Shown here: in pieces, positions 1-64,000 of the stretch
Position numbering within the stretch: position 1 is the stretch's first letter
Layout: the number at the start of each line of letters is the position of its first letter
Assembly: GCA_963969595.1 (NCBI GenBank)
Contig: OZ018414.1
Span: 16,289,660-16,353,659 of the forward strand
Direction of reading: 5' to 3'
Length of the DNA stretch: 64,000 nucleotides
Source of the DNA: Neckera pumila
Taxonomy: Eukaryota; Streptophyta; Bryopsida; Hypnales; Neckeraceae
The notes under the pieces: model-generated
What the model saw: the letters and a program-made list of their open reading frames with translations, nothing else
The model's database searches: none
What the model was told of the DNA's origin: nothing
Translations under genes and position numbers: made by a program

Positions 1-26
1 AATTGGAATATCAGAGTGTTAAGGGA

Positions 27-2061
27 TTAACTCCTAAAGATCCATGAACTAGAAATTGACAAATACTCACAAAACTACAAAAAGTCAACATTCTTAAAAA
101 AAGGGCTATTAACTAGATTTTATTCATTTTTTAGAATTTGTAGCTGTATGATCTGATTTTGACTGTTATAAGAAACACACACAAAAAAAATTTGAATCTG
201 AGGGTAATGTATGTATGAGAACAAAGCCTACAAAGTGGCTAGCAAAATATTTTTTTCAAAAATGCTTGGGCTTTTCACAATGTGACTTTGCTGGGGTTTT
301 GAGTCCAAGAACTCAAGTTTTGTTTGCAAGGAAATTTAGTGACTTCATTTATGAATTGAGCTTTATGTTAAGAACTAAAAAAAAATTCAAAACAAAACCC
401 AATTGGGGCCCTAGAACTTTATTTGTTTCCCTACTCTAAGAAAAACTATGAGGAAAAAAGCCCAAAATTTGATACTCCATTTATTATTAATGGAGTTATG
501 CCTATATTTCCTTTGTATTTTAGAAAGAAAACAATAATATTATTCAAAAACCAAGGGAATACCATTGTAGATACCCAAATTTCTTAAAATCCATATTGAC
601 TTGCAACGAGCTTTAGGGATTTAAAAAATCCCAATTTTGAATTTTAAGAAGCCAATGACTATGAATACATGTTGTATGAGTTATTAATTCTCATAAGCTT
701 GAGGTAGTCAATAGAACATTTAGTTACACTCTACTAGTGTAAAATTCACTAAAGTATCAATTATAAGGAAAGCAAGGAATCCAAAAAAACAAGCGTATTA
801 GGCTATAGATGCATTTCACATGTACGTAGTACATAATTTTGTTGTAAAAAAATTTAGTTAGTCTATCTTGAATCCAAATTTGGACTCATTGAAGAAAAGT
901 TATCCTAGAATGATCCTCATGAGGATTATCACATATTTCATCAACCATACTTATAAGTGTGGTGAATGTAAGGTAGGAGGTCCTAAAAACATTTCTTTTA
1001 AGAATTGATTTAGCTTTGGGGAGGACTTGCACACCTCAAAAGCATTTTTTTTAAGTAATTTTTTCTCCAATACAAGTTGCATTGACTTCAATTTCATTTG
1101 TATTTTTTGGACACTTGCCGGTGGAACTAGTTATAAATTTTTGAACTTGAAATGACGTAGGGCTCTAAAAACATCTCCACCCTCAAATGTTTACTATTGG
1201 TAATGTAGTATATGAAGAGTGTAATATGTACGTCTATATTAAAAAATGTTTTGAGAGTCCGCTTTGTTTTAGGACCTCCTACCTTATCTACCCAAATAAA
1301 TTTGATTGTTTTTCTACTATTTTTAGAAGATCTTCCAAGCATCTTCTTCATGTCAAGATTTTTTGGCCTGGAAACATCTAATTTGTGTCAAGCTTTGTTG
1401 CTTTGTTGATTTATGCAATTCAAATAAATATTGCAAAAGCAATGAGGCTTTTTTGGTTTGAAAACAAACTTGGGTAGTCTCGGCAACTAAGAAAATTTCA
1501 CCTTCTATTAAATATAGAAGGTATATGATTTTACAAGTATGTGTTTATATAGAAAATATACTATAACATTCTCAATATTTTAGCATGGACCTACATACTT
1601 CAACAATTAAAGATAGAATTGAAAATTTCAAAATACAGAAAATGATTTTTAAGATAAAAGTTTTAGTTTGCGTGTAGGTTTGATTTTCAAAGATTCCGTA
1701 CCTAGCCGCAAACTAAAACTCCTCATAAACCTCATCTCATTAATATAACACAGAATGATTCAAAACTTCCCATGTATATATAAATCTAGAGAACCAATTT
1801 GAAATTTTTATTTTAAGAAAAAAATGATTTTTAAGAAGTTTTGTGAGTTGCTCAAGTTGCCCATCAAAGAATGAAAATTACATATCATGCAATAACTTTT
1901 TAACCTTGTAGTCAAAAATGAAAATTGTTGTGCCTTAAAGCTATTCCTTGGCACATATTGTATGATATTTTAAAAGAAATAAATAAAAATTCCATTTGTA
2001 GTGAGCTGCCCAAAATTGCTATGTTGCCAAAAAAGACGATGCTTGGACCTTTAGGGATTAA
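27..2061. mobile_element. TIR element of the TTAACC(C/T)CTAA family, with a nested MITE
   Basis: The left end reads TTAACTCCTAAAGATCC. The right end, read on the other strand, gives TTAATCCCTAAAGGTCCAAG, so the two form an imperfect terminal inverted repeat. The last 450 bp (about 1,620-2,061) resemble 27,350-27,915, which ends in the same kind of terminus, with shared blocks such as CAAACTAAAACTC and TGAAAATTGTTGTGCCTT. A different MITE sits inside at 971-1,285. No transposase frame is visible, so this is a non-autonomous or decayed copy. The element limits are inferred from the termini and no clear target duplication was found. Confidence 0.5.
971..1285. mobile_element. MITE, GGTAGGAGGTCC family, copy 1
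   Basis: The element begins AAGGTAGGAGGTCCT and ends with the exact reverse complement, AGGACCTCCTACCTT. A second copy lies at 24,568-24,895. The two share termini and internal blocks, including the GTTGAA/CTTGAA...TAGGGCTCTAAAA stretch and TTTGGGGAGG near the left end. It is about 315 bp and has no coding capacity. The superfamily is not clear because no convincing target-site duplication is seen. Confidence 0.75.
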
Positions 2062-2499
2062 ATATTACAATAAATACACAATGTCATGATTTTTGTCAAA
2101 ATTTCATCTACATCTTGCAAGTGGTTACTTTTAATCCATATTTTTGTGTTTCATCCACCTGGTGTTGTAATGGAATTGTTTCCTTCAATACAATGATATA
2201 ACATTATAAAAATTATATTTTTTTAATGTTCAAGCCATTAAACTTTTTAACCCAATCGATATTTTTCTAAATACTCATTTGCTGTTCTTGAAGAACATTG
2301 ATGACCGTTCTCCAAGTAAGAAATTAATTTCTGTTCTTCAATTTGAACAACTTAGCCTAATTGAGTTTGTTTGCACTCGTAGAAATTTGGTCTTAGAGCA
2401 CCACTGAAAGCATCAGAGTTTGATGCCAAAAGCCCATATAAGCACCAAGCCCTGCTAGTCAGCACTCTCACTGATACTCCAAGACTACATTAAATAGTG
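2062..2499. other. Intergenic DNA, no gene seen
   Basis: AT-rich sequence between the first TIR element and a short tandem repeat. No frame, RNA gene or repeat could be supported. Confidence 0.6.
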
Positions 2500-2549
2500 C
2501 AATTAGGTTGCCTTGACAATTAGGTTGCCTTGACAATTAGGTTGCCTTA
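2500..2549. repeat. 17-bp tandem repeat, three copies
   Basis: The unit CAATTAGGTTGCCTTGA is present three times head to tail. The first two copies are identical and the third changes only at its end. Confidence 0.93.
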
Positions 2550-3203
2550 TCCCAGAGAAGTTACCTCATGTTACAATATCACTCATGGCTTGTCTAGATG
2601 GAGGCACAAGCCATTCTCTAATCCCGAGCCATGAATCAGTGTACCAACCCATGTAGTACACATGTTTCTCCACATCTCTGCATCTTTCTAGAGTAACTCA
2701 AATATTGATATAGTGTAGAATGTTGAGATATTAGTCTAGGTGACATTAGAAAGAATTGGAGCCCTCAAAGGAGCTGTGAATGAGGAAAATAGAGGAACAA
2801 AGGCCGGATTTTTTTTTTTTTTTAATTTTTTTTTTTTTTTTTTAATTTTTTTTTTGCCCACCAGCAAATTGGAGGGCCTAGACAGCGGTGTACAGTGCAT
2901 TTTTTTAATTTTTTAAATATTTAAAAAAATATAAAATAATTAATTTAAAAAAAATCAAAATTACAAAATTTCACAATCTAATGTAGCACCATGGCCACTA
3001 CATCAGCATGCTAATTTGAGAAATTTTATTTTATTCTTATTTTATTCTTATTTTAATATTTATTTTAATATTTTTTATTATTTTTATTATAATATTATTA
3101 TTATATTAATATTATATTATTTTTGCTATTTTTAATTCTTTTGATTCCTATTGATCCATTTCAGTTATTTAATTTACTAGAATTAATCATAATTCATAAA
3201 ATG
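2550..3203. repeat. Low-complexity T-rich and AT-rich tract
   Basis: Long T runs broken by AATT lie at about 2,810-2,855. They are followed by almost pure A/T sequence to about 3,130 with short TTATTTTA-like repeats. No gene is supported. GC-richer scraps at 2,857-2,900 and 2,985-3,010 may be remnants of repeats. Confidence 0.8.
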
Positions 3204-3553
3204 TGTGCAATGCAAGACTAGGAGCGAGAGGTTTGAAAAAAAATATAAAATGAAATTTTGTGGAGCACCAAAACTAGGTAGTAATGGAGTTTGGTATTGT
3301 GTTTCTTTTGTACTATTCATAGTTAAATTTTCCTCGGCACCATTGTTACAACTAGGAACAACCTTTACAATTAACTCTACTACTGTACAGGGTGTTTCTT
3401 TTTTACTTTCTAGTGCCAAATTGCACTAGAAAAAATAATTTGGCTAAAAAGTGACAAATACCCGTGAAGTTCTTCGCCATAAAACTTCAAATTGAAAAAA
3501 AAATCTTGGATGAAATTATTAAGTCTAGTGGATGAAAATAGAATTATAGATAT

Positions 3554-3590
3554 GTGATATGTGCCAATGTGATATGTGCCAATGTGATAT
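3554..3590. repeat. 15-bp tandem repeat, 2.5 copies
   Basis: The unit GTGATATGTGCCAAT occurs twice exactly and a third copy stops after GTGATAT. It lies about 150 bp upstream of the glutamate dehydrogenase remnant. Confidence 0.9.
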
Positions 3591-3743
3591 TTTTTGTCTA
3601 ATATGTGGATGAATGTTGAAATTTGGAACACCTCTATAACATTTTTCATCGCCGTTTTGACAGTTGGCATGAAAAATGAAAAAAAGCCCCTGCTACAGTA
3701 CAACAAAAAAGTTTCGGCAAATTCTTAGTCCAAATTTGAATGG

Positions 3744-6870
<3,127 letters not shown>

Positions 6871-7676
6871 AAACCATACCATCCAAAACTGCAAATGGTT
6901 TCATTTTGATGCAATATTTTTTGGGGTTGAACTAAGAAACTGCATATTTTGACATCCTCATAGTCCCAGATAGAACAAGCACATGCAAAACTCTTTACTA
7001 AAAGTCGGACAATCTCCATCAATTGCTGTTTCAAAATGAAAATGTATCCTTTTCAGGCCTCATTTACTTCCGGGCCGAGATTCTTCAGAAGATCGGCATG
7101 AGGAAACGCATCTTTATCAACAAGACTATTTGTCCTCGAACTCTAGGAAGCTAAGTTTCACAATAACTACATCACAGTTGACAACTCCAAAATTATGTTC
7201 AAAACACTCTGTGAGAGTTGAAAGGCTCGGGAAGATCATTGGACATGATATATATTATGCGAAGTTATCCTCTGTTGAAGGAAAACAATCCTGAGACGAA
7301 CATTTAGTCCAATTATTTTCGCTGGATTGAACTTTTTTTCAGAGGTTGGAGACCAATGCATGGGTCTTGATCGTGCGTCACAATTGTCCATTTGATCTTC
7401 AATGTTATTGTCAACTTAGGTATGCTTCAACTACTTGGTGGAAGGCAAGACTATTTTGGGACTATCTCATGCAGAGAACTTGTGAAATAGACGTTGCCAA
7501 AGAATGATCTAAGGTGTGGGTACGTATTGAACTCTTGCGGTCTTGACACTTTCCACGTTTATTGTTTTGTTCTTTGAATATGAATATTGCACCAAAGTGA
7601 CTGGTCTTTGTTGCCTTCTGGGGATCTGTGATCCACATACTATACCTTTCATGGAAGTTCATGCTTTTTCTTCATA
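6871..7676. other. Intergenic DNA, possible 3' remains of the GDH pseudogene
   Basis: There is no convincing frame. A short stretch near 7,070-7,110 (AEILQKIG) vaguely resembles a downstream glutamate dehydrogenase exon. Otherwise nothing could be supported. Confidence 0.45.
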
Positions 7677-7867
7677 GAGTAGAACCTCTCTTAGTGTATA
7701 ATATGCAGTAAGAGAGGTAGTACTTTGAAGCATTTACTTGTGAACAATAGTTGGAGGCCCCATAATGAGAGGCCATGTTAGCCAGTGTTCAATGCAAAAC
7801 CTCTCCTAGTGCATAAACCTCTCTTAGTGCATAATCCCCAAACTATGCACTAAGAGAGGTTCTACTG
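7677..7867. mobile_element. pogo/Emigrant-like MITE with TA target duplication
   Basis: The 191-bp element has a left terminus GAGTAGAACCTCTCTTAGTG and a right terminus, read on the minus strand, CAGTAGAACCTCTCTTAGTG. Over 24 bp they differ at two positions. TA flanks both ends (7,675-7,676 and 7,868-7,869). The start CAGTA(A/G)AACCTCT matches, from memory, plant Emigrant/Lemi1 pogo-type elements. The right end contains a 17-bp perfect hairpin (arms 7,817-7,833 and 7,844-7,860), and an extra partial terminus lies just inside it. There is no coding capacity. Confidence 0.78.
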
Positions 7868-8394
7868 TACATTGTAGCCGTTGAAAGCATTTTACACAAG
7901 TGCTCTTACATGACAATAAGTATTTGACAATGTAGCTTCCTAAGAAGGCATTGCATCTTGCTGAGTACAGATAGATTCTTGGCAGATGAAGGCAACAAGA
8001 GTGAGCATGAAGCCATCACTGTATTAAGAATAATGATTGTTTGCTTTTTTTAAGAAAAAAATAGCACACTCCTCGAAGTGTACCAACCCAGTTGCCAATT
8101 CATATAGATCTTGCCACATGTCCTGAAGTACCATGTACCAGTACTGTACAACACACTCCATTGGCGTCAAGTGAAGGGAATTAAAAAAAAGGATGAAGGC
8201 CAGGAAAAAAATAATTGCTTTCAAAGAGGTGCCGAAAATGAAAAATTTGTTAAGCTAAACCACCTTCTTCATACTATAATTTTCAGTAACAAGGATCTCA
8301 TACATCACTAACACATCTCTTTCGGAGTCCTGACCAAATTTGAACAAGAGCATACTCAAAAAAAAGCAATTGCCGGACACAATAAGGTCAGGGT
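7868..8394. other. Intergenic DNA, no gene seen
   Basis: AT-rich spacer downstream of the F-box locus. Short open frames here have no recognisable motif or codon bias, so none is called. Confidence 0.6.
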
Positions 8395-9194
8395 TTAATA
8401 TGGTCCCTGGGAAGCCCTTCGTAGAACTTCCACCCATCTGCCTCCGTCAAGGTTGTAGCTATAAAGGCTCAACATCTCATTTCCATCAGGGTTTGCAAGG
8501 ATTGAATTGACCATAAATACAGTTTGATGAAAGAGTGTGGCGATCCGTTTCCATTGTCTCGCATCATTTGATGAATTTGTTAACATCTGCCAGTCATTGA
8601 AGAGAGCATCATGTACGTACACCCTTGGGAGAGGATTCCCTGCAGGAAAAGAAAGGGATTTGATGAGAAAAACTTTATAGCTAAGGGTGTCCACAGAAAT
8701 CAAAGGATAAGACATGGGAATGCGGAGGAATTCAGGGGGGACTGGTAGTGACCTCTTCATCTTTGTAACCGGATCGGAGATGGTTATAGTAAAATAGGGG
8801 TCCTTGCCTCCAGTTGGAGTCAGTTCTCAAAGAAGGTCTTCTTCCATATTCACATACGACCTTCAATCTCACAAGTCCAAGCCCTAGGAAGCTCCATATC
8901 CGGAATTGAATACCACCGCCTTGCATCACCATCAAGAAAGCTGAATGTCCTTGGAACAAGAGGCCCAAGAAAAACCCGAGATTCAATACAACGTTGAGTC
9001 CATATGAACAAGTGCATATCGTTTCTCCCGTTTAGATCACAGAGATCGTGGACACTTGGCTTGCCAATGAGCTCGTGCCATACCTTGCAGGCCAAACGCA
9101 TTCTGCACAAAATGAGCGTAGATAAGAAAGAAAGCTTGAGCTCAATGATCTCCACCGGAAGCTCGGAGTCACAAAGGCCATTCCTTGAATCCAT
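8395..9194 (-). pseudogene. F-box protein locus with disrupted frame
   Basis: The first 114 codons (9,194 to 8,850) start with an F-box, SELPVEIIELKLSFL...RLACKVWHELI at about residues 9-45. That domain binds SKP1 in SCF ubiquitin ligases. The next part (FIWTQRCIESRVFLGPL..., DGDARRWYSIPDMELP) is typical of the F-box/kelch-like associated region of plants. The frame stops with TGA after EIEGRM. Protein-like sequence resumes one frame over (NMEEDLL, then ELTPTGGKDPYFT after another TGA). It runs on as DPVTKMKRSLPVPPEFLRI and ends RASQGPY at 8,395. This is one frameshift plus one stop, and no good splice pair bridges them. An unusual small intron or sequence error cannot be excluded. A substrate cannot be predicted. 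Confidence 0.65.
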
Positions 9195-10804
9195 GGCGTC
9201 CTTTGGCGTTTTCCAATTTACACAAACGTATCAACTCACCTAATTCAACCACAACCAAGAGAGCAATGAAATTTTTTAAAAGTGTTCATGATGTGTACAA
9301 AGATCCTGCCCTAAAAGCATCCAAATGCGTAAAACTGTCAAAAGCAACAAGGGCAACTATCTCTTTAAGTGTCATCAACTGACACTCATCTACTTGCTTT
9401 TTGAGTCTTTTTTGTGATGAGAGGCTTTGACATGATCCTCGCTTCAAACATTATGTTTATCTTGGGTTAAAAAGTTGCAACTCTCAAGTCGAAAAGTTTG
9501 AACACTTAAGTTAGTTTTCGTTCCACTTAAAACACAAGACCACCATCCAACTCTGTGATGGATCAAAATAGCACAACTTACTAACAAATACCTCGGTCCC
9601 AACTAATGTCCCCATTACATGAGTAGTGAATAATCAGTTCATTTAGGGTTCCACGTTGGGCTTCAAAAAGCTGGTCTGAGTGACACCTAGACTACATACC
9701 TTTGTAAGAAGGGAGACTCTAGTCCACAACAATTTTAGTGGGGGCGACCACTACAGCTTAACGGTTAACTCAAGTACGCTTATCCTCCTAGGTCTTTAAA
9801 AAAGGATCACTTTGCCTTTTTCTTCAAACATGTTCAGCTTTGATTTAAAAGTTAGAACTCCATTGAAGGTTTAAGTTTGTAGTTCTGCGATAGTTCACTT
9901 CTACTACAAAATCAAAAGCGCCTTCGAAATCCCTCGTAATTGACCAATCTGTTTAATAAACATGCTTACCTAGCTACAACTCAATCCTTAAACTACTACA
10001 AGACAAGAACAAGAAAGTTAAAAGTCGGATTCACAGTTAATTAGAGGTCGTGCACGAATTAACTTAGAACCAAAACCTCAGAACTCCTAAATATGGTGAA
10101 CTCAAGCTGTAAATTAGTTAAGTTGCACTACAAACATTCCGGACGTCTAGTTATATGAGATTCTACAACTTCCGTGAATTCTGCATTTCTTAATTTTTTT
10201 TAGTTTTCTTCAACTCTCAAAACTAATATCCTGACGTCCAAAGATTGAAGTTACTTATTCACACATGCGTAAGGTATTCTTTAGGCCGCATACTGCAGTT
10301 TCAACATTCAATACCAACTACAATTGTCAATAGATGCCTTCATTTCCTATCTTGGACCATTCAGTCAAAGAATGTGCATACCTGCTTTCGTAGAAGCATT
10401 TTTTTGTAAAGGAGCTCGCTTCCCACGCCACAGCAATGGTCTAGAGCACAGAGAAAATTGTGAAAGGAAGACTCTCCTTAGACATGGTTTTGGTCGAGTC
10501 AAAAAGTAATATATTTTGATCCACCATTATCAACAACTAGTTACACAACTATAGTTTTCAAGATGCGCAATAAAAGCCCAGCATTTATGCAAGATAACGT
10601 TGCTAAAGGAGTGGACGATTCTGATAGGTACCAGATGTAACAGCAGCAAGTTTGGAGCAATGCCTCGCCGCTCTTCTGGTACGGAGAAAGTTCTGCCAAA
10701 TTCAAAGCTTCGTTGCACTTTCATTCCGTCATCACTGGGACGAGGCCTTTGTGCTGTAGACTCCAAGCACGGTATCCATGTTTCCATGCACGGAGATGCC
10801 TCGG
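9195..10804. other. Intergenic spacer, no gene seen
   Basis: About 1.6 kb between two minus-strand genes: upstream of the F-box locus and downstream of the large coiled-coil gene. The 3' UTR of the coiled-coil gene probably occupies the last few hundred bases. No conserved frame or RNA gene is supported. Confidence 0.6.
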
Positions 10805-13800
10805 CTATGATTGAACAGCAATGGCGTCGCCTCGTTTATCGGATTGCCCCAAACTCGCTGCACCTGATCTGCGACTTACATTCACGTGGATCCGGCCAGC
10901 CTCGAGACGAATATTGGTCTTCTGCAAATTTTTGGCACGCTGGTCCACTGACATATATGGGCCCATTCGTTCTGCCACAGTAAGTGCCTGTCCTGGAAAT
11001 CGACCCTCTTTGAAGGACAAGGATTCTCGTGGATACGACTTCAGCCAGTTAGCGTCTCTAGGGGGGCTCCCTCCTTGGCTAGTCATCCCAGGCTCTAATT
11101 CTGCTTCTAATTCCTTGGCTCGATCAGCCCGCTCTCTTGTCTCAGCTTTGCGCAGCTCAGAGTTTTGATTCCCTTCGTCCACATTGCGTCTTCCTCTCAC
11201 GCCAATCCGTTTCTCTCTAGCGATTCCCGCCTTGGACCGGCTTGTAGGGCCACCAGAGCGTCGTAAAGGGGATGGAGGACCTCTGCTGGAATTCCATGCA
11301 GGGTTCTCATTTAGCCGCGGTGGAGGTGATTGACTGCGGCTCTCAAGTCTATTGGTTGCGGCTCTCCTTATTGGTGGCGACAGGCTTCGTCCCCGGGGGG
11401 CTCTGGTGTTGTCGTTGTTGCAATTGGCAGCTGGCAGCTGCGGCCAGTTTGTACCCGAGTTGGAATTTTTAGTCGTTGTAAGCATACGAAAAACTTTAAC
11501 AAGCTCAGCTCCCAGTGCCCCGCATTTGTTCTCTGCCAGTGCGGCACCGTCAAGGGCTGATTGTACGCCCATCGAGACACGCTCCACCTTGTGGTCCAGT
11601 AGCCTGCTCAGAACGGAAAGATTTGGATTAATAGATTGGATTAATCGTGTTACCGTTGTTTCTAGTGCATCAGGTTTTTCACTTTATCCCTGAAAGGCCG
11701 AGTATTTATGGTTCGAAAATGCCCAATTTGATCGGTCATATAGTGAAAAATGTAATGAGTAATTGGGCTAAATTTATATATCACTAGAACCAGCGAAGTA
11801 CATTGTGTGAATTGGTCAGCAAGAAATTAAAATTGAACAAAAGAATTGCACGTATGACCTACTTAAAACAGTTTTGAGCTTCTTGATCCTTCAGGGGTTC
11901 ATGTTGTGGCTTGAAAAAACTTACTGCAGATTACTGAACGTTGCAGACGCTACGTGCTCCACACGATTTTCCAAACCAATCACACGAGCACCGGTAACTG
12001 GCTCTTGGTCACTTAAGATACCATTCTGCTCCAAGATGACCATTTTCCTGCGAAAGATGAGTTTCCAGACATCAACTGACGTCAAAGAAGATAGCTTCTC
12101 ATCTGTCGCAACAATTATGTGTTGTTAGATCCTACGACGCACCAAGAGCTAGGACATTAAAAAAACGGAAGATTTTTTTCAAGTCACAATGCTCATTTTC
12201 TGTTAGGCAGAATCGTGTCACATTCGCTAAGGTTCGGAATGTAACCTCAGTAATGCTTCAACGTTTCCTGTCAAAGAACCAATTTTTGCTTTCTCCGACT
12301 GTCCTCCATTCTGGATGTCACCTATTGTGCATTCCACAACCGCAACACGAGATTCCACCTCAGCAATTGCCTGCGCACAGAAACATTATTAGCAATTGAT
12401 TAACTCAGGTAGGAATACGGAAAAGCCGTAGCGTCTCTAAGATAGCCGCTGTAGTTTTCCGGAACGCTAGATACGCTAATATAGCACGATAGCATCAATA
12501 TCCTTCACGAAAAAACGACTTATATACTAAGTATAAATGAACCTGATATAAGTGTCAATCTACAGTTGAGAAAGCACAGGTCAATAGCACCTGGCAATGG
12601 CTATGGTCATGATTCTCAACTCGGTCCTGGAGGTCTCTGAGATCTCTTCCAAGTTCTTGTAAACTGGCATTGGAATGGGCCAACTCTTTCAAGCTTTCTG
12701 TTTTCGTCTCAGCTAGTCGAGAACTGATTTCGGAAAGACCCTTATCACAAGCGAAACCCTCAACTCTCTCCTCCAAATGTTCCAATTTGCAGGATATGTT
12801 ATCTACAATTCGGGCTGCTGCGTCATATTGAGGAAGAAATAGGTTGACAGTTTTCTCAAGTGTACAGGTATTCGACCGTACTTCTCCAACAGAGTGGATA
12901 AGGTCAGTCTGAATACCCTCGGACCTCTTCAATCTTTTACGCAATTCCGTTTGTTCTGAGGAGGTTTCAGTCACTCTCTCCTCCACAGTTCGAACAACCT
13001 GAGATGGATTTGTCTAATAGGTCAACTCTCAACTATTAAACTTGAGATGATAAAAGGAGAATAACTCAGAGATACTACCTGTAAGCACAGCAACGATTGA
13101 GAGCTCACATAGCATGTGCTATACCCTAAGACCTAAAAGACAGAGAAGGGAAAACACCCAATGGATAAGAAATGCTTTCAATTCTCTTAATGCCTAAGTC
13201 TAAATCCATTCGGCTTAAAGTTCTCCTTGCGGAACGATGAATTGCGTAGACATTGACCTGATTGAGCTGCTTTATGTTAGCTGACCAATCCTTTTCGTCT
13301 CGCTCATTCTCGTGCTGTTTAAGTCGTTTCTTCTCGTCACGGTAGTTGGTTGTCAAGTCTTGCAGATGTTCAACAGTTGCCATGAGACTACTCAGTTTCT
13401 CTTCCGTCTGTACCAAGGATACCAGAATCGTTACCTTCAACGAGAAAGTCGGAATATTCGAATAGAAGAGGATGGAAAATAAACAACTAGAAAACATGGC
13501 GGAGATCTAAGGACGGATTGAACCACTTCATTCTCAAATTGAAATGGTAGATAGATGACCTTTAAGACATAGCATTCTAGGTCGAGTGGAGTAGAAAGGC
13601 CCGACAGCTGCCGGAGGTGCTCATTGCCCAGTACCCCTTCCGCTATTTCTCTTGCTTTGTCGACCTCTTCATTCATTGTGTGTTTCCAGGTAGCGATGGC
13701 AACTTCCAGTTCTTCGCTGATACGGTCTTGCACTTCCTGACTATGTTGCGAGCCAAGTCCACGCTCATGCTCCAGCTCGTCCTGAACGACGTCGTTTTAG

Positions 13801-16800
13801 TTCAGTTGGTAAGATATGGTATGGTTCATTTTACCAAAATGTTATAAATAATTGCAAATCTCGTCATTGAAAAACGGGGTACTTGTAAGGACCTGTAGTT
13901 GCATGTTGATGTGACGCGCTTTGGCCATCTCCACGTTAAAAGAGCCTAGGACCTCACCGAGCAGCTCTCCTGCCTTCATTGCAGACGAGGTGGCTTCAGC
14001 GGCGGCTTGCGATGCCGTGTCTCGTTCTTTTTGAACAACCACCATGGCCGTCAGCAGTTTCGGACTCTCTTTCTCCAAGTAATCCTGCAATTCGTGGCTC
14101 TTTTGCCTCACTTCTTGGAAAGCAGCAAGTGCAGCCTCTTTCTCCTTCAGTACCGCCTCGCTTACCAGCCGTACCTCGGATGCCGCAGCAATTGCCATAT
14201 CCTTCTCAGTTGCCAATTTTACCTGTATGCATTTAGGGTAGGTTAGAACTAGACCTAGCAAATGCGTTCCGGTGATCTCCGGATGGTGTTCTCAGCTCCC
14301 AATTCTAGAAAGTCACCCACTAAGGCATTTTATGTTGTTCCAGTCGGTGCCTCAGGTGGAAAAATGCTACAACCAAAAACGACGAAAATTCTGAAGAAAA
14401 ACTCCCGACCTGGAGCTGCATGCTTTCATGCCGTGCAGTGGATACTTCACTTCCAATGGATACCAACATGTCAGTTAGTATCTCTCTTGCTTTAGTCGCT
14501 GAGGAAGAGGCTTCGGCTGCTGCTTGCGCAGCTACCTCCTTCTGTCCTTCAGCAGCTATTATGATTTGAGCTAAATTCTCAGCTCCATTCTGCCACAATC
14601 AGCCATCATGTTACTAGCGGCCTCAAACCCGTGTCAGCCACAATGCATATAAACACTGTCAGCGAAGTGATAAAGCCAGGTGCGTACCTGCGTGTTATTT
14701 ATCTCCGTTCTTAAGGCGTCCAAGTCACACTTGAGAGCATCTGTCATAAGGAGAACCTTTTCTCGGGCACTATGCAACTGTTTCTGAATCTCCAGTTTCA
14801 ACATATTCAACATCTCGCTTTTGTTGTTGGCGTATGCATCCATAACTTTGCGCCAAATCGAAGTACTCTCCTTCTCAAGCGTTTCCTTGAGAAGACCACG
14901 CTCAATGTCCACCATCTCCGCGATATCGGAGCGAAATTGGTCTAGCTCATCTAATAGCACCTGCTATCATATGAAATCTTAGAAGACTTACATATCTGTC
15001 AGCAAATTTAGGTCTAAGGAGTTCGTGGTCATAGTCACCGTAGTTTAGAGTTTCATTACCTGGCGCGGCAATAAAGTGCTGCCTTCCTCGCACGTTATCC
15101 CTTGACATCTGTTGAAGTCATTCCACTGGCTTTCAATCTCATCGACGCGCTCGTTGAAGCCAAATTTGACATGCCCAAGATCTTGTCGAACTTCCTCCAA
15201 ACCGCCCAAATAGAGTTGGGACAGGCTTTCGACCCTTTCCATGATCAAGAGACGCTCGCGAGCGCCTTCCACTAATGTCATCTCCTTCTCTCGCTCCAAT
15301 TCCTCTGTCTCGTCTTGAACTTTCCCCAACCTTGTTCGCAGATCTCCCAATTCAACCTGACAGGGTCCACCAGAGTATTCAGGAAGGATGGTCAGTCGTG
15401 CCCTCAATGGGAATTAGCTGAATGTTGGCTTGATTACTCATATTTTACAGAAACGGAGCTTAATTGAGCAGGCACCTTCAAGATCTTCTCAATATTCTTC
15501 AGTCCTTGAATGTCCAATTTCATGTCATTCCCGTTGTTTTTAAGCTTCTCCACGGCTTGCCTTAGGTCTTCTTTGTCAGTTTCAGAACTCACCTACACAA
15601 AATCTTACAAATGCATCATACATAACATCCTAATGTTCGGCAAGCAAGAATATTATACGCCTTTACACTCTGATATGCTGCTGTTCGGAGAGATGGCTGA
15701 CCTGGACACTGTCAGCCTTGAGAGATTGCAACTGTTTGCGCAGAAGACCATTCTCCGCCTGTTCGCGGCTCGAGTGTTCCTGCACCTTTTTGGTGAAGAA
15801 CGAGAGGTGTTCAACGTGAACTGCTATGTCCTCCCTGCTCTTAATCAAGGAATCCATCTCGTTCCATAGAAGGTGCATCTCATCCTTCATTTCTGCCAAG
15901 TGCTGTGCCTTGAGCTGCTTTTCTATCCTCTCTTCCACCATGACCTGCATCTGAGATTGAATACCACAAATTCAACCCCGTCTTAACTAAATAGTAAAAG
16001 AAACAAACTCAGCACACACTGCCATACGCGAATCAATATAACAATTAACTGTTTGTTTCATTCAAAGTGGGCTGAATTGTAACGACAAGGAAACCTGTTC
16101 TCTTTCTCGTAGCAAGCGCTTCTCAGTGTCAGCCATAAATTCGGATAACTTCATTTTGAGTTCGTTCTTGAAATTGTGCTTTGCTGCAATAGTATCCTCA
16201 TCGGCCTCCTTCATGCTCTCCAGATCTTTCTCTAGGCGGTCAACACGTCCCCGCCATCCTTCGCCCTCAACCTCAATCCGGATCTTCACCCCCTCCATGG
16301 AACCTTTCAGCTCCCCAAGCACCCTCTGTAAGTGCGCGATTTTCTCATCGTTTGCGTCGTGTTGTGTAGTCTGCAAAAGCTCAGGTGCACATGCATTGTT
16401 TACCTCAGTGTTAGAGGCTGGTATGTTCTAAACAAAAATATTCAATCTTAAAGCTCTTATACGTTGTTCCGCTTGAAAGGTACATGAGATTAGGGCTCAG
16501 ACATCCCCACCTCATAAATACTGCGACTCAGAGCTCGCACCCTTGATTCATCGGGATAGTAAAGAGCTTGCTGATCCTGCAACTTTCCTCCATCTCGTGC
16601 ATAGCTGCCCGCAACCATGGCGCCACTGCCCGGACTCGTCCGAACTATCGCAACCAAGCTCGAGTCCGACTTGGGTATGCTTTTCTGGTAAACTTGTGAC
16701 TTCAACCGCTTGCCATGGTGCGAGGGTGGCGGATGTCGATGACTCCCTTTGGGACTGCCAGTAGAGGAACTCGAGGGCAGCAGGATCGCCGGGGTAGATG

Positions 16801-19192
16801 ATCCTGGCGGTGATGCTGAGAGACTTAGCTCTCGCCGCTCGCTGGAGTCTATCCTGGAGACCGTCAACTCAGCGCCCCCGTTCTCAGGACCAGATTTGTG
16901 CTCCACGACCTCGAATCGGTGTTGGCTGGTACTTCTCCCAACTGCATTCTTGAGTCGGGATTCTCTTAGCTTCTGAATGTAATGGGACAGAGGGAGAGAG
17001 GACTGAGAAGAGGTAGCCGATGAGCCTGAATTCGATGCACTACCCGCCACCGTTTTGATTTTTTTATTTGCCAGCCCGACTCTCTCAACCGATGGTGTTG
17101 ACGCTTCTGTGTAATCTCCATTTATGAGCCTCGTCATGGTCCTGTCGAGAGACTCCAGCGATGTCCGCTCCAAACCTGGTTGATCAATTGATCGACCAAC
17201 TCTGTGCACCTCACAAAACTCTTCGGATTCGTCCTCTTCATGAACTTGGGTGCTGTTGCGCCATATGTCGACTCCATCCAGGTCTATTTCGCCCTCCAGT
17301 TGCCGTTGTAACCTTTCAGCCATGCTTTCCACTTCCTCTTCCCTCATTCTTGTGCCCTCCGCTTTCTCTTTCAGCATCCTCATCTGGTGCCGGAAACGTT
17401 CACAATTTTCCTTAACTCCGCTGCGCTGAACACCTGACGATGGCGAGGTAACCTTGACAACTCTTGCGGGCGTTCTCCGAACTGGTGCCGATGCTGGCCT
17501 ACTCTCCACGGATCTTCGTGATCCTTCAGTAGCCCTTAACCCTTGTGCGGCTGTTCCAGTCGCATCCATCGACTCATCCAAGCTCCGCTCTCCCCTCACA
17601 TATCCTCCTTTCCATTCACGGACGCCACGAGCCGGCGTGTGCCGTCGGAGCTCTTCACCTTGATCGTGGTCACGCTGCCTGCTCTCTGATTCTACGCTAT
17701 CTTCGCCATAGCCTCCCTCATTTGAGCTACGACGTTGCACCCTCGACTTTTCGTTTCGACTCGGCACCGGTATCCATGTAATTAATTCTTCCTCATCTTC
17801 TAGGTTTGTCTTCACCATAGCTCCGTAGCTGTCTGCCACCGCATCTTCAGAACCATTTCTCAAAATTCCTCTGACCCAGGGTCCTCCTGCGGCACGATGG
17901 TTAGCAAGCTTCGAAGTGGAAGCTGGTCTGGCCGAACTTGATGTGGCAGCACCACCTCGATTATTGACTCCATCATCGGCACTGTCTCGCAAACCTCGAG
18001 TCGAGCTGTTCAAGCGTTGAGTACAATCCTCATCTAATGTCCTTACTTTGACCGAACTTGACGTCAGAGCTTTCAATGCAGTGCTCCCGCGGCCCGACGG
18101 AGGCATAGAAGGTCCTGCTCCTCCTCTAATGCGAGATGAATCTCGACTCCTTGGAATCGGTCGGAATGATGTAATTTCACCTGAGTAGCAATTTGGATTT
18201 AAATTCATCCTCAGAATGGCTATCTATGCAATTATGTTGACGCGAGCAATATTTGTTAACTTCGGAACTACAATTTACCATCCTACAAGGGGCTCATTTA
18301 ACTTCGTCAATGTGATTGCAAGAATGCTATAGCTTCCTCCGCATGACTTTAAGGAAAAATTTACGTATACTATGTTCTAGGTCAAGACAATGTCACTTCG
18401 TCCATTGTTGAGAAATTCGGTTTGTTTTCAGAACGTTAACGGCATTCTTCAAAGCAGAAGCTTACCTGGTGCAGGGTTGTGAACACCGTGCGCGGACGAC
18501 GGCCTGGGAATGTCGACCTTTCCAGCAGGTGCGCGCGTGGGCGAGGCCTTGGACTCTGCGGGCGGCACCACTGGGCCTCTCTTGAGCTTTTGAACCAAGG
18601 AGACAGGTTTCGCCGTCTTGGAAATACCGTAGGTGTCCGTCATCGTGATATCCCAGCGTTCCGGCCTCTGCTTGGGCACGGCTTCACTGATTCTCACACT
18701 CTTACCCGTTTTCAACATCGCCTCCGATGAAAACTTCGACGGCGAATTCAGTTTCGACCGCGCCGAGGTCACGCTCTTCGAGGCTGCAGATCGAATTGGC
18801 TCTACCGGCTTCGAAGATGTTGGCCGTCCAGTTTCAGGCTTCAGTCCATTGGTAGTTGGCAATGGCTTGTCAACATGACTAGCATCCTCAAGCTCCCTAA
18901 TTCTTTCCTTCGCCTCCGTAATATGTGCGTGCAAATCCACAGGCTGTATCTCTTGAATGTCCTTCCAGCCCCGGAACTGCGGGTGTGTGGGAATTGACGA
19001 TGTTACTAACGAAGTGAACGCCTTCAGGTGCTGCAGCTCCTCTTCCCCGAGATTCAGCTTCCGTGACTCTGCCACTTTCTGTAAGTACAGCTGTGCATTG
19101 CGACAATAAAATGCTAATGGTAACACCCCGGCATCCATGCTTCTGTCATCACCTGGAGCTCGTTCACCACAATTGTTCCAACCACAAGGCAC
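10805..19192 (-). CDS. Large multi-exon coiled-coil protein, function unknown
   Basis: A run of about fifteen minus-strand exons joined by GT-AG introns. Approximate exons: 19,192-18,467; 18,190-16,500; 16,371-16,096; 15,945-15,702; 15,592-15,479; 15,357-15,062; 14,960-14,688; 14,589-14,412; 14,223-13,893; 13,785-13,562; 13,408-13,260; 13,000-12,589; 12,371-12,249; 12,049-11,923; 11,675-10,805. The protein would be roughly 2,000 residues. The first 110 residues hold a compact helical region (AFYCRNAQLYLQKVAESRK, FRGWKDIQEIQPVDL). About 700 residues of Ser/Arg/Pro-rich, probably disordered sequence follow. Then come about 900 residues of heptad-rich coiled coil and a basic Ser/Pro/Arg-rich tail (APRGRSLSPPIRRA) ending in IAVQS. 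I do not recognise the family. Such a layout suits a scaffold, cytoskeletal or basal-body protein, but that is a guess. No frame break was found. The start is the first ATG of the first exon; exon edges are by eye. Confidence 0.8.
13893..14589 (-). repeat. Exon-scale internal duplication in the coiled-coil gene
   Basis: Two adjacent exons encode the same motif. Exon 14,589-14,412 has AAQAAAEASSSATKAREIL then VSTARHESMQLQ just before its donor site. Exon 14,223-13,893 has ASQAAAEATSSAMKAGELL then MAKARHINMQLQ just before its donor. The matching C-terminal edges at the splice site indicate duplication of an exon end. Confidence 0.8.
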
Positions 19193-21256
19193 GCACGGGA
19201 AACAACTCCGTTGCCACCCGTGTAAAAATTTGGTTAAGTACCGATGACATCAAGAATCATAAATCGAATGCGAGGGAAACAAGCAGAGACGATCCTCACA
19301 CTCATCCTCATACGATGCGAGAGTTCTCAGCCTGTCAAGAGTCCTCGTACTCTTTCTCTTCCCTTCTCAAATTAAATCGACCACCTAAACAACTGACAGA
19401 GACTAGATCTGCTTCTCATAACGACCAAAATTGCAAAAAATCCGTCTTCATACTGCACGTACTTTTGTTTGCATAAGAGGTTTCGAATTGAAAGTCGCCA
19501 GCGTCTGAAAACGAAGGCTGCCTTCTTCGAACACTATCATCTTCCAGTGCCAAGGATATATAAAGACCCTAACCTTCGGACGCCAAACTCGCCTTCTGAA
19601 ACGAAACTCCCACGCCGGAATACTCCTTGCGCCTCAGCTGAAGAGCGACGAAATCAAAATGCCCCCTTGCAATCCAAACGATCCTTCACACACTTCCTTA
19701 CACTTTCACAACCGGTTGATGTTCAAAACCGAAATTAACCAAAATTAACCTAACTCCACGTCCATCGCACATCAAACCTTAAAACACCCCTAGGGCTTCA
19801 CCTACAACTCATACAAAGCCTGAACTCAGAAGCTATTCAAAAATTAGGGCTTCCAAATCTCAAGCGCACTTCCACCTGTGCTTCTCCACAATGTCCATTA
19901 GCCATGGCGGCCTCAAATCGGGACGCAATTATCCACCAAAAGCACTCTATATCAACGTAACATTACTCCAGCAACCGGAAATCCTCGAGCATTCGTCACC
20001 GAAATGAAACCAGCTACGAAATTGCATATCCTGCAGAGAAACATTGATTTCAATACGATTAAGTCTCCGATCGGATGATTTGAAAGCGCCATTTAGGTCG
20101 CCGTACGTAATCACGCCTTCGGTTGAGAAATGTGAAGAATTCGAGAAAACTTCCGACTACAAAATTAAACTGATTTTGCAGCGGGAGGTTTGTGGATGAC
20201 TAGGGCAGCCATGATCATGATGATCCGCTGCAGAAAAACGAACAACAGACTTTGGTCCCGTGTCCAGGGCCAAGGACACACTCACTCCCGCCTCTCTAAC
20301 CGTTAGGAAGGAGGATTGTGGCCGTCCGATGCGGTCGTCTCCCTGGTCCATCCCACGGTCTTTGATTGCTTCCACTGAAAATTTGGACAATAGTTAACAG
20401 CTGATTTGGACTTTTTAATCTTTATTAATGCCACGATTCAAGACTTAGGTATGTAGACTCTTTTTCGCCTTTGAAATCGAATGTTTTATGGTATGAAAAA
20501 ACTAATAAAGGCTTGGCTGTTTCTCTGGTTTCCTTTTTTATCCAATGGTTTGCCATTTGTTCTAAAAAAAGAAAATTAATAAATGAAACAAGCAGCAAAG
20601 CTATGGATGCTCTTGCTTGTCCCTAAGGTTGGATTACCTTAAACCGAGCAAGTTTCTCTAACAAAAATTATTAAGTGTCGGGAAGCTCTCATTTATCAAT
20701 CACATAAAGATAATAAATTGCAACAACGACCAAACGTAAAATGGATGAATGTTAACACATTATTAACACAAAAAATGGGTTTTTCCGTTATTGATTTTTT
20801 TGAAAATTTATTGTGTTAAATTTTTAACATTTTTATAGTGTAGATTCAAAAAACTTTGCTTTACAAATATTTTATAATTCAAAGGATACAAATAGGTTTG
20901 GCATCAAAGAACAACTTTTTTATTTCAAAAAAAGACCTCTCAAAAACAATTTGAAGAAAAAAATAAAATGAAAATATTTCAAAAATCACTATAGTTAGAA
21001 TTTAGTATTTTGAACTTAAAGGGAAAAAATTCTCTTGAAAATCCTAGGTATTCAATCTATAATTGATGTGAGAAAGAGTTCTCAATTTCTAGCTTCAAAT
21101 TTTATTGAAAAAGATTGATTTGGTCTAATTATATGGATATGATAGGTAAATTATAGCTTACAACTATTGTTTGAAAGTCATCAATAAATTATTAATCTAA
21201 ATTGCCTTTTATAATACACTCTTTATAATTTTGAAAATCTAAACTATTGCTCTAGT
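19193..21256. other. Upstream region of the coiled-coil gene and AT-rich spacer
   Basis: The first 1.2 kb (to about 20,400) is less AT-rich and should hold the promoter and 5' UTR of the coiled-coil gene. A minus-strand frame at 20,390-20,157 could be a leader segment but has no recognisable content. From 20,400 on the sequence is AT-rich with no gene seen. Confidence 0.55.
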
Positions 21257-22006
21257 CCTTTAACCCCTAATGACCCAAGCAACCATTTTTTGGTCGTTTC
21301 TTGTCTCTTTTGAGCTCTCCGTTTTCAACTTTTGAAATTTTTTAAAAAAATAAAAAATTACTTTTAGAAAATAGGCTACATTATAAATCCAATGGCAATA
21401 ATTTCATCAAATTTTGAGTTAAATTCTACCTTGTGGAATTTTCCAAAGTTAAGTGGTGCGATATAATTTACAGCTCATTTTTTGGGGTTCAATTTGGGTA
21501 TGGACTAAAAAGAGTCAACCAATGTGCTTCTTGCCCACCTCAAACAGTTCTAATCCACCTAAAAAGAGCAAACCCAAGGATTTCAAGGAGAAGACAAATG
21601 TCCCATTTTTTTTCTTACAAACATCATGCGTTGCAAGTTTTACCTAAAATTGAAAAATTCTTAGAGTGTTTTTAAATTTTACATGTACATTTTCAATTCT
21701 CTTATCTTTCAATGAACACAAAAAAGGCATCATTTCAAAATATTCTCACAAAGCTATACTCCTTCAAAAGTGTGTTGTCTTGTATTTCCATTCACCAATT
21801 AAATCTTCAAACTTTACATATCTCCTAAACTATGCAGTCAACTAATTTGAAATTTTTTGAGGTGCTCACTCTCAATGTGAAACTGAAGACCCGACAGTTA
21901 CATTCTATCCAATCTCAAGAAAAATGAGCAAAAAAACTACTGAAGTTCTTGGCAATTTTGGCCCATTTCAAAAGTACACCTCCCTTGGGTCATTAGAGGT
22001 TAAGGG
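21257..22006. mobile_element. TIR element of the TTAACC(C/T)CTAA family, about 750 bp
   Basis: The left end is CCTTTAACCCCTAATGACCC and the right end, on the minus strand, is CCCTTAACCTCTAATGACCC; both continue AAG. They match at all but two of 23 positions. The interior is AT-rich and non-coding. It belongs with the elements at 27-2,061 and 28,303-29,238 by its termini. It lies about 450 bp downstream of the BTB gene's stop codon. Confidence 0.72.
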
Positions 22007-22456
22007 GTTAAGGCCCTCGAGTCTTCCTATTCAAGAATGCTATATTAATCCAAAGAAAAACAATTTACTTACAAAGTAACATGGAAGAAAGGAGAAAGAA
22101 CTCCACAAAATTGCACACCACATAATGGTTGGCATAAATTGACACTTTGTAGAAAATTGAGCAAATATTGATTCTATTTTGATTCTATGTGTGATGGTCT
22201 TATTATTAACATAACCCTCTCTTACCACTTTCATTGCCACATGGCACAATACAATTGGAAAGACGGAGGTTAATTTAGAGACATATAACCCCAACCTTCC
22301 CCCATTAGAGCCAACTTTGAGAGCCATAGATCTTCAAGATTTGACAGTCTTCCTCTACTTTGATGGAGAGCTTCAGTATATGTTCGTTATCAAGAACCTA
22401 TTATAATTAGGAATGCAGGCTAGTCAGATATCATTCAAAAAGTTTGCAAACATCCA

Positions 22457-23614
22457 CTAAAAATTACTATGCTTTGAAACTAGTGAAATCAAAGGCAGAT
22501 TGCCGATATAGTCATAAACTCTCTCCTGTCGCCACTTTATTAAGTCTGTCTGCTGCTTCACGGGCAATGTCAAAAACAAGTTGGTAGTTGCCTGCTCAAA
22601 ACTGCCCACCTTCAACCACGTCTTCATCATCACATGCCAATTCGCCAACAGTGCTAATCGCTCTGCTGGTCGCAACAGCAACCTTCCCGCTGCCACCTCC
22701 TGGTACACGAGAAGAACAAGCTCTGCAAATCTCTTCTTGCTGGCTTCAAGGGTACCAACCCTCGTCATATTGACGATGCAATTCGGTATTACGTCTAAAT
22801 GCACAATGCCTTGCACCAATTCCTCCGCCACTTGCCCCTTCAGTAAAGCCTCTAGGATCCAGCACATGGCTCCGATTCTGGTTTTAGTGATGTAGCTATT
22901 TGGAGAAGGACTACTTACATTCCAATCGTTTCCGATTTGAGCAAAAAATCGCATGGTCTCTTGGCTAACGATGGCAACGAGCAGGTTTGAAAACTCAGAA
23001 GGTGGACCACGTCCGATGCCCTGTAAGAACGTTGGCAACCCTGAACCCAGATCGATGGATGCTTTGAGGGCCGCGCGAGTGCACTCTCGAATCAAGTCGC
23101 CCAGTTGCTTCTGACGATCCTCTTTGCTCTGAGCATCCAACCCCAACCGGGCCACCAAATCTTTGAGGTGGAGGCGAGGAAAGTCCGGAGAAGCCGAATA
23201 CTCCCGAACCTTAATCTCGTCTTCCTCTGTCCACAACATGGATGATAAGTAGAGGGAGATGCGCTCCATGAGCCCCTGAAAATCTATCTGAGAAGCCACT
23301 TTCAAAAGCTCCACACTGTGTTCCATGCCTTTAAAGGTCTTTGCAGACGGTGAGTACATGTTCGAAAAGCAGTCGCAGTAGTATTGAACATCTGTATGGG
23401 TCTCCAGAACAAACTCCATTGACGCAGATGGAGAGGCCGGCTTGCTCCATCTCTCACTCAAGCATGTGAGGAAGTAATTACTGTGAGTGCTAAGAACATG
23501 CGAATCCAGATGAATGCGTGCTAACTTTCGATCTCTGCTCCCACTATTTGGTACCAAGATGATGGTCACATCTTGGCTTGCTCCTGGCTCCCCAGTAAAT
23601 GTCCTCTCCTCCAT
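22457..23614 (-). CDS. BTB/POZ domain protein
   Basis: 385 codons without a break. The BTB/POZ fold spans about residues 14-100: DVTIILVPNSGSRDRKLARI, then HLDSHVLSTHSNYFLTCLSE and a second half DVQYYCDCFSNMYS. A long helical C-terminal part follows (LLKVASQIDFQGLMERISLY, WTEEDEIKVREYSASPDFPR). It resembles the plant BTB proteins recalled as At1g63850/At3g50780-like, which are numerous in spore-bearing plants. BTB proteins commonly act as substrate adaptors of CUL3 ubiquitin ligases; the target here is unknown. The start follows a short intron in the 5' leader: donor GTAAGTATC near 23,695, acceptor TTATTTTCAG near 23,640. The paralogue at 62.6-63.9 kb shares leader sequence and protein but is broken. 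Confidence 0.88.
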   Translation of the reverse strand: MEERTFTGEPGASQDVTIILVPNSGSRDRKLARIHLDSHVLSTHSNYFLTCLSERWSKPASPSASMEFVLETHTDVQYYCDCFSNMYSPSAKTFKGMEHSVELLKVASQIDFQGLMERISLYLSSMLWTEEDEIKVREYSASPDFPRLHLKDLVARLGLDAQSKEDRQKQLGDLIRECTRAALKASIDLGSGLPTFLQGIGRGPPSEFSNLLVAIVSQETMRFFAQIGNDWNVSSPSPNSYITKTRIGAMCWILEALLKGQVAEELVQGIVHLDVIPNCIVNMTRVGTLEASKKRFAELVLLVYQEVAAGRLLLRPAERLALLANWHVMMKTWLKVGSFEQATTNLFLTLPVKQQTDLIKWRQERVYDYIGNLPLISLVSKHSNF

Positions 23615-24300
23615 CTGCTGAATGTCTTGTTTCTGAAAATAATTTAAAAAATTCTGAAACTGTTACAAAAACTCCGTAACGGAAAGAGATACTTACAAAT
23701 CTAGCATTGTTCTGGCTTTACTCACAGCCAACTCTAAACCCTAAAAATTACATAACTGTGGCTGAATCATGGAGGTTTATCAAACGAGCAGGTAAAGCAA
23801 GAACACATGATAGACGCTAAATTGGACAGCATGCTTACCGTCGTCTCTCTTCACAGCTGTGAGTGCCGGTAGAACAGAACCTAGTCACTACTCACAAGCC
23901 TGCCAACAATCTGCCAACAATTCACCCACGCAAGACAGTGTGAGATATCATACTAGAACTAGGCGTTACTTAGGTCAAGCCGTGGCCATCAAGCACAATT
24001 ACCACCAGCAGTCTGTACTACTCAACAACATCTGCACAAGCTGACCAACAAGATATATCGGCACAGATATGAAACCAAGTACAATCTCGTGCCACTCACA
24101 GTTGGGACTACAGTCAAGCAAGTAATTGAGGTAAGAACTGAAAAGTCGGTGGAAATGGCCAACGATGAAGCGGAAAATTGGGCAACTGACCGGCTTCACC
24201 ACCGAATTTGCGAACGTACAGAATCGAAGAAGTAAAGATGCAGAAGCCTTGCAACGATTCATTCCACGATCAGTCTGCGCAAGATGAGAATTTTGAAGAC
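23615..24300 (-). promoter_or_regulatory. Leader and presumed promoter of the BTB gene
   Basis: Holds the 5' leader with its small intron (about 23,641-23,697). The leader block TTCTGGCTTTACTCACA also occurs at 63,785-63,801 upstream of the second BTB gene, so transcribed leader and probably promoter were duplicated together. No TATA box can be assigned with confidence. Confidence 0.45.
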
Positions 24301-24567
24301 CTACACTGATAGAAACACTTCATGACTGGGGACGATGATCTATTAACTTAAAAGGCCGTCCACTGCTTGCCGACAGGCTACCCCGAGTGAAGAAGATGTT
24401 CCAACGTTGCAGAAGAAAAACTGAGTCCCATTCGGGAGGGGGCGTGAACGAAGAGTCCACTTGGTGGACCCTAGGAAGAAGACCTCCTGTCCTGTGGCCG
24501 CGCCTCAGGAAGATGACCAGGCAACATGGAAGAAGAAGAAGAAGCCCTCTGAACCTTGGTCCTACTT

Positions 24568-24895
24568 AAGGTAGGAGGTCCATAAATCGCTCATTTAAGA
24601 GTCGAAACTGAATTTGGGGAGGTGAAACGTTTCAAAGTATTTTTCAGTAAATTTTTCTTGAAAGACAAGAGGAATTGGCATCTAATTCAAGTCGTTTCAT
24701 CTTTTTTGGAGCTTTCTCGAATTAGTTATGAAATTTTGAAGTTGAAGTGGCATAGGGCTCTAAAATTGCCCATCCCCTAAAATGTACACATTTTGTACAT
24801 TGTTGAAGGCTATGAAAAAGCAACATGTATAAGCAATATACATTTGAGTAGGGTGTGCGATTTTAGAGCGTGTGTGATTTAAAGACCTCCTACCT
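24568..24895. mobile_element. MITE, GGTAGGAGGTCC family, copy 2
   Basis: Begins AAGGTAGGAGGTCCAT and ends AGACCTCCTACCTT. Interior blocks match copy 1 at 971-1,285 in the same order, including GTTGAAGTGGCATAGGGCTC against CTTGAAATGACGTAGGGCTC. CTT lies just outside both ends, which could be a 3-bp target duplication, but copy 1 does not show the same. There is no coding capacity. Confidence 0.78.
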
Positions 24896-26021
24896 TCTTA
24901 ACGATTTAAGGTGGTATCCTACAAACCGTCACTTCTTCCTATTGTGCCTAGTTACTATTGTAATAGTGGTCAAATTTACAAATTTACAAGTGAAAGGAGG
25001 TTCTAATGCACCAAAGAATGCAATATTTGGATGCCGTATCCAAAAGTTATGATGGAACAAAGTTTGATTCTAAAACTATTTTCCACATATTAAATACACA
25101 ACTGATTTATTTTGGAGATGTATATAGAGTAAAGATGATGGTTTAGGGTCCATAGTGCAATTATAGAGGTGCCCAACTTACTTGCCATAGCTAGGGCATG
25201 GTATTCAACTCTAGCCTTGTGACTTTGGAAAGTCTAGGAGCCAAAAAATGGATTACAAATAGATAAAGTGTTCTTCATATTGATATATGGGTGGTTTTGA
25301 TTCAATTTTTTGCACACAAATTTGTTGATGGTGGGTTTGCATCCTTGAATCATCTATTAAAAGTCGTGAAGGTCCAATTTTGGAAACAATATGGTAAGTT
25401 TTTTGTATTTGTATGAATCAAGATATACAATTGTAACAAGAATATGTATTCATGCTAAGTGGCAAATCCAATGACATATGACACTTCTAATTTGGATTAT
25501 TATTGTAGCTCCTGCATGTCTCACAATGTGCAAATTAGTATTGTAGTCTACATATGTGATGCAATAATTGGACATGATAAAGTTTAGATATCAAAGTAGC
25601 ATCTATATGAAAGATGTTAATTGCTGAATTATGAATCCAATGGTGTATGTCTTGCCTTCTTTTAGTACATTTTGTATTCTAAAAATAAAATACAAAACAA
25701 TATATATTGTTCTCCACAAACCTTTTAGGATTAAATTCAAGACATAATAGTTATATGTTGACTTTATATTAGATATTGTACTAAAAAAGAATACATGTAT
25801 GGTATATTTTGACTTTTTGTTTTTAACATCTAAAATAGAAAAATAAAGAGCACATTTTGGATTTTTGAGAATCTGGGTAGATATGTTGACTTTAGAATTT
25901 AGAATTTTTGCATAAAATTTTTCAAGGTGGATTCTAATCATCCTATTCTATATGTGAAGCTTTATTTAAGCCTTAAAGGTTTTTTATTATATTTTCACCA
26001 AATCACTCTAAAAATGCCATA
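24896..26021. other. AT-rich intergenic DNA, no gene seen
   Basis: No gene, RNA or clear repeat boundary. A minus-strand open frame at 25,941-25,603 is rich in Ile/Phe/Lys/Asn as expected of random AT-rich sequence and is not called. Confidence 0.6.
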
Positions 26022-26236
26022 TCATTAGATGATATTTGGAGGTCTTGGAGGTCCGTTTCAGGCCCATTTCCTAATCTGCCCAGATTCAATGAACACTAGT
26101 ATGGGGGTGTTAGAATTCTTTTTTTTCAAAAAATAAAATAAAATAAAAAATAAAAAAATGACGTGGCAGTCGCTATGCCACGTCAAATAGTAGGGGAATT
26201 TGGAGCCCTCCAAGACCCCCGAATCTCATCTAATGA
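26022..26236. mobile_element. MITE with about 35-bp TIRs and a central hairpin
   Basis: The left end TCATTAGATGATATTTGGAG, followed by GTCTTGGAGGTCC, mirrors the right end, whose reverse complement begins TCATTAGATGAGATTCGGGG and continues GTCTTGGAGGGCTCC. Inside is a perfect 10-bp stem, TGACGTGGCA (26,159-26,168) and TGCCACGTCA (26,176-26,185), with a 7-bp loop, preceded by an AAATA-rich run. A half copy lies near 29,889-29,995. Confidence 0.72.
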
Positions 26237-27349
26237 AGGTACGAGATCCAAATTTTAGAAAAAAAAACATTTTCGAATACATATAACCATAAGTTCCACA
26301 TTGTAGCATGCTAGTCTGAGAAGACTGTGTGGAAAGATTTCAAAAAGTTCAACCATGTTGATTGCAAGATATTAGCATTTGAATTGGAAAAATCCTTTGG
26401 GGGGCCTTGCAAAAAATTGAATAACTACACTTCACAAGGTCACATTTGTATGAAAAGATGTCTACGTTGTGGCACTTCTTTGGATTCATTCTTCAAGGCA
26501 AGTTGGCTACATACTTTAAAAATCTTAGATCATTTGGAATTGTACAATACATAAGGCAAAAATAGTATTTCCTCCATCCTAAAATGATTGTCCACTTTGA
26601 ATGTCATGTTTTTTTAAGGTTGTTTTGAGTAGGTCAAAAAAATGCTTCCTTGTGGCTAATTTCATTTAGATTGTAGTGAATACATGCAATGTTCTTCATT
26701 GATTTTAGCTATTGATATTTGGAACCTTTCTTAATTATGTGTTTTACAATATGATCAATGAAATTGGCTCAAAAAAATACTAGCAAAATTATTGACAATT
26801 ATCTTGAGACAAAAGGAGTAAAAATTCAAATCATGTTAGCACACTAAAACACACTTTCAAAAAACATAGTTTCACATGAAATTAAAGCTATTAAATTTAT
26901 TACACAATCAAGGCAACCTTGCAATTATTGAAATGCAATTGTTTTTATAAGTAGAAATCGCAAATAACTCCAAATCAATATTTGCATGTTTAAATTTTCA
27001 ATGGTAAAAATCATGAAAACACTTTACTCTTTCTATTGGGACCATTTTCAAGGCAAACGGAGAAGTACAAATTTTTGATCTCAATTCAAGTGAAACTGGC
27101 AAGCTTGGCTTAAAGCTATAATATCAAATGAAATTTGTCAGCTTTATTCTTCTGCAATGAGAAATATATGTCTTCAAAAACCTCTCAAAAATCAGATATA
27201 TATTCTTTTTCAGTGAAAAATAAAATTTTCAATAGTTAACCTTCAAAACTGACCGTAAAAAATTTTAAAGTGAAAAGAGGAATTTAATTACCTACACCAA
27301 AACGACCTTGAAATTTTAGAACGACCATATTTAGTTGGTTAGGCAGTTA
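26237..27349. other. AT-rich intergenic DNA, no gene seen
   Basis: AT-rich with no supported gene. Part of it may be the body of the repeat whose end is at 27,915. Confidence 0.55.
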
Positions 27350-27915
27350 AAGGATATAAAATAAAGGACTTGAAAATTCCAAAACAACTCGCAAACTAAA
27401 ACTCTACATAATTTTCATCTCATTAATCAAAATGGAATGATGAAAAGTTTTCTATGTATATATTAATCTTAAAAATCAATTTCAAATCTTTATTTCTTGA
27501 AAGGGTTATTTTTTAAGAATTTTTTCCGTTGCCCAGGCTGTCCATTGAGTAATAAAAATTTCATATTATACAGTAACTTTTTGACCATGTAATCAAAAGG
27601 TATGAAAATTGTTGTGCCTTCACTAGTAGAAAACGCAAGAATCTTGATAGACTTATGTTGGTTTGGATGCATTTGTCCAGTCACTATTTTGTTGATTTCA
27701 ATAGACACCTGTTAATTTTAACAAATGTCTGTTGAAATCAACAAAACAATGACCGGAACAAAGCAACCAAATCAATAAAGTTTTGTCAAAATTCTTCCAT
27801 TTTCTACTAATGCTTAAAGCTACCTTTTGGGTGCATGTTTTGGGTTCATATGTAGTGAGATGCCCAAAGTTGCTATATTGCCAAAAAAAAATGACGTTTG
27901 GTCCTTTAGAGGTTA
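27350..27915. repeat. Right part of a TTAACC(C/T)CTAA-family element
   Basis: Ends GGTCCTTTAGAGGTTAA. It shares ordered blocks with 1,620-2,061 (CAAACTAAAACTC, TGAAAATTGTTGTGCCTT, TAGTGAG(A/C)TGCCCAAA). The matching left end was not located. With the inverted copy at 28,303-28,670 it forms a large imperfect inverted repeat. Confidence 0.65.
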
Positions 27916-28302
27916 ATCCTTTAAGGTCCAAGGTTGTTTTGGTCAGAGCAAAAAAATAGACAAAATCTTCAACAAATGTAGGATTATTGAGGATAGAAGT
28001 ATCCAACAGTAGAAAAAGTAACCATACCAAATTGAAGAATGAGCAATAGATCATGAGAGTGCATGCAATAAATTAGGATAATCCATCATTTTTTTTTGTG
28101 AGAACTTAGGGTTTTTTGTTAGTGTATATAATGTTGTTGTCATTATTGGTTGAAAATGTGCACTTTATTACAAGCTTATAACATTAGCAAACTCATTGAA
28201 GATTCACATCTAAAACTTTGGAATTTGGTAGACATTGATTTCAAAATTTGTATAGAGCAATCAACACTAAAAAATACACCTTCTATGCATAAAAATACAT
28301 GT

Positions 28303-29238
28303 TTAACCTCTAAAGGACCGGCATGCATTTTTTGGTTGTATAGAAATTTTGGGATGGTACGTATGACTAGAGATATCCATATTTTAGGCTAAAGTTTTAA
28401 TAGAAGGTGGGCGCAAGGAATATCTTTCATATGCACTAAATTTCATGACATTTGGAAATGTGAGTAAAAAATTATGGCCTAATGTGTTACTTTTTTTTGT
28501 AATTGGGCAATTCGGGCGGATTAGAAAAAATCACTTTTTTCAAAACAAAAATTCAAAATTGGTTTTCTAGAGTTATATATCCTCAAAAAGCTTGAATCAT
28601 TCCATTTTAATCAATGACTTAAAAGTTATGAAGATTTTTAGTTTGCAGGCAGTTATGGATTCTCTACTCTAAAATAAAATTTGAAGTCATTTATCTTACT
28701 CAATTTTCAATAGTTTTTGAAAAAAAAGAAACATAGAATGTAGATTGTATATTACAACATTGTAACCATTGGGGTTGGTAATTTTCAATTTTGTAATTAA
28801 ATTCTTGACAAATTAGTATTTTGAATCACTTTCTACTACTATCCACTTACTATTTTTTTCTATATGTTGGACAATTCCAAATGAAGTGAAATTTTTCAAG
28901 CATGAAGCCAACTTGTTTAGAAAAAAAGAATCCAAAGAAGCACCATCATTTTGGACATTTTTTCATCAAAAAGTGAGCTTATGAAGTATAGCTGCCCTGT
29001 TTTTTGCAAGGCCAGAAAAATTGATTTCAAAGAATTTGAATGCTTATATCTTGCAATCCACGCGGTGGAAATTTTGGAAATTTTTGTCACATGTCCTCAA
29101 ATTAATACAAGTTTAATACAAGATCCTGTGGTTAAATGTGTCAAAATTTTTTTTTTTTCAAAAATTCGGTACTTGTACTAAAATGGCAATTCTAGAGCAT
29201 TTTTGATGAAAACATAGTCATGGAACTTTAGGGGTTAA
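28303..29238. mobile_element. TIR element of the TTAACC(C/T)CTAA family, about 935 bp
   Basis: Left terminus TTAACCTCTAAAGGACC. The right terminus on the minus strand is TTAACCCCTAAAGTTCC. The first 370 bp, read in reverse complement, resemble the right part of the elements ending at 2,061 and 27,915. No transposase is seen. The short plus-strand frame at 28,951-29,181 has no recognisable content. Confidence 0.65.
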
Positions 29239-31006
29239 TACAAAAAACAATCAACATGAGCGTGTATAGAATCTTCTATTCAAATTTGACACAAGCTCGT
29301 TTGTACCTTATTTGTAACTAATTGACACTTATATGAAGGTAGTTGTAGCCATGTTTTAATTTACAACAAAAAATAGAAAAATCTATTGCAAATTTCTTAT
29401 GCCTAAATTTGAAATTTTTGCCTAAATTTCAAATTTGCTTGCCTTTTGAGGAGGTACCCAATTGCCATGCTTTAGCCTCAAAAGTAAGCTCTAAAGGACT
29501 CCCAATTTTTTCATCACAACAATTCTTTGCTTTAGACTCCAAATCCATAGTGCAGATCCATTTTCTAGAAATCACTATGTATTGCTTCCTTTCTCCAATG
29601 TACGTGTTGTAATAATACATATATAGACATCATATATTACACCATTCATACAAATGAATCATACACGTATAATAGGAGAAGAAATCACTATAAGGCATGC
29701 CCATGCCACCTTAGTGAGCAAGAGGGACCTTGGAGATGATTTCACAAAAGATTGTAAGAGACAATGTGAAGGAAATGAGGAATCATGAGCAGACAACATG
29801 TCATAGTGCTCTAGTCGAGATGAAGAAGGTGGCTTGCCGCATATGCTTGGAAAGCTGGTGAAATCATGTACATTAGGGGAGAAATTGAGGGCATTGGAAG
29901 GCCGTTTCAGGTCCTTTCCCTGATCTAGCCAAATTTGTGAACAGTCGGTACGGGCTTTCAAAATTTTTTGTTTTAAAAAATAAAATAAAATAAAATAAAA
30001 TTCTCTCTCAAATGTCATTTTAGGCTATGAATTGTACTTAGGACTAGCCCATTAAGAGGTACATTTATGCAAGAATTTAGATGGGACAATCTTGCACAAT
30101 TAGGTGCAATTACCTTACATCATATATAATCTAATATTAGAAGTCATTGATCATTAAAATGACTAAAATTAACTATGATTTCTAAGAAACTCACTTGTAT
30201 ATTGACATCATCTACATTATTTACATCATCAAGCTTTAACTATGTGTTTTTCCAACATATGTGCATCTAGGTGCGGAGAGGTTGTAATTGGCCATAGAAC
30301 TTCCAGGGCCTATACAAGACCCAAAATTGAGGCACTTTTTGCATTGTGCACCTTCACTTATATCCCCTTTCAATACGCCTTTCAATACCCCTTCTCCATT
30401 AGAGAAGTTTTGGGATCACAGGACGGCCTTGTAAGCCCCCCACGGGCAGTACTAGGGCCTTGACTTTTTGAGAGGGGCATGCGGCCAGCAGGGCCTAGAT
30501 TTTGTGTGCAATGGCTTAAATGTCGCCATCAGTAAGGCAGTTTGGTACATACGCTGAAGAACTGGATTTGGATGAGTGCTTTCCAAATTGCATCTACGTG
30601 TCTCTTGGCTATGCTGGAAGAAGATAAGAGGGCTGTTTGTAGAATGATATTCCAAGGAGGAGGTACACTAATATTTTATGCATTTGCTGGGGCAATAGAA
30701 CGGCGCCAAAATCACATGGAGCTGCCACCTTGAGGGATTTTGGTGGGATAGCGTGTAGTATCCTTGCTGGCATGGACTTCAAATGGTTAGGAAGATCAAG
30801 TTGTCAGTTTGTAGTAAGCAATTCAGAGTTGCGGCCACTTTGTGCGTAGACTTTGCTACAACATGGCACTCTGCAATGTTACCAACACAACTACTTACAT
30901 TCCGCGAGTGGTGCATATTTCTTTGGATAGAAAATATGCACCACTCATTAGAAGAGGCAAGAGCCTAGTTTTGCAAGCTTCATAGTCTAGCTTTCCAAGG
31001 AAGCGA
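29239..31006. other. Repeat-rich spacer and presumed left part of element X1
   Basis: Positions 29,889-29,995 are a half copy of the 26,022 MITE (GCCGTTTCAGG, then CTGATCTAGCC and an AAATA-rich run). From about 30,240 the base composition rises in G+C toward the AB1 pseudogene. That part probably holds its promoter, leader and upstream exons. The left limit of X1 could not be fixed. Open frames at 30,242-30,968 show no homology to the better AB2 copy. Confidence 0.4.
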
Positions 31007-34000
31007 ATGGCCAGTAATACTAATATAGATTTATGGGTTGATGGCCGTTTGTATCTAGTAGATCCTATATCTAAGCTTTTGCCAGGGTTCCGCAATGCAA
31101 AAGAATATTTAGAGTTTCTATGCCATAGAGAGAGTGGGATGTTGGGTTATACCAAACGATTAGCAAGTGAGGCAATTGATAGTGCCGGAGGCCAAGACAA
31201 TAGAATGTCTCTAGAATGTAATGTCTTGACATTGCAATCAAGGGTCACGGGTTACAAACAACAAATACCCCAGCTTTGTCTTCATTGTCATGAGCTCCAA
31301 GTTGAGGCTACTAGCATGTCACATGCCACAGTGCGGCACATAGAAGAAAAGAACCAACTAAAGCGTGATGTTCAAATATTAGAAACAACATGTTGCAAAT
31401 TGAAGGGTCTGCTAACGGAGAGAAGCGACAATAATGTTGTCAAAAATATACAGCATCAACAGAAGGTCAATGCATTGGAGGTTGAATTGATGAGATACAA
31501 GGCTGACTACCGGTCATTAGAAAAAAGGTTGGGGTCTATGGTGGCAACACCGCTAGGCTTCCGAAAACAAGTACATGGGACTCAGATGAAGAGTTTTGTT
31601 GAACTAGCTAGAGGCTCCGGGTATGCTAAGCCGCGCCGGACCTAGTTGCGGGCTCAATTGCAACCGGCAGTTGTGATGAGTGTTCAACAAAACAATAGAA
31701 ACTGTAGAGCCAAAAAGAGATTAAGTGGAGATGTTCCTACCCAAGTAATGACCGCTGCATGTCTTGCAAGTTTTCTACCGCAGGGTGAGGCTTCAGCACT
31801 AATTAAAGAACCCGTAATGAGTAGAGGGACTACTCTTATACAAAAGACCTTGCTGAAGCGCACTGGAGATAGTGTGTGCTCAGACACAATGTTGGATGCT
31901 TGTGATGGTACTGGAGTAACCTACAAAGGTTACACACCTATTCATAAGACCTTGAAAAAGCGCATTGGACTTGTGGCACCTTCAATCAAGGCAAACATTC
32001 TGCCAGCTCCGGGTCGCTTAGGTAGTCTACGGAAGCAAATGAATGCAAACCTTCCGCAATTCATTGGAGAATATTATCATATTGAAGGTCAATGTATCAT
32101 TCTAGAGGTGCGGGTGGGCGGCAAGGTGGTGACAAAAGCTAAGGAGGCGATCCTCAACAATAAGAATAACCTTTTTGTAGACCTTGAGGTGGTTCAGCAA
32201 TCCATGGTCATGTTCTATAGCATGATTGTTGAAGGTAACCACCAATGCTTAGTTCTTTTTCTAAATTATTGTATACTTCATGGTATGAACCACAATGATT
32301 TGACATTAAATAGGAGAAGTCAATGATTTATTACCCGCAAGGTAATGGAGTATTTGATATATGTCATCAAATTAGGCCGCAATTCACTAATTACTTGCAC
32401 TTAGACAGAATGCACCGGAAGACCCCTGATTTTAGTACTGAAGCTTGACAAAGCAGAGGTTCAACAAGGAAAAAAGTATGAGCACATAAGTCTGACGTTA
32501 ATGAATTAGGCACTTGATCCAAGCATTCAGACAAATAGCGACAAATATTTTTCTGTTCAATCTGAGCAAGAAATTTGGCCCATTGCATGCTTTCAAGTTG
32601 GAAAGGAATCGTACAATGTTTTGAACTAGGTATTCCAAAAAACAAAATTCCCAAATGGAATAGCTGCCTAGAATAGTGGACAAAAGCTTTTTGTGAGGGA
32701 TGTTGGAGACTTTAATGTGGAATGGTACATGAGTGCAGATATGAATAATATTAAGTGTATAAATGGGTTGCAGTATGGTCCCTCAAGCAAGCATAATTGT
32801 ATCTACTGCGAGCAAGTTAATGAACGCTTGAAAACAGTTGGTACCGCTACTGAAGCAGAGCAGGTAGCTTTAGCTAAGGGAAAAAGTTTGTGGCAAGGTG
32901 GACTTTTTGCATCTAGGATTCGGTCAAAGCCTTGCAATGTTAGCACTCATCCACATTGGAAGCAAGTGTTGCCAATTCCGTTGTCAAGAATACACATGTG
33001 TACCTTTCATGCACAAGTGCGTATAATTGAGAAAATTCTCCATTTGCATTTCATTTTTGTCTGGAATATGCAGGACCCGCATAGAAAAGCTACAGCAATT
33101 GAACAAATGGAGAAATCGCTATCTGCAATTGGGGTGGAAGGGGGGAACTGCAGCTAAAAAAGGATCCCAAAAGATCTGGAAAATCTAGAAACATCGTAAG
33201 CAAGCCCAGCCTTAGTGGAGCGGTTGCAAACAGGCTGTTCTACCATAGCTCCTGGTCAACCAATGACAAGGTTTAGAAAGATGTTTGTATGTTAGAGCAA
33301 AACAACCTTCAAAGTGGTGGGGCGAGAAGAAAACGCTGGCAAGTGTAGGAGACATTGTAGGCTCTTCAGCCTTACTTTACAGGATTGGTACTCACTCTAG
33401 ATCAACAACATCAATCCAGAGCTCTCATTGATGATTTTGGAAGAGCTTACTTGGATGCATTTGGTGAAACACATGAAATTCATTACATTGTAAGTCATAT
33501 CTTTCCGTTTCCTTTGCTAATGAGTTATTCCTATATTGCCAATAAACTTATTCTATATCAACTATATGAAACTGAAGCACATTGGAATCATATTGCAGCA
33601 AGCCATTGTCAAGCACGGGCCATGGTTCATTGAAAAGTATGGTAGTCTATTAGTTTGGAAAAATCACATCACGTAGCCAAAGCAGCAAGCCAGGCGCACA
33701 CGCAACATGGTGGGACCAAAGAACGCACAAGCATTGTACAACAATACCAACATTGGTACACGAATATTCAGCATAGGTACGCCCGCAAAGTTGCAAAAGA
33801 ATTAGAAGTTTCAGACGCTACAACATCCGATTTGGCCAACATGGCTACAACAGCGCTACGATGTGATGCATGGCACGCATCTAGTGTTGCAATGGTGCAA
33901 CAAGAGTGGCAATCAAGACGTGTGCAAAAAGGCCGGAGGTGGGTACTTCCGGAGGACAAGGAATTATTGGTGCCATGCCCTGAAGTTGAATCAAGAAGAA

Positions 34001-34045
34001 AGGACGAATTGTCTCAAAGTGTAGACATGAGAAACTCCACATGAA
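31007..34045 (+). pseudogene. AB1: decayed copy of the coiled-coil/transposase-like gene
   Basis: A full-length but broken relative of AB2 (39.7-43.4 kb). Matching landmarks run in order: NIDLWVDGRLY and EYLEFLCHRESGMLGYT at the N-terminus, a coiled coil, then AKKRLSGD and YKGYTPIHKTLKKR. Next come FIGEYYHIEG, NNKNNLFVDLEVVQQSMV and LPIPLSRIHMCTFHAQVRII. The last is HHVAKAASQAHTQHGGTKER near the C-terminus. Intron sites agree with AB2: a donor after IVEG (near 32,233) with an acceptor near 32,406, and a donor after IHYI (near 33,489). In-frame stops occur near 31,643, 32,510, 32,637, 33,155, 33,274 and 33,346-33,363. Three of them (32,637; 33,274; near 33,348) sit where AB2 has Trp TGG. A short deletion before HHVAK shifts the frame near 33,655. 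It cannot make the protein. Confidence 0.85.
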
Positions 34046-34836
34046 GTACTAGCAATCCTTTTCAATTGCCCAACAACATTGACTACACTCAAGATTCAAC
34101 AAATTTTGTCGATGAAATCACAGACATCACTATGCCCTAGAGCTTGAATTTAATATATTGATCATGTTTCAATTAATCATAGATTAGAACTTAGGACCTG
34201 GGTGAGAGATATATGTTAGAGCACATGCAACTCAATAGGAGTTGTTCAATTAGAGTTAGGTCAAACTACTTGATTTTGTAGGCATTTCAACAAAAATTAT
34301 AACATTTTCAGCATTTTTATCATATATTTTGTAACCTTCCAAATCAATTACAAAAAATGAACTGCATGCTTTGCAAATCACAAAAATGTTTACCATTTGT
34401 TGCATAAGTTAGTCACCAAGGGGCATTGCTGATAAGTGAGCATGCCTGAGGTGCTGAATTCAATATGTTTTAACTTCTATACTTGAATCCAAATAAGCAA
34501 GGAACAACTCTATCTGAAGAATTTAAGGACAAGAAGACTGAAAATACAAACTCACAGAGCCCAGAGTTTGAAAATATAAACAACCATATACATTGTGGTG
34601 ACTATGAATATCATGTTCTTACTTAAGATGCTAAGTTCTACATAAGACAAGTGCAAGATGAAACTGCCATAGCATACATGAATAGAACAAAACTATGTAC
34701 AGTGTAAGAGACTTGTCTTCCAATTTGTTGGTTCGTTGGTTCTTCAAGTCTAAAAAGGGTCAATTTAGTAACTTCAACACATATTATCCAATCTTTGCCA
34801 TTTTTATATAACATTCCGTACCAAAACTACCATAAG
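34046..34836. other. Spacer between convergent pseudogenes AB1 and C1
   Basis: AT-rich 3' flanks of AB1 (plus) and C1 (minus). No gene seen. Confidence 0.6.
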
Positions 34837-35878
34837 CTATGTACATTTACAAATAGCATCTGTTGGCACGCTTATGGCATTCTGAACGGCCGATTCGGGG
34901 TCCTCATCACCTGCACAATTCTGGGAACTTGCCGGAAGAGCTGCAGCAGTGGCTATAGCATTCAAGGGACTTGTTGCGTCAACGCTTGGTTCACGATCAA
35001 GCTTTTCCATAGCCATAGCATCCTTGCATCTTAAAAAATGCAGAGCAATAGACCAAATTGTGATTTTGGAGGACAAAATAAAACAAAGTTTAACTTCATT
35101 CAACATCACCCAAGTGAAAATAATTGAAATGGAATTTTATGAAATACCTGGATATGTCGTTAGCTCCTTCACCCTCTCCTCAGCTTTCTCCACGGATTCA
35201 GTTGCGCGATTTAATCCCACCATTGCTTTTGGCAGCAATTCCTGCTGAATTTCCGTAATAGTATCTTCAAATTTTTTAGTATTCTCATTGCTGGCATTGA
35301 TTTCAGCAAGCAAAACATCCGCCTGCGCTCTTTTGCCGATGCTTCCTTTAGAGTCCTTGCAATCCTTAAGGTTTTGGCTTCTACAATTGTTTTGATGTAA
35401 TACATGTTTTGATCATCAAATTCTTCAGCTTCATAGCATCCTTGTAAGTCCTCTTTTGAATCCGTCAACTTTTTATGAAGCCTGCACTTGAGATTTTTGG
35501 CCTTCATTTCAGCCTCTTGACATTGCTTTAAGTTGTCCTTTACTGCCGCCAACCTCTTCATACCAGAGTTTGGGTTGGCTTCAAGGCCAGCCATGACCTT
35601 GCAAATCGCTTCAATTTGCTATCTCACTGCGATGGCTCCCAACATTTTAGGGTTTGTCTCCCGTTTCTTTTCACGTAAGCGCCGCCAATCCAATGCCTCT
35701 TGAGCCCAATTGACATCAATATTGAGCACAAGTATTGCATAACACCCCCGCAAGAACCGCATTGAAAAATAATTGTTGTCAAGACTCTCGCCATATACTT
35801 TAGACCAATGATTGAAAAAAGATGCAGCTTCATCGCTGTCCAAGTGTCGCAGCACAGGGCAAGCAAATTCCCAGTTAT
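34837..35878 (-). pseudogene. C1: truncated copy of the C family, Cys/His cluster lost
   Basis: The segment 35,875-35,619 reads NWEFACPVLRHL, then SKVYGESLDNNYFSMRFLRG and DVNWAQEALDWRRLREKKRE. It aligns with C2 (QVYGGQPCNNSFSLRFLRAC, then WVKEAVKRRK). Coiled-coil remnants follow (MKRLAAVKDNLKQCQEAEMK) with frame changes near 35,600 and 35,210. An Ala-rich tail lies at 35,109-34,837. The N-terminal block seen in C2-C4 (FFxxxVGLC) is absent: homology stops at about 35,878, where G-type sequence begins. The RING-like cluster is also missing. The gene converges on AB1, as C2 does on AB2. Confidence 0.75.
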
Positions 35879-37768
35879 ACTACCAAAACCACTTTAAAGT
35901 ATAACAAAGTGACTCTAAAGATCGTACCCGCAAGATTCTGTGAAGTAGATAGCCTTATTTGGTCCCTAAGCTAGGTCAGTACCAACATTTCCTCTTCTGG
36001 TTCTAACACCAAGACCGGAAACACAACAACACCAAGAACTTACAATCAGACCCTCTTTTCCTTCTCCAACCCAGTCAACTTCCCGACCCGGTCTGATCAG
36101 CTCCCATCCGCTCTTACTCACATCTGGTTTAGTTTTACCTTTGTTTCACCATCAGAGGGTTTGCCCCTTGATTTTGAGAGTGGCAGGCCCACCACTCCTT
36201 CCGTGATTTATAGTGGCTGAAGACCCACTTCTCTATTCTCCCATCTCCTACACTAATTTGGATCCGGTTTGATCCCCCATAGCAATCTAGAAAACTCCCC
36301 GGATCACCGGTCATACAAGGACCTCCCGTACGATCCTCCCATACTACAATGACCTTAGCGCCACATTCGGTCTATACGAAGCCAGGCGGTTGCAAGTGAA
36401 CCCGTCCGTTTCAACATCAACTAAAGTCCTTCTGTTTGCCCACTAAAACAGCAAGATCTCTCAGGAGATCGGACACTCAACCGGATTTCCCACCCAGGAG
36501 TTCTAGCGCGACTAAGGAATCCCTCCCTATCCGCCTAGCCTAACAACGGTTGTCTCGCCCGAAAGTCTAATTTTAGAGCTGTTGAGGAACTGAGATCCAC
36601 TCCCAACGCTTTTGCAACCCGCTCACATGCACAAAATATCAAAACGAGAACGCCAAAGGGAGAATTCAGACCTGCACTAGCATGCGCCTTCCTAACTCCT
36701 TACCACACAATCCTGCCAAACACGAGAGAGACACGCAACAAGAGGCCAAGAGAAGATGTACACAAAATTTAGGTGAAAAAACTCCCAGTTCCCAAGCAAG
36801 GGCTGACTTATATACAACTTGATTGCAAAGCAAAAAGGGCCCCTAGAAATCCACGCTGGACATCCGGGTCCGATCCTAACCGGCCAGACCAAATCAGCAT
36901 CCGATCCGGTCCTAAGTATTTTACAAATACTTTACATTCCTAACTACCTACCTACCTACTCTCCAACTCCCCCACCCAGTGTAGGACTCTTGGGTTCTTC
37001 GGGCAGTTGATTGAAGACGTCAATGAGGTTCCGGCTCCGCTCCCCGGCAACTGGATCCGGAAGATCTGACCCTGACGATGAATTCAGATGAATTGGTTGT
37101 CCAGGTGTCGGAACCTGAAAATCCACTTTTACTAAATTAAAATATAAATGAAGAAATAATATTCTTCTTAGCAATAAATTTTTTCGATTTTTAGATAGTT
37201 ATAGACCGTCTAATAATTAGAACCGGAAACCAAAAATGGACTGATCAGGAATCAATGTAAAGACTAACTGAATGTACCGGAAACAAGAAACTGGAGTTCG
37301 AGTTCGCCTAGACCGGATCAGGAAAGGGGTAACAGGAATCGGCATCCAACGGTGACCTACTTAACCCTAGGAAACTACGGGAACATTCTAATCATTAGTA
37401 AACGGAAATCCTAAACGAGCTAGTTTAACAGGCAAAGCCTAGATTAGGGGAATCATTAAGAGTAGCTGGGATTGGCTCTCTTAAACCCCATCCAACCAGA
37501 GACTGGTCACTTACATTTTCTTGCCCTAACTGAAAGTTGTAGCAACGTGCACTATTACTGATTTCCGGTCTGTGCATCAGTATTGGGTTTGAGTTGACAA
37601 ATTGCGGACGAGAGCGCTTGAAGGATATTGAGCGCAAGAGAGACGTCTACTAGCATCCCAACTTAGCATTAGTGCTTGCACAGCTGAAAGAGAGATAGAG
37701 AGAGCCGTGAGGACCACTCGTTTTCCGGTTTCCGAGAGTAGACCGGCCGCATTTTAACGGGAGGAGAT
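35879..37768. other. G-type sequence: non-coding left segment and G1 leader
   Basis: Marked by repeated ACCGGAT/ATCCGGT-like words, a composition unlike the AT-rich flanks and shared with 53.2-57.06 kb. A TATA-like GTATATAAG faces left at 36,815-36,807, and no coding frame follows it. The part nearest 37,769 should be the promoter and leader of G1. A CTAC(CTAC)n microsatellite lies at about 36,944-36,958. No terminal repeat was found by eye. Confidence 0.5.
36807..36815 (-). promoter_or_regulatory. TATA-like box facing left in G-type sequence
   Basis: GTATATAAG on the minus strand. The G2 gene has a similar CTATATAAG on the same strand at 56,808-56,800. No coding sequence follows this one, so it may serve a non-coding or lost transcript. 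Confidence 0.35.
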
Positions 37769-39213
37769 ATGGCCGCAAGTCAGAGCGGGGGAGCCACCAT
37801 CTCGCTCCGATATGTGACGCCACGATTGCCCAAGGACAAGAAGGAGCTGGCGGAGCTGAAGGAAGACTTGGAGCAAATGGGGTGCGCTGGGTTCCTGATC
37901 CGACCGTGGAACTTCAGAAGCAAAGCAATAGTGGCGGAATTGAGTCCTGGAGCGCCAACTCGCGCCGCGACCACAATCCATGCAAAGCCCAAGCGATGGA
38001 CAGCAGACATGTGGAGGAAGGTCTATGTATTTGACCAGGAAGGCGAAGGAAGTGCATCCCGGAAACACCAATATACGGTGAATAAGTTCCGAAACCCAAT
38101 TAGTAAGAAAGATGGGTTCTTAGTCACCGATTGTATCAATCAGAGAGAGAGGCGATTGTTACAGTATGTCTTGGCCATTCTCAACCCGGAAAGGCCAAGC
38201 CGAGTTTCTCTGAAATTAGCCAACACAATATTTGGCGCATAATCTGGAGATCGGAAAGTAGATTGGGGATTGGTTATCCAGTACCAAGTACTGAAAATGG
38301 TGAATAATGTTGGGAAGGTTCCGCCATCTGTCCATTCCTATTTCATCTGTATCATTCTGAGGAAGTGATGACAAAAGAGGAAGAGGTAGAGTATGAGGCC
38401 GCTGCTGCCCTGGTAGAGTTTGAAATTCCGGACTTAGATTCTGAAACCAGAAGTGAGGAAGAATCCTCAGATGAGGGAGATAATGAGGATGAGCAGAGCG
38501 AGTCTGAGAACGATGAGGATGAGAGTGAAGATGATAAGGGTGAGGAAACGAGACGAAAGGGTCAGGTAGAGAAAGAGCAGACCAAGGATACCAATCCGGT
38601 CTGGGGAGACGAGCCGTTCAAGAGAATCACCCGAGATTTCAGCGACTTCAGGAACGGATACGCAATAGTGCGAGGAGCGATGCAGACCATCTGCACCACA
38701 GTGGGCGCCGTCCACCTAGCTCAAGCCTTAACCCGGGTAATACGGCTTACCCGAGAGAAGGAGAAGAATGAAAACAAGGAAGAATTGGCAAAGCTTTCCG
38801 GCCAAGTGGCCACTCTTAAACAAGAGTTGCACCAGAAAACAGAAGAGGTGGAGAAGGAGAAAACATTCTCCAAGCAAACGAGAGACACCATTTCTCAAAT
38901 CCGGGAATTCATCACCCATCCGAGTGAAATTGTCAACAAGACTAACTTGTTTGACTAACAACTAATGGTGGAGGGACGACAGCTGCATCAAAAGCTCATA
39001 CTAGCGATGATAACTTATCACAAGAAGATGGAGTCCACGTTGGAGCAACTGCGAGAAATGATGTTCGAGGTAAACTCTCAAGGTGATCCTGCACCTAGAC
39101 CGGAACCGGATCACGAACCAGTTCAGCAGTCAACAGCAAAAGACAAGGATAAAGGTGAGACTTCTCACGAGCAACCAAACATTAGAGAAAATTTCGGGTC
39201 TCTACATGCCTAA
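37769..39213 (+). pseudogene. G1: broken copy of the G family, N-terminal part
   Basis: Starts MAASQSGGATISL. The first domain ends NPERPSRVSLKLANTIFGA and then TAA (38,240). The same frame continues SGDRKVDWG, after which a frameshift near 38,340 leads to EEVEYEAAAALVEFEIPDLD. An acidic tract rich in Glu/Asp/Ser and a coiled coil follow. A second in-frame TAA lies at 38,956, then VEGRQLHQKLILAMITYHKK to 39,213. The N-terminal domain aligns with G2: KRWTADMWRKVYVF with KRWREVYNF, KKDGFLVTDC with SKDEYAVVDC, and RVSLKLANTIF with RVTMTIGNTIF. The family is unknown to me. The acidic and coiled regions suit a nuclear or structural protein. Confidence 0.75.
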
Positions 39214-39690
39214 TACTTTTGCCTTGGAAATTAATTTTTTGATATTTGCAAATGCCTTAATACCACCCATTTAGTCCTTCTCAGATGTTGCCATCAACTC
39301 TGTGAGCCAATGAGAACAAGGCGGCATAGGCCGAGTTGGCACAGAGTACTGTCAAGTTGGCAACGACCGTGCGTACCTTCTATGTACCAACAGGCCCATG
39401 TTGGTACCTCAGCACTAGCCGTAGTTTTGAGTGTCTAATTGAATAGTGTATATTGGGAACTATTTTATTATAACTTGTAAGTACCAAATGACTTGGGATG
39501 CAAGTGTAGACAGGGTTTTCAGAGTTGCAATTTCAAATCCACCACTTGAAATCATTGTACTCGCACTGTACACAATAGTTGACGAGCTAGGGGGAATGTG
39601 AAAGGAATTCGAGTGGTCAACGTGGAGATGCTCGCAAGGAACACATTGTACAGTGCGTTGGAATTGTTTCCCGCCAAATGAGGTGGCTCA
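39214..39690. promoter_or_regulatory. Left end of element X2 and presumed AB2 promoter
   Basis: Lies between the end of G1-like sequence and the AB2 start. The G-type composition ends at about 39,205, where ATGCCTA (39,206-39,212) also occurs at the proposed right border (53,182-53,188). No TATA box or terminal inverted repeat is evident. Confidence 0.4.
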
Positions 39691-42600
39691 TTGACGTTGT
39701 CACAATTATCGCCGGAATTTAGGGTCATTCACATTGCTGCGTTTACTGCGGTTTTAGGGTTCATTCATGTTGCCAACGTCCAGTGCCGGAATTTTAACCT
39801 ACTTGCAGAGATGACACTTCAGGATGTTACAAATAAGGAGAAGGGTAGTTCCTACACGACATCTGTAGCTCTTCATAGTAGATTTGCACCTATTGTGAAG
39901 AAAGGCGTTCGAGTGGACCAACAGCTTCTTAAATCCGAGTTTCTAGCGTTTAGAGCGTCAGGTGCCACCAACATGGATTTGTGGTTGGATGGCAATCTTT
40001 ACCCACCGGATCCAGTCACTAGGAAGCCACCACAGTTTCAAACGTTGAAGACTTACATAGAATTCCTTTGTCACGGTGAATCTGGACTCTTAGGATACAC
40101 TAACCACCTTGTTAGCACCAGCGATGCAGTGAAAGGTTTGGAACATGAATTAGAAAAAACACAAGCGGACTGTCTTCGTGAAATAGTAATATTGCAAAAT
40201 TCAATTGCAAAGCATGTGGCTGATCTTCATGCTGTTAACGGTAGGTGGGCTGAGCGTGAAAAGGACCTTCTTGCCGCTAGCAGAGTAGAGGTCGTTGAAT
40301 TCCAGAGGAAATCGGAATTTCTGAAGGCTCGATGTACAGCACTTGAACAAGAGTTGGAGAGGAATGACCTTCGTTACAAGAGCAACCTTGTGATTTTTCA
40401 ACAAGAGCATCGGGAAGCTACTGATCAACATCAGCAACAACTTGAGTCCAGGATGTTGCAAGCAGCTGAAGAGTTGGTGCGACAGCATGAAGTACACAAT
40501 GAAGAGCTTGCGTGTAAGAAGCAGGAACTTGCAGAAGTCAGGAAGGCGTTGTGGAAGTTAAAGAAAAAAATGGAGAGGATGGTGAGTACTCCACTAGGCG
40601 CGCAATTAAGAGCAAGCAAGTGTCTGTCTGAATTATCCAAGACGGGTGGCGCTGCAAGAGCTCGTGTAGCAAAAATTAGAAGCTTGTTGCAACCCCGACT
40701 TGTTCAGTCTATACAAGATGGAAACAAGAGTGGAGGCGGTAAGAAGCGCTTGTGTGGCGACAGGGATACACAAGAGGGGACGGGCGATGCCATTGGCCGA
40801 TTACTGTCGCAAGGGGAGACAGTGGCCTTGGTGTCAAATCCTAATAATAGTTTTGTTGCAACTCGAATGGCCAACTACTACCTTGACAAAATTGGTAAGG
40901 ATTTGGGTACAGAAGCGATACTGGCAGCATGTGACATGACAGGAGTGTCACAGAAAGGATACGGCGAGATCTACAAGACAATAAAAGGGAGAGTGCAGCT
41001 TGTTGACAAACGCTTGAAGCCAACATTCCTCCCGAATCCGCACAAGGTTTGGACTTACTCACCCTAGTTCATCAATTCAATCTCCACTGTGTCTCCAAAC
41101 ACTAGATGCCCGAGACGAATTTGTACACAATGCTCAGTTAATCTAGGACAATCAATACACGAGATATGGGGTCTAAGGTTTAGGGATTCTGCACTGAGCA
41201 CATGCTGGGGAGTTGCGGTCTAGAGACCTATGCTGAGTGTGTTGGAAACAAGTTGCTTCAGTTCAATCAATAGACGATGCTGAACAATAGAACAAGAACA
41301 ATCCTCAATAGTTTGGTAGGGGGGCAATGCATAGACGACACATGTGTTTTGTGGTATATGTATTGATAAAACATGCAATACGTTCATCAGGTCAAGTTGT
41401 TGCGATCTGAACTCAATTCAAAATTGAAAGATCTTGTTGGTGACTATTATCACATTGACAGTACATTGGAGATGGTGGCACAAGCTCCAGTGACCAATAC
41501 CAAAGGAAGGAAGAAGAAATCCGAGATAACACGAGTCGTCTTGACATCAAAGAACAACTTGTTTGTTGACATCGAAGTCGTGCAGAGGACTATGGTGAAG
41601 CTATACAGTTTCACCACCGAAGGTGACTACTTCATCCTAGAGTAGATTTCTAAGTCATGTTTCCAACAGTCAAGTGACCGCTCTAACTCACTCATATACC
41701 TTGACATTTGCATGAATTAAACTCATTGAAAATCATGGTGCTCGGATGTGCAGAAGTTGGGGACCACCCATTGATTTTTGTGTTGAAGATGGAGGAAGCA
41801 GAGATTGTGCATGGGAGGAAGTTTGAAAGGGTCAGTTTGACGCTCATGAACCGTGCCTTGGACACCAGTGTTCTAAAAACCGATGATAGGTATTTTTCAG
41901 TTCAATCTGAAATTGAAATATGGCCTATTGCCTGCTTCGAGGTTGCTAAGGAGTCACATGAGGTCCTCCAGTGGGTGTTTGAACAGACACCGTTTCCAGC
42001 ATTGATCAAGGCACAAGATGAGGGCCAGCTATTATGTGTTGACGGTGTTGGCAACTTCAAAGTACAGTGGCATTTGTCTGCGGATATGAAGACCATCAAA
42101 TGCTTGTACAGATTGAAACATGGAGCCAATGCCATTCATTCTTGCATCTATTGTAACCAAGAGCGGACGAAGCCAGTGGTGGGAACATCAGCAAGTGCTA
42201 CTTCAGAGGCCAGGAGAAGAAAGCATACGTGGCATGGAGGTCTATTTGCGGGTAATGTCCTCTCTAAACCAGTATCCATTGAAGAAGAATCCCGATGGAA
42301 ACCAATTTTGTCCATCCCACTTGAGAGGGTGCATATTTGTACACTGCATGCCTTGACAAGGATGATGGAGAAAATCCTTCACTTGCACTTCATGTTCATT
42401 TGGAACATGGAGAATGAGGCCCGTCAACAGGTTGCCATAGAAAATATGGAGAGGACATTGTCAGCAGCCGGGCTTCATGGTGGCAACGTGCGCATAATGA
42501 AGGACACGGTGCTCAGTGGTGCTTCCAACAGTGTCCCTGTTAAACCATCCCTTAGTGGCGTGACTGCTGGTAGGATGTTCCAACCATCCACTTGGTCAAG

Positions 42601-43443
42601 GCAAGATCGAGTTTGGAAGGACATCTTGCGCTCAAAAAACAACACACTCAATCAAGGTAGGCAATATCTTGAACGAGTAGAAATGTGGAAAGCACTGGAA
42701 ACAGTATATCCATATTTGGTCGGTTTATCCTTGGATCAAGAGCAAATTGACACTTTCAAGGGCAAGATTGAGACTTGGGGGCGCCTTTATGTTAAGTGCT
42801 TTGGAGAAGACCACGTCACTCATTATATGGTAAGTTCTAAACATGCATGGTAACTTTTTTTCAGGGTTGATGTTAGAAATTAAAATGGAAGTTATGCTTT
42901 CCGAGGTTTAGGGAATACAGTTGCGTACTGCTAAAGTAACTAAACCATTTCTAAATGATTCAGATGTAGGGTGCCATTTCCTTAAGGATGTGTGACTAAT
43001 TTGGGTCATTTTTGTCTTTGTAGCATAACCTTGTGCGGCATGGTCCATGGTATGTGCAAACATATGGGAGCCTAGCTGTTTGGAACAACCAAGGGATGGA
43101 AAAATCCCATCATGCAGCGAAGGTGGCTAATCAACATCACACTCAGCATGGTGGCACTAAAGATAGAACAAGTGCCATCATGCAGCAATATCAACATTGG
43201 TGCAGAAACATTCAACATAGGTTTGCAAAGAAGGTGGACTTGCTGGAATCAAGAAAAATCAAGACAGTGCACAATGACCCTACAATGGCTGCCGAGTTGC
43301 AGAAGAAGAGGATGGCCTATATTACATCAAACGGGCTGAATGCAGCTAGAAGGTGGAGGGAGAATAGAGCACGAAAAGGGAGAGCTTGGCTGAGAGTAGG
43401 AGCAGAGGAGGGTGTTGAAGACAATGACATGAACAGCCTCTAG
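39691..43443 (+). CDS. AB2: coiled-coil and transposase-like protein, intact
   Basis: Exons 39,691-41,046, 41,391-41,622, 41,754-42,829 and 43,024-43,443 total 3,084 bases: an uninterrupted frame of 1,027 codons plus TAG. Introns start GT and end AG, and positions agree with AB1. Landmarks: DLWLDGNLYPPDP near residue 96; a coiled coil about 145-305; KKRLCGD near 350; AACDMTGVSQKGYGEIYKT near 412; VGDYYHID near 466; DGVGNFKVQWHLSADMKTIK near 625; CIYC near 661; HICTLHALTRMMEKILHLHF near 722; HHAAKVANQHHTQHGGTKDR near 917. The Asp-containing block, CxxC and later HxCxLH recall the layout of RNase H-like transposon proteins known from invertebrates; this is from memory and unproved. A later Met (MTLQDVTNKEKG, residue 41) is an equally good start. 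It converges on C2. Confidence 0.78.
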
Positions 43444-43910
43444 AATCGGAGTATTGAAGCAAGGTGGTTGTTGACAACATACTCGAATTAGACGGACCAT
43501 GTAGAAGCATCTGACGTGTAGGAGTTTAGTGACGTTGAAATCACTAAATGTTAACATTACGTATTCAAGAATGAAAAACGTTCAAAACTATCCATTTTTA
43601 CAACTGCCACTTGTGAGAGCTTTACATGCTTATATACTAGGAACACTACTTTGGACCAGTCCCCATTTGAAATCCTGCAACATTCAGCCATTGCTAGGTT
43701 TCTTCTTGATGGAGATCTCCTCCCCATGTCCAATTGAAAGATTGAATTCACTCTGTCTTGATGATGAAGCTCCATCTGGAAGTATTCGGAAGTTGGTGGT
43801 ATGGAAGCTCTCACGTCATTGGTGGTATGGAAGTAGACTCAGCTCCCCACCCTTCACTTCTTCGAGACCTGGCTCCATGACTGCAAGACATACAATGCAT
43901 GTTTAGGTAT

Positions 43911-45509
43911 TCATGAACTAAGAAAAAAAGAAGCATGCTTAGCCAGAGTGGTAAGTGGAATCAGCTCACCTGTCTTTAGGGGTGCTTGGGCCTCCAACCT
44001 TTTTTTCATGCTGGCAACATCCTGCTCCATTTGGGATGTAAGGGGAACCCCGAATTGAGCCATCCAAGCTCCAGAGAATGCGGTCTCACAACAAGGACAC
44101 GTATATTTATTCTCTTCCAGCAACAAGGCAATGCATATAGGGTGAAATCCACAACCACAAGAAGCGATGATCACAGCCTGTGCTACAAACCCTTTCTTCT
44201 TACAACCTGCACAGAATTTGGGTCCTATAATCAACAATGGAGGTTCAGAACGAGTTGTTGGATATACAAAAGGAGCTCTAGGTCGCAATGCAAAGGAAGA
44301 ACCTTTGAGCTTCCGAAACTTCTCTGCGGCGTTGGCAACACACGTTTTGGAATGCGCAAGTGCCTTCAGTGCCTCAGGATACGCTGAAGCTCGAATGGCC
44401 CGTATGGAGTCAAGTGATTTTGCGTGCATCTCCCTCGTTGAAATCAATTTGTCCACCAATTGTTGTCCCTCCCTCAACTTTGCTATGGCACTCTCGTGCG
44501 CGCCTTGGCGTTGCATCGCCTCAGCCTCGTCAACCAAAGCCGTATACTGCTCGTTTAGGGCCCGTTCATCTCTCTCTACGGCAACCAGAGCCTCGCCTGA
44601 TTCTTGCATTGCCTTCAGGAGCAGGTTGCTGGAGGTTCTAGCTTCTTCCGCTAGTTTCAGGAATCCACGCAATTCGCTTTCCGCCTTTGCTAGTGCGGAA
44701 GAACTTGTCCTTCTATGTGAATGTCGATGGCTACTTTCGTGCCGCCTGGACCTCGGAGACCTGGTAGAAACAGTTGTAGGCATAGGCAATTGACTGCCGG
44801 TTGTGCTCTCGGGAGGTCGGTAGTTTAGAGCTACTGCTGCGCACAAAGTAGAAAGTTGTTGGTGCATTGCTACAGGACCTAGTTTGTGTCGGTTTTGGCT
44901 CTTCTGCTCCATTCGCACCTTGCGCCTTTTGACTGCCTCTTTCACCCAGTCTATTTCAACCTTGTGTATGAACGTGGCAAAGCAAGCCCGTAAGAACCTC
45001 AAAGAAAAAGAGTTGTTGCAAGGTTGCCCTCCATACACTTGCTGATAGAGTTCCAGAAATTGCGCCGCTTGGGCATTGTCTGTTGACAACGCCAATGGGA
45101 ACCTGTACTTGTCACCTGGCTGGTGTTTCTACTTCTCCTGGATCTCGATGTCAGTAACTCCCGTATTCTGCAATACTTGGTCTACTAGAATGCCACGGGA
45201 GCAGAGACCAACGACAGTGCCAAAGAATTGCTCATCGTACACACCATGACGACCTTGAAGCACGGGTGCAACAACGCACATGTGCTGCTTCAGCAATTCC
45301 GGAATTCCTTCCATTGGAATAGGCTTTTGGAATTCGTCGCTGGTAACGCCTACTGCGATGTTTCCAGCGTTGTCATCATCGTCAGGGACCACATCCTCGA
45401 CCGAATTGCGTGGTATGGAATTACGATCCTCCGTGCCCATTCCCCCATCTTCTACGTGCAACCTTCTCCTCCTCGCAGCACAAGCTCGAGTGTTTCTTCC
45501 GGGACTCAT
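43911..45509 (-). pseudogene. C2: coiled-coil, RING-like protein with one in-frame TAG
   Basis: Reads in one frame for 532 codons except for TAG at 45,131-45,129, between DIEIQEK and KHQPGDKYRFPL. C3 is continuous across this point (CDWTAGEGANKLRYPL), so the stop is not in an intron; the nearest C3 residue is Trp. Domains: basic N-terminus; HMCVVAPVLQGRHGVYDEQF then VVGLC; VYGG...FLRACFATF; coiled coil; and a Cys/His cluster FCAGC...SCGCGFHPIC...YTCPCC with spacing C-x2-C-x14-C-x-C-x2-H-x2-C-x11-C-x2-C. This is a RING-like, probably two-zinc arrangement, as in ubiquitin ligases. The gene is tail to tail with AB2 (stops 467 bp apart). Read-through of the single stop cannot be excluded, so it may be a nearly functional copy. 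Confidence 0.78.
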
Positions 45510-47982
45510 GGATCACGATGAAAAAGCCTTGAATCAACAAAAATGTCCTACTCGCAGTGGGAGCTAGCAAGCAGCCGGTGAGATTGCTCCAAAACCGATT
45601 GACAAAGGTCGCCCAGAAGACTCCCATACAAGCTTAGTCCCCGATTGCTCGTTGTATGTCATGACGGTGACTGTCAATAAAGAATGGTAGAGACCCCATA
45701 CCGTCGACCATCAGAGGCATGATGGTGCTACTGAATGCCTGCACTTAGTGCGTTGACAACAAGCCGTCGACACATGTAAAGGCTATTAATGATGCCTCTA
45801 ATCACTGAATGGTTCAAACATGTCACAGATCTCTCATAAATCAGCTGATTTGAGTAATCATAGTCGGGTGTTGTAAGACTTTTAGTCAAGTGGAAATGCC
45901 CAACACTTTGTAGTATGTTGTGGCTTAGCTGGATTTATTTTGACCTAGTTTCCAATAGATGTTTTGAACAACAAAATAGATAATAGAATTGAACAAAATT
46001 AGAATTGGTTGCTTCATTGAAATAGATTGGGCAAGTCCAATGATGCATACATAATTTTAGTTTCAAAAAAACAAACTCCATTTGCGGTGAATTTGTTCAA
46101 TTAAAATTTGTGGTTTTACATAATAATTGATTAAAATTTATTGGTGATGCATATTTATAATTTGATTCGGCACAAATTGTTAGGAAACATGCAAACACAT
46201 CTTTAACACTAAAAGACACCACATTTAGTAACAACACTATTCTCTATGAAGAATTCAATGTGAAGGGTTCCATAAATACAAAACTAAACCCATTTTAGAA
46301 TTTAAGATTATGTGAAGTAGTTAGAAAATAGGATTTCAGATCAATTGACCCCTTTCGTGATGTCTTATTTACATCAGATGTATCTATAAAATTAATCTAA
46401 TTTGTGGTCAACTCCATTTCTAAAAGGAAAAAGAGCAACTTTCATTGAATTAAAAAAAATGGGGAGCAAAGTTGTAGCAAAAAATTAATCTACTAGGAGT
46501 GTTTTTGAATTCCTTTTTAGAAGACAAAAATTGATAAACTTGTGTTCAAATTTAAAAATGGGGAGCAAATTTGTTGAATTTGTTAAACCATATCTTAAAA
46601 ACAAAAGTGATCTTCCATCTCAAAATGCCAATGAATTTTCAACAAAAAATTTGAAATGATTTGTGGTAACCCGTCTAAGAGGCTCTTGCACTAATGTGTG
46701 AAGTCCACACACGTCCCTTTATATTAGCATGAGTGGGGACTGAATACCAATTATTATGGAATAATGAAACTAAAGTATTACCAATCATTATGGAATAATG
46801 AAACTAAAGTATTAGTAGAAGTTAAACTAGATGTCTACCTTGTTCTACAGGATGTCTACCTTGTTCTACAAAAAAATTTAGAATATGGAATGTAGATTAT
46901 TTATAACAACATTGGAACCATTTGGTATTGGAATGTTTCAATTCCATAAATAAATTCTTAACAATGTTGTATTTAAAATCATACTCAACTTCTTCTATTT
47001 ACTAATTTTTTCAAGGATGAATACAAAATCTGTTTTGTTGAAAATTTTATATATATTTCCTACTTATTTCATCAACTGATACAATATTATTGAGAGTACC
47101 TAGACATGTTTCTCTAAAAAATTTGAAAGATGAAATCTAACTATTTGAGAAGAATTGAAAACATTTTTTTTTTGAAATCCAAGCAACAAAATCTTAAAAT
47201 TGGTAAGGTTTCTTTTAGTTGAATTTTTGGTAGGATGTAATCTAACAAGTGCAATATAGGATCCTACAGTTGAATTTGTTAATGAATAAATATAGATGAA
47301 GATCTTAGCATTGTTTTGGGTTTCACTAATTTGAAGCAGTTTTAGGCCTAAAAGTAACAAATTCATTTAGGGAGTAAATAGTGCATGAATGAGGAAAATT
47401 TGTTTGAAACACTTGTAAGTCAGAATCATTGTTTCCAGAATCCTAAGTGTGGAACTTGAAATGAAGTCATGGATTTTGAAATTACATGTTATTTTGAACT
47501 TATGCATGCATTTAAAACCCTCTACAAACATGAATTTATTTTGTTTTTATTTATCCTAATTTCTAAACTACATGCCATAGTTATTTGAACTCGTTGAGAT
47601 GTCTTGCCGAATAGTTACGTTGAATTGTTTCCTTTGATGGTTTTCAATGTTTCCAGCTTCGTCCTTAGAATTTTTCAGTTCCTTGCTTGATGACTCAAGC
47701 AATTTAGGGTTTAGGGTTTAAGGATAATGACCTAACCCTTGAACCCTAATAAATCCTTTGATATTGTGAATGTTGGTTCGCCCCAATGTTGACAGCATAA
47801 TTTTCACTTAAACACTCTGAAACCAGTCACTCCTTTCCTCCCATGTCCTGGTGTCCTGACTTCATCATGAGTCCTCATGGTGCCCACTGTAGACCCTAAA
47901 CCCTCCTGTTTCATGATTACAATAAGCTTAAGAGGTCCACTCAGCCGTTTCCATTAAGGTACATGTTTTAAAAAAGCTTAAG
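45510..47982. other. AT-rich spacer between divergent C2 and C3
   Basis: About 2.5 kb, AT-rich, between the 5' ends of the two divergent C genes. It should contain both promoters. No gene was seen. The minus-strand frame at 47,366-47,100 has random AT-rich composition. Confidence 0.6.
46746..46871. repeat. Two adjacent short tandem duplications
   Basis: A 34-bp unit beginning ACCAATTATTATGGAATAAT is present twice with one difference (46,746-46,813). About 16 bp on, the 21-bp unit starting GATGTCTACCTTGTTCTACA is present twice (about 46,830-46,871). Confidence 0.85.
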
Positions 47983-48046
47983 ATGTCAACTTGTACGCTC
48001 TTAGCCACCACTGTAATTATTTTCTATCCTGTAAACCCTAAACCCA
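47704..48046. promoter_or_regulatory. Cluster of plant telomere-like (telo-box) motifs upstream of C3
   Basis: TTTAGGGTTTAGGGTTT lies at 47,704-47,720. ACCCTAAACCCT lies at about 47,893-47,904 and AAACCCTAAACCC at about 48,033-48,045. AAACCCTA is the known plant telo-box, common in promoters of growth-related genes, and matches the Arabidopsis-type telomere repeat. Here the cluster lies 250-600 bp before the C3 start codon. Confidence 0.6.
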
Positions 48047-48092
48047 TCCTCCTCCTGACGCTAAGCAGGCTTCAAAGAATGCAGATACCTTG

Positions 48093-48182
48093 TCTCTCTC
48101 CGCTGCTTATTGCCATCCTTCTTCTCTCTCCCTTGCTTGTTGCCATCGCCATTCTCTCTCCGTTGCTTGTCGCCATTGCCTT
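48093..48182 (+). repeat. 30-bp pyrimidine-rich tandem repeat, three copies, in C3 leader
   Basis: Three head-to-tail 30-bp units, the first starting TCTCTCTCCGCTGCTTATTG. The rest of the leader to the start codon is also CT-rich, like a plant Y-patch/5' UTR. In one frame (ATG at 47,983) the units encode a repeating hydrophobic decapeptide close to LSPLLVAIAI; this could be an upstream open frame or chance. Confidence 0.75.
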
Positions 48183-48298
48183 CTTCTCTCTTCCTTTGTC
48201 GTTATTCTTTGTGTAGGCTTGTTTCCATCCCCTTCTTCTCTCTTCCTTTGCCGTTGTTCTCTGTGTAAAAGCCTCTCTTACCTTCCTGTGCTTCCAAC

Positions 48299-50131
48299 AT
48301 GACTAGTGGGGCCAGGAGCTCACGGTCAAAAAGCCTTGTGAAAGGCAAAGCGGCTCTTTCTGAAGAGGAGCGGAGGTCTCCAAAGACTGCAGGGAAACAG
48401 TCGAAGAAGGAGGACGTCAACGACGGTGGAATTCGCTCAATTTGGGATGAGCCATTTGACTTAGAGGGGTTACCAAGGGAGTTGCGGAAGTCGTTGGTTG
48501 TGGTGGCACCGTGCTTGTTAGGGAGAGCAAAAGCAATTTACGATGAGAAGTTCTTTCACGATGTGGTAGGGCTTTGCAACAGCGGTCCTCTGCCCAAAGA
48601 CGTGACGGACGTCCATGTTCCACCGGAGATATACGAGTGCGACTGGACTGCTGGAGAGGGTGCAAACAAGTTGAGGTACCCGCTTGATTGGTGTGCCAAT
48701 CCAGCTGCCCGGGATTTATACACAATGCGTTACCATTCCGTATACGGCAATATCCCCGACAACAAGGCGATTAGTCTGACCTTCCTCCGCGCTTGCGTGT
48801 TCTATTACCAAGACAAGTGTAACAAGGTCAATTGGGCTGCTGCAGCTGCTAAGGTGATTGCAGACCGCGGAAAGCATGCTGGAAACAACCCTCAAAAATT
48901 GGGTCCTCCAACATTGAAGAATCAGATGGCGGGCATCGTGAAGGAGTGCGCAAGGTACATCGATGAGCATTGTGGACTTCGGGGCATTGGTGGGGGTGGG
49001 GGTCCAAGTGGAGCGAGAAGTGGCGCCAATGCAGTGCAGAAGGTGGAGCAGCTCTTGAAGGAGATCAAGTCCAGGACTGAAGCACTGCAAGAATCTGGGC
49101 AGGCAATTCAGGCCATGGAGGTAAGGAAAGGTAAAGTAGCCGCTACTGGTCTGGAGTTGGAAGCTGAGGATGAGTGCCTCAATGAGGTAAAGGATGAGCT
49201 GCGGAAGAACAGCAAGGGCCATGCTGCAGCCGGGGAGGTGACAGAGAAGGAGGAGTGTGACAAACAACAGCGTCAGGTTAACAAAAGAATTGCAGCTAAC
49301 AATGATCTTTGGGAGTCAAACCAGGCGTCCTTGGAGAAATTGAAGGTGACCTTAGAGCGTGACCGCACTGAGCAGGAGCGTTGGGAGCACGAGCTGGAAA
49401 CGCTGATGAAGAAATGGGCAGCTGAGAAAGCATCGCAATTCTCCATAAAGCCGAAACAGCCTGTTGGGATCAATGTGTCGGAAGCGGGTGTTGCTCTAGA
49501 TGTGAAGGTAGACGCACCATGTGGAAGCTGCTCGCATCTATTTGTTGCCAACTGTGCTGTTTCTTTCTCATGTGGATGCTTGTTTCACCCGTGGTGCTTG
49601 TGGGGCGAACTAGTGTCTGGTACATCCGTTTGTCCTCGTTGCAAACAAGTGGCGGAGCAGAGTTGGTTGGAATCATGGGGGTGTGAAGGTTTTCAGCAAG
49701 TGGATCTGGGTTCTGTGTCCCAAAAAAATAAACATACACCTTTGCCCCCCGGTTCTACTGTTCGGAAGAGAGCAGCTGTTGGAAATGCTCACTCTTTACC
49801 ACCGGCGAAGCTTACTAAGCCGAGGGGGGCGAAAATGGGTGCATCGTCACCAATTGGTCCTCTCGAGGATCCATCGAGGGGGCGAATAAGGGTGCATCGT
49901 CACCGATTGGTCCTCCCAAGGGTCCATCGCCCCTTGCCGGTAAGAGTGGAACGCATGTCCCGCAGCTTATGCCTCTACTTCACCCAGTCCTACCATTTCC
50001 GTGCTTTGCTAACCGTAAGCGTGGGAGGCCATACACAGAAGCTGTTGCTGCAGCCATTACATGCCTCAAACTTCATAGTGCGTGTCCAATGTTCCTCATT
50101 GACGAGAATTGAAATAGTTTCTGCTGCTTGA
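48299..50131 (+). CDS. C3: coiled-coil, RING-like protein with a likely C-terminal frameshift
   Basis: 610 codons from MTSGARSSRSKS. Regions: basic Ser-rich N-terminus; WDEPFDLEGLPRELRKS, then VVAPCLLGR and KFFHDVVGLC near residues 42-97; a VYG...FLRAC block near 145-170; GNNPQKLGPPTLKNQM near 197; coiled coil about 245-390. The Cys/His cluster has Cys408, Cys411, Cys425, Cys427, His430, Cys433, Cys445 and Cys448. Its spacing matches C2, and it suggests a RING-like zinc fold that could recruit ubiquitin-conjugating enzymes. Beyond residue 510 the frame is probably wrong. A 54-bp coding repeat has six G in its first unit and five in the second. In the next frame the sequence stays protein-like with an AT-hook-like RKRGRP and ends at TGA 50,110-50,112. 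This is either a real one-base loss or a sequencing error. It converges on D3. Confidence 0.72.
   Translation: MTSGARSSRSKSLVKGKAALSEEERRSPKTAGKQSKKEDVNDGGIRSIWDEPFDLEGLPRELRKSLVVVAPCLLGRAKAIYDEKFFHDVVGLCNSGPLPKDVTDVHVPPEIYECDWTAGEGANKLRYPLDWCANPAARDLYTMRYHSVYGNIPDNKAISLTFLRACVFYYQDKCNKVNWAAAAAKVIADRGKHAGNNPQKLGPPTLKNQMAGIVKECARYIDEHCGLRGIGGGGGPSGARSGANAVQKVEQLLKEIKSRTEALQESGQAIQAMEVRKGKVAATGLELEAEDECLNEVKDELRKNSKGHAAAGEVTEKEECDKQQRQVNKRIAANNDLWESNQASLEKLKVTLERDRTEQERWEHELETLMKKWAAEKASQFSIKPKQPVGINVSEAGVALDVKVDAPCGSCSHLFVANCAVSFSCGCLFHPWCLWGELVSGTSVCPRCKQVAEQSWLESWGCEGFQQVDLGSVSQKNKHTPLPPGSTVRKRAAVGNAHSLPPAKLTKPRGAKMGASSPIGPLEDPSRGRIRVHRHRLVLPRVHRPLPVRVERMSRSLCLYFTQSYHFRALLTVSVGGHTQKLLLQPLHASNFIVRVQCSSLTRIEIVSAA
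49821..49928 (+). repeat. 54-bp coding tandem repeat with a G-run length change
   Basis: Unit 1 starts at 49,821 with CGAGGGGGGCGAA (six G) and unit 2 at 49,875 with CGAGGGGGCGAA (five G). Both go on to GGTGCATCGTCACC(A/G)ATTGGTCCT. Eighteen codons per unit would keep frame; the lost G breaks it. Confidence 0.88.
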
Positions 50132-50246
50132 AGTTGTGTAGATTAGTTGGAATTTACAGAGATGAATCACTCTTTCATGTCCTCCAGTTTGTTGGAAACG
50201 CGTTGGTTCTTTGTCCTAATTTGTGAATTTTCTCTGGTGATGTGGC

Positions 50247-50486
50247 ATGCTGAAAACAACAAATGAAACAATTGAAGCAAGGAGGAAGCTGGAAAAAGAA
50301 GCTACCAACGCAGGAGTGACAGTTGCGTCTCAGTCCAAGCCACACTCATCAAACGTCGATGGGATTGCTAACTCAGATGAAGACGAACTTGCTATTGAAG
50401 AACAAGGAACTCCATCGGAGTCATCGAAGTCATTGGATGCCATTTCAGGCGAACTAGATGCGTGTATATCAAAATGCCTTGAGTAG
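50247..50486 (+). CDS. Small acidic frame, possible last exon of C3
   Basis: 79 codons, acidic and Ser-rich (NSDEDELAIEEQGTPSESSK), starting MLKTTNETIEARRKLEKEA. It lies about 130 bp after the C3 frame on the same strand. C4 also has an extra C-terminal tail after its Cys/His cluster. It could be a terminal exon of C3 or a chance frame. No clear splice junction could be assigned. Confidence 0.35.
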   Translation: MLKTTNETIEARRKLEKEATNAGVTVASQSKPHSSNVDGIANSDEDELAIEEQGTPSESSKSLDAISGELDACISKCLE

Positions 50487-51130
50487 CTCGGGCATAGACC
50501 TGTTACCTCATTAGTGTACAGTTCAGATTAGGATCATGTTGGAAACGGAATTTTCATGAGGATAATAATAGTTTTGAACTTTTGATACTTATTAGTTATG
50601 CTAAGCGTTGCCTGCCTCTTTGTCTGCTCGCTTGAGCATCCCTAAATAATAAAAGAAGACCTTCTCATTTCAATACTTGACATCTTTCACAGTGTCAACA
50701 TGCTCCTCTAGAGCAGAGAAATTACTATGCTGCAATGGTAGCGTGAAGTGCATATTAACTAAACACAAAGAAATGACAAGTCTAAACTGGAACTATGCAC
50801 TAGCAGCCCTCTTTCTGTGAATGTTGGAAACACATCATATTTTGAACCCAAATCCGTACAAGATATATACCCAGCTTTTTGAAACAAATGATCACAAGAG
50901 CAAGAGTGGCAAAGAAGTTGAAACACAGAGTATACACGTAGAAAATAGGCATGTATTAGTGATCCCTCAACATCAATGTTCACACTGTTGTCCACTAGAG
51001 TTGCTTTCGACATGAAAATTGGGCTGAACACCCCAGTACGTAGAAAAAGCTACCTTGACAGAATTGAAAGCCAAATTGTTCCGACTGTGACCAAAAAGCT
51101 AAGTGTAGCACTAGTTCTGCTAAGTTCTAA
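50487..51130. other. Spacer between convergent C3 and D3
   Basis: 3' flanks of C3 (plus) and D3 (minus). No further gene seen. Confidence 0.55.
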
Positions 51131-52743
51131 CTAACATGCTACTATTTGAAAAATCCACGGTGGTAAGACTTGTGCTACTGTCTGAGACCCTTCGTGCCTA
51201 GGGTTGATGTTAACATCTGGATGCCTCTCTCGCTGCAACCTAAACCGGAACTCGTCTGGAGCCACATCACCTAGAGTGATAGAAACCTCTGTCCGAATGT
51301 GGGTCAGGTGCCAACTTTGACCAACTTCGAACGTTGCAACCATGACACCTTCAAAATAGCAACGAAGAAACACCATCTCCTCTTCATCTGTTTGGTCGAT
51401 TTGTTCCCAGGTAACACCATCTTGTGCCAACCGCTCCCTTCCGTATGTGAAGTTCGTGTATAGAGTGGATCTCCCCAAATGGTATCTGTGCACAAGAACA
51501 CGAGTTAATCAACCTATAATGCACACAGCACAATTGGAATCACCCTCAACCACACATTGTAACGGCCTTTGCAACAATGCAATGCTGTTGTCCACGTCCA
51601 GTAAGTTAGTGAGTTAGTGATTGTGGACAGAATTCTAGAAACACAGCAATGGAAAGGTGTTGGCAACAGAGAGTAGGCATCAAAAGCCTTCTGTACCCAA
51701 GTGAGGACTGAGATCGATCAAACACACCTGAAAGTTACAGACGGCTTGGAAATCGTGCATCTGACTATATCTTTTGCAAGCACGATTTTTTGCTCCCACC
51801 CCGGGTCCATGAGACTCGTGAAAAACTTGTCACTGGGGTTGTTTAGAACATACAGGGTAGATGTCCGTCTCATGCTGTCGCCATCTGGGGCAAAGAGATC
51901 GACAAAAACATGTAGTGGAAGAAACCATTGCAGATGCCCCATGCGGCTCCCGGTGGTGATTTTAGTTACCGATTGGAAGTCCGCCTTAAACTTTGCTCTG
52001 AAAGCCTCGCTAGTGTGCATATCGGGAAGAGGCCACTCGGCATCAGTGAATGCTGGCATACAGCAATGGCTCAGTGCTGCCATACAAAAGACCTGGTATG
52101 GGGGGAACATACACACGATTAGAGAAAAAAATCCCATTATTAAGGAGATCAGTGTAGGACCTTCCTGCGCGGGTGGCCTCACCAACATCGCTGTGTAGAA
52201 CGACAATGACTCCCAGTATAGAGCCCGGCTCCACCCAGTCCTCAAAGTATGACTGGTACAAAACTGTTACCAATAGCAAACACAACACAGAATTAACAAC
52301 TATCAAGGATCAAGGTCAACATGAACTTGAGAATTAAACATATCTGCTGGAAACAAGCGGTGAATCAAATTGCAGTGGCTTCCAAGGCTTTTCAAAATCT
52401 CACAGTTGCGGGGAACTCGATCATGGCGTTCTTCTGGATCTAACAACACTTGATGTCTTTCGTAGGCGTGTCTCACCAACACAGACTGCAGTTCCGGCTT
52501 GTTGGTGACAACCCTTTGCTTGTCCACCTTGAACCAGAAATCCACAATTTGAGCTTTGTATGACCCCCTCATGTTGTCACCTCCAAACCTGCGCGCCTCT
52601 ATAGCCCAACTACCGACCCTTCCTGGATTAAGCCTCACCCACGAAAACTTCTCAAATCGTGTTGGAATCCACTCACCATCATCGTTGTGAGTAGTGTGTA
52701 AGGTGACTGCACACACCTGGGCACGAGGTTGATGATTCGCCAT
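51131..52743 (-). CDS. D3: unknown protein with beta-rich N-terminus and ubiquitin-like C-terminus
   Basis: Three parts: 52,743 to about 52,310; about 52,252-51,728; 51,485-51,131. The last splice is clean: TTTCAG|GTGTG to GTGCACAG|ATACC. The start MANHQPRAQVCAV is supported by D4 (MEHQG...). Part 1 carries DGEWIPTRFEKFSWVRLNPG, then NMRGSYKAQIVDFWFKVDKQ and LVRHAYERHQ. Part 2 carries FEDWVEPGSILGVIVVLHSD, then DMHTSEAFRAKFKADF and LQWFLPLHVFVDLF. Part 3 carries YFEGVMVATFEVGQSWHLTH, then VSITLGDVAPDEFRF and ends PPWIFQIVAC. The last 90 residues look like a ubiquitin-type beta-grasp fold, by eye only. A frame change near 52,065, before AEWPLPDMHT, suggests one frameshift, so the gene may be recently inactivated. 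The family is not recognised. Confidence 0.6.
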
Positions 52744-53181
52744 TGCCATTCTCAACTGTGCTCAAAGTCTATTGCAATCGGATCCTGGTTTGACTGGAGA
52801 TGACATGAACTTGCAACCGAGAATTTGAACTCCAACGTCTGTACTTTCCCGCCAGGGGTACTTCCACCCATCACCCTCACGGGCGGCTCTACTACTTGTT
52901 TCAAGCACGGTAGAGTCAGGACTTGTACAAACCATGGTATAGACGTTGTCAACATCCATTTTTTTATAAAACTACAAGGATCACTTTTATGATGCCACCT
53001 TTAATTAATGGTTTCCATCTAAGAATAGCTACTGGTCCAAACCCCTTCCCAATCTGATGTCACCACCTGAGGTTCCAACATGGACAACGCCATGTTGAAA
53101 TTAAAATGGATTTTCCATTGTACCTTTTGGGAAAATAGGCCAATTTCTTTTTGGGCACTCCTACACCCCAATTCTCCTCTA
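52744..53181. other. D3 upstream region and right end of element X2
   Basis: Probably D3 promoter and leader. A minus-strand stretch near 52,955-52,760 (VQVLTLPCLKQVVEPPVRVM) slightly resembles sequence upstream of D4 (LTLPGDVLEKLRTLWPS) and could be an additional 5' exon. The proposed X2 border is at 53,181/53,182, next to ATGCCTA. Confidence 0.4.
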
Positions 53182-53932
53182 ATGCCTACCTGTACCCGAG
53201 GAGCACCAGGAAGCCAAGACAAGTCAGGTGCAGCAGACTGAGGTGGTGAGCACCAAAGTCACCGACCCAGATCCGGAGGACGATGATTTGGAAATCACGA
53301 AGGTGACGGGAAGAGATCCAGCAAAGGCACAAGGACCGGATCGGGCAACCGGACCAGGAGGGTCCATTCCAGAGGAGAGTGCCAAGGCGAAGCAGATTAG
53401 CACCCTCTCACCCTCCAAGTCTTCTCCCAAGACTCTCGGAAAGAAGGTGCAGTTTGGAGATGCAAAGAAGATGACAACTCTGATGCAGTCTGTGGTGAAG
53501 ACAGAGATCGGAGCCAGTTGCGACACTTCATCCGGCTCACCAAGTAAGGGCCTAATCAGGAAACCGGCTGGAGGAGATGCAACACCTCAGAGCAAGGTAG
53601 CAAAGCCTGCTCCAGTCCCGCAGAAGAGGAAGGCTCCTGAGCCACAGTTGGCCAAGAAAAAATTCACCAAGGTTCAGGAGGAGGAGGAAGCAGAAGAGGA
53701 TTCCGACTATGATGAAGAGGAATCTGGTTCTGACCTGGATTCTGAATTTTATTCGGATCCCGATTAGGCCTTGGCAGAGACTCGCGCAACAAAGGCAAAG
53801 GCGGCCAGAGAGAAGGCCAAAGTCCGGTCTAAACAAACTGCCAGGCCGCAGACCGGAAAGAAGCCCTTAACCTAGAAGGGACCAGCAAAGGCGAGGTTTT
53901 CTCCAATTAAGAAGATTAGAAAGTAGGTGAAG
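53182..53932 (+). pseudogene. G3: C-terminal acidic/basic part of a G-family gene
   Basis: Reads CLPVPEEHQEAKTSQVQQTE, then a Lys/Pro/Ser-rich segment and an acidic stretch (EEEEAEEDSDYDEEESGSDL) to TAG at 53,765. The same frame goes on ALAETRATKAKAAREKAKVR, meets TAG at 53,873, and ends with a basic tail to about 53,930. A Gln codon to TAG change would explain the first stop. It has no start of its own, and the composition matches G1 (37.8-39.2 kb). I infer it is the 3' part of the G1 gene, separated by insertion of X2. The reading frames of G1 and G3 do not join directly, so at least one more indel is needed. Confidence 0.55.
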
Positions 53933-55058
53933 GTTCTGATAGTGATTGTAGGTCTGCATGCCTAATTTTGACAAGTAGATGTGTAGGAATATTTTTAGTT
54001 TAGATGGAGTTAGGACTCAAGTTGATTCCGGATTTCTAGGATCTAAGATCCACTTTTAGTGAGAGCTTTTTTACTGTAGTTTAAGTTACCTAAATTTGAC
54101 ATGAAGATAGGAATGAAACGTGTCATTCCATTAGCTGTTTTTAGCCTTATGCGCTTTTTGAGTTTGAGGTGTAGTTTAGTATTTAAAGGCAGATTTTAGG
54201 TTTGATCCGAGTAGCATTTTCCATACTTTGTATTCCCAATTTTCTGCAAATGCCATTGGAGTTTTTCAATTCACAATTGTGAGCTGTACCTTTTAGCACT
54301 TGTCCGTGTTATCGTGAGAGCAGTGAGATCGTGCAGATTTGGGTAAAGAGGAGGTGAAATCCAGATACAGGAAGTATCCGGTCCCTGGAGAGATTGCGTG
54401 TCAGACAAGATACAATAGGATTTCCTTGCAAAGATTAGAGCTAGCATTTGTCAAAAAGCTGCTTTTGTCAAGAAGTATTATAGCTCTCTTGTGTTTTCCT
54501 GGCGCCCCTTCTCTACCTAGGCCGTGGATTGTCTTGTAGTCTGTCATTGTAGTAATTGTTAGGAGAATCTAGACTTTCTTGCGTGACCTGCTAGCCTGTG
54601 TAACCCATCTGGTCTAATTGTGAGGAAGGTCTCTTTCTCGTTGTTCTTGTCAAAGTTTTCTTTTTAAATTTATATCGTGGATCTTCTGACACATTTAAAC
54701 TCGGAGGATAGGAGTTAAGCTTCCTTCTTAAAGCCCAAAGTTGCAGATCCCTCTTGGTCCAGAGGTTAAACTCGAATTTATTACATATAGTTACATACTC
54801 TAGACCGAATATATAACTATGAAAGAAGTTTCCGGTTACGGATTACTGGAACTGGACCCGGTCTAAACTAGTACTTGGGGTTTGTTTTGGAATATCAACT
54901 CACTTCATTCCGGCCATTTAGGAGAATTACACCGAGATCTCTACAGAATGATACACAAGTCACTTTAGGGTCCATGAAGGCCTTAGAGAAGGATTTTCTG
55001 CTTTCTGTGCTATAACACCAGGCCCAGGTCTCCGGTTACTCTTCCTCGATTCGGGCGT
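53933..55058. other. Non-coding G-type sequence between convergent G3 and G2
   Basis: Probably the 3' UTR of the G1/G3 gene followed by the 3' flank of G2. It keeps the CCGGT-rich composition in patches. A 66-codon frame at 54,339-54,539 has no recognisable content. No gene seen. Confidence 0.5.
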
Positions 55059-56525
55059 CTAATCCTTGGGCTCCCTCGGATTTGACCCTTCGGCTGCAAA
55101 CAAATCCGGTAGCAAGATGTCCAAGAGGTGGATCTCCCGGAAGTACATGGACTTGTTCAGCTTCCGACTGCTAACTTCCATCCGGTTGGCCGCCTCTCTC
55201 GCCACCACTAAGGACGCTTCCACCCGATCGGTGAAGTCGGTGAGGATCCAAACTATCCGGGAACCGGATACCTTCTTCTCCTCATGCACCCCTTTATCAA
55301 ATAGTACCGCCTTGACTGAAGTGGATCCGGATTCTTTGAGAGTGTCCTTTACCGACTCAGACACCTTCCGGGTCGCCTCTACCATCTCCCGGACTGCAGC
55401 TTTGTCTTCCTTGAGGGCTACCATGTCAGCCCTTAGGGCGTCGACTTCCTCCTAAAGCCGACGAATCTTTGCCTCCTGCCTCTGATTCTCATCCGGATCG
55501 GCTAGGTACTGGCCCACCTTACCCGGCAAATTACTATCCGCCGGTGCACCCACCATCTTTCCGATACTGGTGAGAGCTCTCCCCTTGACCTTTCAGTCAG
55601 CTCGTACCCCACACAAGATTACGGTCAACTGGTTGAACGGGTCGGTCGGGTCTTTGGGATCCGACATCTCCACATCCGGTCCTTGTCCAGGAGTGGACCG
55701 GGTGTTTGGAGGGGTTCCGCGCTTGCAAGGAGGCGTCGTCTTCATTCGCTTCCTCGGCCGGAGTAGCTCCTCCTCTTCTTCCTCTTCCGTTTCGGGTTCA
55801 GATCCAGTTTGTTCTTCCATTTCGTCATCCAAATCCGACTCCCCGTACTTCATGATAGACTCCTGAAGGCTCCAAGTCTTCTCCTCCGTCTCTGTGAGGA
55901 GTTGATTTCGCTGGTAGAGGTAGAATAGGTAGGGACTCAAAGGAGTGGCCCTACTCTTTCCGATCCTTGTCACCAACTGGGACACCAGATCAAAAAAGAT
56001 CCGGGCCCAGTTCACTTTCCATTCCCCGCTCAGGGAATCGAAAATTGTATTGCCAATGGTCATCGTCACCCTCGTCGGCTTCTCCGGGTGAACGATAGGA
56101 ACCAGGAACTGTAGGAGATTTCGGTGCCGGTTGCTCTTACAGTCCACGACCGCGTATTCGTCCTTGCTACTCGGCTCCCCATGAAACTTGTCATGGATAA
56201 ACTCGTCCTTCTTTCCAGCCATGCCGGAACCTCCCATCCGGAAGTTGTAAACTTCCCTCCACCTTTTTTCTTCCCATTCGATCGGACGGCCCCGGAGAGT
56301 GTTGTCAAACTTGTTCGACACCTTACACCTAATCTCTCTAATCATCCATCCCTCCCTAAACCCCTAGGGTTTATCTATCAAGACAAGGCACCCCATGGCG
56401 TTGAGGTCCTCCATGAGCTCAGTCCGGGCCGGTTCCTCCATAGGAATGACCGAAATTACCTTCCGAAGCTTGACGTTGGAGGAGGAACTGGGCGCGCCCG
56501 GTCTGGTCTTACGCAACTGAGGCAT
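55059..56525 (-). pseudogene. G2: broken copy of the G family
   Basis: One continuous frame from MPQLRKTRPGAPSSSN (ATG at 56,525) to NPREPKD at 55,059, interrupted by three stops. TAG at 56,366-56,364 follows LVLIDKP; G1 has RPW there, so TGG became TAG. TGA near 55,590 follows CGVRAD. TAG near 55,450 lies between RRL and EEVDALRAD in a coiled coil, most simply CAG to TAG. Conserved block: EEKRWREVYNF, SKDEYAVVDC, HPEKPTRVTMTIGNTIFDSL, KVNWARIFF, TPLSPYLFYLYQRNQ. An acidic run and coiled coil follow. There is no frameshift, so base substitution alone silenced it. It is oriented opposite to G1/G3 and could be a second gene of the same element or a second, inverted element. Confidence 0.78.
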
Positions 56526-56799
56526 GGACACTAAATGGCCGTTGGACCCTTACCAATCGCTACCTCACTCTCTCCTAGCCGCACGTCCCGTTCCTGACTT
56601 CTTCTCGTCCGATCTCAACCGGAAACTGCCACAAAATCTGCAACCTACATGTTTTCTACTTTTCCTACACTCTTGGACATGCCCGGCCAAAAGCGCACAC
56701 ACATACAACGGCTCTAGCGCAGACGGAGGCGTAAAAGTGCTCAAGGTCAGCTCCAAAGCTCAAGGGAAGTAAAGGAGTGAAAATGAGGACGACCAGCCC

Positions 56800-56808
56800 T
56801 TATATAGT
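56800..56808 (-). promoter_or_regulatory. TATA box of G2
   Basis: CTATATAAG on the minus strand, about 275 bp upstream of the G2 start codon; plausible for a plant core promoter with a leader. Confidence 0.5.
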
Positions 56809-57440
56809 CCCTGGACTCCTGGCAGGTCATCATGACCTTTTCCGGTCCGATCCATATCAATCCGGTCCAACCCTAATCTGATCTGAGGTGAAATCCGGAT
56901 GTGATTCCGTTCTTGAATACTAACATTCTGACCGGATCAGATACAATTTTCTCCTTACTGGATTAGCGGTGCCTATTTCCAGTCTTTTTCTGTCCCTCTA
57001 ACCAGATACGGATCTTAACTACCCGTTTCCGTTCCATTATTTAGATAAACAAAGGAGAACCAAAAATTTTGGTTGCAACAAACTTGAACATCAATGGGAG
57101 GGTCTTAGTATTGTAGCGTACTAGCAGAAGTAGACTTTAATATTAGGATGTACTAAAGCACCACTATCTGTTCATTATGCTCTTTTTCCCCCCCACATTC
57201 TACAGAACAAGTCTATCAATTAATAGCTACATCTTTCTTATCCATGGAAGTAGTAGAGATGCAAACTTTAGATGTAATGTGGTCTTTGGATGAGGGAATT
57301 GCCAGCAACAAAGCTCTTTTTAATGTGCTGTAGCAATCGTATTCCAATGTTTTTTGTAGCCCAGTTTTGTGTTTAATCTTTGGAGATTCCAACACATTGA
57401 GTTCATTGTTGTTCTTAGATTTCAATTTACAATCATCGTG
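56809..57440. other. G2 upstream DNA, right limit of G-type sequence, C4 leader
   Basis: The CCGGT-rich composition ends at about 57,060, after which sequence is AT-rich up to the C4 start. This marks the right border of G material. No repeat of the left border (35,879) could be recognised. Confidence 0.5.
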
Positions 57441-59143
57441 ATGGGAGATGTTTCTGTAGGCCGGAGAGCAGCAAAAATCAAACCCGGTAGACAAAGTGAT
57501 TGCAGCTCAGATGCTTTTGAAGTACCCGCAGACGTTGATTTTGAAAAGTCTTCATCTCTGAGCGTATGGAAGATGCCCTTCGATTGCACAAAATTGCCAC
57601 AAGCAGTTGTCCAACACATGGTAGATGGAGTCCCTCTCTTGATGGGCCTTGATTTTGCAATTTATATGAAGAAATTCTTTGTGGACACTAGTGGTCTTTG
57701 CAGCTTTGGTTATCCTTTCAAGAAGCTTGTGGAGGATGACTTGTTTCCAATTGAAGACATTGTGCATATCTTTCCACTGAGCAAGACCAAGAATCAACAC
57801 CCATTAAGGCTTATTACAGATAAAGAGCCTGCGATTGAAGCGTTGTACATGTACCAACGCGTGTATGGCGGGACGCAACCAGACAATGGAGAATTTGGGA
57901 TGCCATTTTTTTTTTGTGGGCTTCAAAACCAGTGGAACAAACAGGTCAACTTTGCAGCAAAGGCCCAAGAGCTTGCTTACAACTCTACGTACAAAAAGCC
58001 CTGGAAACAATCCGCAAAAGCTCTTGCCTCCTTGCATCCGTGAGCAAATCCAGATTCTTATTGACATTTTTGCAGAGTATCTTGCTATCGCAAACAATGG
58101 AAAGAACAATAGTCGCAAACACAGCATTTATCGTCGACCGAGTCTAGGGCAATCGATGTGTGAAATGTCAATTCCTACTATGGATATTCAACTCAAGTCA
58201 TCAGCTAGTGCAAAACTAAGCTCTACAGTGTTAGCTTACAATTGAAGCGAGACATAATAGCCAAGTGGTTGTGTTGGGATGAGCAAGCCGAACTTAGGAA
58301 GCAGTCTAAGCAACCCAGCCTTGACAAATCAAAGATTGCGGAGTTGAATTCAGCAGTTAGAGAGAAGGGTAAGCAAGCAAACAGATTCACGAAATCTGTA
58401 GAAGCAACCAAAGAGTTACTCGCTACCAAGAAAGCTAAGTGTAAGACATGCAAGGAGCAGATCACCTTATTGCAAGACGATATTGGCGCTATGTCGGAAT
58501 CTATTCATGTTATATTGGTGGAGAGTAGTTGCATCCGCTCAAATCCCTACATTGAGAAGCTACATGCTGAAGCATTGATTCCTACAAAGCTTAATTTGAA
58601 AGCATCTAAGCCATATGATGGTTGCGCCCACTTTTTCATTGACCAAGCACTTGTACCAATGAGTTGTGCGTGTCTTTTCCATCCCTACTGCATATTTTGT
58701 ATGGCCATAATAGCCCACCCTACTTGCCCAAGGTGCTTTATAGCTCCCACTATTGCGTGGATGGTTCAATGGGGTTTTCTACCAACAATGAAAGTATGCA
58801 AATCAGCATGAAAGCTACTTCAGCAAGCATGCATGCTTTGGGTTCGGGTGTTTTAGATGTCCATACGACAGCTGTGTCCGCCAAATTGGCAAATGTTTTT
58901 GCTTACGTAATTAACAAGGATCCGGTGGTGACTAACTCAAGGCAAATGGTCAAGTGGAAGCAAGATCGGGAGCAAGAGAGTTCTAATCCTGCCAAGACAA
59001 AGACCCATGAGCAACCCTGTGGATCAAGGCCTTTGTCTATGTTGACTCCACGTCCAACTTCTCCAAATACAAATACAATTCTAGAAGTAGTGAAGGATAT
59101 TACTCATGATCCGGTTAGCAGTGAGGCACTAAGGCGTGACTAA
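57441..59143 (+). pseudogene. C4: decayed copy of the C family
   Basis: Starts MGDVSVGRRAAKIKPGRQ. Homology to C3: VWKMPFDCTKLPQAVVQHM, FFVDTSGLC, then VYGGTQPDN. A frameshift near 57,990 is needed to reach PGNNPQKLLPPCIREQIQIL, which matches C3 GNNPQKLGPPTLKNQM. A further break near 58,240 leads to the coiled coil and the cluster DGCAHFF...SCACLFHPYC...PTCPRC. The first Cys of the cluster (C-x2-C in C2 and C3) is lost. A third frame change near 58,795 precedes an extra tail (KWKQDREQESSNPAKTKTHE) ending RRD at 59,143. It is AT-richer than C3 and non-functional. Confidence 0.8.
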
Positions 59144-60362
59144 ATAGCTACAATGCTACAATGTTATATGCAGTCACTCAGCCTTGCTTCATCCGGCCTA
59201 AACTACTCTGTAATTTTGCTACAGAACCTTGTTGGATTTGTAGGTCAGAAATAGTGAAGCCATAAGTTTGTAGGCGACTTTTTTTGCTTTTTATTTTTAT
59301 TCTTTTTATACATTCATGCAACTTTCAGATGTAGCATGAAACATGTTTTGGCCTTGCTTGAGCATGAGCATGAGCAAGGGAGGCAATCCCTGATTGAAGC
59401 TACTTGTCACTTTATGCTCTAAGCTCTAGCTAGTGCAATATTTTTACATGTATCCTATATTTTATAGCTATAAGACTATGCTTATATTTCCTATATAATT
59501 TTCTTTGTGATTTCTCACTCTGTCACTATTATTTCAAGTGCTTGTTACTTCTATTTAATATAGTCATTTCAACTAGAATTTGTGTGATAATGTAAAGACC
59601 ATTGACTTTTTTTCAAATTGGAAGACAAATTTTTGTTGTTCACTCAAACATGGTATTCACCTTGTGATGTATAATTTGTGCATTCTAGAATTTTCCATTT
59701 AATAACACTCTACAGTGAGATTATAAATGCAAAGGAGAACTATGGTGCATTGTCAATAAAATAACATCTCAACATCTATATATTTTGTACACAAGTATTG
59801 CAACAAGTTTTTTATACGTTTGTTTTTTGAGTTTTCTAAATGAACTTAGGTATTCTATGATCTATAATTGGGACCTATTACTATAGTTAACAACTTGAAT
59901 CATGACTCTAAATATAGCAGCATGCTTTTCATTCATAACATAAATTGTGGCAATGTAAAAAAACTTGTAGGACACACATGAATTGGGATTGATTTTAGAA
60001 AATTGATTCCACTTGAAGTTCAAAATTACAAAAATCGATCTACCACAAAGGGTGCTTTCAAGCATGTTTCAAAACTACTATGGATGCTGCAACATCTAAT
60101 ACCAAAAATCAAAACCCTACCATCACTGATGAAATGTAGAACTTTGCACTATCGACTAGTAGTACACTCTACACTAACTGCTCAGTGCCAATCAAAACAT
60201 TAATCCAGATGTAATTGTTATTGCCGCACTATGCAAGGACTATGTAAACCTCCTATTTGCTGGCAACACAGTGCCTATCTCTGTTACGGCCTCGTACCTG
60301 CAATTTATCTGAAACAAGAGAAGACATTTGGACAATTAGGCATTATTATGTAATACTTTAAT
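59144..60362. other. Spacer between convergent C4 and D4
   Basis: AT-rich 3' flanks. No gene seen. Confidence 0.6.
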
Positions 60363-61562
60363 TCAAACTTTAACAAGTGAGTTGTAGAACCTCTTTACCT
60401 TTGTGTTAGGATGCCTTGTTCTCTTAATAACAAGACCATAATAGTTTGGAATGTTGTCCCTTGACAACAAAATGCTTATCTCATCCCTAATGTGGGATAC
60501 TGGCCACGACTTTCTAACCTCAAATGTGGGCAAAACAACAGCTCCAAATACAATAGTGATGATCACCATCTCGAAAATGACAGCTTGGTCTATCTCCACC
60601 CAGGTTTGCGGCCGCATGAGTCTGTACCTCACATACACAAAGGTAGCATACCAAACCTGCCTTGCTTTCTGATAGAAAAAGAGAATGCTATTCCTGCTGA
60701 CCACACATTTGATGGAGTCTGCACCAACTTGGAATTTTTGGTCTCACCTTACATCCATAAGACTAGCTAGGAGCTCATCTGTTGGAGCTTTGAACACATA
60801 CATGGTCAGTGTGCACCGCACAGACGCTCCAGCTGTAGTAAAAATGTCCACCATTACGTGCATGGGCATAAACCAGTGCACATGAGCTGCCCAACTACCA
60901 GTTCCTCCCTTCATAGCGGCCGCAATGTCAATGGCAAACTTTAGACGAAAAGCCTCCAAAGTATGCATATCTAGAATTTGCCACTCAAGATCGCTGAATT
61001 TAGGAAAAGGTTAATCCTCTAAGCTTCAATAAAGCTCTGCTCCAGAGCAAGGCACGTAGACTGCTCTCAAGTAAAACGTCCCATTCTCCATCAAATCACG
61101 ATGAAGCCTTCTATTCCTTGTAGCTTCTTCAATCATGTGATGAAGCACAAGTATGATGTCAAGCACAGAGCTGGGTGGCACTAGGTCTTCCCAAAACAAT
61201 GTATAGAGGTAATTGCAATGTTGTGGCTCACCAACTTCAACCATTGGGTCCAAATACAACTACCGGCGTTGGTATGCATGCCTCACCAATATGGATTTGA
61301 GGGTCATTACTGTCAAACCTCGCACTGTGCTGAAGGCCCACTTAAAACCAATTATTTGGGCTTTCCAAGCACTTGCATTGGAATCCTCTCCATAAATCCG
61401 TGCATCTCTAGACCATGGACCTCGTGATGAAGGTTTCAATGTAATCCACGTTCCCTTCTCTACATGCATAGGAATCCACCGACCTGCAAGATCTTTATCA
61501 TTATAAATGACCACACTTTGCACCTCTGCCTATGGTGCAGAACTTATACCCTGATGCTCCAT
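60363..61562 (-). pseudogene. D4: decayed copy of the D family
   Basis: Begins MEHQGISSAP with TAG soon after. It continues GRWIPMHVEKGTWITLKPSS, then WKAQIIGFKW and LVRHAYQRR, followed by TAG at about 61,261-61,259 where D3 has Gln (AYERHQ). Next come FWEDLVPPSSVLDIILVLHH and DMHTLEAFRLKFAIDI, then HWFMPMHVMVDIF. After a frame change, GAVVLPTFEVRKSWPVSHIR aligns with the ubiquitin-like part of D3. The order and spacing of blocks follow D3. It converges on C4, as D3 does on C3. Confidence 0.78.
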
Positions 61563-62628
61563 ACTAGATGTTGCGCACTGCTTTCACTGCTGCCGCACTA
61601 TTTTTCCAATTGACTACCCTCAAAATGCATTGAACATTTAAACAATCCCGAATTTGATGGCCACAATGTTCTCAATTTCTCTAGCACATCTCCCGGCAAT
61701 GTCAAGTGCCATGTTGTCACCTTTCCCTCCACCATCAGTTGTTGTCCATGCATTAAATTAATATAAACTTGCAAATATTATAAACTTTGTTACGGAGACG
61801 CAGTACTGGCCACAATGGCAAACAAAAATTTAACCAGCCATAGACACGAAAAACTGGACTTCGTTTCAACTTTGTCCACCTACCATGTGGAGGTGGCAGA
61901 ATGAGATTGGATGAACCCGGCATTGTTCATACTGTTTGGTATGTGTTGTCACCATTGGTAATCTCTGCTTTTAGGTACCTCTCTCGGCAGGGCAGGGTAC
62001 TTTGCTTGACCACAGCCAACCCATTGAGGGCCTTGCGGAGAGTCAAAAAAACCTCTAATGACTCATTCTTTCACTGCCCCCTCTATTTCATTGTTTTCCT
62101 ATCTTTGTTACAATGACTTTCTTCACTTCTTTTCTACTGAGAATCTCACTGCATTGCAAGGTTCTTTGACACAACACATGTCATGATTTCCTGTCCCTCA
62201 AGCTTTGAAACCTGATGTGAGATACAAGGTGTTAGAACTCAACAAATCCAAGTAGACAGTGTTTCAAATATCACAAACCAGATTGTAGCTAGAGTGCAAC
62301 AATAATGAATGTTCAAAAGGATGCAAAAAATTATGACATATGTATATAACAAAATGTTTCAGGCCTGATAGTCTGCTCTTCGATTCTAGCGCCATTTTCC
62401 TGACAGTTCTGCTTCAATTCCAAACCGCTGTACAGTAGAGGAGCATCATGTCAAAAATTACAACTTCATTACACTCAGACTTCTATTCTAGAGTCTTCAA
62501 GCCCAGGATCAATAGTCTCAATATTTAAGACAGTGGTGTTCAATTCCCAGACTGCCCAAGTCCTTTGAAACTGGAGCATGGAAATCCAAGAACTGGTGAC
62601 TGCTGATGAAGTCTTTCATACTATTATT
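61563..62628. other. Right end of X1 and spacer before BTB2
   Basis: Upstream of D4. The border of X1 is not identifiable; GC content falls after about 62,100. No gene seen. Confidence 0.45.
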
Positions 62629-63861
62629 TCACAAGTCTAATAACTCAGTCTGCTGCTTCAAGGACAAAGTCAGAAACAAGTCCGCAGTTGCTTGTTCGAA
62701 AGTCTCCACCTTCAACGAAGACTTCAATACCCCGTGCCAATTGGCCAACAACGCCTTTCGCTCTGGCGGTCTCAACAGCATTCGTCCAGCTACCACCTCC
62801 TCGTACATCACAAGAACAACCTTTGCAAATTTCTCCTGTGCAAACAGAGACCTGGATTCGCTTATTTTCCTGACAAAACTTGGAATTGCATCTAAATGCA
62901 CAATAGCTTGCACCAATTCCTCAGCCACTTGGCTCTGCAGTAATGCCTCAAGTATCCAACACATTGCTTGGATCCTCTCGATAGTGGTCTCGATGTATGC
63001 CCTGTTGGAATTGCCAGGAATCTTACAGTACCAGTCTTTTCCAATATCGACAAACATGTCCTTTGCCTCTTGGCTGACGATGGCAAAGACCCTCCTCGAG
63101 TAATCAGAAGGTGGAGCACGTCCAAGGGCCTTCAAGAATGCTGGCAATGTCAACACTTTCGGATCACTTGCTGCGTTGAGACCGCTGCGAATGCACTGTC
63201 GAATCAAGGCGAACAATTGCTTCTCACGGTCCTCTTGGGTCTCATCCAACCCCAGTCTTCCAACCAAATCTTTGAGGTGGATGCGAGGAAAGTCCGAAGA
63301 AGCTGCGTACTTCCGAACAGTAATCTCTTCTTCCTTCGTCCACGACATGGATGATAAGTAGAGGGAGATGCGCTCCATGAGCCCCTGAAAGTCTATCTGT
63401 GAGGCGACTTTTAGAAGCTCCACACCTTGTTTCACACTGTCAAAGCTCTTCACAAACGGCGAATACATGTTCGAAAAACAATCGAAGTAATACTGGACAT
63501 CTGTTTGGACCTCCAGAGCAAACTCCAGTGGTGGAGATGGAGAGACTGGCTTTTTCTATCTCTCGCTCAAGCATGTGTTGAAGTACTTGCTGTGCGTGCT
63601 CAAAACATGCGAATGAAGATGGATGAGAGCTAACATTCGATCTCTGCTTCCCCCTTTTGGTATCAAGATGATGGTCACATCTTGGCCTCTTCCAAGCTCC
63701 CCACCAAGTGTCTTCACCGCCATCTGCTGAACATTCATATAGTGATTTCTGAACCTGAAATAATATACTTGCAAATCTAGTATCGTTCTGGCTTTACTCA
63801 CAACCAACTGTAACCCTAAAAGGCACATATGAAAGGTGGCTGAATCATGAAGGATTACCAA
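62629..63861 (-). pseudogene. BTB2: broken paralogue of the BTB/POZ gene
   Basis: Closely related to the gene at 22,457-23,614. The BTB half (GQDVTIILIPKGGSRDRMLA, HLHSHVLSTHSKYFNTCLSE) ends at TAG, 63,558-63,556, where the paralogue has Trp (TGG in LSERW). The same frame continues KKPVSPSPPLEFALEVQTDV, then MYSPFVKSFDSVKQGVELLK, to LKQQTELLDL at 62,629. About 25 C-terminal residues of the paralogue are missing. The leader intron has nearly gone: the acceptor ATTATTTCAG is present but the donor reads GCAAGT. A partial product without the BTB half could start at MYSPF. The upstream TTCTGGCTTTACTCACA block is shared with BTB1. Confidence 0.82.
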
Positions 63862-64000
63862 ACGAACGAACAGTTTGAAACAGAGCTTGCACAGGCAGGC
63901 TAGCCCATGATGGAAAATAGTTGCCGTCTATCGCCTATAAAATGTGCTCCAAGGAAAGGTAAACATGTCGTCCGTTTCTGTGATCATTTGTTGAATTCTG
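63862..64000. other. Presumed promoter region of BTB2
   Basis: The window ends inside the upstream region. GCCTATAAAATG (plus strand, 63,932-63,943) looks TATA-like but faces away from the gene. Nothing else is supported. Confidence 0.4.

Follow-up and report, generated by a model that had tools for sequence, protein, structure and literature searches.

The 64,000-nucleotide stretch of DNA analysed here (the window) raises the question of whether a set of genes that recurs in a fixed order is a mobile element and, if so, of which kind. Three gene families, AB, C and D, occur there twice in the mirrored arrangement AB> <C C> <D, and because the genes of the window are split by GT-AG introns, it was judged to be eukaryotic. 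The repeated unit is real, and a multi-gene transposon with a RAG1-fold transposase is its most likely explanation. With a probability of roughly 0.58, the four genes represent a single family of cut-and-paste DNA transposons encoding a transposase of the RAG1/Transib fold, of which one copy (X2) lies in or beside an older copy (X1). The assignment of the transposase is firmer than that of the four-gene mobile unit or of its mechanism. RAG1 and RAG2 carry out V(D)J recombination in jawed vertebrates, and the locus touches the evolutionary question of how a single-gene Transib element became a multi-subunit machine.

Comparison of every open reading frame (ORF) with the window by tblastn gave the order AB1> <C1, AB2> <C2 C3> <D3, C4> <D4 between 30.8 and 61.6 kb, with X2 spanning approximately 39.8-52.8 kb between the two halves of X1, AB1 plus C1 and C4 plus D4. 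A sequence-only reading had proposed this arrangement, and all 8 genes or remnants were recovered at or near the positions, and on the strands, that it gave. The common order of AB, C and D in both sets was likewise confirmed, with similarities far beyond chance (tblastn E 5e-18 to 1e-170), as was the presence in each set of two divergent C genes, one convergent with AB and the other with D. The same reading held X1 to be decayed, in agreement with its stop codons, of which AB1 has 14 (counted along an alignment that crosses an intron and a frameshift), D4 has 7 and C4 has 5. Its description of X2 as well kept was true only in part: C3 retains a full ORF and AB2 can be read through once its introns are spliced out, but an in-frame stop falls within C2, the frame of D3 is both interrupted and shifted, and the first predicted catalytic Asp of AB2 is replaced by Glu. 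Thus, both copies are damaged, and neither X1 nor X2 provides an intact four-gene copy in the window.

The AB gene of X2, AB2 (39811..43443, +), is assembled from exons 39811-41046, 41391-41622, 41754-42829 and 43024-43440; removal of three GT-AG introns leaves an open frame of 987 aa. Its decayed counterpart in X1, AB1 (30863..~34041, +), was traced by tblastn with AB2 (E 2e-139, 32% identity), its exon-4 part being found at 33637-33792 and 33646-34041. Among 5.8 billion predicted proteins, 11 relatives of AB were found (best E 4e-126); the relatives of AB, C and D are entries of jgi, ena, lgn and ncbi, and none has a precomputed Pfam domain. One AB intron follows directly after the HYM codons, and at this point 9 of the 11 relatives continue past [HF]Y[MIL]V with dissimilar tails, one stops earlier and one reads across. 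Tails of this kind arise when gene prediction reads past a GT donor, suggesting that the intron is probably common to the AB relatives and that these are probably eukaryotic. The other two introns of AB2 are missing from AB1, and the relatives that are long enough read across both sites. No relatives were found by pattern scans of IMG/VR and GTDB genome contigs or by tblastn in phages.

Sequence searches of Pfam and the PDB assigned AB to no family at cut-off. The predicted structure of a relative, P0002, which stood in for AB2 itself, matched RAG1/Transib at Foldseek ranks 1-6 and VIA ranks 1-33; by this model, AB possesses an RNase H-like core closest to that of RAG1/Transib. Both predicted catalytic Asp residues are present in 11/11 relatives, and the predicted third residue, a Glu encoded in the exon past the HYM intron, is present in P0002 and AB2, the other 10 relatives ending before that exon (9 at the intron and 1 earlier). 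The first catalytic site reads KLDE in 11/11 relatives and KLDK, with the Asp kept, in AB1, while AB2 carries KMEE (41786-41797), with Glu in place of Asp, and is probably catalytically dead. A CxxC motif (ZnC2) occurs 20 residues from the second Asp (D2) in 11/11 relatives, and an HxxxxH motif (ZnH2) in P0002 and AB2, the sole two in which that exon is whole; the two motifs lie on either side of the insertion, as in the RAG1/Transib superfamily.

To our knowledge, no CMC transposase structure has been solved, so that this group would be invisible to a fold search, and AB might belong to CMC (Chapaev/CACTA-like) rather than to Transib/RAG1, with RAG1 merely its nearest solved fold. This alternative gains from the RING fingers that two subgroups of Chapaev carry and from the distant kinship of Chapaev with Transib, as described in the available text of PMC4411706, but it appears quite unlikely, as the gapless match HxxxxH...GS..W..[EQ]GxE links AB to RAG1 itself. 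The score of AB exon 4 against the RAG1 sequence was reached by 2/500 shuffles and that of the whole AB profile by 15/120, direct similarity being weak. Furthermore, no transposase family was present among the best 25 of 31 Pfam families for 10 AB relatives (E up to 10), a weak test because RAG1's own family was likewise missing from the matches listed.

The RING ligand pattern, which occurs in 0/13 AB proteins (AB1, AB2 and P0001-P0011, several of them partial), is present in the C genes C2 and C3. C2 (43911..45512, -) lies tail to tail with AB2 and has its in-frame stop at 45129-45131; C3 (48299..50131, +) is divergent from C2 and encodes 610 aa. In X1, the left C gene survives as the remnant C1 (~35589..35879, -), which C2 as tblastn query identified over 94 residues (35589-35870, E 5e-18) and which may reach further down; the decayed right gene C4 (~57441..58811, +) was delimited by ORFs and by tblastn with P0013 (E 2e-28 at 57567-58778). 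At least three relatives, P0012-P0014 (49, 38 and 39% identical to C3; best E 1e-133), were obtained from the 5.8 billion predicted proteins in a search that scored the 7997 candidates with most words in common. The ligands of C2 read CAGC...SCGCGFHPIC...CPCC, and the pattern C-x2-C-x13/14-C-x-C-x2-H-x2-C-x11-C-x2-C was matched in 5/6 sequences (C2, C3 and P0012-P0014), with no match in C4. The family profile placed RING proteins on top in the PDB, at a weak E of 0.0025. With eight putative zinc ligands at RING spacing, the C products are read as RING-finger proteins.

D3 (51131..52761, -), tail to tail with C3, is predicted to encode a C-terminal ubiquitin-like domain, and D4 (60246..61544, -) follows a single reading frame throughout. 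Among 14 relatives of D (best E 4e-108 in the same 5.8 billion proteins), a ubiquitin-like (UBL) fold was predicted in P0018, the model being poor outside this domain. Pfam and PDB sequence searches gave no family for D at cut-off, the best hint being ubiquitin at E 0.11 in 1/14 members. A BAH domain was considered for D and rejected, the Foldseek match to the BAH-PHD protein EBS (E 0.045) being too weak. The fold of P0002, the RING pattern and profile of C and the UBL fold of P0018 bear out the earlier description of the proteins as transposase-like, RING-like and ubiquitin-like. That reading had also held that the proteins fit no mobile-element class known to it and that the set might move or duplicate as a block; the repeated unit and its fixed order within the window stand, but the lack of a fitting class is not supported, as the predicted fold of AB falls with the RAG1/Transib transposases.

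The relationships among the D genes also bear on whether the families might be an old tandem cluster of ordinary host genes. D4 is 53% identical to P0021 (tblastn E 1e-170), which comes from another source, versus 33% to D3, and in the D tree it groups with P0021, P0022 and P0024 (97/97), while D3 lies outside on a long branch, its row including a short wrong-frame stretch. Because D3 and D4 are not nearest relatives, their distance speaks against a recent local duplication; yet X1 and X2 carry an identical gene order. A pair of BTB-like genes in the window does resemble a local duplication (74% DNA identity), and AB1 and AB2 share a clade with P0001 (100/100), of which the inner order is unsettled and in which AB1 has a long branch. 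Given the separation of D3 from D4 and the transposase fold of AB, a host-gene cluster is nonetheless very improbable.

Base composition pairs the outer genes with one another. The two halves of X1 share a GC content of 0.405, against 0.458 and 0.476 for those of X2, and CpG observed/expected ratios are 0.49 and 0.42 for X1 versus 0.58 and 0.62 for X2, which favours an X1 composed of AB1 C1 and C4 D4 and interrupted by X2. The nesting of X2 inside an older X1 fits these facts. The missing N-terminus of C1, whose presence beyond the far side of X2 would have proved nesting, was sought there and not found. The order in the window can equally be read as pairs (AB C, AB C, C D, C D), that is, as two elements piled side by side, [AB> <C] with a transposase and [C> <D] without one, and the left and right C genes converge on different partners. 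RAG-like transposons are, in the available text of PMC7204232, mostly convergent two-gene units, and end scans of X1 and X2 found no ends enclosing all four genes. Against such a pair of elements, composition joins AB1 and C1 with C4 and D4, and AB2 and C2 with C3 and D3. Moreover, C1 groups with C2 (100/98) and C4 best matches the C3-like proteins P0013 and P0012, as expected if a left and a right C gene belong to every unit; this grouping is weakened by the 94-residue length of C1 and by a tree that joins long branches and leaves the placement of C4 unsure. The two-element reading is considered unlikely.

Searches for element ends gave little above background. An inverted-repeat search of 33.5-60 kb, run without a control, returned 65 pairs, the best of 36 nt at 72%, and local alignment of nine flank pairs gave 8/9 scores within the range of 20 shuffles, the exception being an AT-rich direct match of 37127-37168 with 29971-30008 (score 32 versus a shuffle maximum of 30). 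CAC-starting terminal inverted repeats and 5-bp target duplications mark Transib and RAGL elements; in scans for inverted ends with target duplications, in which the ends of these decayed copies were not located, the best score was reached by 12/12 resamples for X2 and 27/30 for X1.

Under the single-transposon reading, AB would be the transposase, with an RNase H core, Asp, Asp and Glu as catalytic residues and a zinc site formed from CxxC and HxxxxH, and its RAG1/Transib fold and residue layout point to a probable nick-and-hairpin mode of cutting. The RING, which in RAG1 is part of its own chain, would be supplied in trans by two proteins, from the left and right C genes, and D would contribute a ubiquitin-like domain; together, C and D probably serve as ubiquitin-pathway accessories for transpososome turnover or host silencing. 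X2 would have landed within, or beside, the middle of the older X1, and the decay of both copies, including the probable loss of catalysis by AB2, would have come later.

Among known systems, RAGL/ProtoRAG transposons resemble the proposed element in having a RAG1-fold transposase, a tail-to-tail partner gene and a multi-gene DNA transposon organization. RAGL elements typically consist of convergent RAG1L and RAG2L genes with RSS-like ends and 5-bp duplications, whereas Transib has a single gene rather than four (both in the available text of PMC7204232). Here, in contrast to RAGL, the partner is a RING protein, a second C gene and D are additional, AB lacks a fused RING and RSS-like ends were not found in X1 or X2. 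A kelch RAG2 was not detected: the families listed for 14 members of D and 5 of C include no kelch family, and PHD appeared only at E 8.4 in 1/5 C members, the D model being poor outside the UBL. RAGL is not confined to animals, as AanRAGL occurs in a pelagophyte alga, with RAG2L upstream and in the same direction, and Transib-like proteins are found in plants (39), fungi and bacteria (Tao et al., PMC9435367); C or D genes are not mentioned for AanRAGL there. Chapaev (CMC) elements are alike in tying a RING finger to a transposase distantly related to RAG1, but there both are parts of one protein rather than products of separate genes as here, and an ancestral fusion of RING and transposase was argued for by Kapitonov and Koonin (PMC4411706, available text). 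The available text of PMC7204232, PMC9435367 and PMC4411706 describes no element of this type whose RING and ubiquitin-like proteins have genes of their own, and no description of the AB/C/C/D gene set appeared among the titles and abstract openings listed in literature searches. Giant transposons are the subject of a review (PMC6431247).

The four-gene layout may be an undescribed form of RAG-type transposon. The more specific proposal of an undescribed RAG1-type branch, with separate RING and ubiquitin-like genes, four genes mirrored and the two RING genes pointing away from each other, one converging on the transposase gene and the other on the ubiquitin-like gene, is tentative, its chances falling a little short of even. 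If true, it would represent a second way to build a multi-subunit RAG-like recombinase, without RAG2. A RAG1-fold family with RING and ubiquitin-like partners in place of RAG2 would offer an independent case for comparison and would bear on the reason for RAG1's own RING.

A fifth family, absent from the earlier list, forms an inverted pair around X2. E (37742..38955, +), consisting of ORFs with one acidic and one coiled-coil-like stretch, lies to the left of X2, and its inverted paralogue E' (55062..56363, -), of a composition unlike X1 or X2, lies to the right; the two are 33-35% identical, and their membership in the element is uncertain. Neither has a Pfam family at cut-off, and no third copy was found in the window at E 1e-3. 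CpG in the E pair is above that of X1 and X2, and the E flanks are perhaps a separate, younger layer. Between D3 and E' lies an ORF of 194 aa (53183-53764, +), charged and with an acidic tail, for which Pfam gave no match.

The C2-C3 spacer (45513..48298) is AT-rich at 46-48 kb (GC 0.306) and may hold a later insertion. A repeat is common to the AT-rich stretches at 26-30 kb and at 46.0-48.0 kb, where it occupies 28730-28860 and 46882-47012, respectively (76.5%). An F-box-like gene fragment at 8853-9230 (-) falls just under the Pfam cut-off. The two copies of the BTB/POZ-ANK-like gene, 74% identical in DNA, lie at 22460-23787 and 62632-63865 (-), in the same orientation and approximately 40 kb apart on either side of the whole X1/X2 block, with PF25553 below cut-off in the first and above it in the second.
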